From positions 368,921 to 432,920 of the forward strand of contig NZ_JAEMNV010000005.1 in the NCBI RefSeq assembly GCF_016482825.1: 64,000 bases of DNA, given 5' to 3'. Positions 1 to 64,000 of the stretch are shown piece after piece. A program made the translations under genes and the position numbers. The notes under the pieces were generated by a model, which was not told the origin of the DNA, did no database searches, and saw only the letters and a list, made by a program, of their open reading frames with translations. Within the stretch, counting starts at the first letter, position 1. The number at the start of each line of letters is the position of its first letter. The DNA comes from Antrihabitans stalagmiti (lineage in GTDB: Bacteria; Actinomycetota; Actinomycetes; Mycobacteriales; Mycobacteriaceae).

Positions 1-2
1 TC

Positions 3-338
3 CCATCGCACGTCGTCGTCGTCGCCGCCACCAATCACGCTGAGTTGCTAGACCGCGCGGTTTGGCGTCGGATGCAGATACGACTAGAGCTACCCCACCC
101 GACCCGGGCCGCCAAGATCGAGTTCTTAAGCGCTTGGGCTAGCCGCAACAACGTTGATCTCGGACTCAGTCCTCGCAGCATCGCTGACCGTCTTGGTATC
201 GTCAGCTTCGCCGAGCTGGAGGACTTCGTTCTCGACATTCAACGACGCTCCATCCTGTCGGGACCCGAACCTCATCCCACCGAAGTGACACAACTGGTAC
301 TGAAGCACTGGTCGACGCGCGCCAACCCCGACGGTTAG
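3..338 (+). CDS. ietA: AAA+ ATPase, C-terminal part (IetA-like), 5' end outside window
   Basis: The open frame enters from the left edge, so only about the last 111 residues are present. It begins with a sensor-1 strand (VVVVAATNH), followed by LLDRAVWRR, where the arginines sit at the usual arginine-finger position of AAA+ proteins. A small helical lid domain ends at 338. The stop codon abuts the ATG of a subtilase at 339, so the two are translationally coupled. An AAA+ ATPase followed directly by an S8 protease is the arrangement of the IetAS anti-phage system. The AAA+ class is clear; the IetA assignment rests mainly on the partner gene. Confidence 0.75.
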   Translation, partial: PSHVVVVAATNHAELLDRAVWRRMQIRLELPHPTRAAKIEFLSAWASRNNVDLGLSPRSIADRLGIVSFAELEDFVLDIQRRSILSGPEPHPTEVTQLVLKHWSTRANPDG

Positions 339-2867
339 ATGGCAAGCCGTGATGGTGCCGCCTCGACAGCACGACCGGTAATTCTTGGTGCCGTCAGCAC
401 AGCGCAGGCCACCACGTTGCCGCAAGGGCGCAACGGCGGCAAAGTCCGCTTTCCGTCCCTAGACGCGAGGCGCCAGCGCCTCGAAGATCGCTTCGTCGCG
501 GCGTCAGACGCCTTCCAGACCCAGATCCAGCTTGGCGAATCACTCCCGGCCGCAGACCCTCAGCTCGTGCTCGTTCTCGAGGCCAGAGACGAGCGCCTCG
601 ACCTGACCAGCGTGGCCAAGAAACTCAACATCGAGTTACTAACCGAGACAGAGTCCAGCGCCGCGGCCGACGACGAGTTCGAGATGATCAACACCAAAGC
701 AGCGCCCATCGTATCCAGCACCCTCCATGCCGTTTGCCTCAATCAGAAGGCAATGAGCGAGCTGCTCAGCCTTTGGCGAGCGTGGAAGGCCGACCAGAAA
801 CTCGGCCACGGCTACGCCAAGATGCGCGACCTGTTTCTGCATCTCAAAGACGTACGACCATGGGGACCACAAGACCGACTCAAGCTGATCAACTGGGACG
901 ACCACTTCGCCGGACAACTTCCCGGCAGCAAACGGTCCGTCGACATCGAGTTGTGGTTCCGTGGCTCGACAGCGACCCGTACTACGGCGGAGGCCCAAGT
1001 TACGGCTCTCGTCGGCCAGGCCGGGGGCGCCGTTATCAACCGTGTCATCAACGAAGACATCGGATATCACGGACTGAAGTGCGACCTTCCCATCGAGATT
1101 GTCGAGGTTCTGGCTCGGGGCAACCTCGACACCATTCAGCTAGTGAAATCCGCCAACGTCATGTACCTCCGCGTCACCGGCCAGGTGATAGCTCAGCCGG
1201 GCCCCGACACCGCCGAGGAAGTTAGCTCCACCGCAGCCATGCCGACCGGCGCGCCGGTTGTATGCCTTTTCGACGGACTCCCGGCCACTAATCATCCGCT
1301 CTTGCAAGACCGCGTCAATGTCTACGACCCCGACGACCTCACCGCCGGCTACAACGTCGACGAGCGCCGACACGGAACCTGGATGACGTCAGCAGTGGTT
1401 TGGGGCGACCGAAGCGAATCACCCGACATCGCCGCCGCCCGGCCGGTCATGGTTCGCCCCGTACTGGTGCCCTCGCCGGAGACCCTCCAGCGCATCGAAG
1501 AGCTGCCGATGCAGGACCTTGCCCCGGACTTGATGCGCAGGGCATTTCGCGACCTGTTCGAATCAGGGCCGACCGGCACCGCTCCCGCTGGTGCGGACAT
1601 TGCCATCATCAATCTCTCCGTCGGCGACCCCGCCACGCCCTTTGACAGCATCGTCTCTTCGTGGGCACGGATGATTGACTGGCTGAGTTACCAGTACGGG
1701 GTCCTGGTCGTCGTCTCGGCCGGGAACCACCTGAGCCTAAACCTCAGCCCGATGAACAGCACTGACTTCGTTGCCCTCCAGGGCGTAGACCGCCGAAACG
1801 CTATGCTCGATGCGCTCGATCGGCACCAAAACGATCGCCGCCTCATTGCACCGGCCGAGTCGATCAACGCCATCACCGTCGGCGCTACGCACGCTGACTC
1901 CTCCAGCATCGAACCCCTGGCCTATCAAGAAGACCCTGCCGATGGCCTATCGAGCGTCAGCCCCGTGACATCAATCGGCTCCGGCTACCGTCGCAGCATA
2001 AAGCCCGATCTCGCTGCACCTGGCGGTCGTGCCATGTTCGTGCCAGCCGCCCAGCCCAGCAGCGTCATAAACTTTGGCACGGCACCCGCCCGTGGCCCTG
2101 GTGTCAAAGTCGCATCCACAACGATCGGCCGCGAGACCTACACAGTGGGGACGAGCGTGGCGACTGCTCTCGTCACTCGCCGAGCGGCCGCGCTGTACGA
2201 CCTCGTCGAACAAGTTACTGACGGCGCCGCCATCACACGCCGCCAGCGCGCGGCCGCGATCAAAGCGCTCCTCGTCCACGGGACCGGTCCATTCCGAGAA
2301 CTCGCCGCGCCCAATACCCACATCCCTCTCGAGCGCATGGTCGGAAACGGACTCGTCGTCCGCAACCTCGCTGAAGGTTGCGGCACCAACGAGGCAGTGC
2401 TGCTCTTCCTGGGACAGCTAGGCGCGGGCGAAGAGCAGGAGCTGACCGTTCCGCTACCCGACGGCCTCAGCGTGCTGGAAACCAAGCGGATCGACGCTTC
2501 GCTGGCGTGGTTGTCCCCTATCAATTGGCGACATCGCCAATACCGGCGTGCTGCCCTTTCGTTCACCAAACCCGCCGGGGCGATACCCGCTCTCAAAACG
2601 CCCGTCGGCTTACCGATCGATACAGCCAAAGCCGGAGCTACCACCGTTCAGCACCTGTCGTGGGAAACCCGAAGCGCCTTCGGATCCGGCCGGGGATCGT
2701 CCATCACTGTCAAGGTCAAATGTCTCGAACAAGCTGGTGGCCTCGACGGATCGACCATCGACTACGCGGCCGTCGTCTCGCTATGGGTCGCGCCGTCTAT
2801 CGATGTCGATGTTTACACGCAGGTACGCGATCAGGTCCAGCCGCGCGTGGGAATCCGCCCTAACTGA
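339..2867 (+). CDS. ietS: S8 subtilisin-like serine protease (IetS-like)
   Basis: An 842-residue protein without a recognisable signal peptide, so probably cytoplasmic. The catalytic triad is readable: Asp312 in VCLFDGLP, His345 in RRHGTWM and Ser606 in VGTSVATA, with an oxyanion-hole Asn in VVVSAGNH. About 300 residues precede the protease core and about 200 follow it. This size suits large intracellular subtilases partnered with AAA+ ATPases better than secreted peptidases. It starts on the ATG immediately after the ATPase stop. In IetAS the ATPase and protease together give phage immunity; the trigger and substrate are not visible here. S8 family membership is very secure. The defence role is inferred from gene pairing. 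Confidence 0.85.
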   Translation: MASRDGAASTARPVILGAVSTAQATTLPQGRNGGKVRFPSLDARRQRLEDRFVAASDAFQTQIQLGESLPAADPQLVLVLEARDERLDLTSVAKKLNIELLTETESSAAADDEFEMINTKAAPIVSSTLHAVCLNQKAMSELLSLWRAWKADQKLGHGYAKMRDLFLHLKDVRPWGPQDRLKLINWDDHFAGQLPGSKRSVDIELWFRGSTATRTTAEAQVTALVGQAGGAVINRVINEDIGYHGLKCDLPIEIVEVLARGNLDTIQLVKSANVMYLRVTGQVIAQPGPDTAEEVSSTAAMPTGAPVVCLFDGLPATNHPLLQDRVNVYDPDDLTAGYNVDERRHGTWMTSAVVWGDRSESPDIAAARPVMVRPVLVPSPETLQRIEELPMQDLAPDLMRRAFRDLFESGPTGTAPAGADIAIINLSVGDPATPFDSIVSSWARMIDWLSYQYGVLVVVSAGNHLSLNLSPMNSTDFVALQGVDRRNAMLDALDRHQNDRRLIAPAESINAITVGATHADSSSIEPLAYQEDPADGLSSVSPVTSIGSGYRRSIKPDLAAPGGRAMFVPAAQPSSVINFGTAPARGPGVKVASTTIGRETYTVGTSVATALVTRRAAALYDLVEQVTDGAAITRRQRAAAIKALLVHGTGPFRELAAPNTHIPLERMVGNGLVVRNLAEGCGTNEAVLLFLGQLGAGEEQELTVPLPDGLSVLETKRIDASLAWLSPINWRHRQYRRAALSFTKPAGAIPALKTPVGLPIDTAKAGATTVQHLSWETRSAFGSGRGSSITVKVKCLEQAGGLDGSTIDYAAVVSLWVAPSIDVDVYTQVRDQVQPRVGIRPN

Positions 2868-3621
2868 CGGACCGACCAACCACACCTACCGGATCGGCTC
2901 CATACGGATAGGACCAGGCATCGGCGCGACGCCGCCGAGCGCCGCAAACCTCCCGGCAATCCGTCATCCAATACCCGACTTCGAGCGTTTGAACTGCATC
3001 GCGTTCGTCAGAATTTGCTGGCTCTAAACTGCAGGATGCAACTGCGGCTCGGCGACAGCGGTTCGCTGTACGCCGTTGTCACATCAGAAAGATTCCGAAG
3101 CCAATTCGATTAGCCGCAAGGGTTTCCGGGATCTCACCGCCCAGATTTCGCGGCTGCCCGTCCAAATACGCGCACTTGACGTCAACGATATCGAGAATGA
3201 CCAGCAACGGGTGATTACCGCGCACCTTTCATGCCGCGTTCGACAGGCAGAGGTCGACGTGCTGCGGGCACCCGACGATTGCATCCAGGTCACAATCAAC
3301 TATCAATAATAGTAGGAAGCCGACGGGCGAATCGGGCTGCAGGGGTCGCGTTCTATCGTCGCAGGCTCGTCCGATCTGCATGGAATATACACGTGCGCAA
3401 AGGCTTTGGGGTGCCTGATGCCGAGCCGCTGTGCGGGCACCACTCATCAAGTGCGCGGAGGACACTTGCAGCGACCGGTGCGCGATGCTTGCGTGACCGA
3501 TGAGGCCAGTGACACCAATGGTGCAGTAGTGCATAGTGGTGCGGCGTGGCGACTTGACCAAGTCGAAATTTGTCCAAGCTTCGCTGCACATTTATAGAAC
3601 TGACTCAGGAGGCTTTGGCAT
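2868..3621. other. Intergenic region and long leader of the first M23 gene
   Basis: About 750 bases without a convincing gene. A TTG-started frame at 3076-3309 (77 codons) has no ribosome site and resembles nothing I recognise. The region holds one BlaI-type dyad around 3298-3314 and a small perfect dyad GACTT-GACC-AAGTC at 3551-3564. The 308 bases between the BlaI dyad and the M23 start would be an unusually long leader if transcription begins near the dyad. Confidence 0.5.
3298..3314. promoter_or_regulatory. BlaI-type operator dyad, site 1
   Basis: Reads AACTA-TCAATAA-TAGTA: half-sites ACTA (3299-3302) and TAGT (3310-3313) with a 7-base spacer. It lies upstream of the M23 gene at 3622. It is one of seven copies of the same architecture in the first 21.4 kb. 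Confidence 0.6.
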
Positions 3622-4572
3622 ATGCGAGTTTCACCGATGCCGGGGCTGGCCCGTACTCGTAAGCGATGCACTGTCGGCGGTGCACTCGGCATCATGGTTT
3701 TGGGCGGTGTGCTGGCCGGTGCACCCGTCGTCTCTGCTGCGCCGAGTTACGCCCCACCGCTCGACCAACCAGCGGATTCGGATCCGTACCTTGTCCTGGC
3801 GATCGCGACGTTGGTGTCCGAGAGCCTTGTAACTGTTCAGGCCGACGGCTCGCTCGACGAGATCGCTGATGCCAGTTTGCAATTCACCGACTGTATGAGC
3901 GACGGGATCTATGAGCCGCCCGTGGGTGCAGCCACGCAGACCGCGAGCGGAGCGCTGTTCGAATGCGCAGCAGCGTTACAGGGTATCGATCCCATCGTGG
4001 GACGCAGACTGCTGGCGGCTCTGGACCTAGACCGCCTCGCTACTGTCCTTGACGCCGAGTCCATCCCCCACGACGGAGCCGTGCCACATTCACCCCTTTC
4101 GACGGCACCGTCGCCACCGGAATCCGACACCGGTACGACGCCCCAGCCATCGCCTCGAATCGACAAGGGATCTAGTTCGACGACGGTCCCACCAACCACC
4201 GGAACAGTTACTTCCCTCGTCGGTGACGGACGAGGACACGGCGGCATCGATATCGCGAACAAACTCGGAACTCCCATCGTCGCGGTCGCCGACGGGGAGG
4301 TGATCAGTGCTGGACCGGCGCAAGGTTACGGGCTGTGGGTGCGCATCCGCCACAATGACGGGACCGTCACTACGTACGGCCACAACCAGGGCAATCTCGT
4401 CTCGCTCGGGCAACGCGTGCGCACAGGGCAACAAATCGCCGTCGTGGGCAACCGCGGAGATTCATCGGGACCGCATTTGCACTTCGAGGTCGAATCCCCG
4501 TCGGGTCAGAAGGTCGACCCCACTGCGTGGCTTGCCTCCCGGGGTGCCGGAATCGCCGATCCCGACGAGTAG
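3622..4572 (+). CDS. Secreted M23 (LytM) peptidase-domain protein, copy 1
   Basis: 316 residues. An AGGAGG ribosome site sits about 10 bases before the ATG. An N-terminal signal peptide ends near VVSAAPSY. The next 120 residues contain two spaced cysteines (FTDCMSDG and LFECAAAL), likely a disulfide, then a Pro/Thr/Ser-rich linker. The C-terminal M23 domain shows the zinc ligands HGGID and HLHFE, so it may be an active endopeptidase acting on peptidoglycan cross-bridges. It closely resembles the protein at 52247-53248 in both domains and the one at 12381-13157 in the M23 domain. A BlaI-type dyad lies 308 bases upstream, suggesting coregulation with the copper/oxidase genes that follow. Confidence 0.88.
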   Translation: MRVSPMPGLARTRKRCTVGGALGIMVLGGVLAGAPVVSAAPSYAPPLDQPADSDPYLVLAIATLVSESLVTVQADGSLDEIADASLQFTDCMSDGIYEPPVGAATQTASGALFECAAALQGIDPIVGRRLLAALDLDRLATVLDAESIPHDGAVPHSPLSTAPSPPESDTGTTPQPSPRIDKGSSSTTVPPTTGTVTSLVGDGRGHGGIDIANKLGTPIVAVADGEVISAGPAQGYGLWVRIRHNDGTVTTYGHNQGNLVSLGQRVRTGQQIAVVGNRGDSSGPHLHFEVESPSGQKVDPTAWLASRGAGIADPDE

Positions 4573-4707
4573 CCGCGCGCGATCCCACCGATGATCGCCG
4601 TACCCGTGCCGCAAGCCCGCACATGGCGATAAGCGACCTCAGTCGGCAGCCCGTGCCGACTTCGGGAAGTACGGCGAGCCGAGACCTCCGGACCACCCGA
4701 GGGAAGG

Positions 4708-5217
4708 TCAGTCGTCGGGTGAGCGAAGTTCATCCTCTTTTGAACTCCCGAAAAAGGTGAGCGTCACCAGGGCGGTGGCGCCCACGACGATGAAGGTGTC
4801 GGCGAGGTTGAAGGTCGGCCACCAGCCGGTGTGCAAATAGTCGGTCACCACTCCATCGGGTAGCCGGTCGAGAAGGTTGGCGCTGGCGCCGCCCAGGATC
4901 GCGGCCAGCCCGAGCCGCCAGACGAGCCCGGCGCTGGGAGCAGTCCGCCAGCCGACGACGGCCACGGCGAAGGTGATGACGCCGGTGACGGTGAGCAGCA
5001 CCCAGGTGGGGGCGTCGGCGGCGATGGAGAACGCCGCACCCGGGTTGAACGCCAGCCGCAGGTCCACCGGCCCCGCCTCGATGGGCGCACCGGGCAGGGT
5101 GTTTGTGGCCCACGCTTTGATCGCCAAGTCGGTGGCCGCGAATGCTGCGGCGACCGCCAGCAGCCCGACCCGCCGGCCCAGGTGACGGTCGGCCCTCACC
5201 GGGTTCGCGTCGATCAT
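4708..5217 (-). CDS. lspA: Lipoprotein signal peptidase II
   Basis: 169 residues with four predicted membrane segments. The two catalytic aspartates are visible in NLLDRLPDG and FNLADTFI, the standard aspartyl-protease pair of LspA, which removes lipoprotein signal peptides after diacylglyceryl transfer. Its ATG overlaps the stop of the upstream metal ATPase by 4 bases (ATGA), so it is the third gene of an arsR-ATPase-lspA operon. A signal peptidase beside a soft-metal ATPase recalls the lead-resistance pbrA/pbrBC arrangement. It is probably an accessory copy rather than the housekeeping lspA, because it is tied into a metal operon. Confidence 0.93.
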   Translation of the reverse strand: MIDANPVRADRHLGRRVGLLAVAAAFAATDLAIKAWATNTLPGAPIEAGPVDLRLAFNPGAAFSIAADAPTWVLLTVTGVITFAVAVVGWRTAPSAGLVWRLGLAAILGGASANLLDRLPDGVVTDYLHTGWWPTFNLADTFIVVGATALVTLTFFGSSKEDELRSPDD

Positions 5218-7178
5218 TTCCCCGCCCCAACCGTGACCGAAGCCTGCCGCGGAGTTGTGTCCGGTACCGGGGCAAGAGCCTGCGCCTGTCCGGCGCGGAC
5301 ACCGTTGGCGATGACGACGATCTCGGCGAGCTCGTGCACCAGCACGACCGCGGCCAAACCGAGCACACCGAAGAGCGCCAATGGGATCAGCACGGTAATC
5401 AGCGCGAGGGACAGCCCCACGTTCTGCAACATGATCGACCGGGCGCGGCGAGCGTGATCGAGCGCCTGGGGCAGATGCCGCAGGTCTTCACCCATCAGAG
5501 CAACGTCGGCTGTTTCGATGGCGACGTCGGCGCCCATCGCGCCCATCGCGATACCGAGGTCCGCGGTCGCCAGCGCCGGCGCGTCGTTGACGCCGTCGCC
5601 GACCATGGCGGTGAACCGCTGCTTGCGCAGCTCGGCGACGATGCGGGACTTGTCTTCCGGGCGCATATCGGCATGGACGGTATCGATTCCGGCTTCGGCA
5701 GCCAATGCTTGGGCGGTGAGTTCGTTGTCGCCGGTGAGCATCGCGACCTGGCACCCGGAGGCGTGCAGGCGAGCGATCACCTCGGCGGCCTCCGGGCGTA
5801 GCTCGTCGCGCACGGCGACCGCGCCGATCACCCGGCCGTCGTCCTCGACCAGCACGGCGGTCGCCCCTGCTGCCTGCATCCGTTCGACGTCGGCGGACAG
5901 CGAGCCCGAAGCGAGCCATCCCGGACGGCCCAGCCGCACCGGGCGTCCGTCCATTCGACCGGTCAGCCCAGCACCGGTGACAGCTTCGACATCGGTGGCC
6001 GCACGCGGTTCGTCGACCGCGGCGAGGATGGCACGGGCGAGCGGGTGCTCGCTGCGCGCTTCCAGGGCTGCCGCGAGGGCGAGCACCTGGTCACGGTCGA
6101 CGCCGTCGACGGTGGCGACCTCGACGACGGCGGGCCTGTTCGCGGTCAGGGTGCCGGTCTTGTCCAGCGCGACGCCGCGAACCTTTCCGAGCGCTTCCAG
6201 TGCGGCACCGCCCTTCACGAGTACGCCCAGCTTGCTGGCCGCGCCGATCGCGGCGACGACGGTGACCGGCACCGCGATCGCCAGCGCACACGGCGACGCG
6301 GCCACCAGCACCACCAACGCGCGTTCGATCCAGGTCGCCGGGTCACCGAAGACGCTGCCCAGCAGGGCAATCGCCGCTGCAGTGATCATGATGCCCGGCA
6401 CCAGCGGCTTGGCGATCGTGTCGGCCAGCCGTTGCGCCTCGCCTTTGCGGGCTTGCTCGGCTTCCACGATCCGCACGATCCGCGCGAGGGAGTTGTCCTC
6501 GGCGGTGGCGGTGACCCGAACCTCGAGAACGCCGTTCCCGTTGATGGATCCGGCGAACACCTCGTCATCCGGTCCGGCCTCCACCGGCACGGATTCACCG
6601 GTGATGGCCGAAACATCGAGGGCGGTGCGGCCGTCGGAGATGATGCCGTCGGTGGCGAGGCGCTCACCGGGCTTGACCAGCATCCGGTCCCCGACTCGCA
6701 AGTCACCGGATGCCACCACGGTTTCGGTGTCGTCGCGCTGGACGGTGGCCTGCTCGGGGACCAAATTGAGCAGGGCACGCAGGCCGCGGCGGGTGCGGGC
6801 GACGGCGTATTCCTCGAGGCCTTCGCTGATGGAGAACAGAAACGCCAGCATCGCGGCCTCGCCGACCTCACCGAGGATGACCGCGCCGATCGCGGCGATC
6901 GTCATCAGCGTGCCGACACCGATCTTGCCTTTGGCCAAGCGTTTGAGCGTCGAAGGTACGAACGTGTAGCCACCCACGAGCAGGGCGGCGACCTCCAAAG
7001 TCACCTCCACCGGACGCGGGGCACCGAGCCAACCGGCGATCAGGGCGGCGAGCAGCAGGACGCCCGCGACGGCGGCCGCGCGTAGTTCGCTGACCTCCCA
7101 CAGCTTTTCAGGCTCATGCTCATCGGTCTCGCCATCGACGGCGGGTTCGTCGTGTCCGCATCCGCACGCGTCGCTCAC
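5214..7178 (-). CDS. P1B-4-type heavy-metal exporting ATPase
   Basis: 654 residues from a GTG that overlaps the stop of the regulator gene (GTGA). A longer in-frame extension to 7364 only antisenses the regulator and is discarded. A short Cys-rich head (ACGCGH) replaces a full HMA domain. The membrane core carries SPC instead of CPC at about residue 293, and the last helix contains HELAEIVV; both favour the P1B-4 subgroup (CoaT/CtpD/CtpJ-like). The phosphorylation motif DKTGTLT (about residue 337), TGES, the SEHPLA loop and GDGVNDAPAL are intact, so it should be active. Likely substrates are Zn, Cd, Pb, Co or Fe(II). The thiolate sensor encoded just upstream suggests Cd/Pb. Confidence 0.92.
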   Translation of the reverse strand: MSDACGCGHDEPAVDGETDEHEPEKLWEVSELRAAAVAGVLLLAALIAGWLGAPRPVEVTLEVAALLVGGYTFVPSTLKRLAKGKIGVGTLMTIAAIGAVILGEVGEAAMLAFLFSISEGLEEYAVARTRRGLRALLNLVPEQATVQRDDTETVVASGDLRVGDRMLVKPGERLATDGIISDGRTALDVSAITGESVPVEAGPDDEVFAGSINGNGVLEVRVTATAEDNSLARIVRIVEAEQARKGEAQRLADTIAKPLVPGIMITAAAIALLGSVFGDPATWIERALVVLVAASPCALAIAVPVTVVAAIGAASKLGVLVKGGAALEALGKVRGVALDKTGTLTANRPAVVEVATVDGVDRDQVLALAAALEARSEHPLARAILAAVDEPRAATDVEAVTGAGLTGRMDGRPVRLGRPGWLASGSLSADVERMQAAGATAVLVEDDGRVIGAVAVRDELRPEAAEVIARLHASGCQVAMLTGDNELTAQALAAEAGIDTVHADMRPEDKSRIVAELRKQRFTAMVGDGVNDAPALATADLGIAMGAMGADVAIETADVALMGEDLRHLPQALDHARRARSIMLQNVGLSLALITVLIPLALFGVLGLAAVVLVHELAEIVVIANGVRAGQAQALAPVPDTTPRQASVTVGAGK

Positions 7179-7567
7179 GCCCGCACCCCCTCGTTGGTGT
7201 CCGACGTGGCGATGGAGTCGGTGCCGTAGTTGGGGCACAACGCGACCGCGTTGCCAGTTGCCGCGAGGAGGGTTTCCGCCGAGGCGAGCAGGTCCATCAG
7301 CTCCGGCCGCGCCAGGCTGTAGAAGACCTGCCGACCCTGCGGACGGCCCTGCACCAGGCCGCAATCGCGCAGGCAGGCCACGTGCGCCGACACAGTGGAC
7401 TGTGCCAGCCCCAACTCACCCATCAGGTCAGCCACCCGTGCTTCGCCGCACGCGAGTCGGTGCACGATCGATAATCTTGTGCCGTCGGACAGGCTGTGGA
7501 ACAACGCCACTGCCGGATCCAGCCCGGCCGCGCCGGCCAGACACCCCTCACCATGATTCATCGTCAT
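7175..7567 (-). CDS. ArsR/SmtB-family metal sensor, CmtR-like
   Basis: 130 residues with a winged-helix domain (VADLMGELGLAQSTVSAH). The recognition helix continues into CLRDCGLV, two cysteines four residues apart, and a third cysteine occurs near the C terminus in ALCPNYG. This matches the Cys57/Cys61/Cys102 layout of mycobacterial CmtR, which releases DNA on Cd or Pb. It is the first gene of the sensor-ATPase-lspA operon and diverges from an MmpL gene. Perfect inverted repeats in the 124-base divergent region (7558-7577 and 7627-7643) are good operator candidates. The ArsR family is certain; the ligand is inferred from the cysteine pattern. Confidence 0.9.
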   Translation of the reverse strand: MTMNHGEGCLAGAAGLDPAVALFHSLSDGTRLSIVHRLACGEARVADLMGELGLAQSTVSAHVACLRDCGLVQGRPQGRQVFYSLARPELMDLLASAETLLAATGNAVALCPNYGTDSIATSDTNEGVRA

Positions 7568-7646
7568 CTAACGATGATAACCAGATTGACCGTTGATATC
7601 CATAGCCGGGCAGATTAATCTCAACTCAACGATTACATCGTTGACA
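7558..7646. promoter_or_regulatory. Divergent operator/promoter between arsR and mmpL
   Basis: Two perfect inverted repeats: TCATCGT-CATCTA-ACGATGA at 7558-7577, spanning the arsR start codon, and CAACGAT-TAC-ATCGTTG at 7627-7643. A -35-like TTGACA (7641-7646) faces the MmpL gene and overlaps the second repeat. Binding of the ArsR protein could repress both directions. Confidence 0.6.
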
Positions 7647-7690
7647 CACGATCATAAGGTCGATTCGACGCATCTGGTGAGGAGAAATCC

Positions 7691-9937
7691 ATGGCCCGAA
7701 CACTGCCGGCTACGGCGGAGCGCCAAGTCGGACGGACGTCAGGGCAGGTGTCGCTGCTGTATCGGTGGGGTGCGCTGGTGGCGCGGCATCGGCGACTGGT
7801 GTTGTCGGTGTGGGCAGTGCTGCTCGTGCTGTGCGCACTGACCTATCCCCGCCTCGAGGATCGGCTGACAGCGATGGACTTCGGGGTCGAAGGCTCCGAA
7901 TCCGCGCAGGTGGACGCTTTGGTCGCCCAACACTTTCCGCAACTGGGGGCCGAGCAGGCCGTCATCGTGGTGCGGTCGCGAACCTCGACCGCGGACGGTG
8001 TCGAGTTCCGCATCGCAGTGGAGGCGGCGGTGGCTGCCGCACAGCAGGTTTCGGGTGTACGGGGCGTGATCAGTCCCTACAGGGGCTTACCCACCGCGCA
8101 GATCTCTTCCGACCGGCACGTCGCCCTGGCATTGGTCGGCCTCGACGGCAATATGGCCGAGCGGGCAGCGGTTGCCCGCGACGTGCAGGACGCGATCGGT
8201 TCGGACGCCAGCGGGGATATCGAGATCGGACTGACCGGCTACTCCGCCGTCCAGAACGCCGCCACCGATATGCAGAACGCCGACCTCGCTCGCGCCGAGG
8301 CGATCGGCATCCCCGTGGCTCTACTCCTGCTCGTTCTCGCCTTGGGTGCGCTGGCCGCGGCGGCGGTGCCGATTGGGGTGGCCATCGCGGGGCTGCTACT
8401 TGCCTCCGGCGCGCTGTTCGCCATGACGACGGTGACCGCGTTCGATTCCCTGGTGGTGGCGATGGCCACGATGATCGGTCTCGGAGTGGGCATCGACTAC
8501 GCCATGTTCATCGTCAGCCGCTTCCGCGAAGAGCTTCTGCACGCCGAGGTCACCGATCGCCGCGACAAGGATCGGATCGCCGACGCGACCGGACGGTCCC
8601 TGAGCACCGCCGGCAAGACCATTCTGGTATCCGGACTGATTGTGATGATTTCGCTGTGCGCGTTGATCGTCATGGCTGCACCGATCTTTCGCGGCATCGC
8701 CATCGGCGTTGCCACCGCCGTCACCAGCATGCTGATCGTCGGCATCACCCTGCTTCCTGCCCTGCTCGCCGCCCTCGGACCCGCCATCAACCGCGGAGCA
8801 CTGCCGAAACGGTGGCGACCCGCCGACGCGGTCACCCTTGTCGAGGGTGACCGGCCCGGCAGATGGGCGCGGTGGGCGTATGTGGTGATGCGACGGCCGA
8901 TCCTGTTCGGCTCGCTGGCCGTCGCCGTCCTAGCTGTGGCGACCCTGCCGCTGTTCGGGATCCGCTACGGCCTCGATATGGGCGTCTCCGCCCTCGACGA
9001 CACCGCGGCCGGACGTGCCACCACCGTGTTGACCACGAATTTTCCGGCCGGCGCGCTCTCACCCGTAGAGATCGTCGCTACCGGCGCGGGAGACGAAGCT
9101 CTCACCACAGAGGGGCGGGCGCGCGTGGACCGGTTTCTGGCCGACATTGCCCAAGACGAGCGCATCGACACCGTGCTCCCCGCCCAGGACAGCGACGGAC
9201 GCGTGCTGGTCATGGCCGTGCCCGGGGTGCCGTTCGACTCCATGGGCGCCATCGACCTTATCGGTGAGCTGCGCGACGCCGCCGGCGAAGCGGGACGTGA
9301 CGGCGGGCCGACGGTGCTGATCGGCGGCAGCACAGCCGAATTCGTCGATCTGTCCGACGAGATGACCTCGAAACTGCCGCTAGTGGTGACGCTGGTGTTG
9401 GGCGCTTCGCTGGTGTTCCTCACCGCCGCGTTCCGCAGCATCGCACTGCCGATCAAGGCCATCGCGATGAACCTGCTCGCCACCGGCGCGTCCCTCGGCA
9501 TCACCGTGGCCGTATTCCAGTGGGGCATCGGCGAATCCGTCCTCGACTTCACCAGTGCCGGATTCCTCCAGGTCTACCTGCCCACCGTCGTGTTCGCGGT
9601 CCTGTTCGGGCTGTCGATGGACTACGAGGTCTTCCTGATACGCCGTATGCGCGAATACTGGGAAATGCACGGCGACAACCAATTCGCCGTCGCCGCCGGA
9701 CTCACCCACACCGCCCGACCCATTACCGCGGCCGCCGCTATCATGGTCGCCATCTTCGGCAGCTTCCTCACCGCCAGCACACTCGAACTCAAACAACTCG
9801 GACTCGCGCTCGGCGTTGCAGTCGCCATCGACGCCATCATCATCCGCCTCGTGCTGGTCCCGGCACTAATGCAGCTGCTGGGCCGATGGAACTGGTGGTT
9901 CCCGCGTTCGAAATCGCTCAACTCGGACCTGAACTAG
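7691..9937 (+). CDS. MmpL-family RND transporter, copy 1
   Basis: 748 residues. The GAGGAGA ribosome site and ATG are clear. The topology is typical MmpL: one helix, an extracytoplasmic domain (about 60-190), a five-helix bundle, a second outside domain and a second bundle. The paired proton-relay Asp-Tyr motifs are present in GVGIDYAMFI and LSMDYEVFLI. The family exports lipids, siderophores or small hydrophobic molecules driven by protons. The gene diverges from a Cd/Pb-type ArsR operon and may share its operator, suggesting induction by soft metals. The substrate is unknown. A related copy sits at 59044-61200. Confidence 0.9.
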   Translation: MARTLPATAERQVGRTSGQVSLLYRWGALVARHRRLVLSVWAVLLVLCALTYPRLEDRLTAMDFGVEGSESAQVDALVAQHFPQLGAEQAVIVVRSRTSTADGVEFRIAVEAAVAAAQQVSGVRGVISPYRGLPTAQISSDRHVALALVGLDGNMAERAAVARDVQDAIGSDASGDIEIGLTGYSAVQNAATDMQNADLARAEAIGIPVALLLLVLALGALAAAAVPIGVAIAGLLLASGALFAMTTVTAFDSLVVAMATMIGLGVGIDYAMFIVSRFREELLHAEVTDRRDKDRIADATGRSLSTAGKTILVSGLIVMISLCALIVMAAPIFRGIAIGVATAVTSMLIVGITLLPALLAALGPAINRGALPKRWRPADAVTLVEGDRPGRWARWAYVVMRRPILFGSLAVAVLAVATLPLFGIRYGLDMGVSALDDTAAGRATTVLTTNFPAGALSPVEIVATGAGDEALTTEGRARVDRFLADIAQDERIDTVLPAQDSDGRVLVMAVPGVPFDSMGAIDLIGELRDAAGEAGRDGGPTVLIGGSTAEFVDLSDEMTSKLPLVVTLVLGASLVFLTAAFRSIALPIKAIAMNLLATGASLGITVAVFQWGIGESVLDFTSAGFLQVYLPTVVFAVLFGLSMDYEVFLIRRMREYWEMHGDNQFAVAAGLTHTARPITAAAAIMVAIFGSFLTASTLELKQLGLALGVAVAIDAIIIRLVLVPALMQLLGRWNWWFPRSKSLNSDLN

Positions 9938-9994
9938 GCAGTATCGCGGTCGCCCCACCTCAAGTCGGCCTGTGCAATGAGGCGAACCCGCGAG

Positions 9995-10011
9995 AACTAT
10001 TGTTCGTAGTA
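9995..10011. promoter_or_regulatory. BlaI-type operator dyad, site 2
   Basis: AACTA-TTGTTCG-TAGTA, core 9996-10010, located 58 bases before the CopD-CtaG start at 10069. Confidence 0.65.
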
Positions 10012-10068
10012 TTTTCGCGGTTGTCGCTCGGTCCAGCAACCGCCCAGCAGGTAGGAGGGGTGACGAAG

Positions 10069-11982
10069 GTGGGTGGTACTTCACGCCGAACCACGGGCGC
10101 GTCGCGAGCAGGACAACCCCTGCGCATGCTGGCTTGGGCGGCAACGCTCGCAGCGCTGGTTGCGACCATGCTGGCCGGATTGTCGTCTGCGACGGCCTTG
10201 CAACTGCTCGGCTTGCCCGACCCTGGCGCCCTGACCAGTTTCGGACTTCCGGCGGCGACAGCCGCAGGCGAGGTGGCCGCGGTCGTCGCAGTCGGTTCGC
10301 TGCTGCTGGCCGCTTTCCTAGTGCCGCCGCAGCGGTCCGGCATCCTCGACGTCGACGGATATGTGGCTGTGCGCACTGCATGCACCGCGGCGATCGTGTG
10401 GGCACTTTGCGCCGTGGCCATGGTGCCGCTATCGATATCCAGCAGCTCTGGCCTTCCGGTGGCCGAGGTGCTGTCGAACCCCGCGGAACTACCGAGGGTG
10501 ATTGGTGAGCTCGAGGGTACTTCAGCGTGGGCATGGACTGCGGTCATCGCGCTGATCTTGGCCGTATTTTGCCGAAACACGTTGCGCCACTCGTGGACTC
10601 CGATGTTGTTGACCATCGCACTCCTCGGTTTGATGCCTCGCGCTGTGAGCGGGCACTCTTCGGCGGGCGGCGGGCACGACGTGGCAACCGACAGCCTGAT
10701 CCTGCACGTGGTCGCTGCGGCTCTGTGGGCGGGCGGACTGGCCGCGCTACTGATGCACGCGCGTCGCGGAGGCAGTCATCTCGACGTTGCCGCGAACAGG
10801 TTCTCCGTCGTCGCTCTTGCCGGGTTCGCGACGATGGCCGTGAGCGGGTTGCTCAACGCGATGGTTCGGGTGCCGGTTGTGGCCGTGCTGTCGTCTACCT
10901 ACGGCGCCCTGGTGTTGACCAAGCTCGTGCTACTAGCTGGGCTTGGTGTGATCGGTTGGCGGCAGCGACGCGTCGCGATCCTCAGGCTCACGCGCGACCC
11001 CACTGACCGCAGCACATTCGTACGGTTCGCGATCATCGAGTCCACCGTGTTTGCAGTCGCGATCGGTGTGGCCGTGGCGCTCAGCCGTACTCCGCCTCCG
11101 GCCGACAGCGACCCCGAGCTGACAGCGCTGGAAGCAGTGTTGGGCTATGCCCTCGATGGTCCGCCCACCCTCGCACGACTCGTCATGCAATGGCGTTTCG
11201 ACCTCCTGGCTGGCTCCGCAGCAATCCTGTTCGCCGCGCTATATCTGTGGGCCGTGCACACCCTCCGCCGTCGCGGGGAGAAATGGCCCGGTTTTCGCAC
11301 TGCGATCTGGGTGAGCGGGTGCGCTGTATTGTTGCTCGTATCCTCATCCGGGGTAGGTCGCTATGCGCCTGCGTTGTTCAGCGTGCACCTGGCCAGTCAG
11401 TCCGTCCTTGCACTTGTCGTCCCCCTGTTTTGGGTGCTGGGCGCTCCGCTCACCCTTGCTGCCTCCTGGCTGCGCCCGTCGACCGCCGACGCCGCGCCCG
11501 GCCTCCGGGAATGGCTGGTCGCGGCCGCGGTTGGTCCCGTCGCACGATTTCTCACCCACCCTGCGATAACGGTGATCATGTTGCTGGGCTCCTTGTTCGG
11601 CGTCTATTTCAGCGGGGTCTACGAAGCAGTTGCCGGATCTCATGTCGCCCACGTTGTCATGATTTGGCTGGTCCTTGCCGCCGGGTCCGCGTTCTATTGG
11701 GTCGTTCTAGGAGCGGATTCGATCCCCCGACGGTGGTCGCGGCGGACCCGTATTGCGACCGCGATCACCGCCTTCGTCGGGTACGTCAGCTTGGGGATCG
11801 CCGTGATGGAGTCCGAGCGCGTCTTCGGAGCTACATTCTTCGAATCGCTACCACTGGACTGGCGCGGTGATCTGGCTGCCGACCAGCGGCTCGGCGGCTG
11901 GGTCGCACTGCTCGTCGGGGTGCCGTCTCTACTGTTTGCGATGGTCACCGCGGGCGCCAGGCGCGGTTCAGGGCAGCGCTAG
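10069..11982 (+). CDS. CopD-CtaG fusion membrane protein (copper import / cytochrome oxidase assembly)
   Basis: 637 residues from a GTG with AGGAGG ten bases upstream; an alternative in-frame GTG at 10060 is too close to that site. The open frame extends back to 9520 but that part only overlaps the mmpL gene. The N-terminal half (about residues 30-340) is a CopD-like multi-helix copper-transport domain. The C-terminal half (about 370-630) is a caa3-type CtaG assembly domain that helps deliver copper to oxidase subunit I. The same fusion is known in mycobacteria (Rv0102-like). A BlaI-type dyad just upstream and the ctaD gene downstream indicate a role in building a copper-dependent oxidase. 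Confidence 0.9.
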   Translation: MGGTSRRTTGASRAGQPLRMLAWAATLAALVATMLAGLSSATALQLLGLPDPGALTSFGLPAATAAGEVAAVVAVGSLLLAAFLVPPQRSGILDVDGYVAVRTACTAAIVWALCAVAMVPLSISSSSGLPVAEVLSNPAELPRVIGELEGTSAWAWTAVIALILAVFCRNTLRHSWTPMLLTIALLGLMPRAVSGHSSAGGGHDVATDSLILHVVAAALWAGGLAALLMHARRGGSHLDVAANRFSVVALAGFATMAVSGLLNAMVRVPVVAVLSSTYGALVLTKLVLLAGLGVIGWRQRRVAILRLTRDPTDRSTFVRFAIIESTVFAVAIGVAVALSRTPPPADSDPELTALEAVLGYALDGPPTLARLVMQWRFDLLAGSAAILFAALYLWAVHTLRRRGEKWPGFRTAIWVSGCAVLLLVSSSGVGRYAPALFSVHLASQSVLALVVPLFWVLGAPLTLAASWLRPSTADAAPGLREWLVAAAVGPVARFLTHPAITVIMLLGSLFGVYFSGVYEAVAGSHVAHVVMIWLVLAAGSAFYWVVLGADSIPRRWSRRTRIATAITAFVGYVSLGIAVMESERVFGATFFESLPLDWRGDLAADQRLGGWVALLVGVPSLLFAMVTAGARRGSGQR

Positions 11983-12041
11983 GTGCGGACAGAGCCGATA
12001 ACCGAGGCGTTTCCGAGCCCGAAAGTCCGGTCGATTCCACC

Positions 12042-12058
12042 GACTATGCGAAATAGTT
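12042..12058. promoter_or_regulatory. BlaI-type operator dyad, site 3 (autoregulatory)
   Basis: GACTA-TGCGAAA-TAGTT, core 12043-12057, the dyad of the M23-blaI-M56 operon itself. The M23 start lies about 320 bases downstream. Confidence 0.6.
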
Positions 12059-12380
12059 GTACGGTGTTGGCTGGGCCGTCACCGTTCCGTTATCCGAAGT
12101 GTCCGGGAAGCTCACAGACCACAGCATTCCACCAACCGTGAGGGTCGTTTTGGGACGTCATCGCAAGCCTGAATCCGAAGTCACGAACACAGCCAGGCAT
12201 TCGACGCAAACCGGCGAGCAAACGAGATCGCACGGCCTACACGTGCAACGGGCACTTCATGTGGTTGCGCCGCTCCCCCACGACGATGCCCTCGACCAGA
12301 CCGAGCGAACAACAATCACACTCGCCGGTTATATCGGGTCGGCACCCTGGGAGCGAGTTTTTCATGATCCCGCGCCGACC

Positions 12381-13157
12381 ATGGCGCCGACGAGTATCGA
12401 CGCATTTTCAGCTCGGTCGACCGCACAGCGGGTCACGCGGCGCCAACGAGGCGCGCACCGTTCGCAGGATCGGTCACGCGCGGGCCGTGTGCTTGTGGCC
12501 TCGGTCGTCACCGGAGGCATCTTTGCGGGATCGGCGGCGATCGCAGGAGCGCACCCCCCGGGCTCACATCCCACCGACGATGTCATGCCGCAACCGGACG
12601 CCGTCGGGGCGCGAGCAGTCGAGGGTGGCTCGCAGGTACTGACAATGCCCGATCCGGCCGACCTCACTGCACTCACCACGCCCCTGCGACTTGCCCAACG
12701 CCGCGATGAGGAACGCAACGCCCGCGACGCCGCGGCGCGCCGGCCGGTGTCGGTGTTTCCGGTCGCCGGCGTGCTGACGTCTAGTTATGGTCCACGGTGG
12801 GGATCGACGCACTACGGCCTCGATATTGCCAACTCCATCGGAACTCCGATCGTGTCGGTGACCGATGGTGAGGTGATCGAGTCTGGCCCCGCGGCGGGTT
12901 TCGGGTTGTGGGTGCGTATTCGACAGGACGACGGCACAATCGGAATCTACGGACACATCGACCAGGCTCTCGTCTCCGCAGGAGAGCGGGTGAAAGCGGG
13001 TGACCAAATCGCAACCGTGGGCAATCGGGGACAATCTACGGGCCCGCACTTGCACTACGAGGTGTGGGAACGTGACGGGAGTAAGGCAGATCCCATGGCG
13101 TGGCTCAGCGCTCGAGGAGTGCCGACTGCCGCTCTCGCATCAGGAATCGGCTCATGA
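12381..13157 (+). CDS. Secreted M23 (LytM) peptidase-domain protein, copy 2
   Basis: 258 residues from the ATG at 12381, which directly precedes an Arg-rich region and a hydrophobic signal segment ending in AIAGAHPP. The frame is open back to 12057 but that extension (TTG start) looks non-coding. No good ribosome site is visible, so the start is uncertain. The C-terminal M23 domain has its zinc ligands in HYGLD and HLHYE. The central part is short and lacks the two cysteines of copies 1 and 3. Its stop overlaps the blaI start by 4 bases (ATGA), so a cell-wall peptidase is cotranscribed with a regulator family normally linked to cell-wall stress. Confidence 0.82.
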   Translation: MAPTSIDAFSARSTAQRVTRRQRGAHRSQDRSRAGRVLVASVVTGGIFAGSAAIAGAHPPGSHPTDDVMPQPDAVGARAVEGGSQVLTMPDPADLTALTTPLRLAQRRDEERNARDAAARRPVSVFPVAGVLTSSYGPRWGSTHYGLDIANSIGTPIVSVTDGEVIESGPAAGFGLWVRIRQDDGTIGIYGHIDQALVSAGERVKAGDQIATVGNRGQSTGPHLHYEVWERDGSKADPMAWLSARGVPTAALASGIGS

Positions 13158-13540
13158 CAAGGGGTCGAAGGGGATACCTGAAGGGCCTCGGCGAACTCGA
13201 GGCCGACGTCATGAACGTGTTGTGGGCGACGCCGGAACCGTTGACCGTGCGCGACCTCGTGGAGCGCACGAGCGAGCGAAAGCAATCCGCCTACACCACG
13301 ATCTTGACGGTGGTGACCCACCTGTACGAGAAAGGGTGGGTGGTACGAGATAAACAAGGGCGGGGCTATCTGTACCGGCCGACCCGCACCCGCGAGGAAG
13401 CGACTTCACGCGCGCTCCGCGACATCCTCGACGCGAGCACCGACTCGGCGGCGGTCCTGCTGCACCTGGCGAAAACCGTATCCGCCAGCGAATCGGAGGC
13501 GCTTCGTCGCGGACTGTCCGGTAAAGACGCACGATCGTGA
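13154..13540 (+). CDS. blaI: BlaI/MecI/CopY-family transcriptional repressor
   Basis: 128 residues. The N-terminal winged helix (LGELEADVMNVLW, then SAYTTILTVVTHLYEKGWV) is typical of BlaI/MecI/CopY repressors, followed by a helical dimerisation arm. It starts on the ATGA overlap with the M23 gene and its stop overlaps the GTG of an M56 membrane protease. That is the classic repressor-sensor pair, in which the protease inactivates the repressor on signal. BlaI/MecI proteins bind TACTA-type dyads. Seven ACTA-N7-TAGT dyads lie in this block, one before its own operon. No beta-lactamase gene is in the window, so I infer that it controls the copper/oxidase genes. Confidence 0.93.
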   Translation: MTRGRRGYLKGLGELEADVMNVLWATPEPLTVRDLVERTSERKQSAYTTILTVVTHLYEKGWVVRDKQGRGYLYRPTRTREEATSRALRDILDASTDSAAVLLHLAKTVSASESEALRRGLSGKDARS

Positions 13541-14484
13541 TTCTCGCGGTGACGCTGCTCGTCGCGGCGGCGTTCAGTGCCATCGTTATGCCGATAGTGC
13601 TGCGGCGGTTGATGTTCCGGGTTTCGCCAGTCGTAGCGTTGACCGCCTGGCTGGGCACCGTGGCCGGATTGTTCGTCCTCACCGCAGCGGCCGTCGCGGT
13701 ACTCGCCTGGCCAGCCGCGCACGCCCCCGCCGAAGGACCACTCGAGACTATGGTGCGGTGCCTGACCGCCCTGCAACACGCCCTTCGTCCCTTGATCGGT
13801 GAGATTGCAACCGGCGCCGTCGTGGCCATCGCCAGCGTGATCATCGCCCGCGTCTGCGTAGCGGCCCGTCGCCATCATCGGGTGCGCACCAAAATCCGGG
13901 ATTTCCACCGCGACGTCGTCGCGATCGTCGCTCGCACCGAGACGGGCAGGAACCGGGTGATGTGGCTCGACCATCCATTGCCCATGGCGTACAGCATCGA
14001 CGGTAGGCCTGGCTACGTCGTCGCCACCGAAGGCCTTGCCCGATGCCTGACCGACAGTCAGCAGGCCGCGGTCATCGCGCACGAACACGCCCATTTGCGC
14101 GCACGCCATCACCGCATCCTCAGTGTGTGCGAAGTGCTTGCTGCCGCACTCCCGCGCGTCCCGCTGTTGGCGGCAGCACCGCGTGCCGTCGAGACCCTCA
14201 TCGAACTCGTCGCAGATCACGCCGCCGCCCAGGCAACCAGCGCGTACTCGATGAGCACTGCCTTACGGGCAGTGTCCACATCAAGCGCATCCCGCCCCCA
14301 ACTCTCGCTCGGCCTCCTCAGCGAGTCGATCAGCTTCCGACTGCGCTGCCTCGACGAGGCACCGTCCACCGGTGGCAAATCTCGCACCATCTACGCCGCC
14401 GCGATCGCCGTCCTACTTCCTGTCATCGCCGCCGCTGCAGCGCTGGCGGCCTCAGCCGGGGCGGCGTGCCTGATCGTCGCTTGA
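13537..14484 (+). CDS. M56-family membrane metalloprotease (BlaR1-like, without penicillin sensor)
   Basis: 315 residues starting on a GTG that overlaps the blaI stop. There are two or three N-terminal helices, a zinc motif HEHAH at residues 182-186 followed by LRARHH, and a C-terminal helix. The family cleaves or destabilises the cognate BlaI repressor. Full BlaR1 is about 600 residues with a C-terminal beta-lactam-acylated domain; that domain is absent here, as in short actinobacterial homologues. The inducing signal must therefore enter another way, and the cotranscribed M23 protein or copper are possible inputs. The protease assignment is firm; the signal is unknown. Confidence 0.88.
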   Translation: MILAVTLLVAAAFSAIVMPIVLRRLMFRVSPVVALTAWLGTVAGLFVLTAAAVAVLAWPAAHAPAEGPLETMVRCLTALQHALRPLIGEIATGAVVAIASVIIARVCVAARRHHRVRTKIRDFHRDVVAIVARTETGRNRVMWLDHPLPMAYSIDGRPGYVVATEGLARCLTDSQQAAVIAHEHAHLRARHHRILSVCEVLAAALPRVPLLAAAPRAVETLIELVADHAAAQATSAYSMSTALRAVSTSSASRPQLSLGLLSESISFRLRCLDEAPSTGGKSRTIYAAAIAVLLPVIAAAAALAASAGAACLIVA

Positions 14485-14518
14485 ACCACGGGGTCGACTG
14501 AATCGCACAAAGATCCAT

Positions 14519-14537
14519 CTACTATTTTGATTAGTAG
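14519..14537. promoter_or_regulatory. BlaI-type operator dyad, site 4
   Basis: CTACTA-TTTTGAT-TAGTAG, core 14521-14535, the longest perfect version (6-base arms). It lies 45 bases before the ctaD start. Confidence 0.7.
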
Positions 14538-14581
14538 AATCGATCCAGGGCGAACGCCCCGACGACTGGAAGCTGAGGCTC

Positions 14582-16372
14582 ATGACTGCGGTCGACACCA
14601 AACTCACCGCTACGAGGCCTTTTCCGGCCCGGGTGGGACCGAAGGGTTCCTTCCTGTGGAAGATGCTGACGACCACCGATCCCAAGCTGCTCGGCATGAT
14701 GTATCTCGTCACGGCGGTCAGTTTCTTCCTCATCGGCGGCTTAATGGCGCTGCTCATGCGTTCCGAGCTAGCGGTGCCGGGCCTGCAATTCTTGTCCAAC
14801 GAGCAGTACAACCAACTCTTCACCATGCACGGCACGATCATGCTGCTGTTCTACGCGACGCCGATCGTATTCGGCTTCGCGAACGTCGTGCTGCCGCTGC
14901 AGATCGGTGCGCCGGACGTCGCGTTCCCGCGTCTGAATGCCTTCAGCTATTGGCTGTTCCTGTTCGGCGCGACAATGGCGACCGCAGGCTTCATCACCCC
15001 CGGTGGTGCTGCCGAGTTCGGTTGGACCGCGTACGCGCCGCTGAGCAGCGCGCTGTACTCCCCCGGCGTTGGCGCAGACCTCTGGATTCTCGGGCTGGCC
15101 GTGTCCGGTTTGGGCACCATTCTCGCTGCGGTCAACATGATCACCACGGTCGTCTGTCTGCGTTGTCCCGGTATGACGATGTTCCGGATGCCGATCTTTA
15201 CCTGGAACATCCTCGTCACGAGCATCCTTGTGCTGCTGGCGTTTCCGCTGCTCACTGCGGCGTTGATGGGCCTCGCGGCAGACCGTCATCTCGGCGCGCA
15301 CATTTTCGATCCTGCCAACGGCGGCGCGCTGCTCTGGCAGCATTTGTTCTGGTTCTTCGGACACCCCGAGGTTTATATTATCGCGCTGCCGTTCTTCGGG
15401 ATCGTGTCCGAAATCTTCCCGGTGTTCAGCCGCAAGCCGATCTTCGGTTACACCACCTTGGTCTATGCGACGCTCGGTATCGCGGCCCTGTCGATTGCGG
15501 TATGGGCGCACCACATGTACGCCACCGGCGCTGTCCTACTGCCATTCTTTTCCTTCATGACCTTCCTTATCGCCGTGCCGACCGGAGTGAAATTCTTCAA
15601 CTGGATCGGCACCATGTGGAAAGGTCAGTTGACGTTCGAATCGCCCATGTTGTTCTCCGTCGGTTTCCTCGTCACCTTTCTGTTCGGCGGCCTGTCCGGC
15701 GTTATCCTGGCCAGCCCGCCACTGGATTTCCAGGCCACGGACTCCTACTTCGTCGTCGCCCACTTCCATTACGTGCTTTTCGGCACCATCGTGTTTGCCA
15801 CTTATGCGGGGATCTACTTTTGGTTCCCGAAAATGACGGGGCGAATGATGGACGAGCGGCTGGCGAAGTGGCACTTCTGGACCACCTTCATCGGCTTCCA
15901 CACCACCTTCCTCGTGCAACACTGGTTGGGCAACGAAGGCATGCCGCGCCGCTATGCGGACTATCTGCCAACGGACGGTTTCTCGAGTCTCAACTTGATT
16001 TCTACCGTTGGTTCGTTCGTCCTCGGAGCCTCCACCTTGCCGTTCGTCTGGAACGTCTTCAAGAGCTTCCGGTATGGCGAGGTCGTGACCGTCGACGATC
16101 CGTGGGGATATGGCAACTCGCTCGAATGGGCGACGTCGTGTCCGCCGCCGCGGCACAACTTCTACGAGCTGCCGCGCATTCGGTCCGAGCGTCCTGCGTT
16201 CGAACTGCATTACCCGCACATGATCGACCGGATGCGCGTCGAGGCCCACGTCGGCTGGGGCTCGGCGAAGCATTCCTCCGAAATAGCGCAGTTGTCGTCC
16301 GACGCCCATCCGACGCCTGACTCCGTAGAGGCAGGCGTCGACGACACCGGCCATCCCCCCGCCGCCCGCTGA
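14582..16372 (+). CDS. ctaD: Cytochrome c oxidase subunit I (heme-copper oxygen reductase)
   Basis: 596 residues with twelve predicted membrane helices. Heme and CuB ligands are visible: the heme a histidine in MHGTIML, the CuB histidine and cross-linked tyrosine in HPEVYIIA (His261), the CuB pair in WAHHMYAT, and heme ligands in VAHFHYVL. This is the catalytic subunit of an aa3-type oxidase. No subunit II or III gene is in the window, so it may swap into the chromosomally encoded complex. A perfect BlaI-type dyad directly precedes it, and CtaG, CopC and CopD partners surround it. Expression when copper or oxidase supply changes is plausible. Confidence 0.96.
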
Positions 16373-16911
16373 TGACGTCTGTTCTTACCCTGCCCGCAAC
16401 AGCCAGAGCAACGGGGATCGTTGCCGACTGGTTGCTACGATCAGCCGCCCCGATCGTTCTCGACGCCGCCGACCTGCCGAAGTGTGCGACCTCGTTGAGG
16501 CGACTCCCCATGGTCACACCCGTGCGACTCCACCGTCCCCGCCAGCTGCGGCGACACGATTACCTCGCCGCAAAAGCCGCGGCGACGGCTCGTCGTCGTC
16601 TCGTCGCGCTCCACGTCGGGGCAGGGCAGCCCAAGAACGAGGGGGCGCCACCACCATTGCTCTATCTCCCCGACGAGGTCGTCGACGCTGCTGCACGCAT
16701 CAGCGGCGATCTCGCCGACCTGGGAGTCAGTGCCGCGGCTGACGCCAACGTCGCCATTCTGAACGCGTTCCCCATTATCGGCTACAAACATGGCATCGCC
16801 CCTGCTACCGCGGCCGCCCATCGTCTGACCGAGAGCTACTGTGCGCTGCTCATCGATCTCTGGTGCTCGGAGCCGCGGGCGCAGGTCAGGTCAGTCGGAG
16901 TCGAGTTCTAG
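16372..16911 (+). CDS. Hypothetical protein translationally coupled to ctaD
   Basis: 179 residues whose ATG overlaps the ctaD stop (TGATG), which argues that it is real. It has an Arg-rich middle (residues 45-75), an alanine-rich helical second half and two cysteines near the ends (LPKCATS and LIDLWCSEP). There is no signal peptide or clear membrane helix. I do not recognise the family. Its position suggests a role in oxidase assembly or simply passenger cotranscription. Confidence 0.5.
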   Translation: MTSVLTLPATARATGIVADWLLRSAAPIVLDAADLPKCATSLRRLPMVTPVRLHRPRQLRRHDYLAAKAAATARRRLVALHVGAGQPKNEGAPPPLLYLPDEVVDAAARISGDLADLGVSAAADANVAILNAFPIIGYKHGIAPATAAAHRLTESYCALLIDLWCSEPRAQVRSVGVEF

Positions 16912-17037
16912 CTCGACGAGTGGTGTTCGCGTAGCCGACGCTGCCGTAGCTGCCCGCGACGGCTCGAAGACAGCACCGGGTGGGAAGGAGCTCCCAAGGC
17001 CCCCACCACCCCCTGCGTCGACCTGCGCTACACGTCC

Positions 17038-17682
17038 CTAGCCCTCGACGTCGGTCGGTTTGCGGGCCAGGACCCGGAACGTGATCCCGCCCAGACCGGC
17101 ACGCTGCACGTGCTCCAACACGAACCCGGCCTCACGCAAGAACGGCACCGGATCCCGGGTCAAATGATCGGTGTCGAAGCGTAGCCGCACCGAGTCGATC
17201 CGCCGCATCAGCCACGCCACAACCGGATTGGTCGACGGTCCGTGTTCGGCCAGCACGAAAAGACCACCCGACCGCAACACGCGAAAAGCCTCAGCACTGG
17301 CCTTGCTCGGGTCCGGGATAACGCAGAAGGTGTAGGTCGACACCACCGTGTCCACCGACGCGTCCGGCAGTTCGAGCGATTGCACATCGCCTTTGAGCAG
17401 GTCCACGGACGCCAACTGCTGGTCTGTCACACGTCGGCGGGCAATGTCGAGCATCCCGTCGGATAGGTCGACACCGATCACATGCTCGACGAGGGGACCG
17501 TAATGCAGCAAGTTCATGCCGGTACCGACCCCGAGATCGACCACCTGACCACGTGCGTGTGCGACCGCCCACTGCCGCGCCCGGCCCAGTACATACCGTT
17601 CGAACAACGCCATTTGCCGATCGAACTGGCGCGCTTTCCGATCGAACGCCTGCTCGACGTCAACATTCTCTGATCGACTCAT
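17038..17682 (-). CDS. Class I SAM-dependent methyltransferase (UbiE/phospholipid-type)
   Basis: 214 residues with the SAM-binding glycine loop VVDLGVGTGMNLL near residue 48, the acidic ribose-binding end of strand 2 (VIGVDLSDGML) and the post-motif strand VVSTYTFCVI. The C-terminal part resembles small-molecule or lipid methyltransferases. It is transcribed against its neighbours and is not coupled to them. The substrate cannot be told from sequence; quinone or phospholipid methylation are both possible. Confidence 0.85.
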   Translation of the reverse strand: MSRSENVDVEQAFDRKARQFDRQMALFERYVLGRARQWAVAHARGQVVDLGVGTGMNLLHYGPLVEHVIGVDLSDGMLDIARRRVTDQQLASVDLLKGDVQSLELPDASVDTVVSTYTFCVIPDPSKASAEAFRVLRSGGLFVLAEHGPSTNPVVAWLMRRIDSVRLRFDTDHLTRDPVPFLREAGFVLEHVQRAGLGGITFRVLARKPTDVEG

Positions 17683-17914
17683 CGTGACCGTCCCCCCGCC
17701 GCCGCTGGTGAATCCGACGTCACCGACATTACCTAGCTCTCCCGTTTACGACGCGAATAAACTGCTTCGGTGACGACGATGACAAGTCTCGGACAGGAAT
17801 CCTGTGCTGCAGCTCTTTCATCCCGAACCCCCAACAGATCAGCGCGGTCGTTCCACTGACGGATCGCTCGGGGAGGTCGTCGCAACAGAAGCGATGGGCG
17901 CGCTCGCCGATTGA
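17683..17914. other. Intergenic region, no gene seen
   Basis: Short AT-richer stretch between the divergent methyltransferase and copC genes. It leads into the BlaI-type dyad at 17915-17931. No other structure recognised. Confidence 0.4.
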
Positions 17915-17931
17915 TACTATGCATATTAGTA
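17915..17931. promoter_or_regulatory. BlaI-type operator dyad, site 5
   Basis: TACTA-TGCATAT-TAGTA, core 17916-17930, perfect 5-base arms, about 55 bases before the copC start. Confidence 0.7.
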
Positions 17932-17983
17932 GCAAGTCCATGGCCCGCGCCGTGGCACTGACCAAGCGCGACGAAGGAGTGCC

Positions 17984-18577
17984 GTGGGGCGAGGTAGGAG
18001 TCACGTGAAAGGTCTGCTTGGCACGGTGCTGATCGGTCTACTGCTTCTACTTGGCGGCGGTACCGCCGGCGCACACAGTGAACTCGTGAGTTCCACGCCG
18101 GCAGCGGATTCCATCCTCGAAAGTTCGCCCGCTGCCGTCGAATTGGTATTCAATCAAGCCATTCAGCAGCAATTCGCCACGGTGAAGGTGGTGGCAGCCG
18201 ATGGAGGACAATGGGGGGAATCGACACCGACCGTGGCGGGCGAACGTGTCCAGATAGCTATCCGTGCCGGACTTCCGGTCGGCGACTTCACCGTCGGCTA
18301 TCGCGTCGTGTCACAAGATGGTCACCCGATCAGCGGGTCCTACACGTTCCGGGTCGCATCGCCGCAGATTGCACACCCAGGCATCGGAACCACCCCCGCC
18401 TCGGTGACGCCACCGGCAGCGCCGCAGTCCGGTTCTGCCGACGATGGCGACAACATGATGACCACCTGGACGCTTGCCGCAGCGGTCGCGGGTCTTGTGG
18501 TCGGCGCAATCGTGGTCGTCTTCCGTGGGACCCGCAAAGACACGAACACGGACCCCGCCGACACCAAGCACTCCTGA
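17984..18577 (+). CDS. copC: CopC-domain periplasmic copper-binding protein with C-terminal anchor
   Basis: 197 residues from the GTG at 17984 (AAGGAG upstream); an in-frame GTG at 18005 with GTAGGAG is equally good. After the signal peptide the mature protein would begin AHSELVSSTPA, giving an N-terminal histidine of the kind CopC uses for Cu(II). A second conserved histidine lies in DGHPISG. A Pro/Ser linker and one membrane helix follow, so the domain is tethered outside the membrane. It is followed after 16 bases by a CtaG gene, and a BlaI-type dyad lies upstream. It probably hands copper to the oxidase assembly path. Confidence 0.92.
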   Translation: MGRGRSHVKGLLGTVLIGLLLLLGGGTAGAHSELVSSTPAADSILESSPAAVELVFNQAIQQQFATVKVVAADGGQWGESTPTVAGERVQIAIRAGLPVGDFTVGYRVVSQDGHPISGSYTFRVASPQIAHPGIGTTPASVTPPAAPQSGSADDGDNMMTTWTLAAAVAGLVVGAIVVVFRGTRKDTNTDPADTKHS

Positions 18578-18593
18578 TAGCGGTCCGATACTT

Positions 18594-19544
18594 ATGATGG
18601 TCGTCGCTGATTCGGTGCGCGTTCCCGAGGCGCCTCCTACGTTGGGCACGTTGCTCGGGTGGTACCCCCAACCGATTCCGCTCCTGCCCCTCCTGGGACT
18701 TGCGCTGGCCGTCCTGTATTGCTGGGGCCGGTTGCGCCTTGGATCCGTGAGGCCGTCGCTACCGTGGCCGTGGTGGCGAACAGCGTCATTCCTGTTCGGC
18801 TGTGCGCTTTTGGTCGCCGTGACCGGGCTGGGGATGGAGGGATACGGGTACGAGCTGTTCAGCGTCTGGATGTTTCAGCATTTGACGCTGTCGATGGCGA
18901 TCCCGCCGCTGCTGGTGATGGGATCGCCGGGCAGCTTGCTGCTGCGTGCCACGCCCCATCGAGGCTTGGGCAGGATCGTGTTGATTGTTGCTCTTGTCGG
19001 GCTTCGAAGTCGGATGGCTCGTGTGCTGTTGCATCCAGCGGTGACCATCTCTCTGTTCCTGTTCAGCTACTACGGCCTGTACCTGACCTCGATCCTCGAC
19101 ACCGTCGGATCGACATGGGCGGGTCACACTTCGGTCGAATTGTTCTTCCTGGCCACGGGCGTACTATTCATCGTTCCGGTCCTATCGACAGGGCCATTGC
19201 CCGTCAGGCAGAGCAACCTCGGACGGTTCTTCGACATTTTCCTGGAGATGCCGCTGCACGTGTTTTTTGGGCTGATTCTGATGATGGCGACCACACCGAT
19301 GCTCGATCTGTTCGCCGACCCACCCGCAAGCTGGGGTATAGATCCGCTCGACGATCAACAACTCGCCGGAGGCCTTGCCTGGTCCTATGGTGAACCGGTA
19401 GGCCTGGTCATCGTGATCGTTTTCGCGGTGCGGTGGAACCGCGACGAACGGCGCAGTGCAGCGGCGACCGAACGCCGCGCGGAACTCCACGGCGACCTGG
19501 AGCTCAACGCTTACAACGACTACCTCAAAGAACTCCGCGGCTGA
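18594..19544 (+). CDS. ctaG: CtaG-family cytochrome c oxidase assembly protein
   Basis: 316 residues from the ATG at 18594 (or ATG 18597). The frame is open further upstream but there it overlaps copC. It is a multi-helix membrane protein of the caa3_CtaG family, with the helix-loop pattern FQHLTLSMAIPPLLVMG and SYYGLYLTS. It is cotranscribed with copC and runs convergent to the DUF305 gene at 19573. It is the second CtaG domain in the window, the first being fused to CopD at 10069. Its role is copper insertion into the CuB site of oxidase subunit I. Confidence 0.9.
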   Translation: MMVVADSVRVPEAPPTLGTLLGWYPQPIPLLPLLGLALAVLYCWGRLRLGSVRPSLPWPWWRTASFLFGCALLVAVTGLGMEGYGYELFSVWMFQHLTLSMAIPPLLVMGSPGSLLLRATPHRGLGRIVLIVALVGLRSRMARVLLHPAVTISLFLFSYYGLYLTSILDTVGSTWAGHTSVELFFLATGVLFIVPVLSTGPLPVRQSNLGRFFDIFLEMPLHVFFGLILMMATTPMLDLFADPPASWGIDPLDDQQLAGGLAWSYGEPVGLVIVIVFAVRWNRDERRSAAATERRAELHGDLELNAYNDYLKELRG

Positions 19545-19572
19545 CCGTTTCCACGGCCCCTGGGGTACGCGA

Positions 19573-20298
19573 TCAGTTCATCGGGAGTGGCACCGTGTTC
19601 TTGTCCTCCAGCATCCGTCGAATAGTGTCGGACTCGGCGGTCTGAGTTCTGACGATGCTGTCGGCGAGTTGGGCAACCGCGGGAACGACCGCATTGTCGC
19701 GGCCGTAACGGGCCATTGCCAGTCCACCTTCGTGGTGTCGCAAAAGCAGTTGTAAGAACATCGCGTCGAACGCGGTTCCCGAATTCTGACGCAATTTGCG
19801 TATCTCGTCCGAAGTCGCCATGCCGGGCATTGTGGTTGCGCTCCCGAGTGTGGACGATTCCATCCCCGGCATCGAGTGCGCCTCCGACTGTCGAATATGG
19901 TCTTCCTCGCTCATCCACGTCATTGAGTCGCCGACAGGAAGAGTCGGACGATTCCACAACACCAACCAGCCTTGCATCGTGCCCACTTGGCTCTGCTGGC
20001 TGGTCAACACGTCGAACGCCAAGGTGCGCACTGCCGGGTCGACCGCCTGGGACAGCGCGATCGCCGACATCTCGATCGCCTGATTGTGATGGATCGCCAT
20101 GTCCTGAGCGAAACCTATATCGATCGACCCTGGCGAGGGCGGCTGGTCGTCGAGCAGCTTTTGCGTCCACAATCCCAGAACAACGCCGGCCAGTAGAACG
20201 ATCACGATCCCGAGCGCGAGCAGTGCCACCGACCGACCGGTGACGGCCAGATAGTGCCGTCGACCCTCCACCGTGGGTATCGTCCGCTCAGTTTCCAC
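19573..20298 (-). CDS. DUF305 membrane-anchored protein
   Basis: 241 residues from a GTG that overlaps the end of the DUF3105 gene by 11 bases. One N-terminal membrane helix is followed by a ferritin-like DUF305 helical domain with two histidine-pair motifs (MAIHHNQAIEM and LLRHHEGGLAM) and a Met/His-rich stretch between them. DUF305 proteins recur in copper operons and are thought to bind metal outside the membrane. It is the second gene of a two-gene operon with a BlaI-type dyad upstream. A paralogue is at 50748 and a relic at 44702. Confidence 0.88.
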   Translation of the reverse strand: METERTIPTVEGRRHYLAVTGRSVALLALGIVIVLLAGVVLGLWTQKLLDDQPPSPGSIDIGFAQDMAIHHNQAIEMSAIALSQAVDPAVRTLAFDVLTSQQSQVGTMQGWLVLWNRPTLPVGDSMTWMSEEDHIRQSEAHSMPGMESSTLGSATTMPGMATSDEIRKLRQNSGTAFDAMFLQLLLRHHEGGLAMARYGRDNAVVPAVAQLADSIVRTQTAESDTIRRMLEDKNTVPLPMN

Positions 20299-21061
20299 CG
20301 GCGTCTCCCGGTGCGGGGTCGACCATCGGGGCCGCGTCCACGCCGGGCGCCGTGGACTCGAAGGGTGGCGGGTTGTCCGGGTCGAAACCGCCGTTTGTCG
20401 CACAGCTCGCGCCCGGCTCCGGGCTGATGGTGGGGTTCTGGCGCAATGCAGTGACGAACTGATCAATGCGGTCGTCCTCGATTCCCTCCAGCTGAAGTTG
20501 GCGACCCCACGACTGCAACGACACCGCAGAACTCATCCCGGGATAGGGCGACATCAAAGTGTAGGGCTGTCCACTCACCTGCGTTTCGAGCGCATCGATG
20601 TCGGCCTGGCTCAGCAGATCTCTGTTGTATGTGATCCACACGGCACCATGTTCGAGGGAGTGGACGGCAGTTTCGCTGCGGATCGGCAGCGGGTACACGA
20701 TCCCGGTGCAGGTCGCCCAATTTTGATCGTGCGGTCCGCCGAAGGGAGGCGACTTGTCGTAGGCCACGCGCTGCGGAGCCGCGACATGGCGGCCAGCCGG
20801 ATAGTCGGCCTTGACGACGCCATCGATACCTCCGGACGGGTCGGGATTGTCCGAGCTGGGAGTGAATTTCGCCGTCTCTCGCTGGTCGATGGCCTTTGGG
20901 ACCAAGTTGTAGGCGATGACCCCGACCAAGAGAACGGCGACGATTGCGAAAACGACCACGTCCCAGGGGATCCGCCGCCGCCGGGTCAGCGCGTCGAGGT
21001 TCTTACCCGCCCGTCTTCGTTCCGGTCGCCCCCGCCCGCTCTTGTTCGACCCAATGGACAC
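20288..21061 (-). CDS. DUF3105 membrane-anchored protein
   Basis: 257 residues from a GTG with a GAAGGG ribosome site; the frame extends to 21280 but would then cover the BlaI dyad and promoter. There is an Arg/Lys-rich N terminus, a single membrane helix (about 40-62) and an outside domain with TCTGIVY and HSLEHGAVW, the conserved Cys and His motifs of DUF3105. Such proteins often accompany DUF305 proteins. The function is not established; metal binding outside the cell is plausible. Confidence 0.85.
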   Translation of the reverse strand: MSIGSNKSGRGRPERRRAGKNLDALTRRRRIPWDVVVFAIVAVLLVGVIAYNLVPKAIDQRETAKFTPSSDNPDPSGGIDGVVKADYPAGRHVAAPQRVAYDKSPPFGGPHDQNWATCTGIVYPLPIRSETAVHSLEHGAVWITYNRDLLSQADIDALETQVSGQPYTLMSPYPGMSSAVSLQSWGRQLQLEGIEDDRIDQFVTALRQNPTISPEPGASCATNGGFDPDNPPPFESTAPGVDAAPMVDPAPGDAGGN

Positions 21062-21132
21062 AGGGCATCCCTTCGTCTTCCGTCGTCGTCGGCAGGTGCG
21101 CAGATCCACACCGGACCGCGCGTCCCGACATC

Positions 21133-21149
21133 TACTAACCAGAATAGTT
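21133..21149. promoter_or_regulatory. BlaI-type operator dyad, site 6
   Basis: TACTA-ACCAGAA-TAGTT, core 21134-21148, 73 bases upstream of the minus-strand DUF3105-DUF305 operon. Confidence 0.6.
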
Positions 21150-21341
21150 GACACTAACAAGGACGGCATCGGCGGCACGCCACGGTGACGGACAAACCCA
21201 CGCGGAGTTTCTGAGCATCCGAGCAGGGCGGCCGAGGGCGGGGCGTTGATTGCGCGCGCATAGACGGTGCAGGACAGCACATTCGGTGATCCACGACCTC
21301 CCGCAAGCCGCCACTTGTTCGACCCAACACACAGGGTGAAC

Positions 21342-21358
21342 TACTATTTCGAATAGTA
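21342..21358. promoter_or_regulatory. BlaI-type operator dyad, site 7
   Basis: TACTA-TTTCGAA-TAGTA, core 21343-21357, perfect 5-base arms, 40 bases before the TlpA-like gene. With site 6 it serves a divergent promoter pair. Confidence 0.7.
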
Positions 21359-21397
21359 CCTGGCGGATTGGCGAGGTCACTGACAGACGGGACACCG

Positions 21398-22051
21398 ATG
21401 CTGCCGACAGAGAAGAAAGCCCCGACACCGAGCGTGGATTCTCGGTGGAAATGGCGCAACCACAGAGGTGCCGCGGCTGCCGTGTGCGTCGTGATTGCGC
21501 TAGCAGGCACCGGTTGTGCGACGGGGTCGGAGGCAGTCGCCCAGGGCGGCAATTTCGATTTCGTCTCCCCGGGTGGGCAAATCGACATCTTCTACGACCC
21601 GCCGGAGCAGCGCGGAACGGTCGGTCCCCTGTCCGGCCCGGACCTCATGGTGGAGGGCAAAACGACGGCACTGTCAGATTTCGGCGGCAAGGTCGTAGTG
21701 ATCAACGTGTGGGGCCAGTGGTGCGGCCCCTGCCGGGGTGAAGCGGTTCAACTCGAGCAAGTATATGAAGCGACGAAACCGCTGGGTGTCGAATTTCTCG
21801 GGATCAATGTCCGCGATTCTCAGAGAGACAAGGCCCAGGACTTCGTCGTCGATCGAAAGGTTGGCTTTCCGTCGATTTGGGATCCGCCGATGCGTACGCT
21901 GCTTGCGTTGGGCGGCAATTATCCGACCAGCGTTATTCCATCGACGCTGGTTCTGGACCGTCAGCATCGCGTCGCTGCCGTGTTCTTGCGCGCACTACTC
22001 GCCGAAGATCTGCAGCCAGTGGTCGAGCGGGTCGCAAAGGAGCCGCAGTGA
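21398..22051 (+). CDS. TlpA/ResA-like thioredoxin-fold lipoprotein
   Basis: 217 residues from ATG 21398 (a TTG at 21368 is an alternative). An N-terminal hydrophobic segment ends in LAGTGC, a lipobox. The thioredoxin active site is GQWCGPC, inside an AhpC/TSA-like fold. TlpA/ResA proteins reduce apocytochrome c or Cox/Sco cysteines outside the membrane. Its stop overlaps the GTG of ccdA, which supplies electrons to such proteins. A perfect BlaI-type dyad lies 40 bases upstream, linking this reductive branch to the oxidase genes. Confidence 0.92.
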
Positions 22052-22854
22052 ACGTGGCAAGCATCGGCGACACCTTCCAATCGACTGCGGCCTCCGGTCC
22101 GTTGATCTTGGCGCTGGGCGCATGCGCCCTCGCAGGGCTCGTGTCGTTTGCCTCTCCGTGCGTGGTTCCGCTCGTGCCGGGCTACCTTTCCTACCTTGCC
22201 GGGTTGGTCGGCGCCGACGCTCCACCGGCGAGCGCCGACGACGCGATCGCGACAAAGACACGGACCGGCCGGGCGCGGGTCGCAGGCGCGGCAGCCCTTT
22301 TCGTTGCCGGTTTCACGGTTGTTTTCGTGCTCGCGACCGCCACTGTCTTCGGTGTCGTCGATACCCTGCTGATCAATCGGGAGGTGCTGCAACGCGTCGG
22401 CGGAGTCGTGACGATCGTCCTGGGACTGGTCTTCATCGGGCTGTTGCCCGCACTGCAGCGCGATGTTCGCTTCGAACCGCGCCGAACGACCACCCTCGCC
22501 GGTGCTCCGCTGTTGGGTGGTGTGTTCGCTCTCGGCTGGACGCCGTGTCTCGGGCCGACTCTCGCGGGTGTCATGACAGTCGCAGCGGGTACGGACGGAA
22601 TTACCGCTGCACGTGGTGTCGCGCTGATAGTCGCCTACTGCGCTGGGCTTGGCCTGCCGTTCATCATCCTGGCGTTCGGATCCGCGCGAGCTCTAGGCGG
22701 TGTGGCGTGGTTGCGCCGGCACGCGCGGAACATCCAGATCTTCGGCGGTGTCATGATGATCGCGGTCGGCCTCGCCCTCGTAACAGGTGCGTGGGACCAG
22801 TTCGTCAGCTGGATCCGCGACGCCTTTGTTACCAATACGACGCTACCGATCTAA
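22048..22854 (+). CDS. ccdA: CcdA-family cytochrome c biogenesis / thiol-disulfide membrane carrier
   Basis: 268 residues from a GTG overlapping the previous stop (GTGA), with AAAGGAG upstream. Six to seven membrane helices. The two redox-active cysteines are in [10 protein letters not shown] and GWTPCLGPT, the hallmark of CcdA/DsbD-beta domains that carry electrons from cytoplasmic thioredoxin to outside partners. It is paired with the TlpA-like lipoprotein, so the two form a complete reducing pathway for cytochrome or copper-site maturation. Confidence 0.93.
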
Positions 22855-22943
22855 CGACGACAATGCGCCAGATCACGCCCGCCACCACCACCCAAGTGGG
22901 ATTCGAGTACCGAGTCCCACGGCTGCAGGCGGGCGAATTGGGA

Positions 22944-23318
22944 TCAGCCAATCCAGATGTTCTCGCCATCGACGCTGACCGGAAGTGCCGGTAGTGGTTC
23001 GGTGGCGGGTCCGCGGAGCACGGCGCCGGTGCTGCGGTCGAACTTGCTCCCGTGGCAGGGGCATTTCAAGACGTCGTCAACGAGGCTGACGGCGCAGCCC
23101 TGATGGGTGCACTGGGCCTCGACGGCGGTGATCGACGACTCGCCGCGGGTGACGACGATCTGGCGGTCGACGAGGACGAGAGTCTCACCCACCCGGAGCT
23201 CGCCCATCCCGACTCGGGTCGGGCCGCTCTGCGCGGCCCCGTTCGCACAACCCACGGTTACAGCAACGCAGCCGACGCAGCCGGCGGCAATGAATCCGCG
23301 GCGAGACAATTCCTTCAC
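22944..23318 (-). CDS. Tat-exported Rieske [2Fe-2S] lipoprotein
   Basis: 124 residues. The GTG overlaps the stop of the ZIP gene (GTGA). The N terminus has a twin-arginine motif (LSRRGFIAAG) and a lipobox-like VTVGC. The Rieske cluster ligands are CTHQGC and CPCHGSKF, each giving one Cys and one His. It is a small soluble-type Rieske domain without an oxygenase partner. It is third in an operon after a multicopper oxidase and a ZIP transporter, so a role in electron transfer to or from the oxidase is plausible but unproven. Confidence 0.88.
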   Translation of the reverse strand: MKELSRRGFIAAGCVGCVAVTVGCANGAAQSGPTRVGMGELRVGETLVLVDRQIVVTRGESSITAVEAQCTHQGCAVSLVDDVLKCPCHGSKFDRSTGAVLRGPATEPLPALPVSVDGENIWIG

Positions 23319-24496
23319 GCCGGCACCAACAACCCGGTCCCATACATCACGACCACCCCACCCAGGATTGCGAGGACTACCGTGCCGCCGACCTTTCCCC
23401 GCGCGGATCCGGCCAGACTGGGCGCGAGCTGCACGATCACCTGCACGATTGCGCCGACACCGACACCCAGCAGCAGAGCCGACAGTTCTGCGTTGTTGAC
23501 GGTGGCCCCGACGACCGCCCCCACGATTGCTGGCGCGCCCGCGGCCAGGCCCAGCACACCAAGGATCCACAGCGGTGGCCGGCTCGCGCGTCGAGTCAGA
23601 GGTGCGACGATCGCGATCCCCTCGGTGGTGTTGTGCAGCGCGAACCCAACCACCAAGGAGGCTCCAAGGGCGAGTTCTCCTATCGCATAGGCGGATCCGA
23701 TCGCCAAACCTTCTCCGAAATTGTGCAGACCGATCCCGACGGCCACCATCGCTGCCAACCGCACGCCGGTTGCACCGCCTGGGTGGCGATCACGCAGATA
23801 TCGATCCACCGCGGTCAAAATCAGGAACGCCACAACCGCGCCTAGGATCACCAATTCGGCGCCACCGAACGCGCCTCCTGACATGCCGCCGATTTCCAGT
23901 CCCTCGCTGATACCGTCGACGGTGAGAAACAGCAGCAGGCCGACAGTGAAGGCAAGCAGCAGCCGCACCATCGATTCACCGGCCTGCCGCATCACCGGCA
24001 GCAGCATCATGCCAAGTACCACTGGAAGAATCCCGACGTACGTGCCGAGCAATGCCATCAACGCGAAAAACGACAAGGTCGGCTCGGGTGTCGCGACCGC
24101 GAGCGCAATTGCATGCTCGATCACCACGCCTGTCGACGTAAGCATCGACACGGTGTAGGGCTGACCGTCCTGCCACGGATATTTCAGCAGCAGGGTTTCG
24201 GATTCCAGCCGTCGGATCGGGTCCTCGGCGCCAGCGAAGTCGACGTAGACGTCGTTGACGAAGACCTGCCCGATGCTGACCGGGTCCGGGCCGGTATTGC
24301 GGACGGTCAGTTCGATCTCACCGGAGGTAAAGCGAGTGGTTTCGACCGACAGTTCTTCGACAGGCGGACCAACCCGATCGGGCAAGCTGTGCCCGCCGAG
24401 CACGGCGAGCCCAGCCAACGCGGCCGCTATCAACAGCACCGACAACGCGGCGGGCAACCACCATCGGCGGCGCTCGGCAGCGTCCGCTTGCGTCAT
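23315..24496 (-). CDS. ZIP-family metal transporter with N-terminal extracytoplasmic domain
   Basis: 393 residues. One N-terminal helix is followed by a beta-rich outside domain (about 45-125, CARDB-like) and then the ZIP core of about eight helices. The metal-site motifs of helices 4 and 5 are readable as GLHNFGEGLAIG and ALHNTTEGIAI. ZIP proteins import divalent metals such as Zn, Fe or Mn; copper is not excluded. The added ectodomain is unusual for bacterial ZIPs. It overlaps the oxidase upstream by 4 bases (ATGA) and the Rieske gene downstream (GTGA). Tight coupling to a multicopper oxidase suggests uptake of the oxidised or released metal. Confidence 0.88.
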   Translation of the reverse strand: MTQADAAERRRWWLPAALSVLLIAAALAGLAVLGGHSLPDRVGPPVEELSVETTRFTSGEIELTVRNTGPDPVSIGQVFVNDVYVDFAGAEDPIRRLESETLLLKYPWQDGQPYTVSMLTSTGVVIEHAIALAVATPEPTLSFFALMALLGTYVGILPVVLGMMLLPVMRQAGESMVRLLLAFTVGLLLFLTVDGISEGLEIGGMSGGAFGGAELVILGAVVAFLILTAVDRYLRDRHPGGATGVRLAAMVAVGIGLHNFGEGLAIGSAYAIGELALGASLVVGFALHNTTEGIAIVAPLTRRASRPPLWILGVLGLAAGAPAIVGAVVGATVNNAELSALLLGVGVGAIVQVIVQLAPSLAGSARGKVGGTVVLAILGGVVVMYGTGLLVPA

Positions 24497-25524
24497 TCGG
24501 TCACCTCGAAGAAGCCCATCCAGCCCAGGTCCGCGAACTCGGTCTTATGGGCGTGGAACATGTATTTGCCGGTGAACGGGAACCGCAACTCACAGATACC
24601 GCGCTGGCCCTGCGCCTGCACCACGGTGTCGGTGAACTCAGTCGGCTGCAACCGGGTTCCGGTTGGGTAGTAGTCGAAGAAGTTGCCGTGGACATGGAAG
24701 CTGTTGATCGGGTCGTATTCGAGGATGTTCACCAGGTAGATCCGCACAAGTTCGTCGCGGCGCACCTGGATCGGTTCGTGCATGTAGTGGAACGGGATCC
24801 CGTTGACCGCGTAAAGCTGGTTGCCTTGGCCGTCGAAGGTGGTGTTGTAGCCGTGCATCACCATCACCATCTCGTCGGCAGGTGGCCGGTTCTGTGGCGG
24901 ATCCACGATGAATGTCCCGTACATGCCGCGCGCGATGTGTTCGGCGAGAGGTCCGACATGGCAGTGAAACAAGTGCAGCCCAAACGGGGTGGCGTCGAAT
25001 TCGTAGGTGAAGCTGTCCCCCGGCTCGATCACTCCGCGGCCGACACCCGGCACGCCGTCCATCTCGGCCGGATGAATCCCGTGAAAATGAAGCGTGTGAG
25101 GGTGTTTGGACCCGTTGACGAACTGCACTCGCAGCAACTCGCCTTCACGACAGCGCAAAGTTGGGCCCGGGATGCGTCCGTTGAGAGTCCACGCCGGGAA
25201 CCGCACACCCGGCGCGACCTCGATGTCCTCGTCGCTGGCGTAGATCTCCCACTCCCGCAGGACACGGCCGTCAGCCGTCTCCGAAGTTGTGCCGTAGTCG
25301 AAATCGCGCAACACCGCCGTCGGGTTGAATCCATTCGAGGCGTGATCGACTGTCTGCCCCGAACGGAACGTTGCACCGTTGACCCCGCCACCATGGTGGG
25401 TCACCTCGTCGGTTCGCGCCCGCGCCAGATCGGGCGCGAGCATCGACCGTGCGCCGAACGCCACGCCGGCCGATCCCACAACTGCGCCGCCCAGCAGAAA
25501 CCGTCGGCGATCCGTCGAAACCAT
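24493..25524 (-). CDS. Tat-exported two-domain multicopper oxidase
   Basis: 343 residues from the ATG at 25524; an upstream start at 25542 adds six residues. The Tat signal is DRRRFLLGG. Copper ligands are HTLHFHGIHP, HLFHCHVGPLAEH (a type 1 site in domain 1), SFHVHGNFF and MFHAHKTEF. Having the type 1 site in the first domain, and the short length, fit two-domain oxidases related to copper nitrite reductase rather than three-domain CueO. The likely role is oxidation of Cu(I), Fe(II) or phenolics outside the membrane. It is the first gene of an operon with ZIP and Rieske genes. The promoter region around 25525-25570 is AT-rich. Confidence 0.92.
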   Translation of the reverse strand: MVSTDRRRFLLGGAVVGSAGVAFGARSMLAPDLARARTDEVTHHGGGVNGATFRSGQTVDHASNGFNPTAVLRDFDYGTTSETADGRVLREWEIYASDEDIEVAPGVRFPAWTLNGRIPGPTLRCREGELLRVQFVNGSKHPHTLHFHGIHPAEMDGVPGVGRGVIEPGDSFTYEFDATPFGLHLFHCHVGPLAEHIARGMYGTFIVDPPQNRPPADEMVMVMHGYNTTFDGQGNQLYAVNGIPFHYMHEPIQVRRDELVRIYLVNILEYDPINSFHVHGNFFDYYPTGTRLQPTEFTDTVVQAQGQRGICELRFPFTGKYMFHAHKTEFADLGWMGFFEVTE

Positions 25525-25704
25525 AGACAGAGTTTGGCACACCGAACTCTAAAGTCAATCTAAACGAAACTGCATCGACCGGTCCATACCGTGGACGTCG
25601 CCGGGAGCGAAAGACGACCACAAGAGCCCATCCACGCGAAGCGCAGCACACGAAGCCGAATGGCAGCCGACCAGTTCACCGTTGCCTGAATTCATGGATA
25701 TCTG

Positions 25705-25717
25705 TATTATCTTCGTA
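25705..25717 (+). promoter_or_regulatory. Putative -10 of a leaderless cmtR transcript
   Basis: TATTAT at 25705-25710 ends six bases before the ATG at 25717, and there is no ribosome site. This is the spacing expected when transcription starts at the A of the start codon, as in leaderless actinobacterial mRNAs. Confidence 0.5.
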
Positions 25718-26046
25718 TGCCAGTTGCTGCCCTACTTCACCGAACCGCATTGACGCGGTTTGGATTCGCCTTGTCGGATCCAACTCGCACCCAGATCCTG
25801 CTGGTGTTACGCCGATCCCCTGCATATCCCTCCGAGCTTGCGGACACGATAGGCGTGTCTCGCCAAATTCTGTCGAACCATCTCGCTTGCCTGCGCGGGT
25901 GCGGTCTGGTCGTCGCGGTTCCGGAAGGGCGACGTAGTCGCTACGAACTGGCCGACCCGAGAATCGGGCGCGCGCTCGACGACCTGGTCGGTCTCGTCCT
26001 TGCCGTCGATCCGGAATCTTGCACCGACACAGACACTCGCTGCTGA
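25717..26046 (+). CDS. cmtR: ArsR-family Cd/Pb sensor CmtR
   Basis: 109 residues. It shows the mycobacterial CmtR pattern: SDPTRTQILLVL, SNHLACLRGCGLV with the Cys pair on the recognition helix, RYELADPRI and LVLAVDPESC giving the C-terminal cysteine. A further terminal Cys occurs (DTRC). CmtR releases its promoter on Cd or Pb. It is followed after 47 bases by a DUF3703 gene with its own ribosome site, probably one operon. The other CmtR-like gene in the window (7175) has diverged more. Confidence 0.93.
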   Translation: MPVAALLHRTALTRFGFALSDPTRTQILLVLRRSPAYPSELADTIGVSRQILSNHLACLRGCGLVVAVPEGRRSRYELADPRIGRALDDLVGLVLAVDPESCTDTDTRC

Positions 26047-26093
26047 CAGGCGTTCCGTCCCGCTACCTAACCCAACAGACGAGGAGAACCCCC

Positions 26094-26441
26094 GTGCGTA
26101 CCGCTACACCCGCTACCAAAGACCTCTACGACCGCGAAATGGCCGCTGCACGACACGCGTCCGACCCCACCGCAAGGTGGGAGCACCTCGAACTCGCGCA
26201 CATCGTGTCGCAGCCCTACCCATGGCTGCACACCCGCAACCACGTAGCGATGTTCGCCCTCGCCGTGCGTCAACACGACCGCCGCGAGGCCCTCGGACAA
26301 GTCGTGCGCATCATCGTCGCCGCGCCCGGCTCGCTCAGTGGCCGTTACCCCGAAGGCAACACCGGGCGTACCCGCGACGGCCTGATGACCCCGATGCCCA
26401 TCCCTCCCGATCTCGCGGCCGACCTCGCTCGGGCCGCGTAA
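26094..26441 (+). CDS. DUF3703 family protein
   Basis: 115 residues from a GTG with GAGGAG eight bases upstream. It is rich in His, Trp and Arg, with the family pattern WEHLELAHIVSQPY, a His-containing HTRNHVAMF helix and GNTGRTRD. DUF3703 genes are frequent beside metal-responsive ArsR regulators. The molecular function is unknown; no membrane helix or signal peptide is seen. Confidence 0.8.
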   Translation: MRTATPATKDLYDREMAAARHASDPTARWEHLELAHIVSQPYPWLHTRNHVAMFALAVRQHDRREALGQVVRIIVAAPGSLSGRYPEGNTGRTRDGLMTPMPIPPDLAADLARAA

Positions 26442-26488
26442 CCAACCTTGTCCATCACATCGCGCGCAGCGCTTGCCTCGAACCTCGC

Positions 26489-27208
26489 ATGAGCACCTCA
26501 CGCTTGGAACCTACCGACCCTGAGACGTCGGCCGTGGCGTTTCTGGATCTGTCGGGTTTCACCGCCCTGACCGAGGCCCACGGCGACCAACACGCCGCTG
26601 ACCTCGCCTTGCAGCTGGCCGCTTACGCGCGCTCTGCGCTCGGCAACGGTGACCGACTGGTGAAGACCCTCGGTGATGCCGTGATGCTCACCTCGCCTAC
26701 GCCGGAGCGCGCACTTGCGTTGATCGTCCGAATCGTGGACGCCTGGGTCACTCGAGCGGGCAACGTTCCGATTCTGCGCGGCGGACTGCATTACGGGCCG
26801 GTCGTGCGTCGCGCCGACGACGTCTACGGCAACACGGTCAACCTTGCCGCCCGGGTCGCCGGCGCCGCCAAGAATGATCAAATTCTGCTGACCGATCCGA
26901 TCGCCCATGCAGCCCTGGCCGCGAAACTTCCACTCAGCCACCTTGGGCCCCGCCGGTTCCGCAACATCACCGACACCGTCGAGGTGTACGCATTGGACAT
27001 CGACTGTCTTTGTGGACAGGTCGATCCGGTCTGCCGGATGCGGATACGGCCCGACTCGGCCCGCGCACGGCTGAATTACGAGGGAGTCGAGTACGATTTC
27101 TGCTCTCCCACGTGCGCAGACTCATTCCGTGCTAGACCCGACCGCTACACCTCGGCGGTCGAATGTGGTGCGGCCAGCGACCCCACCTCTCCGTCCGGTT
27201 CGAACTGA
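26489..27208 (+). CDS. Class III nucleotide cyclase domain fused to a YHS metal-binding domain
   Basis: 239 residues from the ATG at 26489. Residues about 15-165 are a class III adenylate/guanylate cyclase catalytic domain. Metal aspartates lie in FLDLSGFT and LGDAVML, a substrate-binding lysine in LVKTLGD, and transition-state Asn/Arg in GNTVNLAARV, so catalysis is plausible. Residues about 170-220 form a YHS/TRASH domain (DPVCRMRI, then YDFCSPTCADSF) with the cysteines that bind soft metals. The protein is cytoplasmic. The architecture suggests metal-controlled cyclic nucleotide synthesis, downstream of a Cd/Pb sensor and DUF3703. Confidence 0.85.
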   Translation: MSTSRLEPTDPETSAVAFLDLSGFTALTEAHGDQHAADLALQLAAYARSALGNGDRLVKTLGDAVMLTSPTPERALALIVRIVDAWVTRAGNVPILRGGLHYGPVVRRADDVYGNTVNLAARVAGAAKNDQILLTDPIAHAALAAKLPLSHLGPRRFRNITDTVEVYALDIDCLCGQVDPVCRMRIRPDSARARLNYEGVEYDFCSPTCADSFRARPDRYTSAVECGAASDPTSPSGSN

Positions 27209-27248
27209 CAGGTTCCGCGCGATCACCTGCAGCGCCGGGCCCACGAAT

Positions 27249-27887
27249 CTACACAAGTGTGGACCAGTAGTTCCAGAAGCGTTGCGCGATCAAGCCGAGT
27301 ACCGCTAGCACCCATATCGTCAGCGGCACAGCGTGGTTGGCAACAAGCAGTGCGGAAATTCGGGTGCCGCGTGTCCCGCGAAGGTGGTTGAGACAGGCGA
27401 GGGTGACGTACCAGAAGATCACGATCGTGGCTGCCCACACGGTCATGCAGTACGGGCACAACGCATCGATCCGATATAAACTCTGCACAATCAGCCAATG
27501 CACCAGCACTGCGCCGGCGGTGGTTCCCAGCTGTAACGCAAGCCAGAACCAGCGTTGAAACACCGCCCCGGCGAGCCGCGCCGCTCCGACGGTCACCACG
27601 ACTGCGAAGCCGGTAACTCCGAGTAGTGAGTTGGCAAATCCGAACAGCTCGGCCTGCGGTGTTGCCATCACGGAACCGCAACTCAGCACCGGGTTGATAC
27701 TGCAACTCGGCACGTATTCGGGATCTTCGGCCAATCGCAGCTTCTCGACCGTCAAAACGAACGACGATATCCAGCCGATGCCGCCGCCGACAATCAGCAC
27801 CCATGTCAGGATGCGTTGAAGCCGCGCCGTAGAACTCGCGGATTCGGTGTCGACCGGAACGACGGCCAACTCAGCCGAGGGCCGCAT
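27249..27887 (-). CDS. VKOR-family thiol oxidoreductase
   Basis: About 212 residues; I place the start at the ATG at 27887, overlapping the DsbA gene end by 17 bases, although the frame is open to 27998 and the start is uncertain. Four to five helices. Active-site CxxC is in ALCPYCMTV and the loop cysteines are in SCSINPVLSCGS. Bacterial VKOR reoxidises DsbA-like proteins using quinone. The adjacent overlapping DsbA-like gene makes this a complete oxidative folding pair. Confidence 0.9.
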   Translation of the reverse strand: MRPSAELAVVPVDTESASSTARLQRILTWVLIVGGGIGWISSFVLTVEKLRLAEDPEYVPSCSINPVLSCGSVMATPQAELFGFANSLLGVTGFAVVVTVGAARLAGAVFQRWFWLALQLGTTAGAVLVHWLIVQSLYRIDALCPYCMTVWAATIVIFWYVTLACLNHLRGTRGTRISALLVANHAVPLTIWVLAVLGLIAQRFWNYWSTLV

Positions 27888-28539
27888 CGAGGGCCGCAGT
27901 GAGATCGGCATAGCTGCGCGGCTGAAGACGCTCGCCATCGAGGAAGAATGTGGGTGTCGACCGGACCCCCAAGGTTTCGCCGTCTGCGACGTCGGCACGA
28001 ATCCTGTTCAGTGTCGCCGGATCGTCGTAAGCGGCATCGTATGCGGCCAAGTCGAGCCCGAGGTCGGCGGCGAAGCTGCGGAATACATCGTCCATCGGGG
28101 TCCGCTGCTCGCCCCACTGCTCTTGCGTTTCGTACATCCGCTGATACATCTGCTCGAACTTGCCCTGCCGCGCAGCCGCTTCGACCGCGCGCGCGGCACG
28201 CTCCGCGTTGGCGTGTGACGGCAACGGGAAATAGCGCACCACGAACGTGACCCGATCCCCATAGTCACCTCGCAACTGCTCCACCACGGGATACATCGCC
28301 TTGCACGCTTCACATTCGAAGTCGAGAAACTCAACAAACTCCACACGACTATCCGGCGCCGAGGACAATCGATGACTGTCGGGTCGTGCCGCAATCGCCG
28401 CAGTAGCGGAGCCGTCGATGTCCGACGTAGCGGTCGCGCCGGTGCGATCGTCCTCGCTACCGGTGAACCACAGCAAGCTTCCCAGCACAACGGTGAAAAC
28501 GACGACAAGCACCAGCGGAATCGCGACGTTGCGCGACAT
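27871..28539 (-). CDS. Membrane-anchored DsbA-like thiol-disulfide oxidoreductase
   Basis: 222 residues from an ATG with a GGAGGTG ribosome site. A single N-terminal helix anchors an outside DsbA domain with active site FECEACKAMYP and the cis-Pro loop GVRSTPTFF. It introduces disulfides into exported proteins and is recharged by the VKOR encoded just downstream. In this window likely clients are the cysteine-paired M23, CopC-like and DUF6153-type proteins. Confidence 0.92.
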   Translation of the reverse strand: MSRNVAIPLVLVVVFTVVLGSLLWFTGSEDDRTGATATSDIDGSATAAIAARPDSHRLSSAPDSRVEFVEFLDFECEACKAMYPVVEQLRGDYGDRVTFVVRYFPLPSHANAERAARAVEAAARQGKFEQMYQRMYETQEQWGEQRTPMDDVFRSFAADLGLDLAAYDAAYDDPATLNRIRADVADGETLGVRSTPTFFLDGERLQPRSYADLTAALDAALG

Positions 28540-29297
28540 CACACCCACCTCCGCAGTTGTCCATCGACAACAGGCAAACCTCGCAAAACGTACATGATCC
28601 ACACCCTAATCGAACGCGAATTCTGTTGCGCTAAGGACCGCCTGATAGAACGCCCCAGGCGCACCACGCCTTGTCTGCCCACACATTTACCGCTGATGGG
28701 CCGTGACACCCCCGCATCGCCCTACGCGCGTCGATACGTAGCTGGATTCAACGCGACCACAGGTTTACCCGCGACCTGGAACAGCTGGCGGGCGCAATTG
28801 CGGCGGCGGCGTGCTCCGCTCCGCTCGACTCAGCGGCCAGCGTGGTCGACGATGCCTGCAGACGCCGGTTTCCGGCAAGGTCAGTTAGCCGTGTCGACCC
28901 CTCGTGGGTCGGCGCGCGTCCGTGGTTCTTCATTTCCACGATTCAGACGTCCGGCTCCGGGTGACGCTGTTCTGTGACTCGTATGGGTATACCGTGGCAG
29001 ACGAGCGCTCATTCGGATCGATCAACGATGCCTACGCGATTCGGTGCTTGAACGGTGGATCCAATTCGAGTCGCCCGACCGACAAACACGCCAGTTCCGG
29101 CCGGAATCCCGCAAGCATCGCGCGGGGTTTCTGGACGGTTTCTGGACTCCCCATACGATCGATTCGCGGTGGCGACGACGGGCACTTGAGGCGAGCGCGC
29201 GTCGTCTGGTCGACTTCGCTTGCTTGAAAGGGCTGCACGCGCGGGGCGTTCTAAGCTCAAACCACACAGCTGTATCCGCGGTGATAGAACGGACTTC
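28540..29297. other. Intergenic region, no convincing gene
   Basis: 757 bases. Several frames of 60-200 codons exist on both strands but they overlap each other, lack ribosome sites and match nothing I recognise. No dyad of the BlaI or CsoR type was found. It could be a decayed gene. Confidence 0.4.
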
Positions 29298-30698
29298 ATG
29301 GGACCACCACACGGTAACGACACGGTCGACCAGTTGACCGCCGCACTGACCGCTGCGCTCGCGGCGGGCACCCGCGAGGCATTCACTGCCTTGTTGACCG
29401 ACGATGTCCGATGGGGTGGCGAGCGACGCGGCGGCGGCCACGAATGCACCACACGGGTGCAAGCTGGTGATCATTTCGCGGGTCTGATCGCCACCGGGAT
29501 CACGCTCAGCATCGACCACATCGACAAGCCTGAAATATCCAATGACGGTCACTCCATCACAGCTCGAATGACGGTCGCCGCGCCCGATCCCGACGAAACA
29601 CACGAGGTGCGCGTCCGGTTGACCGTCCGCGATGGCCTCATCGCCGACATCTGCATCATGGACGATCCGCCGTTGGTCGAGGTGCTTTATTTCGACGGCT
29701 GCCCCCATTACGAATTGCTTCTGCCGCGATTGGACGAACTGCTCGCTGACAACGGCATCGCGGCGGCTGTGACGCTCAGCCGCATCGACACTTCCGAACA
29801 AGCCGAAGCCCGGCAATTCCGCGGTTCACCGAGCGTGCGAGTAAATGGCCGCGACATCGAACCCGTCACCAGCCCAAAGTCGTTGCGCAACACCGAAGAA
29901 ATACCACCTCACTACGGGATGCAATGTCGTCTCTACTACACAGCGAACGGAACGACCGGCATTCCGCCCGACCAGTGGATTCTCGACGCGATCGTCGACA
30001 ATCCGACCCACGAAGCCGCCGTCACCGCGATCCATGACGGCGACCAGTGCACACTGCAACACCTTCTTGCCGAGCACACCGAACTCGCGTCGCTGCACCT
30101 ACCGCGCCGCGAAGGTCGAACACTGCTGCACGTCGCCACTGACTGGCCGGGCCACTTCCCCAACGTTTCCGCAACCATCGCCGCACTGATCGCGTTTGGG
30201 GCCGATCCTGACTGCCGTTTTCCTGGCGAACATCGCGAAGCACCCCTGCATTGGGCAGCAAGCAGCGGTGACATTGCTGCCATCGACGCACTACTCGATG
30301 CCGGTGCCGACATCGATGCCCGGGGCGCCGTCATAGCCGACGGCACCCCACTGTCCGACGCCACCGCATTCGGACAGTGGAACGCCGCACGCCGACTCGT
30401 CGAACGCGGAGCCGCCACCACGTTGTTCGATGCGGCCGCCCTTGGACTTGTAGCCGTGGTCGACCACCATCTCAGGACCGAGAGCCCGACCCGCGAGAAC
30501 ATCACCAGCAGTTTCTGGGGAGCCTGCCACGGCGGCCAAATCACCACCGCCACAGTCCTACTCGACCTCGGCGCCGACATCGACTGGGTCGGGTACGACG
30601 GACTCACCCCCCTCGACGCCGCGCGGCGATCCGAACGACACGACGTCGTCAGATGGCTCGAAGAACGCGCCTCGGCGGCGGTCCACCCTGCCAACTGA
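29298..30698 (+). CDS. Three-domain fusion: NTF2-like, thioredoxin-like and ankyrin repeats
   Basis: 466 residues, cytoplasmic by sequence. Residues about 1-115 look like an NTF2/SnoaL fold. Residues about 118-225 resemble small thioredoxin-like proteins of mercury and selenium operons (LYFDGCPHY, GSPSVRVNGRDIEP, YGMQCRLYY). The rest (about 235-460) is a run of ankyrin repeats, for example APLHWAASSGD and DALLDAGADIDA. Only one cysteine remains at the usual CxxC site, so classical redox activity is unlikely. The ribosome site is weak. The neighbours are YnfA and MerR units. Substrate and partners are unknown. Confidence 0.8.
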   Translation: MGPPHGNDTVDQLTAALTAALAAGTREAFTALLTDDVRWGGERRGGGHECTTRVQAGDHFAGLIATGITLSIDHIDKPEISNDGHSITARMTVAAPDPDETHEVRVRLTVRDGLIADICIMDDPPLVEVLYFDGCPHYELLLPRLDELLADNGIAAAVTLSRIDTSEQAEARQFRGSPSVRVNGRDIEPVTSPKSLRNTEEIPPHYGMQCRLYYTANGTTGIPPDQWILDAIVDNPTHEAAVTAIHDGDQCTLQHLLAEHTELASLHLPRREGRTLLHVATDWPGHFPNVSATIAALIAFGADPDCRFPGEHREAPLHWAASSGDIAAIDALLDAGADIDARGAVIADGTPLSDATAFGQWNAARRLVERGAATTLFDAAALGLVAVVDHHLRTESPTRENITSSFWGACHGGQITTATVLLDLGADIDWVGYDGLTPLDAARRSERHDVVRWLEERASAAVHPAN

Positions 30699-30968
30699 AG
30701 TAGTCGTTTGCCTTCTAACTACCGAACATATCTGCGAGACAACGCTATCCGGTGTGCGCTGCGGCAAGGCCATCTGGTTTAGGCGAGATGCTGGCCTTGT
30801 TCGGCCCGATGTTCCGCACTGCGAGCCGGACCGAACGATTCGACAGGTCCGATTGCGGAAATTGTTGAATCGAACGCATGGGAATCGTTCGCGACGACAT
30901 CACCGCGCGCGTGGACCAAAACGCGTTCGCAGCTCACCACCCGATGTCAACTACTGAGCATGCGCCGA

Positions 30969-31304
30969 CTAGACGGCGCGCGGGGCATACATAATGACGG
31001 TGACGCCGATCAAGCAGATCACGGCTCCGGTGATGTCCCACCGATCCGGTCGGAACCCGTCGAGCACCATGCCCCACACGAGTGATCCGGCCACGAAGAT
31101 TCCGCCGTATGCGGCGAGGATCCGACCGAAGTTCGCGTCCGGCTGCAGGGTGGCGACGAAACCGTAGACACCGAGAGCGATGACTCCGGTGCCGATCCAC
31201 ATCCACCCGCGATGTTCACGCACCCCCTGCCAAATCAACCACGCACCACCGATTTCGGCGATCGCGGCGAGAACGAACAACACGATCGAACGCAGCACAG
31301 TCAT
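30969..31304 (-). CDS. YnfA-family small membrane protein (UPF0060)
   Basis: 111 residues forming four membrane helices, matching the YnfA/UPF0060 family throughout ([30 protein letters not shown]). The family resembles small multidrug-resistance transporters. It stands alone on the minus strand, downstream of the MerR unit with a 63-base gap, and may be read through from it. Confidence 0.88.
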
Positions 31305-31367
31305 GACCGAAACCCTACGAACATCACCATTAGATGCGTGAAGCGGTCGCGGTCGACCCGCGTCAAT

Positions 31368-31708
31368 TCACACATCGGAGCGAACGGTCGGCGTTCCCAA
31401 CTGCCGCGGGGCCGACCCGGCGCTGCCGCACGAACAACCAGACACATCCCCCGCGCAGGAACAGCTGCGACGCCGCGCTTCAGCTACACCGAACAGAAAC
31501 ACCGGCACTCCAAGCGCCAGCAATGCGATCCCGACCAGTTCCATCCATCCCGCCAACACCGACGCGCGAACCCACCGCCGAGCAACCCTGCTGCCACGAG
31601 TAGCGGGAAGAGACAACAGGCAAGGCACAAAAACGCGCCCACCCCCGCCGGCAAAAGTCGCCACCGCGGCAGCGTCGCCGCCGTCGATTCAGCAAACACC
31701 GGAACCAC
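31368..31708 (-). pseudogene. MerT/MerF-like small membrane protein broken by a -1 frameshift
   Basis: The first half, from an ATG at 31708, encodes AFLCLACCLFPLLVAAGLLG, a helix with the Cys-Cys-x-x-Pro pattern of mercuric transporters. The matching second helix (GWMELVGIALLALGVPVF) and a Cys-rich tail (RRSCSCAGDVSGCSCG) continue in another frame that closes at 31368. One base is missing near 31564-31570, in a GTGGG tract. Joined, the product would be about 113 residues. The start overlaps the merR end by 20 bases. It may be genuine decay or a sequencing error. Confidence 0.6.
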
Positions 31709-32141
31709 CCTTCGGCGGTGCGGTCAGTTCCACGAACGGCAGTGGGCAGCAGGCGTTGTCGGCACAGACGATCAGATCGTCACAACCGGCCGCCAGTGCG
31801 GCGCGAAGAGTGTCACGCACCGTCATGAGCTCCTCGAGTTTCGTGTCGATCTCGGCCAACTTGATCTTCGCCCGTGCCTGCAGCCCCTCGTCCGGGCGAC
31901 GGCGATGCCCGATGCGGCTCACCTCCAACAACGCCGCGACCTCATCGAGGGTGAACCCCAACCGTTGAGCAGCCTTGATCACCCGCATCACGGTGACCGC
32001 TTCCGGCGGATAGAGCCGATGCCCACCCAACGAGGGCAGCGGTTCGTCCAACAAACCGCGGCGCTCGTAATAACGCAACGTCTCCACATTCACCCCAGCC
32101 GCGTCAGCAACCTGACCGCTGCGTAAACCGTTGTCGGTCAT
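31689..32141 (-). CDS. merR: MerR-family metal-responsive regulator
   Basis: 150 residues. The N-terminal HTH is standard MerR (AGVNVETLRYYERRGLL, GHRLYPPEAVTVMRVIKAAQ), followed by the long dimerisation helix. The C-terminal part contains a cluster of cysteines (AGCDDLIVCADNACCP), suited to Hg, Pb or Cd. It overlaps the upstream gene by 4 bases (ATGA) and the frameshifted MerT-like gene downstream. The family is certain; the metal is inferred. Confidence 0.92.
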   Translation of the reverse strand: MTDNGLRSGQVADAAGVNVETLRYYERRGLLDEPLPSLGGHRLYPPEAVTVMRVIKAAQRLGFTLDEVAALLEVSRIGHRRRPDEGLQARAKIKLAEIDTKLEELMTVRDTLRAALAAGCDDLIVCADNACCPLPFVELTAPPKGGSGVC

Positions 32142-32497
32142 ATCGTTTCCGACTCACCACGGGCAGCCTGCAGAGTTGATACACGGTGCTCCAGTGCATC
32201 GAGCACCGCAACCTGAGAGTGCGGAACGCCGATCTGCATCACCACGACATCGCCCGCAGGTTCGAATGCAAACGTGAAGAACGAGCAGCACCGCGTCTCC
32301 CGGTCGGCGAGATCACGAGCAGCCGCCTCGGCATCAGCGGAGATGATCAGACTCAACCGTGTCCCGAACGGGCGGGCAAACCGCTGCACTGCGTCCCGGA
32401 ACAGCAAGTCGAACTCCGCAACCCGCAGCGGCTGGTCGACCGTCGGCAACGTGCACGCCTGCGGAACCCACTCGTCACTCGCTCTCGCTATCGTCAT
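32138..32497 (-). CDS. Conserved hypothetical protein of MerR metal operons
   Basis: 119 residues from the ATG at 32497. Cysteines occur in PQACTLP and in RETRCCSFFTF, with an acidic helix before the second group (ARDLADRET). I recall this type of protein next to MerR regulators in actinobacterial mercury operons but cannot assign an activity. It is soluble and is the first gene of the operon that includes merR and the MerT-like gene. The adjacent Cys pair could bind a soft metal. Confidence 0.7.
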   Translation of the reverse strand: MTIARASDEWVPQACTLPTVDQPLRVAEFDLLFRDAVQRFARPFGTRLSLIISADAEAAARDLADRETRCCSFFTFAFEPAGDVVVMQIGVPHSQVAVLDALEHRVSTLQAARGESETI

Positions 32498-32587
32498 AAG
32501 ACAACGGTAAACCCGGACCTTGGTACGGAATGCAACCTCCAATCCCTGCCCACACACTCAGAATTTCGTATCCCATCGTCAGTACTT

Positions 32588-32600
32588 TAGTATCTACGTA
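32588..32600 (+). promoter_or_regulatory. Putative -10 of a leaderless arsR transcript
   Basis: TAGTAT at 32588-32593 ends six bases before the ATG at 32600, with no ribosome site in between. The same layout is seen at cmtR. Confidence 0.45.
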
Positions 32601-33022
32601 TGAATGCGGATAGTAAGTCCCGCCGGCGACCATTGCCCGACGATCAGGTGAATCTGGTGGTCGAGGTGTTCCGGATGCTCGCCGACGTCACCCGGGTGCA
32701 GGTGTTGTGGGCACTTGTCGGCCGGGAGATGTCGGTCAACGACCTCGCCGAACACATCGGCAAACCGGCGGCGTCGGTGTCACAACATCTAGCAAAGCTG
32801 CGGATGGCGAGACTGGTCCGCACCCGCCGCGAAGCCACCACCATCTTCTACAGTCTGGAAAACGACCACGTGGCCCAGTTGGTCACCGACGCCGTCCACA
32901 ATGCCGAACACGCCGGCCCCGGCGTCCCAGGCCACCACCGCAGCACAGATCAGCTGCGAGAACTGCACGCCGACAACGATGTTGACGTAGTGCCCGAGCC
33001 CACGACCGGATCAGGCGCATGA
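32600..33022 (+). CDS. ArsR/SmtB-family metal sensor of the CDF operon
   Basis: 140 residues with a central winged helix (VNDLAEHIGKPAASVSQHL). The last long helix carries NDHVAQLVTDAVHNAEH, histidines and acidic residues at roughly the alpha-5 metal site of SmtB/CzrA-type Zn/Co/Ni sensors. There are no recognition-helix cysteines, unlike the two CmtR-type proteins here. The stop overlaps the start of a CDF exporter (ATGA), so it is very likely that exporter's repressor. Confidence 0.9.
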   Translation: MNADSKSRRRPLPDDQVNLVVEVFRMLADVTRVQVLWALVGREMSVNDLAEHIGKPAASVSQHLAKLRMARLVRTRREATTIFYSLENDHVAQLVTDAVHNAEHAGPGVPGHHRSTDQLRELHADNDVDVVPEPTTGSGA

Positions 33023-34143
33023 GCCACCACGATCACGACCATGCCCCGAATGGGCACGGCCATGGACACGGACATAAAGACATTGGTTGGGGCCGAAGGT
33101 TCGGTGCCGCAATTCGGGAGGTGTTCGCGCCGCACAGCCACGACGCTGCCGACAGCATCGACGGCGCGCTGGAATCCAGCGCTGCCGGGATCCGTGCGGT
33201 CAAGATCAGCCTCGTCGCCCTCGGCGCCACCGCGATCGCACAACTGGTGATCGTGTTGATCTCGGGCTCGGTCGCGTTGCTCGCCGACACAGTCCACAAC
33301 GTCTCCGACGCAATGACTGCGATCCCGCTCTGGATTGCGTTCGTGCTCGGCCGTCGCACCGCTACCCGCCGTTACACCTACGGGTTCGGCCGCGCCGAAG
33401 ACCTCGCCGGCTTGTTCGTCGTCGCGATGATCACGCTATCTGCCATCGTCGCGGCGATCGAGTCGGTCCGCCGCTTGATCAATCCGGTTCCGATCGAGCA
33501 CCTCGCCTGGGTCGCCGCCGCCGGGTTCGTCGGATTCGTCGGCAACGAACTTGTCGCCGTCTACCGAATCCGCGTCGGTCGTCAGATCGGTTCCGCAGCA
33601 CTCGTCGCCGACGGACTGCACGCTCGCACAGACGGATTCACCTCGCTCGCCGTCCTCGTCGGCGCTGCTGGTGTAGCGCTCGGCTACCCGATCGCGGACC
33701 CGATCATCGGACTACTCATCACGATCGCGATCCTGGCTGTACTCCGCACCGCGGCCCGGGACGTGTTCCGACGTTTGATGGACGGAGTCGACCCCGAACT
33801 AGTCGATACAGCCGAAAAGACCCTGGCGGACGAACCCCTGGTGCGAGGCGTGCGCAGCGTGAAAATGCGCTGGATCGGACATCGCCTGCACGTGGACGCC
33901 GAACTCGACATCGACCCCGCCACCAGCCTCACCGACGCCCACCGCATCGCACACGACGCCGAACACAGCCTCACCCATGCGGTGCCCAAACTCGACAGCG
34001 CGCTCATCCACGCTTACCCCGCACGCGACGGAGAATCTGATCATCCCGAAAGATCACAGGCGATGCGACCACACGTTTCACTCCCACACCAGACGAGTGC
34101 AATCACGGCCAAACAGGAAAGCAATCCGGGTCAAGTGGTGTAG
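33019..34143 (+). CDS. Cation diffusion facilitator (CzcD-like zinc/cadmium exporter)
   Basis: 374 residues. A His/Asp-rich N terminus (MSHHDHDHAPNGHGHGHGH) precedes six helices. The intramembrane metal site motifs are LADTVHNVSD (helix 2) and LVADGLHARTDG (helix 5), both typical of Zn/Cd CDFs. A cytoplasmic C-terminal domain follows (about 265-335). The last 30 or so residues are atypical; the DNA there contains a copy of a 44-base repeat also found at 56746, so the C terminus may have been extended by a recombination event. Coupled to the ArsR gene by a 4-base overlap. Confidence 0.92.
   Translation: MSHHDHDHAPNGHGHGHGHKDIGWGRRFGAAIREVFAPHSHDAADSIDGALESSAAGIRAVKISLVALGATAIAQLVIVLISGSVALLADTVHNVSDAMTAIPLWIAFVLGRRTATRRYTYGFGRAEDLAGLFVVAMITLSAIVAAIESVRRLINPVPIEHLAWVAAAGFVGFVGNELVAVYRIRVGRQIGSAALVADGLHARTDGFTSLAVLVGAAGVALGYPIADPIIGLLITIAILAVLRTAARDVFRRLMDGVDPELVDTAEKTLADEPLVRGVRSVKMRWIGHRLHVDAELDIDPATSLTDAHRIAHDAEHSLTHAVPKLDSALIHAYPARDGESDHPERSQAMRPHVSLPHQTSAITAKQESNPGQVV
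34051..34094. repeat. Dispersed imperfect repeat, copy 1
   Basis: Begins with AGATCACAGGCGATGCG, which is identical to copy 2 at 56746-56787. The following 25-27 bases match with five mismatches and a 2-base gap. Here it lies inside the CDF reading frame near its end. Confidence 0.6.
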
Positions 34144-34590
34144 TCGAGCTGAGTCATCATGCCCGCGTCCATGTGGTACCCGTTGTGGCAGTGCAGCATC
34201 CAGTCACGGGGGGTGTCCGCGACGAGGTCTACGGCGACGGCTCGCATGGGCAGGACGATGACGGTGTCCTTGCGTGGACCCGGGGACCCGTCGGGTTTGA
34301 TCACTGGAAGGTGTGCCCGTGCAGGTGCATTGGATGCCACATCATTGTCTTGTTGTCGTACGTCAGGCGGGCGCGCGCCCCTTGCCGGATCGTCAGCGGT
34401 TCGGTGTTGTCGAAGGTGCGACCGTTGATAGTCCAGTTGTAGCTCATCTTGTCCGCGCCGAGATCGGCATTCAGGTTCACGTCGGGCCGGCGTCGTGGCA
34501 GCATCACCGTCTCGGTGGCCACAAAGTCGTCGACGGCCGGCGTATCGGGGTCGCTGAGCGGCGGGCTGTTTCCGAACTCACGCATCGACG
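34131..34590 (-). pseudogene. C-terminal fragment of a multicopper oxidase, 5'-truncated and frameshifted
   Basis: About 150 residues of the last cupredoxin domain remain. WTINGRTFDNTEPLTIRQG and MMWHPMHLHGHTFQ are in one frame; VIKPDGSPGPRKDTVIVLP and WMLHCHNGYHMDAGMM are in the next. A single missing base around 34301-34304 separates them. The type 1/type 3 copper ligands HPMHLHGH and HCHNGYH were of the three-domain CueO/laccase kind, unlike the intact oxidase at 24493. No coding signal for the earlier domains exists upstream, where an SRPBCC fragment points the other way. Confidence 0.75.
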
Positions 34591-34604
34591 CGCCCCGAAC
34601 CTGG

Positions 34605-34832
34605 GGCGTACGTGGCACCGACGGCCCGATCCGCGCCATCGTGAATGTGACCGTCGACCCGCTCGACTCCGGCACCCGCTCGAAGGTGACGATCGACGTC
34701 GACTTCCAAGGCCCCGGAATCGGAAAGCTGCTCGTACCGCTCGCTGTGCGCCCGCAGGCCCGCAAAGAGATGCCGACCAACCTCGCGATACTCAAACAAC
34801 AACTGGAAGCCCAACCAACACAGCCGATTTAG
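34605..34832 (+). pseudogene. C-terminal fragment of an SRPBCC-family protein
   Basis: Only the last 70 or so residues are recognisable (VNVTVDPLDSGTRSKVTIDV and GIGKLLVPLAVRPQARKEMP), the final strands and long C-terminal helix of SRPBCC/polyketide-cyclase-like proteins. The N-terminal half is missing. The sequence just upstream belongs to the oppositely oriented oxidase fragment, so both genes lost their 5' ends at one junction near 34590-34605. Confidence 0.6.
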
Positions 34833-36127
34833 ACGCCGGTCTTCGAGGTCGGTTGCGGGGCGGGCCGCGATGAGTGGGTTTCATACATGCGTGCGGCGAC
34901 GACAAACCCGGAGGTGGCGGTGAGGGCGGCGACGATCCAGATGGCGGCGCGCAGACCCCACAGGTCAGCGGTGATGCCGGCAAGCAGGGCACCGACAGCG
35001 AATCCAGCGTCACGCCAGAGCCGGTAGACCCCGACGGCCCGTGCCCGCCACGCCGGATGGGCAACATCGCCGATGGTCGCGAGCAGGGTGGGATACACCA
35101 TCGCGGTGCCGGCGCCGAGCCCCACCGCCGCCACCGCCCACAGGGTGAAGGTGTCGGCGGAGGCGAACAGGCCGAGTGCGGCGGCTTGGGTCAGCATGCC
35201 CGCGGTGATGAGATGTTTACGGCCCCACCGGTCGGAGAGTTGGCCGGTGATCAGTTGCCCGAAGCCCCACACCGCCAGGATGAGCGAGGCCAGGACCCCG
35301 ATCTGCCCGACCGCCAGGCCGGCGCTGGCGAACAGGATCGGGAACAACCCCCAGGCAAGGCCGTCGTTGAGGTTGTTGACCATCCCCGCCTGGCTCGCGG
35401 CGGACAGCGCGGGTTCGCGGAAGCTGGTGTGGATGAACACTTCTCGGTTGCTCAGGTCTGCGTGCAGGTGATCGTGTCGCCCATCCTCGCGGACGGTGTG
35501 GGTGTCAGCTTCCAGTCGTGCGTAGTCCCGGGTTTCGCGGACGAAGAACAGTGACAGTCCGAGACCGAGTGCCACATAGGACAGTCCGAGCAGGAACGGT
35601 GCCGGTCGCAGCCCGTAGCGGGCGGCGAGGTATCCGGTGGCCAGCGCGGTCGCGGCGGCGGCAACGTAGCCGGCGGCTTCGTTGAGGCCCATCGCGAGTC
35701 CGCGACGCTTCGGACCGGCGAGGTCGATCTTCATGATCACGGTAGTGGACCAGGTCAGGCCCTGGTTCATCCCGAGCAGCACGTTTGCGGCGACGACCCA
35801 GCTCCAGGTCGGTGCCCAGATCAGCAGCAGCGGCACGGGGATCGCGATCAGCCAGCCGACGAGCAGGACCGGTTTGCGGCCGTAGCGGTCCGACCAGGTG
35901 CCGGCGAAATAGTTGGTCGCCGCCTTGGTGACACCGAACGCCAGGATGTAGGTCAACGCGGAGGTGCAGGCAGCGAGATGGAACTCGCGTTCGGCCAACA
36001 GAGGCAGCACGGTGCGCTCCTGGCCCAGGACGCCACCGACGAGGGCGTTGACCGCGACGAGCAGGCTGAACTGGGCGATGTTGGGGCGCAACCCGAGTCG
36101 CATCGGTCGGGCGCTGGAGGTCTTCAT
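34829..36127 (-). CDS. MFS transporter of the rhodanese operon
   Basis: 432 residues, twelve helices. The conserved loop 2-3 motif is WSDRYGRKPVLL and its repeat is QLSDRWGRKHLI. The central cytoplasmic loop is His/Asp-rich (EDGRHDHLHADL), a possible metal or regulatory region. Its ATG overlaps the stop of the MBL-rhodanese gene (ATGA). Transporters in this position are often predicted to export sulfite, thiosulfate or related sulfur compounds, but no substrate is shown by sequence. Confidence 0.9.
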   Translation of the reverse strand: MKTSSARPMRLGLRPNIAQFSLLVAVNALVGGVLGQERTVLPLLAEREFHLAACTSALTYILAFGVTKAATNYFAGTWSDRYGRKPVLLVGWLIAIPVPLLLIWAPTWSWVVAANVLLGMNQGLTWSTTVIMKIDLAGPKRRGLAMGLNEAAGYVAAAATALATGYLAARYGLRPAPFLLGLSYVALGLGLSLFFVRETRDYARLEADTHTVREDGRHDHLHADLSNREVFIHTSFREPALSAASQAGMVNNLNDGLAWGLFPILFASAGLAVGQIGVLASLILAVWGFGQLITGQLSDRWGRKHLITAGMLTQAAALGLFASADTFTLWAVAAVGLGAGTAMVYPTLLATIGDVAHPAWRARAVGVYRLWRDAGFAVGALLAGITADLWGLRAAIWIVAALTATSGFVVAARMYETHSSRPAPQPTSKTGV

Positions 36128-37485
36128 CGGCCCGTGTCCAACGATCGACCGGTGGCGTGCACCCAGTCGTCGGGGCCGCCCGCGAGGACGGACACATCTC
36201 GGTGCCCGGCCTGTTCCAGCAGGCTGGCCGCACCCATCGCCCGCTCGCCGTGCCCGCACATCACCACCGTGGGCTCGTGCGGCAGATCCTCGGCGCGGGC
36301 AGCAATATCGCCGAGTTCGATGTGCACAGCGCCCGGCACATGGCCGGACACGAATTCCGGTGTCTGGCGAATGTCGAGGACACGGACACCGTCGACCTGG
36401 TCGGGACCGACCAGGTTGGTGCGGGTCAGTTCGAGACCGGCGGCCGACCACGCGTCCACGCCGCCGGCGAGCTCCCCGATCAGGTTGTCGTAGCCGATCT
36501 TCGCGGCCTGCCACACGATCTCGGTGAGGTCCTGCTCGGTGTCGCGGACGATGATGATCGGGCGATCGGCCGGTGCGAGCCAGCCCAGCCAGGTCGCGAA
36601 GACAGGCCGTAGCGGGATCGACAGTGATCCGGGAATGTGGCCGGCCGCGAACCGAGCGAGGGGCCGCACATCGATGAGCACCGCCCCGTCATCCACGTGC
36701 CGGTGTGTGGCTTCGCCGTCCAGCGCCGCGATCCCAGCGATGTCGGGAAGCAGTGCCGGACCGCGTCGGTTGAGTTCACCGAGCCGTAGAAAATAGGGTG
36801 GAAAGCTACCGAGGGAACCGAGCAGCGCGGTGACGAACGCGTCCTCGTCCGCGGCGGCGAGCAACGGGTTGCTCGCGCGCTCGCGGGCGATGGTGCTCGT
36901 GCGTTCGGCTCCCGGCGGGGCCGAGCAGAACGAACCAGCACCGTGGGTCGGCCACACCTCGACCTCACCGGGCAGTGCGGCCAGACGATGCAACGACGCG
37001 TACTGGGAACGGGCCAGGGCCTCCGTGCGGTCCGGGGCCACCAGGTCGGTGCGGGCAGCCGAGCCGACCAGCAACGAGCCCCCGGTGAACACCCCCACCT
37101 CTCGCTCGCCGTCGAGCAGCAGGAACGCGAGGTGCTCGTGGGTGTGGCCCGGTGTGGTCAACGCCCGCAGCCGCAGACCACCCAGATCGACCTCGTCGCC
37201 GTCGGACAGCCCGGTGTGGGTGAATTCGCGGCCCCCGTTCGCCGACGCCAACACCCGCGCCCCGACAGTCGCGCCGAGTTGATGTGCGCCGGACAGGAAG
37301 TCGGCGTGCAGATGGGTATCGGCAGCAAAGGCCACCGTGAGCCCGCGTTTGTTCGCGGCGGCGTGCACCGCACGCAGGTCCCGGCTGACATCGACCACCA
37401 GCGCGCGGCCATCGCCCAGGTCGACCAGGTAGGCCGAATTTCCCAACCCCTCGTCGACCAATGGAACAAGATCGATCCCGGTCAT
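36124..37485 (-). CDS. MBL-fold hydrolase with two rhodanese domains
   Basis: 453 residues from an ATG with GAGGAG upstream. The N-terminal metallo-beta-lactamase domain has DTHLHADFLSG and TPGHTHEHLA, similar to persulfide dioxygenases, although the family's THxHxDH motif lacks the final His after Asp. The first rhodanese domain (about 265-350) lacks an active cysteine. The second (about 365-450) has CGHGERAMGA with the catalytic Cys. It probably acts on glutathione- or mycothiol-linked persulfides. It diverges from an ArsR-rhodanese regulator gene with an inverted repeat in the shared promoter. Confidence 0.88.
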   Translation of the reverse strand: MTGIDLVPLVDEGLGNSAYLVDLGDGRALVVDVSRDLRAVHAAANKRGLTVAFAADTHLHADFLSGAHQLGATVGARVLASANGGREFTHTGLSDGDEVDLGGLRLRALTTPGHTHEHLAFLLLDGEREVGVFTGGSLLVGSAARTDLVAPDRTEALARSQYASLHRLAALPGEVEVWPTHGAGSFCSAPPGAERTSTIARERASNPLLAAADEDAFVTALLGSLGSFPPYFLRLGELNRRGPALLPDIAGIAALDGEATHRHVDDGAVLIDVRPLARFAAGHIPGSLSIPLRPVFATWLGWLAPADRPIIIVRDTEQDLTEIVWQAAKIGYDNLIGELAGGVDAWSAAGLELTRTNLVGPDQVDGVRVLDIRQTPEFVSGHVPGAVHIELGDIAARAEDLPHEPTVVMCGHGERAMGAASLLEQAGHRDVSVLAGGPDDWVHATGRSLDTGR

Positions 37486-37546
37486 CAGCTGACTCCTCAC
37501 ACCAAAGGGGCTGTGGTACCACCGCCCGACGAATCTGTTCTACACT

Positions 37547-37568
37547 ATTCCAAAGATGATTGGAGAAT
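37547..37568. promoter_or_regulatory. Operator candidate for the ArsR-rhodanese regulator
   Basis: Inverted repeat TTCCAA-AGATGA-TTGGAG within the 86-base divergent region, directly before the ArsR-rhodanese start at 37572. The GGAGA at its right arm also serves as ribosome site. Confidence 0.5.
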
Positions 37569-37571
37569 GCG

Positions 37572-38225
37572 ATGGGTGATCGGATCGCGAAGACCGAGAT
37601 GTTCGACCAGTTCGCGCGGGTGGGCAAGGCGTTGAGCAACGGCAAACGACTGGAACTACTCGACCTGCTCGCCCAGGGAGAACGACCGGTCGAGGCGCTG
37701 GCTCAGGCGTGCGAGCTCGGACTGACAACAGCCTCCGCGCATCTGCAGACCCTCAAGCAGGCCAACCTCGTCGCGACCAGACGGGACGGCACGAAGGTGT
37801 TCTACCGGCTCGCCGGCGCCGACATCGCCGCCCTCTTCGCCCTGATGCGCACAGTCGCATACACCCATCTACCCGACGTCGAGGCCGCGGCGGCCGCCTA
37901 TCTCGGACCGGATACCGCGCACATCAGCCGCGACGAACTGCTGTCTCGGATAAAGGCGGGGACGGTCACCATCCTGGACGTGCGGCCCCGCACGGAATAC
38001 GACGCCGGACACATTCCCGGAGCACTGTCGATCCCCCTCGAGGAACTCGAAGACCGCCTCGCCGAACTACCAGCAGGCAATCAGATCGTCGCTTACTGTC
38101 GCGGCGCGTACTGCGTGCTGGCCCACGACGCGGTCCGACTGCTCACCGACCACGAACGACCCTCAGCCCGGCTCGCCGACGGCATGCTCGAGTGGCGCCT
38201 GGCCGACCTAGCGGTGGCCGGCTGA
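37572..38225 (+). CDS. ArsR-type regulator fused to a rhodanese domain
   Basis: 217 residues. Residues 1-105 are a winged-helix ArsR domain (LDLLAQGERPVEALAQACEL, TTASAHLQTLKQANLV). Residues about 120-215 are a rhodanese domain with active-site loop YCRGAYC and the DVRPRTEYDAGHIPGA entry motif. A sulfur-carrier domain on a repressor suggests direct sensing of persulfide or sulfane sulfur. A TTG at 37560 would add four residues but the ATG has the better spacing. It probably represses the divergent MBL-rhodanese/MFS operon and itself. Confidence 0.9.
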   Translation: MGDRIAKTEMFDQFARVGKALSNGKRLELLDLLAQGERPVEALAQACELGLTTASAHLQTLKQANLVATRRDGTKVFYRLAGADIAALFALMRTVAYTHLPDVEAAAAAYLGPDTAHISRDELLSRIKAGTVTILDVRPRTEYDAGHIPGALSIPLEELEDRLAELPAGNQIVAYCRGAYCVLAHDAVRLLTDHERPSARLADGMLEWRLADLAVAG

Positions 38226-38703
38226 GGAAAACCACGCAATACACACTGCAGCAGAATGCAGCCCATCAGCCCGCGGGATCTGCAGCTTTCGTCAAAATGC
38301 GTGACGACGACCCAGAAGCCGCCACCAGGGTGTCCACCTCCCCGAAGGAAGAATTGCGGTCGGACTCTTCGGTCCGGCCTCGATCCCCGGCGGTCACGCG
38401 GCTGGCGATGGCAATCACAACCTCTGTTTCCACAGGTTTCGATGTATGCATTGCAGCGGCGGCGATGACCGCACCCGCCATCGCGAATTCGGCGGTGATC
38501 GATCCGCTCGAGGCCATGAGGTCAGGTTCTTTACGTGTACGGGGTATGGGAGGACCGGACGGACGGTGACATACCTGTGACCGCCGCCCGGTCGGGCTCG
38601 CCGTCTCCTGCTCGATCACTCCTCGCAGGTGGCGAACCATATTCGGTCGACTACACGGTGCACATGTCGTCCTCCTGACCCTGGGCTCGGTTGCCAACTC
38701 TTG
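38226..38703. other. Intergenic region, no convincing gene
   Basis: About 480 bases between the ArsR-rhodanese gene and the copper operon promoter. Overlapping frames on both strands (for example 38266-38706 minus) lack ribosome sites and known motifs. It ends in the RicR/CsoR-like box. Confidence 0.4.
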
Positions 38704-38722
38704 CATACCCTAGGGGGGTATG
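38704..38722. promoter_or_regulatory. RicR/CsoR-type copper operator before copZ
   Basis: Perfect dyad CATACCC-TAGGG-GGGTATG. Its ATACCC-N5-GGGTAT core is the same as the mycobacterial RicR box and close to CsoR operators. It lies 82 bases before the copZ start. Confidence 0.75.
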
Positions 38723-38803
38723 GTAAATATTGCAATGGGTTCGAACGATGAACCCGAGCACCGCGATCCGCGAGATCTACCGCCCCGAGAAGAGGAACTC
38801 CCT

Positions 38804-39010
38804 ATGAGCACAGCCACCGTCACCGTCGTCGGAATGACCTGCGGCCACTGCGTGTCCTCGGTACGCGAGGAGGTCGGCACCATTGACGGCGTCACGTCCG
38901 TGGACGTCGATCTCGCCAGCGGCCGGGTCGTGATCGACAGCACCGAACCTGTCGACCGCGACGTCATCAAGGGCGCAGTCCACGAGGCCGGATTCCGACT
39001 AGCCGACTGA
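38804..39010 (+). CDS. copZ: CopZ-like copper chaperone
   Basis: 68 residues, one HMA ferredoxin-like domain with the metal loop GMTCGHC. An AGAGGAA ribosome site sits before the ATG at 38804; the frame is open from 38720 but that lies in the operator. It carries Cu(I) in the cytoplasm to the CopA ATPase encoded downstream. It is the first gene of a four-gene operon behind a RicR/CsoR-type box. Confidence 0.95.
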   Translation: MSTATVTVVGMTCGHCVSSVREEVGTIDGVTSVDVDLASGRVVIDSTEPVDRDVIKGAVHEAGFRLAD

Positions 39011-39088
39011 TCGTCGGTCCCCACGACCCCTTCCGGCCGGACTTGATTCAGCGGGTTCGGCCGGGAGGCCACCAGGAGCACATCGACC

Positions 39089-40024
39089 ATGAACACGGCA
39101 CAGAAAATTGCCGGCTTCACCGCCGGACTCGCGGTGATCTTCGCCGCCGCACTCGGGACCGGCGCGGTCGTCGGTCCCACCGACAGCCCCGCCCCGGCAC
39201 ACACCCCCGGCACACACCCCGAGGAACTGCCCGCCGAGGCGGCAAGCCCGGATTCAGCACCTGGAGGACTGATGGTCACCGACAGCCGATACACGTTGCA
39301 GCTCGAGACACCGCAGACGCCCACGGGGACCGACGTGTCGCTGCGATTCCGAATCGTCGACCCCGCCGGAACACCGCTGACGCGATACGCCGCGAGCCAC
39401 GGCAAACAACTACACCTCATCGTCGTGCGTCGCGACATGGTCGGCTATCAGCACGTGCACCCCGTGCTCGACCCGGCCGGAATTTGGAGTGTCCCACTGG
39501 ATCTCACCCGCGCCGGAACTTATCGCGTCTTTGCCGACTTCACCCCCGAAGGCGGCGAAGGTCTCACCTTGGGCGCAGACCTTCACGTCGCCGGCACTTT
39601 CGACCCGCAACCGCTACCGGCCGCGACCGGCACCATCGAGATCGACGGCTACACCGTCACCCTGCACGGCAACCTGGTTCCGGGACAGGCCTCCAAACTC
39701 ACCCTGTCTGTCACCAAGGACGGCCGACCGGTCACCGATCTACAGCCGTATCTCGGTGCCTACGGCCATCTCGTCGCCCTGCGCAGCGCCGACCTCGCCT
39801 ACCTGCACGTGCATCCCGACGGGCATCCGGGCGACGGGGTGACAGCCGCTGGTCCAACCATCGATTTCTACGCCACCACACCCAGCGTCGGTGACTACCG
39901 CCTGTTCTTGGACTTCCAGCACGCGGGGGTGGTGCGCACCGCCGAATTCACCCTCAGCGCCGCCGGGCTCTCGGCCGAGGGCAGTCCGGCGCCCGAACCG
40001 GCCATGGCCGGTCACGGCCACTGA
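39089..40024 (+). CDS. Secreted His-motif protein of the copper operon (two-fold repeat)
   Basis: 311 residues with a signal peptide (hydrophobic segment 8-28) and a Pro/His linker. The mature part contains two similar immunoglobulin-like halves. Each carries a conserved copper-suited motif: HLIVVRRDMVGYQHVHP in the first and HLVALRSADLAYLHVHP in the second, followed by GTYRVFADF and GDYRLFLDF. It ends in MAGHGH. AGGAG precedes the ATG. No catalytic motif is recognised. It lies between copZ and copA, so it likely binds copper exported to the envelope. Confidence 0.82.
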   Translation: MNTAQKIAGFTAGLAVIFAAALGTGAVVGPTDSPAPAHTPGTHPEELPAEAASPDSAPGGLMVTDSRYTLQLETPQTPTGTDVSLRFRIVDPAGTPLTRYAASHGKQLHLIVVRRDMVGYQHVHPVLDPAGIWSVPLDLTRAGTYRVFADFTPEGGEGLTLGADLHVAGTFDPQPLPAATGTIEIDGYTVTLHGNLVPGQASKLTLSVTKDGRPVTDLQPYLGAYGHLVALRSADLAYLHVHPDGHPGDGVTAAGPTIDFYATTPSVGDYRLFLDFQHAGVVRTAEFTLSAAGLSAEGSPAPEPAMAGHGH

Positions 40025-40054
40025 CCGCGTACCGTCACCGCGAAAGGACCAGCC

Positions 40055-42325
<2,271 letters not shown>

Positions 42326-42428
42326 TCAACCGACACCCCGAGGGAACGATGACGACACCCCGAACCGGACCTCGCAGATTCTCAGTACTGCGTAGCCATC
42401 GAACTCGATGGATGGAAGGACGTTCAGA

Positions 42429-44636
42429 ATGAACAACCACACGCACGGCGATGCCGGATCGAAACACGCGAATACGCCAGGTCCGATACCACACAGCAAT
42501 CACGATGCAGCCGCCTCCGGAATGCACACCGCCGGCACCTCACCCGCGCATCCGGCCCACGCCAGGTCCGAGCACATCCCTTCGCCATCCGACCAGTCGG
42601 AGCACACGGGCCACGGTGGTCATGCGGGGCACAGCGATCACGTCGCCATGTTCCGTCGCTTGTTCTGGATCATGTTCGCCCTCGCCGTTCCGGTGGTATT
42701 CGCCTCCGACATGTTCGCGATGCTCGTCGGCTACTCGCTGCCCGACGCGACGTGGATCGCATGGATCTCCCCCGTACTTGGCACCGTGATGTTCGCCTGG
42801 GGCGGATCACCGTTTCTGACCGGAGCGGTCAGTGAAATACGTTCGCGTGCACCGGGAATGATGCTTCTCATCGCATTGGCGATCACAGTCGCGTTCGTCG
42901 CGTCGATGGGAGCCAGCCTCGGCGTGCTCGACCATCAGCTCGATTTCTGGTGGGAACTGGCGTTGCTGATCGTGATCATGTTGCTCGGGCACTGGGTCGA
43001 GATGCGCTCGCTCGCGCAGACCACGTCCGCCCTGGATTCACTGGCCGCTCTGCTACCCGATACGGCCGAACGTGTCGAGGGTGACGGCGTCGTTTCGGTG
43101 GCTCCGGACCAGCTGCAACTCGGGGACGTCGTCATCGTTCGTCCCGGAGGACGGGTCCCGGCCGACGGCACGATCGTCGCAGGCTCGGCGAGTATGGACG
43201 AATCCATGATCACCGGAGAATCCCGCACCGTCCGCCGCGGCGATGGCGAGCAGGTCGTCGCGGGGACCGTGGCAACCGACTCCGGCATCCGGGTCCAAGT
43301 CACAGCAGTTGGACAGGACACCGCCCTCGCCGGCATCGGCCGGTTGGTCGCCGACGCCCAGAACTCGACGTCACGCGCACAGCGCATCGCCGACACCGCA
43401 GCAGGATGGTTGTTCTGGTTCGCACTCGGAGCAGCAGTCATCACGGCCGTGGTGTGGACCCAGTTCGGGATGGGTGACGACGCCGTCATCCGCACGATCA
43501 CGGTGCTGGTCATCGCCTGCCCGCACGCACTCGGCCTTGCCATCCCGCTGGTGGTCTCCATCGCCACCGAACGAGCGGCCCGAGGTGGGGTCCTCGTGAA
43601 GGACCGTCTTGCGCTCGAAACCATGCGGACCGTGGACACCGTGCTCTTCGACAAGACCGGCACCCTGACCAAGGGCGAACCGACCGTCACCGCTGTCGAG
43701 GTGACCGGCAATCGCACTCCCGACGAAGTCCTCGCTCTCGCCGCAGCAGCGGAAACAGATTCCGAGCACCCACTTGCACGCGCTATCGTCACCGCAGCAC
43801 AGCTCCGGAACCTGACAGTCCCCGCCGCCACCGACTTTCGATCGTCCCCAGCCATCGGGGTGTCGGTCGACGTCAACGGAACGCGAATCCAGGTCGGCGG
43901 GCCCGCCCTCCTCGAACAGGAACACGCGACCGAGCTCCCGATCGCAGACCGTTGGCGCCGCGACGGAGCGATCATCCTGCACGTCCTCGCGGACGGTGTG
44001 GTGATCGGCGCGCTCGGGCTGGCCGACGAGATCCGCGCGGAGTCTCGTGCTGCGATCGACGCGCTCCACGACCGCGGAATCACGGTAGTGATGATCACCG
44101 GTGACGCCGACGCCGTCGCAAAGTCCGTTGCCACCGAACTCGGTGTGGACCGCTACTTCGCCGGGGTCAAACCGGAAGACAAGTCGCACAGCGTCGCTGA
44201 CCTGCAACAGGAAGGCCGAACCGTGGCGATGGTCGGGGACGGAGTCAACGACGCACCCGCACTCGCCCAAGCCGACGTCGGCATCGCGATCGGCGCAGGG
44301 ACCGACGTCGCCATCGCATCGGCCGGAGTGATCCTGGCCAGCGACGACCCGCGATCGGTCCTGTCGGTGATCGAACTCTCGCGAGCGTCCTACCGGAAGA
44401 TGAAGCAAAACCTCTGGTGGGCAGCGGGATACAACCTCATCTCCGTTCCCCTCGCAGCAGGAGTGCTTGCGCCGGTCGGGTTCGTGCTCCCCATGTCCGT
44501 CGGTGCCATCCTGATGTCGCTGTCGACGATCATCGTCGCAGCCAACGCCCAGTTGTTGCGTCGACTCGACCTCACGCCGGATGCCAGCACGGGCGCTCTG
44601 GGCGACGGCAGCCGGGACCCCGTATCAACTAGCTGA
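42429..44636 (+). CDS. copB: CopB-type P1B-3 copper ATPase with His-rich N terminus
   Basis: 735 residues from the ATG at 42429 (AAGGA upstream); an ATG at 42408 is less well placed. In place of HMA domains there is a 75-residue His-rich head (about 15 histidines). The transmembrane motif is CPH (ACPHALGLAIP, about residue 363), the mark of P1B-3 pumps linked to Cu(II)/Cu(I) and silver. DKTGTLT (about 408), SEHPLARAI and GDGVNDAPAL are intact. It is the last gene of the copper operon and is followed by a strong hairpin. Confidence 0.95.
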   Translation: MNNHTHGDAGSKHANTPGPIPHSNHDAAASGMHTAGTSPAHPAHARSEHIPSPSDQSEHTGHGGHAGHSDHVAMFRRLFWIMFALAVPVVFASDMFAMLVGYSLPDATWIAWISPVLGTVMFAWGGSPFLTGAVSEIRSRAPGMMLLIALAITVAFVASMGASLGVLDHQLDFWWELALLIVIMLLGHWVEMRSLAQTTSALDSLAALLPDTAERVEGDGVVSVAPDQLQLGDVVIVRPGGRVPADGTIVAGSASMDESMITGESRTVRRGDGEQVVAGTVATDSGIRVQVTAVGQDTALAGIGRLVADAQNSTSRAQRIADTAAGWLFWFALGAAVITAVVWTQFGMGDDAVIRTITVLVIACPHALGLAIPLVVSIATERAARGGVLVKDRLALETMRTVDTVLFDKTGTLTKGEPTVTAVEVTGNRTPDEVLALAAAAETDSEHPLARAIVTAAQLRNLTVPAATDFRSSPAIGVSVDVNGTRIQVGGPALLEQEHATELPIADRWRRDGAIILHVLADGVVIGALGLADEIRAESRAAIDALHDRGITVVMITGDADAVAKSVATELGVDRYFAGVKPEDKSHSVADLQQEGRTVAMVGDGVNDAPALAQADVGIAIGAGTDVAIASAGVILASDDPRSVLSVIELSRASYRKMKQNLWWAAGYNLISVPLAAGVLAPVGFVLPMSVGAILMSLSTIIVAANAQLLRRLDLTPDASTGALGDGSRDPVSTS

Positions 44637-44643
44637 ACGTCGC

Positions 44644-44686
44644 AGGAGAAGGCCGCACCCCCAAACAGAGGGTGCGGCCTTCTCCT
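44644..44686 (+). terminator. Strong terminator hairpin after copB
   Basis: Perfect 17-base stem: AGGAGAAGGCCGCACCC (44644-44660) pairs with its complement at 44670-44686 across a 9-base loop. There is no T-run, as is common in actinobacteria. Confidence 0.88.
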
Positions 44687-44701
44687 CTGAAGCGGATCAG
44701 G

Positions 44702-44840
44702 TCAGCCGAGTAGCTGTCGCATTACGTCGATCTCCTGCTGCTGCGTTTCGATGATCGTGCGAGCCATCTGCTTCGCATCGGGATTGGAAACCGTCCGCGA
44801 TCTCGGCCGTCGCCAACTTGATCGCGCTGAAGACACCTAC
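44702..44840 (-). pseudogene. DUF305 relic, 5'-truncated with a 1-base insertion
   Basis: On the minus strand the end reads SNPDAKQMARTIIETQQQEI then DVMRQLLG, closely matching the C terminus of the intact DUF305 protein at 50748. The preceding AIKLATAEIADG continues the match in another frame. One extra T near 44790 breaks the frame. Nothing before about 44840 is recognisable, so the N-terminal two thirds are gone. It stands beside a DUF6153 gene, as does the intact copy. Confidence 0.7.
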
Positions 44841-44939
44841 AGCGCCGATCTGATCACCGTTTGTGTCGTCGGCGCTAGCTCGCTTGTCGCGCCGCGGCTT
44901 GCAGGTCCTTGAAGTATCGTTGGAGGGGTGAGTGCGCTG

Positions 44940-45347
44940 ATGCGGGCGAGGATGCTGCACGCGGCGCGAGCGAGTGTGGTCGTGACAGTGCTGGTTGGCA
45001 TTCTGCTGATGCACTCGATCTCGGTCGAACACTCCGCGGAGGGACACCCCCCGAATACCATTCATACCGCGAGCGACAGTCCTGCGCTGTTCTACCCAGC
45101 AGCGGTGGACAATCCATTTTCGGATGAAGCCGAGTGCGGCAGCCCGTGTCCAGTGCACTCGGGTATGCATAGTTCGCTCGTCGTGATGACGGTCGTAGTT
45201 GCGCTCGCCGGTGCCCGCATGCTGCTCGATCAGACTGCGTGGGCTCGCTGGCCCGACCGGGTGCAGCGGCAGTCGATCATATGGAAGGGCTCCACTCGAC
45301 CGCAGACCACGTTGAGTCTCGAACAGCTATCGGTGTTGAGAGTGTGA
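44940..45347 (+). CDS. DUF6153-type membrane protein, copy 1
   Basis: 135 residues from ATG 44940, which aligns with the paralogue; a GTG at 44928 abuts a GGAGGGG site and would add four residues. One helix (about 8-25, ending LLMHS) is followed by an outside loop with His and a Cys pair (CGSPCPVHSGMH), a second helix and a cytoplasmic tail ending LEQLSVLRV. The paralogue at 51468-51908 ends in the same LSVLRV. DUF6153 genes recur in actinobacterial copper islands; the function is unknown, but the loop could bind copper. Confidence 0.78.
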   Translation: MRARMLHAARASVVVTVLVGILLMHSISVEHSAEGHPPNTIHTASDSPALFYPAAVDNPFSDEAECGSPCPVHSGMHSSLVVMTVVVALAGARMLLDQTAWARWPDRVQRQSIIWKGSTRPQTTLSLEQLSVLRV

Positions 45348-45692
45348 TGGGTAGGCCCGCCGCCAGCGTCGACAATTCGAGGCGTTGGCCGCTCGCACTG
45401 CACTGAAGTCCTGACGTTCTTTCATCAGGTGTACTGCCGCATGATGTTTCTCGGCTACGCCCGGTGAGGAGCGGACACCAACATTTGCCGACCGCACCAG
45501 CCAATGCTCAGCATCTGACCATGGCTACAGGCGGTGTCACTCCGACTGTGCATCAACACCTTTGTCACTGATGTGCACAGCGTTGTTTGCACCGTCGCCG
45601 GTCGGTACGAGCTGAACGGATCTGTCCCGGGCCCATCGGAGACCTCGAAGGGTCGTGATCCGGACCGGGCGGACGACCTCGGAGGTCTCCCC
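45348..45692. other. Intergenic region, no gene seen
   Basis: 345 bases. Only short unsupported frames. No CsoR- or BlaI-type dyad found. Confidence 0.4.
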
Positions 45693-46394
45693 ATGCACAA
45701 AAAGTCGATAACAGAAACAGTTGCCAGGTTCTACGCCGGACGCGTCCGCGACCGCTTCACCGCCTGGCAGCCGAAACGCCGCAAACTCACGATCACAGGA
45801 ACCAGTCCCACCGATAGCACGGTCACTCTGCGGTGTCCCCGCATCTCGGATGCCCCCGCATGGCGCCAGTCGCGGCTACGAAATCAGGCCGTCATCGAAC
45901 CGTTCTGGACGTCGTCGGATACGTGTTGGGAGCAGCGCCACACCGAGACGGTGTGGATTCGCGAATGTCTGCACAGCCGAGCCGTCACAACGGCAGGCCA
46001 CGCACTGCCCATGGTGATCGAAGTGGGTGGACGATTTGCTGGCCAGTGCAACTTCGAATGGATCGACATGCACAACGGGACCGCCGAGGTTGGGATCTGG
46101 GTGGATTCAGCGCTTGGACGGTCAGGCATCGGGATCACCGCAGCCACATTGATACTCGAGCACGGCTTCGCCGAACTCGGATTGCATCGCATCTCGGCGC
46201 CGATCAGTATCACCAATGTCGCAGCCAAAAGACTGGTCACCCGCATCGGGCTGATATACGAAGGCACGATGAGCGGCTACCTCGACGTCGGTGGACGACG
46301 AACAGATCATGAATTGTGGGCGATCACCGCCGACCGATTCGCACGTATTCGTGCTGCCGAACAACGCACTGTCGATAGCTGGAAACCCCAATAA
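45693..46394 (+). CDS. GNAT-family N-acetyltransferase (RimJ/RimL-like)
   Basis: 233 residues with GGAGGT six bases before the ATG. The acetyl-CoA loop is LGRSGIGITAATLIL and the downstream helix is FAELGLHRISAPI, followed by the typical SITNVAAKRLVTRIGLIYEG of ribosomal-protein N-acetyltransferases. A 60-residue N-terminal extension is rich in Arg and Lys. There is no link to metal resistance in the sequence. It may acetylate a protein N terminus or an aminoglycoside-like compound. Confidence 0.85.
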   Translation: MHKKSITETVARFYAGRVRDRFTAWQPKRRKLTITGTSPTDSTVTLRCPRISDAPAWRQSRLRNQAVIEPFWTSSDTCWEQRHTETVWIRECLHSRAVTTAGHALPMVIEVGGRFAGQCNFEWIDMHNGTAEVGIWVDSALGRSGIGITAATLILEHGFAELGLHRISAPISITNVAAKRLVTRIGLIYEGTMSGYLDVGGRRTDHELWAITADRFARIRAAEQRTVDSWKPQ

Positions 46395-46605
46395 TGAACA
46401 CTCACGCAGGTTTTCTGCGATGACCAAACCGCTGCAATCGGTGGCCATGGCCCGGCTCGAAGACCACATCGGCCGATGCGTGGTCGATTGCAGCTGTTGC
46501 GGGCAGCCCCGAAGCGCAGGCGAAGGTCAAAGAGGCAACCGGTGCGACTGCGCGCCTCCTCCCGGTCCTAGCTACGCGACTTCAGCGCCGGATCTGTCAT
46601 CCCCG

Positions 46606-48534
46606 TCAGGGATACACGAATCGGCGGGTGACGAGATGTTTGGCGTCGGTGAATATTTCCTCGCTGATCCTGCCTGATTCGTCGAGCGTCAGTAAGACAT
46701 TCATCCCAGCAGCGGGGTAGCCGAGCGCCAGACGAACGGGTCTGGCGTCGTTCGGAAGACGGACGGCAAGCGGAGCGGTGCCGTCCGCGTAGGGTTCCTG
46801 CGCGAGGAAGAAGGCCGCGGGAATGTCCAGCTGCTCGGGGTCGCGGGCTGCAGCGGTGGCGTCGCTGGTGACGGTTTCGTAGACGGTGAGATCACCGGAG
46901 GCCCGTGTCGCCGCAACGGCTCGTGCAAGGTCGTCGCCGACAGGTTCGACCGGCCAGGGTACGGGCAGGCTTACGGTGGCGCCGTGCCAGCCGTCTGCCT
47001 CGACCCGCAGGGTCAGGATGTTGGTGCCGTCATGCCAGTCGGCCGGCGCAACGAAACATCCTCGCCCGCACTGTCGGAACGAGAGCTCGGCGCCGACTCT
47101 CTGTTCGCCGTCCAGGCGTGCTGCAAGCCCGTAGTGCTGGTCCGGATCCGGCGCGTAGTAATCCCCGCGCCGCGGCGTGGACAGTCGCACCACCAGTTGT
47201 TCTTCGCTGGCGGCGACACTGACCCCGACCTGTCCGGCCAGCGTTGCCAGAGGTAGCACGACGCCGATAGACGACGGCGGAGGCGCCGACTCTTGCGCGC
47301 TGCCACCGACAGGCGGCGGCGTCGATACCCGTACGGCACTGGCCGCCAGCACGACAACCAGCACGATGTTTTCGGCCCGAAGCACCGTGGGCGCCTTGTC
47401 GGTTCGTTGCCCGCTCCGCAGAGCCAGTCTGGCCACAAATGCCAACCCGGAGGCTACTGCGACGAGGCCGAGCTTGATCAGCAGCACCCGGCCGTAGCTG
47501 GTGGTGACGACGTCCGCGATCGGGATCAGTAGCAGCGCCGTGACTGCTCCGGTCGTGATCACGACGACGAAGGTCCACATCGCCAATGCGATGTATCCGG
47601 CCAGTACCCATCGCACCGCAGCCCGTTGATGTCGCCAGGCGACGACGGCTCGGACTGTGTGCAGTAGTGCACCGACCCAGATCGCCGCCGCAGCCAGATG
47701 GATACCGGTGAGGACCGCCCCCCAGCCCGGTGCGGCGAGGTTGGCGTGCGAGCGCACTCCTTCCGCGGCAACAACGATGAGAAGCGCCGCAGCGGGCCAG
47801 GTCCGACCGCGGATCGAGGTAAGAGTGATTGCCAGCACGAATCCGATTGCTTCGACGATCAACACGAGACCTGATCGGCCTTGCCATAACGCTGCCACGG
47901 TGCCCGCATATACGACGAGCGCGAAAGCCAGTCCTGCCACACCGGCAAGTCCGATCAGTGCTCCGGCCACGGTCCAGGAGCGCACAGTCGGTAGCGCCGA
48001 ATTCTCCGCACGGGCAGAACTGGTGAATCGCGCCGCGAGCAGGCCACCGAGCGACACGGCTACTCCGGTGAACAGCAACCAGCGCAGCACGGCGTCTCTC
48101 CAGGACGTGGCCGAGTTGTCGGGCTGTGCTCTGTCACCGGTGAGGGCAATCCCGACGGCAAAGCGGAAGTCCTGCTCGAGAAGGTCTCCGTCTGCGCCGG
48201 TGACCCGCCATCGCACCGTGTATGTGCCCGGATTCAGGGTGCCGGTGGGGCTGGCGGTGACGAAGCGACCGTCCCTGAGGGTCACCGTCGTGCCCATCGG
48301 CACCTCGTCGCCGTTTATGTCGAAAACGACAAGTGCGGCCGGCCCCGCGGTGACCGCCTCGTTGAACAGCACGGTGATCGACTCGGGCGAGTCGGGGACA
48401 GCACTGTCGGAGCCGGGCTCGGTGAACAGCAGCGTCGGATGCGCATTCACCGGTCCGGCAGTGCCGATGGCGAGCCCCGCTAGTACAAGGAGAAGGGTGC
48501 AACCGCGGATCACCCCGCGGACAGCCGCAATCAT
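46606..48534 (-). CDS. CopC-CopD fusion membrane protein
   Basis: 642 residues from the ATG at 48534, five bases after the preceding gene's stop. A signal peptide ends at VNAHPTLLF, giving a mature N-terminal region with His. The CopC domain (about 30-130) is followed by an eight-helix CopD domain (about 145-430) and a C-terminal outside beta domain (about 450-640) with a Cys pair (FRQCGRGCFV). CopD proteins move copper across the membrane toward the cytoplasm or an oxidase. It is the second CopD in the window. It is cotranscribed with an F510_1955-like lipoprotein gene. Confidence 0.9.
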   Translation of the reverse strand: MIAAVRGVIRGCTLLLVLAGLAIGTAGPVNAHPTLLFTEPGSDSAVPDSPESITVLFNEAVTAGPAALVVFDINGDEVPMGTTVTLRDGRFVTASPTGTLNPGTYTVRWRVTGADGDLLEQDFRFAVGIALTGDRAQPDNSATSWRDAVLRWLLFTGVAVSLGGLLAARFTSSARAENSALPTVRSWTVAGALIGLAGVAGLAFALVVYAGTVAALWQGRSGLVLIVEAIGFVLAITLTSIRGRTWPAAALLIVVAAEGVRSHANLAAPGWGAVLTGIHLAAAAIWVGALLHTVRAVVAWRHQRAAVRWVLAGYIALAMWTFVVVITTGAVTALLLIPIADVVTTSYGRVLLIKLGLVAVASGLAFVARLALRSGQRTDKAPTVLRAENIVLVVVLAASAVRVSTPPPVGGSAQESAPPPSSIGVVLPLATLAGQVGVSVAASEEQLVVRLSTPRRGDYYAPDPDQHYGLAARLDGEQRVGAELSFRQCGRGCFVAPADWHDGTNILTLRVEADGWHGATVSLPVPWPVEPVGDDLARAVAATRASGDLTVYETVTSDATAAARDPEQLDIPAAFFLAQEPYADGTAPLAVRLPNDARPVRLALGYPAAGMNVLLTLDESGRISEEIFTDAKHLVTRRFVYP

Positions 48535-48539
48535 GCTGC

Positions 48540-49370
48540 CTAGTCCAACGTGTAGAGCGATCGCGTCGTCGCGGCGTACGCCGTGTCGTAATTCGCGGCG
48601 GTCAGCGCCTCGACCGAGCCGACGTAGGAGTGCACCTGCCAGTCCTGTCCCTCGCGGCTGCGCCACGCGTTGCCCTCGACGTCGATTCCCCACAGCGCAT
48701 CGCCGGCGCCGGCAAGAATCACCAGGCTGGGGGCGTCGGGTTCGACGGAGAACGACCGAGCGCCATCAGTGCTGTGTTGCAGGCCATCGTCAGTCACCGC
48801 CCACACGCCCGACTCCGTGATCGCGAGCGACGCGACACGCATCGCTGCACCGGATGCCCAAGTCGTGCCGGCATCTGCGGAGACCAGAATCGTGGTGCCG
48901 TCCGAACCGGCCACAACAACACCATCGGTGACGAGCGCGTGAAAGTCCACGTCCCCGACCAAAGACTTGTCGACCCAGGTCTGCCCACCGTCCGCACTGT
49001 GTCGCAGACCCAACGGGTTGGGTGTCGAACTGGACTCCCCCGGATGTCCCGACGCGAAGACCAGGTCGCTACCAGGGACGCCGGTCAACCCCATGAAGTC
49101 GTCGTCGGATCCGCCCACTCGACTGGTCACTCCGGACGGATCGATCGCAAAGAGACCGGAATGCGTCCCTGCCACTATGGTTCCCGCGGCGCCGATGTGG
49201 AGGCCATGCAGGTGGTCGAGTTCAGGATTCAACTCGACCACCTTCACGGCCGGAACCGGTGGAACTTTGGGCGCACTAGCGTGATCGGATGCCGACGAGC
49301 AGCCGGACACGATCAGCACGACCGCCGTGAAGGTTAGCGCCGCGGCGCGAGCAATTCGATGGTGTGACAT
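48540..49370 (-). CDS. F510_1955-type beta-propeller lipoprotein (sialidase-like repeats)
   Basis: 276 residues from the ATG at 49370. The lipobox is LIVSGC. The mature protein shows repeated sialidase/BNR-like blades such as SADGGQTWVD, SADAGTTWAS and STDGARSFSV. A His-containing motif HLHGLHIG lies near the start of the propeller. Proteins of this group accompany copper genes in actinobacteria. No glycosidase active site is evident, so a binding role is more likely than hydrolysis. Confidence 0.82.
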   Translation of the reverse strand: MSHHRIARAAALTFTAVVLIVSGCSSASDHASAPKVPPVPAVKVVELNPELDHLHGLHIGAAGTIVAGTHSGLFAIDPSGVTSRVGGSDDDFMGLTGVPGSDLVFASGHPGESSSTPNPLGLRHSADGGQTWVDKSLVGDVDFHALVTDGVVVAGSDGTTILVSADAGTTWASGAAMRVASLAITESGVWAVTDDGLQHSTDGARSFSVEPDAPSLVILAGAGDALWGIDVEGNAWRSREGQDWQVHSYVGSVEALTAANYDTAYAATTRSLYTLD

Positions 49371-49426
49371 ACAGGGAATACCTCGGTGTCGGGTCGGTGA
49401 ATCGATATCGGCATCAGCTTCCGCCA

Positions 49427-50656
49427 TCACCGCTGGGCACTACCGGCTTGCCATTGGCCCCAGGGCACACTCCAGTCACCGTTCTGCCACTGTTGCAACG
49501 GAGCTCCACCGGTGTTGCGCACTTCCACGACGTCACCGGGACGGGAGAACTCGTAAAACCATTGGGCGTTGGCGGGGCTGAGGTTCAGACACCCGTGCGA
49601 GACGTTGGTGTTTCCCTGGGCCCAGATCGTGTCCGCAAGTTCGTGCAGGTAAATCCCGTCGTTGCTGATGCGGGTGGCGTAGTTGATCGTTTCCTTGTAT
49701 CCGAGACGGGAATTCACTGGCAGACCGTACGTCGAGGAATCCATGATCACCGGGTTCGCTTTGTCCAGGACGGTGTAGATGCCGGGCTGGGTCCAGAACG
49801 AGAGTGTCTGCCCGTTGACGATCTCGGTTCCGCCCATGCCCATCGACGTCGGCATGGTGCGCACGACCTCACCGTTATTGGTCACGGTCACCTGTTTGGT
49901 GGTGTCGTCGGCGACGGAAATGTGTGCGTCGCCGATGGTGAACGAGGTCATCGCATCTTCCTGCCCGAACAGACCCTCACCCAAATCGACGCCGTACACG
50001 TCCGCCCGCACCGTGACGGTAGTGCCGGGGGCGTAGTAGCTCTGCGGACGCCAATGCACGTTCTGGGCATCGGCCCAGTACCACGATCCCTCCACAGTCG
50101 GTGTCGTGTCGACCCGCAGTTGTCTCTCGGCTGCGGCGCGGTCGGTGATCGGTTCGTCGAAATGGGTGACGACCACGATTCCGACACCGTAGGTCGCACC
50201 ATCGACGAGGAGATTGCCGCCGCTGGTGACATGGGACGGTGTGGTCTGGTTATCCGGCGTCACAGTCGAAAACGAGGTCATTCGCTGCGAACGAGTCCCG
50301 TCGGCGTCCACCGCAGAGACCGCGATCTCGTACGTCCTGCCGTACCCCAACGGCACTGCCGGCTTCCATGCCGCGCGATCGGGAGTGAAAATGCCCTCGA
50401 CAACTTTCCCCCCGTCGTTGGTCATGGTCACCGATTGCAGAGTGCCGCCGTCTATTTCGACTGCGACAGGGTCGAGCGGGTTGACCGCCGCGGCGCCGTC
50501 ATCCGGTCGGACGATGACGGCCGGGGCGGGCCTGTCCTTTGGAGATTCGGCGCTGCTCGAAGGGCTCGTCGAGTCCTGAGAGCAGGCGGCTCCGATGACG
50601 ACGAGTACCGCGATTGTGAGGAGGGTGAGAATTCTGCGGGATCGGTGGGTGCACAT
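49427..50656 (-). CDS. L,D-transpeptidase lipoprotein with Ig-like domains
   Basis: 409 residues from an ATG with GGGAGAA upstream. The lipobox is VVIGAAC. Two bacterial Ig-like domains (about 50-250) precede a YkuD catalytic domain with the motif HELADTIWAQG and catalytic Cys in VSHGCLNLS (about residue 355). It forms 3-3 peptidoglycan cross-links, as in mycobacterial Ldts, and has the domain order of LdtMt2-type enzymes. Its setting among copper proteins suggests a response that reinforces the wall; Ldts are themselves sensitive to copper. Confidence 0.93.
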   Translation of the reverse strand: MCTHRSRRILTLLTIAVLVVIGAACSQDSTSPSSSAESPKDRPAPAVIVRPDDGAAAVNPLDPVAVEIDGGTLQSVTMTNDGGKVVEGIFTPDRAAWKPAVPLGYGRTYEIAVSAVDADGTRSQRMTSFSTVTPDNQTTPSHVTSGGNLLVDGATYGVGIVVVTHFDEPITDRAAAERQLRVDTTPTVEGSWYWADAQNVHWRPQSYYAPGTTVTVRADVYGVDLGEGLFGQEDAMTSFTIGDAHISVADDTTKQVTVTNNGEVVRTMPTSMGMGGTEIVNGQTLSFWTQPGIYTVLDKANPVIMDSSTYGLPVNSRLGYKETINYATRISNDGIYLHELADTIWAQGNTNVSHGCLNLSPANAQWFYEFSRPGDVVEVRNTGGAPLQQWQNGDWSVPWGQWQAGSAQR

Positions 50657-50747
50657 GGTTCTCCCGGTCAACGCGAAATGAAGCTTTGGGCGACGCGGCG
50701 TCGGCGGGGCGGGAACCGCAGTGCTGGTTCCCGCCCCCTCGACGGGG

Positions 50748-51377
50748 TTATTTCTGCAGCAGCCCGTTCATCGTGGCGATTTCAGCTTCTTGAGCAGCAA
50801 TGATGTTGCCGGCCAACGCTTTCGCTTCGCCGTTCTTGCCGTCCGCGAGCTCGGTCCGCGCCATTTCGATGGCACCGTTGTGATGGTCGATCATCATCGT
50901 CAACCACGCCGTGTCGAATTCTTCGCCGGTCTTTGCCGCGAGATCGGCCATCTGCCCCGGGGGCATCATCCCGCTCATACCGCCGCCGTGGTTCGTACCG
51001 CCCATGTCCGACGGTGCGGGTTTACCCCACGCCGCGAGCATGCGCGTCATCTGCTCCATCTCCGGGGCCTGGGCGCCTTCGATGGAATCCGCCAGCTCGA
51101 TCACCTGGGGATTGCTGGTGCGACCGTCCACCAGTTTGGCCATCTCTACGGCCTGCGCGTGGTGGGGGTACATCATTTGCGTGAACGTCACATCGGCGTC
51201 GTTGAATTCGGCCGAGGCTTCCGCGGTGGCGGAGGGGGCCGAGGTGCCCATTGCGGCGCTGTTCGACATCTGGCCCATATCGTGGTTGCCGTCGCTGTCA
51301 TCACTACAGCCGGCCAGGACAAGCGCTGCCGCTGCCACGGTGGCGGAAGCGGCGATTTTGATCGTGGTGGAACGCAT
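50748..51377 (-). CDS. DUF305 lipoprotein
   Basis: 209 residues. GAGGAG precedes the ATG and the lipobox is LVLAGC. The linker is rich in Met and His. The DUF305 helical domain carries MMYPHHAQAVEMA and MMIDHHNGAIEMA, two HH motifs suited to metal binding, with a Met/His-rich MGGTNHGGGMSGMM between them. It is a paralogue of 19573-20298 and the intact counterpart of the relic at 44702. A hairpin separates it from the upstream DUF6153 gene. Confidence 0.92.
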   Translation of the reverse strand: MRSTTIKIAASATVAAAALVLAGCSDDSDGNHDMGQMSNSAAMGTSAPSATAEASAEFNDADVTFTQMMYPHHAQAVEMAKLVDGRTSNPQVIELADSIEGAQAPEMEQMTRMLAAWGKPAPSDMGGTNHGGGMSGMMPPGQMADLAAKTGEEFDTAWLTMMIDHHNGAIEMARTELADGKNGEAKALAGNIIAAQEAEIATMNGLLQK

Positions 51378-51441
51378 CAGAGAACTCCTCTAACTATCGG
51401 TGTGCGAAAAGGGTGAGGCAGGCGCAGCGACGCGCCTGGGT

Positions 51442-51466
51442 AGGTGACCCACTCGGTGGGTCACCT
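51442..51466 (-). terminator. Hairpin terminator after DUF6153 copy 2
   Basis: Perfect 11-base stem AGGTGACCCAC with a 3-base loop (TCG), directly after the stop of the minus-strand gene at 51468. Confidence 0.8.
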
Positions 51467-51467
51467 G

Positions 51468-51908
51468 TCACACCCGCAACACCGACAGTTGCGCAAGAGT
51501 CGGAACAGTCCACGGCGGCGCACGCCCCGAATGAGTGCGAAACCAGGACGCCACGCTGTGATGGTGGTGATCGGAGGTCGAGGTGGGCGACATCGACTTC
51601 ACGACAATCAGTGCGGCCGCGATCGTGAGAACCGCCAAACACAGGTGTTGCATGCCACTGTGACACGAGCAGTCACCCGTGCACAGGCCCGACTGCAGCG
51701 AAGGAACGCCCCCAGTGGACGCGATGGCAGCGGAGACGTCGTGGGAATGTGCATGGCCGTCGGCAACCGGCTCCGCTGACGCCACTTTGGCACGTATGGG
51801 GTGCGAAAGTGGGAGCGAATGCATGAACAGCACGCCGAACAGCACCGCCAGAACAGCGGCGACGCGCAACAGGTGCCTCGCCTTCACCGCCGCACCGCAC
51901 GCTTTCAC
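51468..51908 (-). CDS. DUF6153-type membrane protein, copy 2
   Basis: About 146 residues from a GTG at 51908; a GTG at 51887 (starting VKARHLLRVA) aligns with the paralogue and is an alternative. The first helix ends VLFMHSLPL. The outside loop is His/Cys-rich (ADGHAHSHD and CTGDCSCHSGMQH), and a second helix and tail end LAQLSVLRV. Apart from the helices the strongest match to copy 1 is this C-terminal LSVLRV. It is likely a copper- or metal-binding membrane protein of unknown activity. Confidence 0.78.
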   Translation of the reverse strand: MKACGAAVKARHLLRVAAVLAVLFGVLFMHSLPLSHPIRAKVASAEPVADGHAHSHDVSAAIASTGGVPSLQSGLCTGDCSCHSGMQHLCLAVLTIAAALIVVKSMSPTSTSDHHHHSVASWFRTHSGRAPPWTVPTLAQLSVLRV

Positions 51909-52246
51909 ACCCACGATGCTACCGATATGCGGGCACCGAGAGGCAGACGACGCGACAACACACCGCCGATCGCAGTTGCATCGCCCACACGACTGATCGC
52001 CATCGCCGCCGGGTGGTTTCTGATGCACGACCCGATCGCACAGAACACGTTAATCGGCATTCGCGCGGGGTGTCAGAACGTTCTGAGTAACCTGCTGGGG
52101 TTGGTGTGTTTCAAGTTGTTATCGAGTTTCCTGGTGCAGATGATGCAGAAGTGCAATAGTGAGCGGCGTGTCGGCTTGACTTCGAGGCCACGCACTCACG
52201 CTGATCTACCGGGCGTCACGTCCATGTAGGTCGAGGAGGAATTAGA
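51909..52246. other. Intergenic region upstream of the third M23 gene
   Basis: 338 bases, no supported gene. Unlike the leaders of M23 copies 1 and 2, no ACTA-N7-TAGT dyad is present. The ribosome site GAGGAGGAA lies at its end. Confidence 0.45.
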
Positions 52247-53248
52247 ATGCGTCGCTCACCGGCCCACAAGGGCTCCACCGGCCATCGACCGAGATCGGCC
52301 GTTCAGGCTGTCCTCGGCCTCGGGATGCTCGGCGGACTGGTGGCATTTGCGCCGGCCGTGTCGGCCGCACCCGGCGACAGCCCGGCTCGTGAGGCCCATC
52401 TGCGTGGCGAAGTGGCCGACATCCTCATCGAATCTCTGCGCGCGATCGGTTCCAGCGGCGCACTCGACGAACTGGCCGGACCAACTGGTCGAATCACGTC
52501 GTGCCTGGTCGACGTGACCACATCGCCATCCACAACGCCAACCGAAAGACCGGGCGCGTTGGCCACGATCACGCCGTGCATCGGCGCAGTGAACGACGTC
52601 GACCCCACCGTGCTGACTGGCCTGCTCACAACTCTCCCTGTCGGCAAACTGGTGTCGACACTTGCCGCCGCAAAGACGCCACACGATCCATCGCTGGAAC
52701 ACGGGCCAGATTCCGACGCCACGACTCCCCCACTTACGGCCGATCCTCGCGCGAGCCGCGTCGTCCCGTCCGACGAATCGACATCGGAACCGGCGCAACG
52801 GACCCGACCAGACCGCACTCGCCCGAATCCCACCCTGCCCGGCTCCGCAAAATTCGTCGCGCCAACCTCGGGTGAGATCACCTCACCCTTCGGAGACGGG
52901 CGCAACCACGAGGGCATCGACATCGCCAACTCCGTAGGCACTCCGATAGTGGCGGTTGCGGACGGGAAAGTTATCAGCGCAGGACCTGCACAGGGATTCG
53001 GGCTCTGGGTGCGAATACGCCACGACGACGGCACCGTGACTACCTATGGACACAACAACAACAATGGCGTCGCGGTCGGCCAACGCGTTCGCGCAGGACA
53101 GCAAATTGCTACCGTCGGAAACCGCGGAATCTCGTCCGGTCCCCACCTCCACTTCGAAGTAGCCTCACCCACCGGCGAGAAGGTCGATCCCGTCGACTGG
53201 TTGGACGAGCGCGACGCCGGCATATCAGACGCCGATATCGATTCCTGA
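52247..53248 (+). CDS. Secreted M23 (LytM) peptidase-domain protein, copy 3
   Basis: 333 residues with GAGGAGG before the ATG. The signal peptide ends at AVSAAPGD. The middle domain has two cysteines (ITSCLVDV and ITPCIGAV) at positions matching copy 1. After a charged linker the M23 domain shows HEGID and HLHFE zinc ligands. The M23 domains of copies 1 and 3 are nearly the same apart from the loop after YGHN. It stands between DUF6153 and lpqS genes, so all three copies sit next to copper genes. Confidence 0.9.
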   Translation: MRRSPAHKGSTGHRPRSAVQAVLGLGMLGGLVAFAPAVSAAPGDSPAREAHLRGEVADILIESLRAIGSSGALDELAGPTGRITSCLVDVTTSPSTTPTERPGALATITPCIGAVNDVDPTVLTGLLTTLPVGKLVSTLAAAKTPHDPSLEHGPDSDATTPPLTADPRASRVVPSDESTSEPAQRTRPDRTRPNPTLPGSAKFVAPTSGEITSPFGDGRNHEGIDIANSVGTPIVAVADGKVISAGPAQGFGLWVRIRHDDGTVTTYGHNNNNGVAVGQRVRAGQQIATVGNRGISSGPHLHFEVASPTGEKVDPVDWLDERDAGISDADIDS

Positions 53249-53784
53249 CTTGCTGTGATGTCGAATCCTTGGGCCGATACTGCGGCTACTCCCGGTGTAT
53301 GGGCGGGCGCATTCCCGCCAAAGTGACGTCCACCAGCCGACAGACTGCGGCCACCGAGTCAAGGGGCCGGCAGCGGTGAGCGCACGCAGGCAGTAAGAGG
53401 CGAGCTCATCGCATCCCAGGGTGAGATCCCAACGGCAAACCGGTATCGAAGGCTGAGAGCACCCTTCCAGATTGGTTCACGTTCAGCATCGTCTTCTTAG
53501 CGCGGCGTTGGACCCCGAGCGCCCTAACACCGCCGATCGGCCAGGCATTACTGTCCTAACCGTGTGCCAACATCTCGGGTGACGGAGCCCACCTTTAGCT
53601 ACGCCGCGTCTCAAAACGTGGGCGCCGTGAACCACGCTCGACACGGCAGAGAACAGCCTCTGATCTGCCGGTTTTGGCCACCAGCCACTCGGTTCAGGCA
53701 TTCGTACGGGACATACGACACGTCACCTGCGGCCGCAGCACCAGCCCGGATACATGTTTCCGCACTGTTACGGTGGGGAGCATT
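53249..53784. other. Intergenic region before lpqS, no gene seen
   Basis: 536 bases. No supported reading frame and no ATACCC/GGGTAT dyad, although lpqS in M. tuberculosis is under RicR control. I saw no riboswitch pattern that I could name. Confidence 0.4.
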
Positions 53785-54219
53785 ATGGAGGTCACCGCGG
53801 TCCGTCCCATGCGTCTGCATGTGCTCGTCGCTGTGTCCGCGGTCCTGTGCTTGCTCGGCCTGACCGTCGTTCAATGTGCGCTTTTCAGCGATGACAAGTC
53901 GCTGCCGCCACACTCTCACGACCTGACAGCGACAAGTCAGACGACTCCCGATGAGATGGATCAATCGTCCCCAGACTCAGGTGCGCACCCCCACATACAA
54001 GACGGGTCGGCCCGGGACGTTCACGAACTGCAGCCTGCCCTCCAACGGGTCCGCACCGACAACCCGCTACGACCACTGGCGGTGATTGCCGCTGCGGTCA
54101 CCACGCTGGTCGCCGCCGTGCTGTCCCTCGTTGTGTCGGCTCGCGGACCTCCACGATCGCCCATCCCCGCTCGTAGCGGGCGCGCGATATTGCAAGACCT
54201 CTGTATCGCCAGGTGCTGA
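53785..54219 (+). CDS. lpqS: LpqS-like copper-associated envelope protein
   Basis: 144 residues from the ATG at 53785 (GGGGAG upstream). The first helix is about residues 10-30. The outside loop is rich in His, Asp and Ser (LPPHSHDL, SGAHPHIQ), a second helix follows, and the tail ends RAILQDLCIARC. There is a cysteine in the first helix (VVQCALF) but no strict lipobox. The assignment rests on layout and position: lpqS, cysK2 and an MFS gene follow each other here exactly as Rv0847-Rv0849 do in M. tuberculosis. Confidence 0.75.
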   Translation: MEVTAVRPMRLHVLVAVSAVLCLLGLTVVQCALFSDDKSLPPHSHDLTATSQTTPDEMDQSSPDSGAHPHIQDGSARDVHELQPALQRVRTDNPLRPLAVIAAAVTTLVAAVLSLVVSARGPPRSPIPARSGRAILQDLCIARC

Positions 54220-54310
54220 GCACCAGCTGACAGGCCACCGAGTTCGACTCTGTGGTCCGTCTACTGCTGCCCATCTCACCTGACCACTAGTACAGGGATG
54301 AATCACCATC

Positions 54311-55432
54311 ATGGACACTGCGTATTCCGACGTACCCGATTCACCAACCTCAGCTCCGCACGACAAGCCCGCCATCGATAGCGCACGCGATCGGGGTCCC
54401 GGCACCCTGGTCGGTGACACGCCTGTTCTCTGGGTCGGGGAACCCTTCGCCGACGACGGCAAAGGGTTCTGGGCCAAACTCGAGGGATGCAATCCCGGCG
54501 GGATGAAAGATCGCCCCGCGCTGCACATGGTCGAGCGCGCCAAAGCGCGTGGCGAACTTGCCGACGGGGCGATGATCATCGAATCCACCAGCGGAACCCT
54601 CGGACTCGGACTCGCGCTCGCCGGCACAGTTCACCAACACCCGGTCACCCTGGTCACCGATCCCGGAATGGAACCGATCGTGCATCGGATGCTCGCCGCC
54701 TACGGCGCGAAGGTCGAGCTCGTCACCGAGCCACACCCCACCGGCGGCTGGCAACAAGCCCGCCTGGACAAAGTCCGTGAACTACTCGACGCCAATTCCG
54801 GCTCCTGGAGTCCCGACCAGTACGCAAACCCTGACAATGTCGATGCCTACCAGTCGCTGGCGGTAGAGCTGATTGCCCAACTCGGCCGTATCGACGTGCT
54901 CGTCTGCTCGGTCGGGACCGGGGGCCACTCGGCGGGAGTCGCGCGAGTCCTGCGCCGACATTTTCCCGATCTGAAATTGGTCGGCGTCGACACGATCGGA
55001 TCGACCATCTTCGGTCAACCCGCGGACACACGCATCATGCGTGGTCTGGGGTCGAGCATCTTCCCCGGCAACATCGACTATCCCGCCTTCGACGAAATTC
55101 ATTGGATCGCACCACAAGAAGCAGTCTGGTCATGCCGAACATTGACCGCTGAATATCACGCGAGCGGAGGCTGGAGTGTGGGTGCCGTCGCGTTGGTAGC
55201 GGGCTGGATTGCCCGCACCAGCGGTGCCGGCACCAAGATCGCTGCCGTCTTCCCCGACGGTCCCCAACGATATTTCGACACCATCTACAACGACGACTTC
55301 TGCCGCGAACGCGGGCTGCTCGACACCGCTCCCCCTACCGAACCGGTCACGATCGACCATCCCACCGACCATATCGTGCAGCAGTGGACTCGATGCGCCA
55401 CTGTGGTGAATCCAGGTGAGCACCGAGCATGA
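54311..55432 (+). CDS. cysK2: PLP-dependent cysteine synthase family protein (CysK2-like)
   Basis: 373 residues. The PLP lysine is in [13 protein letters not shown] and the substrate loop is [12 protein letters not shown] (TSGT instead of TSGN). The phosphate loop is VGTGGHSAG. It is longer than standard CysK at the C terminus, as is CysK2 of M. tuberculosis, which makes S-sulfocysteine from O-phosphoserine and thiosulfate. Its stop overlaps the MFS start (ATGA). Thiol supply under copper stress is the likely context. Confidence 0.88.
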
Positions 55433-56700
55433 CCAAACTGATCACTCAATTCCGCAGCTTCGACCGGCCCAGTCAAGTGCTGATGGTCAATCAGTTCTCC
55501 ATCAACATGGGCTTCTACATGCTGATGCCGTTCCTGGCGGGTTACCTCGCGGGACCGCTCGGGCTGGCGGCCTGGACAGTCGGACTGGTCCTCGGAATCC
55601 GGAACTTCTCCCAACAGGGCATGTTCCTGCTCGGCGGCACCCTCGCCGACCGCCTCGGATACAAACCTCTGATCATTGCCGGATGCCTGTTACGCACGGC
55701 CGGTTTCGTCCTGTTGGCAGGAGTCGACTCGCTGCCCGCGATCCTGGTGGCCTCTGCTGCCACCGGTTTCGCGGGTGCCTTGTTCAACCCCGCGGTTCGC
55801 GCTTACCTCGCCGCGGACGCTGGTCCCCGGCGGGTCGAAGCCTTCGCCGTGTTCAACGTGTTCTATCAAGCAGGAATCCTGCTGGGCCCACTGGTGGGAC
55901 TTGCGCTGACCGCGTTCGACTTTCGGGTGACCGCCCTTGTCGCTGCGGCAGTATTCGGCATCCTCACCGTGGTCCAGATCTGGGCGCTCCCAGCCCATGA
56001 AGCCGAGACCGAGACGGATCGTCCAACGGTCCGCGAAGACTGGCGCACAGTCATGTCCAATCGACCGTTCGTGCTGTTCTCACTGGCGATGATCGGTTCC
56101 TACGTGCTCTCCTTCCAGGTCTACTTGGCCTTGCCGTTGCAGGCCGACGTCATTGCCGGAGGCGGTATGTCCGCAACCACCTTGGTCACGTCGGTCTTCG
56201 TCATCTCCGGGTTGGTGGCGATCGCCGGCCAACTCCGCATCACCGCCTGGTTCGCTGCACGGTGGGGCTCGGGCCGGAGCCTGGTTATCGGCATGGCCGC
56301 GCTATCGGTGGCATTCGTCCCGCTGGTTGTCGTGCCGACCAACGACGTGTTCGGCAGTTGGGCGGGTGCGACCGCCTTGCTACTGACCGCCGCACTTCTC
56401 GCGGTCGGCACCGCGGCGGTCTTCCCTTTCGAAATGGACACCGTGGTCGCCCTGGCCGGCGGCAGAATCGTGGCCACCCACTACGGCTTCTACAACACGA
56501 TCGTGGGAATCGGCATCCTCGCGGGCAACCTTGGTACCGGTGCGGTATTCGGAGTGGTTCACGACGCAGGACTCGACGCATTGATCTGGATCGCGCTGAC
56601 CGTAGTCGGATTGGGATGCGTGTCCGCACTGCATCTGCTCGAGCGGACCGGCAGCCTAGATCCCCGCACCACAAAAATGCCTGTCACCTCGCTGGAATGA
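55429..56700 (+). CDS. MFS transporter coupled to cysK2 (Rv0849-like)
   Basis: 423 residues, twelve helices, starting on the ATGA overlap with cysK2. The loop 2-3 motif is [12 protein letters not shown]. The C-terminal half is less conserved. Position and coupling match Rv0849 of M. tuberculosis. The substrate could be a cysteine-derived metabolite or thiol, which is inference from the partner enzyme. Confidence 0.9.
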
Positions 56701-56745
56701 GCCCAACACCGGTTTGACAAGCTCGCGCACCTTCCGGCCCGTCAC

Positions 56746-56787
56746 AGATCACAGGCGATGCGGACAAACGTTTTGCTCCCACCAGAC
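56746..56787. repeat. Dispersed imperfect repeat, copy 2
   Basis: Matches 34051-34094: identical first 17 bases (AGATCACAGGCGATGCG), then five mismatches and a 2-base gap. Here it is in the gap between the MFS and YcnI genes. Confidence 0.6.
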
Positions 56788-56831
56788 AAATCGTCTCGAA
56801 ACCCACCCGGCCTCAGAATAAGGAACACCAC

Positions 56832-57482
56832 ATGCCGCATTCGATCACCCGGGCTTTCATCACCGTAGGTGCCGTTACCACGGCCCTCGCACTCTCCGCC
56901 GGCACTGCATCGGCACACCTCACAGTCGAGTCACCAGGCGCCAGGCAAGGCGCTTCGACCGTGCTCACCTTCAAAGTGTCGACCGAATCCGATACCGCCA
57001 ACACAACCAAACTGTCGATCCAACTTCCAGGCTTCAAATCCGCGCGCACGGAGCCGCTACCCGGATGGACCGCGGCCGTGGAGAAGGACTCGTCCCAGCT
57101 CGTGACCTCGGTGACATGGACCGCCGACCCCGGTGCAGGTGTCGGCCCCGGCCAATTCCGGCGGTTCGTCCTGTCGGCCAGCCCCCTGCCGGAGGAGAAT
57201 GAAGTTTCGTTCACCGCCGCGCAGACCTACAGCGACGGAAAGGTAGTCAATTGGGACCAGCCGACGCCTGACCGCGGCGAGGAGCCGGAATTTCCGGCAC
57301 CGGTACTCACCCTCACCGAGGGCTCGGACGCCCATGCGCACGGCGATGAAACATCCAGTGCCGCCGCCGAAGGTAGTACGACCGACACCCTCGCCCGAGG
57401 GCTCGGCGCCGGCGGACTGGCACTCGGAGCCCTCGGTGCAGCACTAGGACTGGGTGCCGCTATTCGCAGCCGACGGCAATAG
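56832..57482 (+). CDS. ycnI: YcnI/DUF1775 copper-binding envelope protein
   Basis: 216 residues. After the signal peptide the mature protein would start HLTVESPGA; in YcnI this N-terminal histidine with a nearby Trp binds Cu(II), and PGWTAAVEKD supplies the conserved tryptophan. The DUF1775 beta domain is followed by a His-containing linker (DAHAHGDE) and a C-terminal membrane helix. The gene is 3 bases from the alpha/beta hydrolase. It is a likely extracytoplasmic copper chaperone. Confidence 0.93.
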   Translation: MPHSITRAFITVGAVTTALALSAGTASAHLTVESPGARQGASTVLTFKVSTESDTANTTKLSIQLPGFKSARTEPLPGWTAAVEKDSSQLVTSVTWTADPGAGVGPGQFRRFVLSASPLPEENEVSFTAAQTYSDGKVVNWDQPTPDRGEEPEFPAPVLTLTEGSDAHAHGDETSSAAAEGSTTDTLARGLGAGGLALGALGAALGLGAAIRSRRQ

Positions 57483-57484
57483 CG

Positions 57485-58288
57485 ATGCGTGAAATCAACT
57501 ACCGCGGCGGCGACGGGACCCTTCTGTTCGCCGCAGCAGATGGCGACGGTCCCGTCGTCGTCCTGCTACACGGCGGTGGCCCGGATCATCACAGCTTGCT
57601 GCCGATGGCGAATCGTCTCGCGGACCGTTTCACGGTTGTAGTCCCGGATGTGCGGGGATACGGCCGCTCGGTGTGCCAGGATCCGGATCTGCATACGTGG
57701 AGTCGCTATGCCGACGACGTGATCGCCCTACTCGACCATCTCGACGTGCCGGATGCGGTGGTCGGCGGGACCGGCTTGGGCGGCACCATCGCCTTGCGCG
57801 TCGGTCTGGCCTTCCCTGCACGAGTTCGTTCGATCGTGGTGATCAGTGCCGAGGATATCGAGGACGACGAAGCGAAAATAGCCGAAACCGCGTTGATGGA
57901 CCGTTTCGCCGACCGGGTGCGAGCGGAGGGCATCGAGGCGGCGTGGGAGTTGTTCCTTCCTCACCTGCAACCACTGATCGGGAACCTGGTGCGCTCTGCG
58001 ATACCGCGCGCCGACCCGGGGAGCGTCGCCGCCGCTGCCGCCATTGGGCGTGACCGCTCGTTCCGCACGCTTGACGAGCTCAGCGCGATCGAGGCTCCGG
58101 TGCTCATCGTCCCCGGCGCTGACGAGCGCCATCCGGTCGAGGTCACCGAACGCGTGAGCGCCACAATCCCGAATGCGACACTCGCACAGAACGTGTCGTT
58201 CGACGCGCTACGGACAGCAGACGATCTCGCCGACGCCGTAATCCCCGAAATCCGCCGCTTCCTCGACAACTGCGGCGAACTGTCGTGA
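57485..58288 (+). CDS. Alpha/beta-hydrolase fold protein with altered nucleophile elbow
   Basis: 267 residues. The oxyanion-hole motif VVLLHGGGPDHH and the strand VVPDVRGYGRS are typical. The nucleophile elbow reads VVGGTGLGGTIA, where the usual Gly-x-Ser-x-Gly has Gly in place of Ser. The late loop IVPGADERHPVE could hold the acid; no clear His in the family position is seen. It may be inactive as a hydrolase or use another residue. It starts 2 bases after ycnI and probably shares its transcript. Confidence 0.82.
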   Translation: MREINYRGGDGTLLFAAADGDGPVVVLLHGGGPDHHSLLPMANRLADRFTVVVPDVRGYGRSVCQDPDLHTWSRYADDVIALLDHLDVPDAVVGGTGLGGTIALRVGLAFPARVRSIVVISAEDIEDDEAKIAETALMDRFADRVRAEGIEAAWELFLPHLQPLIGNLVRSAIPRADPGSVAAAAAIGRDRSFRTLDELSAIEAPVLIVPGADERHPVEVTERVSATIPNATLAQNVSFDALRTADDLADAVIPEIRRFLDNCGELS

Positions 58289-58716
58289 AACCAATAGCCC
58301 AGTGTCCTGGATACCGCCCAGCGTCTCGATCCGCCGGGCGCTGAATATTCCGGACCGTCTACGCGCCAAGCGCGATCACTCCGACGGAACACCTTTGCCA
58401 GCCGGCGTTCCGCGCGAAACGGACGACCCATCCGGATATTGCTTGCAGGGCGTGCCCGCGGAGGTGCTTATCGTGTACCCAAACGGCCGTGCGCGGTTCG
58501 TTGTCCAAGGCTCGCCAATCGATAAAGCTCCCCCTCCATGGCCCTAAAGGGGGAGCGTTAGCGAGCGGTCGTATTCGCAAAAGTATTCTGCCCGGCTCGG
58601 TTTGGTCGGCCTTCCTCCTGGTGAGACGTCAGTGACGTTTACGTCGTCGATCGTTGCACCGCCCGCCAGTCCTGCTTGGACGTCATGTTATTCAGATGCT
58701 ATCCGAGCAGCTCAAC
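58289..58716. other. Intergenic region with terminator, no gene seen
   Basis: About 430 bases. An 81-codon frame at 58302-58547 lacks a ribosome site and overlaps the hairpin at 58527-58556. The region leads into tandem GC-rich dyads. Confidence 0.45.
58527..58556 (+). terminator. Hairpin terminator after the ycnI-hydrolase unit
   Basis: Nine-base stem GCTCCCCCT / AGGGGGAGC with a 12-base loop, about 240 bases after the hydrolase stop. Confidence 0.55.
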
Positions 58717-58756
58717 ATACCCTGGGGGGTACTTGCATACCCCCCTCGGTATATGC
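58717..58756. promoter_or_regulatory. Tandem CsoR/RicR/CstR-type operators
   Basis: Two adjacent GC-rich dyads: ATACCC-TGGG-GGGTAC at 58717-58732 and ATACCC-CCCT-CGGTAT at 58737-58752. Both have 4-base spacers, unlike the 5-base spacer before copZ. They precede the Cys-rich mini-gene and MmpL copy 2. Confidence 0.65.
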
Positions 58757-58792
58757 AACAGTGGAGTGGATCCCGCCCAGAGAGGACTGACC

Positions 58793-58963
58793 GTGTGTCA
58801 TCCCGTGATCTGTTCGCGCTGCAGTAAGACCACCTGGACCGGTTGCGGTCGACACGTGAACGACTTCATGAGCAAAGTTCCTCAGTCTCAGCAGTGTTCT
58901 TGCTCGCTCGATACTGCTGCGCCCGAGAGGAACAGCGTTTTTCGCTCGTTGTTTCGACGCTAG
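58793..58963 (+). CDS. Cys-rich mini-protein (56 residues)
   Basis: Starts on a GTG with AGAGGA upstream. Six cysteines are arranged as CHPVICSRC (positions 2, 7, 10), TTWTGCGRH (18) and QCSC (35, 37), with His3 and His21. I recognise this pattern from small actinobacterial proteins of about 50-60 residues, probably zinc- or copper-binding. It is soluble. It lies directly behind tandem metal-type operators and 80 bases before an MmpL gene, so it may be a metallothionein-like buffer or an adaptor. Activity is unknown. Confidence 0.75.
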   Translation: MCHPVICSRCSKTTWTGCGRHVNDFMSKVPQSQQCSCSLDTAAPERNSVFRSLFRR

Positions 58964-59043
58964 TTTCGCCCTTCAATCGCACGTCATCATCCGCTTCGCC
59001 GAGTCGGTCCAACCGAATACCCCCACCCGTATAAGGAGGAGTC

Positions 59044-61200
59044 ATGGCCCTGCCCGACACCGTTCCAGCTACCGGCCGCGACCCAGACCGCCATGTCTCT
59101 GCGCCCGGCATCCTCGGACGGCTTGTCGGCGCGATGGTCACCCGCCGCCGATGGGTGTTCGGGGTGTGGCTGATCGCCCTCGTTGCCCTCGGATCAGCTG
59201 CACCCTCGGTGTTCACCTCACTCGCTGGTGCGGGATGGCAGGCCAACGGTTCGGAGTCGGTCCAGGTCCGCGAGCTCGCACAGCAGCACTTCGGCGGGAA
59301 CTCCTCGGCAGCAGTGCAGGTCGTCGTTCACTCCGACACCGCCTCGATCGACGACCCCGCCATGCAGCAGACACTCACCGAGGTTGCCGCTGTGTTCGAC
59401 GCGGATGCCCGATTCGGCGACATCGTTGAGCCGGCGCCAGGGATGACGATCAGCCCAGACGGGCACACCGGAATCCTCATCGCGGGTGCTAACGCGAGCA
59501 CCGACGACATGGTCAAAGCCGTCGACGACGTCAAAGCCGAGCTGACCGCATTGTCCAGCGATGGTATCGAGGTCTACCCCACCGGCTCGTCGGCACTGTG
59601 GTCCGATTTCAACAAAGCCAACCACGACGCGATGATCCAAGCCGAACTGTTCTCCTGGCCACTCACTCTGGCGATCATGGTGCTCGCATTCGGCTCACTC
59701 GTCGCTGCCGGCCTGCCGCTGTTGCTCACTGTCGCCGGGCTCGTCGCATCTGCAGGCGGCCTCGTACTGCTCAATCAGGTCACACCGATCTCGGTGTGGG
59801 CGATGAACTTCGCGATGATGTTCGCCCTCGCCCTCGGCATCGACTACGCCCTGTTTATCGTCTCCCGCTTCCGGGACGCATTGCGCAACGCCGACCCACG
59901 TTCCGCGGTCACCGAAACTATGGACACCGCAGGCAAAGCCGTCCTGCTCTCCGGACTCACTGTGCTGGTCAGCCTCTCGGCCGTCCTCCTTGTTCCCGCA
60001 CCAGCAGTACGCACGATGGCCGTGGGCATCATGCTGGCCGTCACCTTCGTCCTGATCGCCACGATGACGTTGCTCCCGGCCACGCTGGGGGCACTCGGCA
60101 CCAAGGTCAACGCCGCATCCCTGCCCTACGCCAAACGCCAGCAGCATCGCTCCCCCAAATTCGCCGCCTGGGGCGAACTGCTCCACAAGCACCCCTGGCC
60201 GTTCGCCGTCATATCCGTCGGCGTCCTCATCGCCCTGGCCCTCCCCGTTCTCGGACTCAAGGTCGCCATGCCCTCGATCGCGGTCGTCCCCGAGGATGCA
60301 CCCGTCCGCCAGGGCTACGAGCTGGTCCAGGCTCAGTTCGGTGACGGCGCACCCGGGGCACTGCAGATCATCGTTCCGTCTTCGGACGCCGCCGCGACCG
60401 CCACAGCCGCAAGCAACATCGATGGCGTTTCTATGGTCACCCCACCGCAACCAGCTGCAGACGGTTCGAACTACGCCCTGCTGCAGGCACTTCCCGCCGT
60501 GGATCCGTCCGACGAGACCATGGACACGATCCTCGGCGACCTCCGCGCACAGCTTCCGGAATCCGCGCTCGTCGGCGGCGCACCGGCAGAAAACCTGGAT
60601 CTGCAGCAAGCCCTGAACGACTACCTACCGCTGGTGATCGGCATCATCCTCGTCCTCGGCTTCCTCCTGCTCCTCGTCGCGTTGCAGGCACCGTTGATCG
60701 CGATCCTCGGCACCGCCGTCAGCCTGCTCTCCACCGCCGCCGCGTTCGGCGTCGCGAAACTGATCTTCCAGGACGGACACGGCGCGTCGCTGCTCGGTTT
60801 CACCCCACAGGGCTTCCTCGACGGCTGGGGACCGGTGTTCTTTTTCGCCATGATCTTCGCCATCGCGATGGACTACACCGTGTTCCTCCTCGCCACCGCG
60901 AAAGAACACTACGAGAAAACCGGAGACCCGAAAACCGCCCAGGTCGATGGGCTCGCCCATTCGGGGCGCGTCATCTTCGCCGCAGCCGCGGTTATGGTCG
61001 CGGTGTTCTTCACCTTCGCACTCTCCGATCCACTCCCACCGAAGGAGATGGGCATCATCCTCGGCGTCGCCGTCCTACTCGATGCATTCCTGATCAGGTT
61101 GATTCTGCTGCCGGTCCTGCTCCGGCTGACCGGACACGCCGCATGGTGGTCACCGGCTTGGCTACGGAAGGTATTGCCGTCGATCAGCTTCTCGCACTGA
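59044..61200 (+). CDS. MmpL-family RND transporter, copy 2
   Basis: 718 residues with GGAGGAG before the ATG. The two outside domains and two helix bundles are complete. The Asp-Tyr relay pairs are in LGIDYALFIV and IAMDYTVFLL. It is shorter than copy 1 (748) and clearly diverged. It sits behind tandem GC-rich dyads together with a Cys-rich mini-protein and before DUF2892/DUF302/TauE genes. Export of a metal-binding or sulfur-containing lipid or thiol is a reasonable guess, not shown. Confidence 0.9.
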   Translation: MALPDTVPATGRDPDRHVSAPGILGRLVGAMVTRRRWVFGVWLIALVALGSAAPSVFTSLAGAGWQANGSESVQVRELAQQHFGGNSSAAVQVVVHSDTASIDDPAMQQTLTEVAAVFDADARFGDIVEPAPGMTISPDGHTGILIAGANASTDDMVKAVDDVKAELTALSSDGIEVYPTGSSALWSDFNKANHDAMIQAELFSWPLTLAIMVLAFGSLVAAGLPLLLTVAGLVASAGGLVLLNQVTPISVWAMNFAMMFALALGIDYALFIVSRFRDALRNADPRSAVTETMDTAGKAVLLSGLTVLVSLSAVLLVPAPAVRTMAVGIMLAVTFVLIATMTLLPATLGALGTKVNAASLPYAKRQQHRSPKFAAWGELLHKHPWPFAVISVGVLIALALPVLGLKVAMPSIAVVPEDAPVRQGYELVQAQFGDGAPGALQIIVPSSDAAATATAASNIDGVSMVTPPQPAADGSNYALLQALPAVDPSDETMDTILGDLRAQLPESALVGGAPAENLDLQQALNDYLPLVIGIILVLGFLLLLVALQAPLIAILGTAVSLLSTAAAFGVAKLIFQDGHGASLLGFTPQGFLDGWGPVFFFAMIFAIAMDYTVFLLATAKEHYEKTGDPKTAQVDGLAHSGRVIFAAAAVMVAVFFTFALSDPLPPKEMGIILGVAVLLDAFLIRLILLPVLLRLTGHAAWWSPAWLRKVLPSISFSH

Positions 61201-61225
61201 CAATTTCGCATCGAACGGAGACATC

Positions 61226-61477
61226 ATGACGGACGCGCGCACCACCTGTCCGAGTCGGTTCACGTGGTGGCCGATCGAGCGGATCGTGCCCGCCCTCGCG
61301 GCAGCGGTGACCGCCACCGCCCAGCTCTCGGGGAAACTCCACGCGCCGCAGTGGCGGCCGCTCAGCGGCTTCGCCGCCGCGAACCTCGCCCTCTACGCCG
61401 CGGCCGGCTGGTGCCCGGCCAGCGCGCTCCTCACCGGAGTCGGCGTGCCGAGTCTTCGCCACCCGGAAAACGGGTAG
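61226..61477 (+). CDS. DUF2892 small membrane protein
   Basis: 83 residues forming two helices. The pattern WPIERIVPALAAAV, then NLALYAAAGWCPASALL with the conserved Cys-Pro, is that of DUF2892, the membrane part of rhodanese YgaP. Here it has no rhodanese domain, although one is encoded nearby in the terminal gene. Ribosome site CGGAGA. It probably belongs to the sulfur module. Confidence 0.85.
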   Translation: MTDARTTCPSRFTWWPIERIVPALAAAVTATAQLSGKLHAPQWRPLSGFAAANLALYAAAGWCPASALLTGVGVPSLRHPENG

Positions 61478-61547
61478 GCCCACATAACGCTCGACACAGC
61501 CAATGAAGCGCCACCGTAGTTCGACGAGCCGGAAGGATCCACACGCT

Positions 61548-61963
61548 ATGAACATCGCACTCTCGACCACGCTGACCGACACCGACTTCGACTCGGCAGT
61601 CGATTCCGTCAAAGCCGCTCTCTCCGAGCAAGGTTTCGGCGTGCTGACCGAAATCGATATGCAGGCCACGCTCAAAGCCAAACTCGGCGAGGACATGGAG
61701 CCGTACCTGATCCTCGGCGCCTGCAATCCCACCCTCGCGCACCGCGCAGTCGGGGTCATGCGCCAGATCGGGCTGCTGCTGCCCTGCAACGTCGTCGTCC
61801 GCGCCGACACCAGCACACCGGGGTCGGTGATCGTGGAAGCGATGAACCCCGACCTCATGGTGGAGGCAACCGGCGAACCGGGACTCTCCGACGTTGCCGC
61901 CGAGGCCACCACCAAACTGCAGGCCGCCATCGACGCACTCGGCCAGGGCGCACCGGATAGCTG

Positions 61964-61964
<1 letters not shown>
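61548..61964 (+). CDS. DUF302 family protein
   Basis: 138 residues from an ATG with GGAAGGA upstream. It is a compact alpha/beta domain with the family features GFGVLTEIDM, YLILGACNPTLAHRA and LLPCNVVVR. There is no signal peptide. DUF302 proteins are common beside persulfide and sulfite genes; the biochemical role is unknown. Its stop overlaps the TauE start (TGATG). Confidence 0.9.
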
Positions 61965-63083
<1,119 letters not shown>

Positions 63084-63140
63084 GCACCCTGCTCGCACGC
63101 CAGAAACGAGGCGAACCGACACCTCCCTAGGAGCACCCGT

Positions 63141-64000
63141 ATGAGCACGACCGACCCGGACATCGCCATCATCGAAACCTCCAGCCTCGGCGACCGCAGC
63201 TACCTGATCAGCAAGGACGGTGTTGCAGTGGTCATCGATCCGCAACGCGACACCGACCGTGTCCAGGCGCTGGCTGCGGAGAAGAACGCCACGATCACGC
63301 GCGTGCTGGAAACTCACATCCACAACGACTACGTCACCGGCGGACTCGAACTCGCTCGCAGCACAGGCGCGCAGTACGTCGTCCCGGATGGCGATCCCGT
63401 GGACTACGAGCGTAGAGCCGTCGTCGACGGAGACGTCATCGATGCGGGCCGAATGAGTTTCCAGGTCATGCACACACCAGGCCACACTCATCACCACGTC
63501 AGCTACGTTCTGCGCCACGGCGGTGAGCCGATCGCGATCTTCACCGGCGGCTCGATGCTCTACGGATCCACCGGACGCACCGACCTGCTCGGCGCCGAGC
63601 ACACCGACGAATTGACCCACGCGCAGTTCCATTCGGTCCGCCGCATCGCCGCCGAACTCCCCTCCGGTGCCGAGGTCTACCCCACGCACGGCTTCGGTAG
63701 CTTCTGCTCCGCGACACCGACCAGTGGCGATTCCTCCACCATCGGAGAGCAGCAGCAGAGCAATCCCGCACTGACCCAGAACGAACAATCCTATGTCGAC
63801 GAGTTGATCGCGGGTCTGTCCGCATATCCCGCGTACTACGCCCACATGGGCGTCATCAACACCGAAGGGCCAGCCCCGATCGACCTGTCCATGCCCGAAC
63901 CTGTCGACCCGGACGAACTACGTCGCCGCATCGACGCCGGAGAGTGGGTCGTCGACCTACGGGCCCGCACCGCCTTCGCCGCCGGACACGTCGACGGGAC
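63141..64000 (+). CDS. Persulfide dioxygenase-rhodanese fusion (CstB/Blh-like), 3' end outside window
   Basis: 286 residues are visible, with TAGGAG before the ATG. The MBL domain has the Fe(II) ligands THIHNDYVTGG and PGHTHHHVS, close to ETHE1-type persulfide dioxygenases (the usual DH after HxH is DY). The region SGAEVYPTHGFGSFC completes the metal site. A rhodanese domain begins near residue 255 (WVVDLRARTAFAAGHVDG) and runs off the end. It oxidises thiol persulfides to sulfite. It is a relative of the protein at 36124 but with a better preserved dioxygenase domain. Confidence 0.9.
   Translation, partial: MSTTDPDIAIIETSSLGDRSYLISKDGVAVVIDPQRDTDRVQALAAEKNATITRVLETHIHNDYVTGGLELARSTGAQYVVPDGDPVDYERRAVVDGDVIDAGRMSFQVMHTPGHTHHHVSYVLRHGGEPIAIFTGGSMLYGSTGRTDLLGAEHTDELTHAQFHSVRRIAAELPSGAEVYPTHGFGSFCSATPTSGDSSTIGEQQQSNPALTQNEQSYVDELIAGLSAYPAYYAHMGVINTEGPAPIDLSMPEPVDPDELRRRIDAGEWVVDLRARTAFAAGHVDG

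Follow-up and report, generated by a model that had tools for sequence, protein, structure and literature searches.

A probable BlaI-type regulon of copper-handling, oxidase and envelope genes in Antrihabitans stalagmiti

BlaI-family repressors that are encoded beside membrane proteases owe their names mostly to analogy with beta-lactam resistance, and the classic BlaI/MecI systems respond to beta-lactams. In a 64,000-nucleotide stretch of the Antrihabitans stalagmiti genome (the window), such a pair stands among copper-handling genes, an extra cytochrome oxidase subunit I gene and genes for envelope-building proteins. This raises the question of which genes the repressor controls and which signal would release them. 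We propose that the BlaI and M56 proteins govern a copper or envelope-stress regulon carrying spare parts.

Operators in the window and the genome

The exact dyad ACTANNNNNNNTAGT occurs seven times in the window, always in non-coding DNA by our own gene calls and once per transcription unit (operators 1 to 7, Table 1). The seven sites of the original prediction are all exact, and the genes downstream are those it named according to gene calls and Pfam. Its description of the arms as mostly TACTA/TAGTA is loose, with TACTA present in 4/7 and TAGTA in 5/7. Shuffled sequences contained a mean of 0.10 dyads, and seven or more were reached in 0 of 100 shuffles. When up to one mismatch was allowed, nine matches were found against 2.42 expected, the extra two at 39409 and 47654. 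A first-order Markov model of the window's non-coding DNA gave a mean of 0.02 sites and a maximum of one in 300 runs.

A scan of the whole 6.39-Mb genome, suggested as a check in the prediction, returned 12 exact dyads, so that 7/12 fall within 18 kb. Eight of the 12 lie near BlaI genes, and one of the five outside the window precedes another BlaI gene by about 700 bp. We also scored the flanks, that is, only the bases outside the searched core, with a position weight matrix trained on sites from other genomes and compared with 20,000 random window positions. All seven window sites exceeded the 99th percentile (scores 0.6 to 9.4 versus −0.38), as did the dyad near the second BlaI gene (10.7). 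The remaining four dyads of the genome scored −0.1, −1.2, −6.6 and −10.7; of these, −0.1 alone passed the percentile, by a narrow margin. In a full matrix scan the weakest of the seven scored 18.6 and the best non-overlapping site beyond them 8.1, so that no other site is comparable. A chance origin of the seven dyads is ruled out by the shuffles, the flank scores and the Markov runs.

Operator 1 is the farthest of the seven from its gene, lying about 310 bp from the open reading frame start of M23 copy 1 and 381 bp from the called start at 3694. Orthologues of this gene in four relative loci have their operator 245–443 bp away, and no clear extra gene was seen in the long leader when its reading frames were inspected by eye. 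Scans of the window for RNA families and tRNAs gave no matches. Within the window, no operator precedes the genes for an HMA-bearing P-type ATPase (40055) and a CopC-CopD fusion (46606), or the lspA unit.

Table 1 Operators and genes of the island in the window
Feature	Coordinates	Strand	Remarks
BlaI operator 1	3299..3313	.	before M23 peptidase copy 1, ~310-bp leader
M23 peptidase copy 1	3622..4572	+	PF01551, E 1.2e-31
BlaI operator 2	9996..10010	.	before CopD-CtaG
CopD-CtaG fusion, copper import / oxidase assembly	10126..11982	+	PF05425 + PF09678; start from gene caller
BlaI operator 3	12043..12057	.	before M23-blaI-M56 operon (putative autoregulation)
M23 peptidase copy 2, first gene of regulator operon	12261..13157	+	PF01551; start uncertain
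BlaI-family repressor	13154..13540	+	PF03965
M56-type membrane metalloprotease	13537..14484	+	HExxH + E-x3-D; without penicillin-sensor domain
BlaI operator 4	14521..14535	.	before ctaD
ctaD, aa3 oxidase subunit I, second copy	14582..16372	+	PF00115; NF050116 over cut-off
Protein of no assigned family after ctaD	16372..16911	+	homologues in 9/40 relative loci
BlaI operator 5	17916..17930	.	before copC-ctaG
copC	17984..18577	+	PF04234
ctaG	18594..19544	+	PF09678
DUF305 protein	19573..20298	-	PF03713
DUF3105 protein	20288..20959	-	PF11303; start uncertain, frame extends further upstream
BlaI operator 6	21134..21148	.	before DUF3105-DUF305; weakest of seven
BlaI operator 7	21343..21357	.	before tlpA-ccdA; strongest of seven
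TlpA/ResA-like thioredoxin	21398..22051	+	PF00578
CcdA-like protein	22048..22854	+	PF02683, 26.9 bits, just below the 27.1 cut-off

The repressor and its protease partner

The repressor matches PF03965 with 90.9 bits (gathering score 22.6) and has an inverted-repeat operator before its own operon (site 12043). With the NCBIfam MecI/BlaI exception models it reaches only 20–25 bits against cut-offs of 180–250, far below what marks the MecI/BlaI proteins of resistance determinants. The staphylococcal BlaI/MecI-BlaR1/MecR1 systems share with the window a PF03965 repressor adjoining an HExxH membrane protease and an operator before its own operon; they differ in the penicillin-binding sensor, which the window M56 lacks, and in their targets, which in the island serve copper handling, the oxidase and envelope assembly.

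CopY of Enterococcus and Streptococcus is a copper repressor of the same Pfam family with copper genes as targets, and CopY/TcrY repressors carry a C-terminal cysteine cluster for Cu/Zn. The window BlaI differs from them in its score with the CopY_TcrY model TIGR02698 (45 bits, cut-off 121.95) and in its protease partner. Its 128 residues include no cysteine and hence no CopY-type metal site. PMC9195940 describes CopY of E. hirae and reports that copYZ on a Streptomyces mirabilis plasmid conferred no metal tolerance.

The solved structure closest to the window BlaI is 2g9w (E 5e-18), which we take to be the M. tuberculosis BlaI homologue (Rv1846c). Both proteins have AYTT at the start of the putative recognition helix, whose position we presume from knowledge of the family. 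Six of ten homologues with the M. tuberculosis-type VLQRL helix have TACTAC-N5-GTAGTA 12 bp before their gene, and the other four have no exact N7 site. Unlike the window, the M. tuberculosis system has no many-operator island; its BlaI regulon is reported to include sigC together with genes in or next to the ATP-synthase operon (PMC12565901, PMC7924339, PMC8265638). The view that BlaI is usually tied to beta-lactams, on which the prediction had drawn, is therefore partly right, with CopY and these M. tuberculosis targets as exceptions.

In the protease, the residues H182, E183, H186, E223 and D227 of the HExxH and E-x3-D motifs are invariant in 55/55 non-redundant M56 sequences. The Pfam M56 model did not match the window protein at E up to 0.01, and only PF01435 (M48) did; its orthologues are annotated as M56 in public records. 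Pfam finds no C-terminal penicillin-binding sensor domain in its 315 residues. A short extracytoplasmic loop contains H62, E66, C75 and H81. Of the 36 M56 rows in which H62, C75 and H81 are all present, 28 come from loci with matches to two or more of six copper/oxidase queries; of the 40 other rows, two do. The rows are related to each other, and a single CtaG gene can account for two of the queries. An AlphaFold model built from four sequences was poor (pLDDT 45), and a PDB sequence search gave one weak match only (E 0.06).

Operators and targets around BlaI homologues

We compared 80 loci, 78 of them from the BlaI homologue matches listed (the best 41 complete, weaker ones selected) and two around BlaI genes of the own genome. 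Because BlaI similarity guided their choice and near-copies are numerous, the counts that follow are not independent events; identity classes shift slightly between comparisons because the queries differ in length, and genes in relatives were called with a simple script of our own. In 40 loci (765 kb) the ACTA/TAGT dyad occurs with spacer N7 166 times, with N10 119 times and with N13 23 times; no other spacer between 0 and 20 occurs more than four times. Without repeats and the own-genome locus, 121 distinct sites are left. The N10 and N13 forms look like further motifs but, judging by their flanks, probably represent extended ACTACTA/TAGTAGT arms. Twenty loci with intermediate BlaI homologues (396 kb) contain 98 N7 sites, and 20 with distant ones (390 kb) contain 11. 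When N7 dyads of the 64 tetramers made of three A/T bases and one G/C base were counted in 59 loci, ACTA occurred 263 times, the next tetramer 32 times and the median tetramer twice. The 264 sites of 60 loci all lie outside called gene bodies, 236 of them at most 350 bp from a called start.

An N7 site lies up to 2.5 kb upstream of blaI in 31/33 of the closest, 21/32 of the intermediate and 9/21 of the distant rows, and is missing there from 2/33, 11/32 and 12/21, counts that include near-copies. The operator flanks differ by BlaI subgroup in a table of hand-chosen loci (34, 19 and 6, with 96, 76 and 4 distinct sites) that omits L083-L088, L091, L092 and others. One locus placed in the intermediate set, L095, shows the other helix type. 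Of 28 short loci from a class-wide search (L133-L160), a few of which, including the first one, belong to the window BlaI's own family, 11 have an N7 site and 17 have none.

The same genes as in the window are preceded by the dyad in other islands, in line with the prediction. In related islands, which are often carried by plasmids, the operator stands before ctaD (22 target assignments, a gene with two sites being counted twice), ctaG, copC, copD and DUF3105 genes, and CopD-CtaG genes received 15 assignments in other loci. It also precedes genes for cytochrome c/disulfide assembly, LD-transpeptidases, M23 peptidases and Lgt/LspA/Lnt. One orthologue of the window BlaI (L131) is encoded on plasmid pREL1 of Rhodococcus erythropolis PR4. 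CtaG, CopC, CopD and CtaD are frequent targets, and among 183 non-redundant targets there are 20 M23, 10 YkuD LD-transpeptidase and 5 NlpC/P60 proteins. No beta-lactamase or penicillin-binding protein is among the families listed in our two tallies (25 of 34 and 25 of 32 families). The original prediction had seen a self-contained oxidase and copper unit; its oxidase and copper targets are supported, and judged by the predicted operators the regulon is wider when viewed across islands. A BlaI regulon with ctaD, ctaG or copC is not described in the titles and abstract openings listed by our literature searches, which covered mostly non-subscription sources.

Binding data from Clostridium thermocellum offer a comparison (PMC8457756). 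The DAP-seq motif of BlaI_0696 consists of GTCTAT inverted repeats five bases apart and that of BlaI_1845 of GACTAT, a geometry equal to ACTAT-N5-ATAGT. The targets there carry paired dyads, which are held to be required, and the EMSA probes contain single repeats, whereas the window has one dyad per unit. The two proteins have three and one target operons, mainly for sensor/signalling proteins plus a putative peptidoglycan gene.

A proposed mechanism, its alternatives and the second ctaD

Enrichment, placement before orthologues, sites upstream of blaI, subgroup-tracking flanks and the DAP-seq geometry all support BlaI-type control of the seven units. A BlaI-type repressor thus very probably controls this island with its copper-handling genes, extra oxidase and envelope-building copies. 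A BlaI dimer would bind the dyad of about 23 bp, for which the consensus in relatives is AAnTACTATGnnnCATAGTAnTT, and keep seven transcription units off, its own M23-blaI-M56 operon included, as conservation and family precedent suggest. M56 probably senses extracytoplasmic metal or envelope stress and would remove BlaI by proteolysis in the manner of BlaR1/MecR1. Copper is the best candidate signal, with odds that we consider about even. Derepression would supply CopC, CopD and CtaG for copper handling and, in the window, a spare oxidase subunit I with thiol-disulfide/cytochrome c assembly proteins; in relatives it would also supply lipoprotein maturation enzymes and LD-transpeptidases. The extra copies presumably serve as spares. 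To the full model, in which BlaI represses the seven units, M56 relieves the repression and spare machinery is delivered, we assign a probability of about 0.8.

The operators might be real and yet be read by another BlaI of the genome, such as the M23-BlaI pair on contig C1, or by several together. The genome encodes four PF03965 proteins, so a paralogue could share sites, and the paralogue at C1:732148 has a matching dyad of its own, with a flank score of 10.7, upstream of an M23 gene. In three further genomes of the genus, M23 and BlaI genes are paired in a similar way, with a single dyad and without an M56 match. These same-genus genomes (G001-G003), however, hold only 4, 6 and 4 sites, spread genome-wide with one close pair (in G002), while islands of other genera combine their own BlaI with their own operators and the window BlaI is encoded inside the island behind one of the operators. 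We consider this alternative improbable.

Somewhat less improbable, though still unlikely, is that BlaI controls the units in response to cell-wall or beta-lactam stress and not to copper, with M23 peptidases and LD-transpeptidases as the core and the copper genes as cargo. The frequency of M23, YkuD and NlpC/P60 proteins among the targets favors it, but the M56 without a sensor domain, the target families listed above and the common CtaG, CopC, CopD and CtaD targets argue against it. That the dyad is a promoter or another structural element hardly deserves credence: TACTAT resembles a −10 box and fits the loose TAnnnT consensus, but the dyad is symmetric with a fixed spacer, and most copies in the genome lie near BlaI genes. 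A general promoter motif is ruled out by the 12 copies per genome and by 75 sites without a conserved −35-like element at a fixed distance.

With BlaI-M56 control of spare machinery, a large BlaI subfamily would acquire an operator defined by its sequence and a consistent set of targets, which could then be predicted from sequence alone. It suggests another route to metal tolerance, in which damaged machines are replaced besides efflux, and offers a hypothesis for several unknown proteins of plasmid islands. The copper-sensitivity argument rests on E. coli, where lipoprotein acylation and LD-transpeptidases are inhibited by copper, which also disturbs disulfides (PMC6593411, a commentary). The same source describes the E. 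coli Cpx/NlpE response, which is alike in outline: damage to lipoprotein maturation, also by copper, is sensed and answered. The proteins are unrelated, and E. coli relies on a two-component system, the islands on a repressor and its protease partner, frequently encoded on plasmids.

The genome carries two COX1, two LspA and one COX2 copies. The window CtaD scores 1009.8 bits with NF050116 (cut-off 880), which identifies it as aa3 subunit I, and 716.3 bits with TIGR02891 (cut-off 670.75). This copy is 92% identical to the other ctaD copy of the genome, which is its closest relative; the protein encoded after it matches no Pfam or NCBIfam model. We built a ctaD tree from 30 of 43 places (those with loci, 13 being left out) and the two own copies, in which a host copy is simply one with no N7 site up to 400 bp upstream. 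The island copies do not form one clade, and at least four label changes are forced, which suggests that capture from the host, or conversion, recurred; label changes are not gains, and some may be losses. If island ctaD was repeatedly drawn from the host, or converted, under one and the same operator, the evolutionary pattern would be unusual. A more tentative reading, which we hold at less than even odds, is a mobile regulon whose M56 senses copper-type damage through H62/E66/C75/H81 and whose spares for processes poisoned by copper (oxidase subunit I, cytochrome c/disulfide assembly, Lgt-LspA-Lnt and LD-transpeptidases) are partly host-derived, ctaD having been captured or converted repeatedly. 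The island ctaD copies are clustered in the tree, with 5 label changes against a shuffle mean of 10.8, partly due to near-copies.

Operator-like dyads in the window and its relatives

The seven exact ACTA-N7-TAGT dyads of the window, which the original prediction had read as a BlaI regulon for copper and cytochrome oxidase genes, were confirmed at 3299, 9996, 12043, 14521, 17916, 21134 and 21343, where 0.10 would be expected, and by our own gene calls none of them falls in coding DNA. They head units encoding M23, CopD-CtaG, M23-BlaI-M56, CtaD with a protein of unknown function, CopC-CtaG, DUF3105-DUF305 and TlpA-CcdA. The whole genome contains 12 sites in 6.39 Mb, 7 of them within 18 kb. Flanks were scored on the bases outside the searched core only, with a model trained on sites from other genomes. 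All seven window sites exceeded the 99th percentile of random positions, as did the site close to another BlaI gene (10.7), while the remaining four sites of the genome scored -0.1 to -10.7, the best being just over that percentile. A scan with the full matrix gave no additional site of comparable score in the rest of the window.

The window BlaI was searched in 301 genomes of its family, with matches at E up to 1e-15 in 245 of them; 80 stretches of at most 20 kb were fetched, 78 from this search and two from a BlaI search of the own genome. Among the 64 tetramers with three A/T and one G/C, ACTA formed 263 N7 dyads in 59 loci (next 32, median 2). Spacer lengths in the 40 closest-homologue loci peak at 7 (166), 10 (119) and 13 (23), every other spacer from 0 to 20 occurring at most 4 times; the peaks at 10 and 13 are read as extended arms. 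From 75 oriented sites the dyad spans about 23 bp, AAnTACTATGnnnCATAGTAnTT. Of 264 sites in 60 loci, no site sits in the body of a called gene; a called start lies within 350 bp of 236 sites and not of the other 28. Grouped by similarity to the window BlaI, 20 intermediate loci hold 98 N7 sites versus 11 in 20 distant loci; whole-genome counts in 30 of these genomes range from 4 to 33.

The predicted binder of the dyad

The window BlaI belongs to PF03965 (90.9 bits) and contains no cysteine; it is one of four BlaI proteins encoded in the genome. In 31/33 closest, 21/32 intermediate and 9/21 distant rows, the 2.5 kb upstream of blaI contain an N7 site, and the operator sequence varies with the BlaI subgroup. 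Close homologues, with a putative recognition helix of mostly TVVTHL, prefer ACTAT and A at -3. CTACTA is the preference of the intermediate set, in which the helix is mostly TVLDNL or TVMDNL. Ten homologues share the VLQRL helix of the M. tuberculosis type. Six of them (L112, L113, L115, L116, L117 and L119) carry TACTAC-N5-GTAGTA 12 bp before the gene, as four distinct sites, and this dyad is likely an autoregulatory operator; the other four (L110, L111, L114 and L129) lack the exact N7 site.

In C. thermocellum (PMC8457756), the DAP-seq motif of BlaI_0696 is a GTCTAT-N5-inverted repeat, identical in geometry to the window dyad, and that of BlaI_1845 is GACTAT. The EMSA probes described there are single repeats, and the BlaI targets carry paired dyads, whereas the window units carry single ones.

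We hold with high confidence that some BlaI protein is the predicted binder. The dyad is enriched near BlaI homologues, precedes orthologous targets and shifts with the BlaI subgroup, which supports the regulon interpretation, and the wider target set extends it; BlaI-family regulation of the units can be regarded as established as far as sequence allows. The protein family is already known and the regulon type is a novel variant; among the entries listed in searches of the open literature none described such a regulon, and a description may exist elsewhere. M23-BlaI pairs of the genus at about 9.8-10.9 kb of four loci (L088, L073, L079 and L082) have one matching dyad each, and no M56 match was found in these loci.

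Targets, islands and extra enzyme copies

Similarity to window proteins was used to label 229 target assignments, of which 100 were unlabelled by the window queries, ten of these being the window's own. Assigned targets were M23b, the peptidase of the M23-blaI-M56 operon (26), CtaD (22), CopD-CtaG (15), CopC (13), BlaI (12), CtaG (8), DUF3105 (8), LspA (7) and TlpA (5), with other proteins fewer. When 183 non-redundant targets were counted by Pfam family, the families displayed (25 in each of two listings) included M23 20, CtaG 14, DsbA 11, LD-transpeptidase 10, TlpA-type 10, cation efflux 9, PF03965 itself 9, CopC 8, CopD 7, Lnt 7, DUF3105 7, COX1 5, LspA 5, NlpC/P60 5, DsbD 4, Lgt 2, ResB 2 and multicopper oxidase 2. 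Such islands are often plasmid-borne: a BlaI at E up to 1e-20 is present in 67 PLSDB records, of which 47 are from Rhodococcus. R. pseudokoreensis and R. erythropolis PR4 pREL1 provide two annotated cases.

COX1 and LspA are each encoded twice in the genome, and COX2 once. The two CtaD copies share 92% identity, and the island one is sister to the other (support 100/99) in a tree of 32 CtaD proteins. This tree covers the two own copies and 30 of the 43 places located in 15 genomes. In it, the island label needs five changes, gains or losses, at least four of them forced by well-supported branches, against an average of 10.8 for shuffled labels. The simplest reading is that host ctaD was captured repeatedly, or that conversion recurred. 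Copper in E. coli, according to a commentary (PMC6593411), blocks lipoprotein acylation, inhibits LD-transpeptidases and disturbs disulfides. The target list would fit a replacement set for copper-sensitive processes, and we hypothesize that the extra copies function as spare parts. The lspA unit of the window has no operator. Several metal-type genes and the third M23 peptidase also lack one and are probably controlled by other regulators.

Window genes without an operator
Feature	Coordinates
Rieske, ZIP-like and multicopper oxidase genes with ArsR gene	22944-25542 and 25717-26046
Cation efflux protein	33019-34143
HMA-bearing P-type ATPase	40055-42325
Second P-type ATPase	42408-44636
CopC-CopD fusion	46606-48693
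Third M23 peptidase	52247-53248

A block similar to the Rieske-to-ArsR genes adjoins the island on R. erythropolis pREL1.

M56 and the signal

The window M56 (315 residues, HExxH present) matches only the M48 model in Pfam, which detects no penicillin-sensor domain in it; its orthologues are named M56 in public records. Island M56 proteins carry H62, E66, C75 and H81 (window numbering) between the second and third hydrophobic segments, as judged by eye; the AlphaFold model was too poor for use. The stretch between these two segments is presumably outside, following BlaR1 topology. All three of H62, C75 and H81 are present in 36 of 76 M56 rows, and 28 of these 36 versus 2 of the 40 others belong to loci hit by two or more of six copper/oxidase queries, the rows being related and one gene possibly counting twice, as CtaG and CopD-CtaG share a domain. 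Because this residue set co-occurs with copper/oxidase loci, M56 is a candidate metal or redox sensor, and copper may be the signal of the BlaI-M56 regulon. The M56 proteins of L064, L067, L069 and L070 lack H62 and H81; in these loci, with one or two sites each, the operator is followed by a protein of 644-654 residues that has no confident Pfam assignment.

No Rfam match was found in the window. In the window (3299-3622), L065, L066, L071 and L074, a distance of about 245-443 bp separates the operator of M23 copy 1 from the start of the gene, and this long leader contains no clear small gene. The 179-aa protein directly 3' of ctaD (16372-16911) has no Pfam or NCBIfam match; 9 of the 40 relative loci encode a homologue of it.
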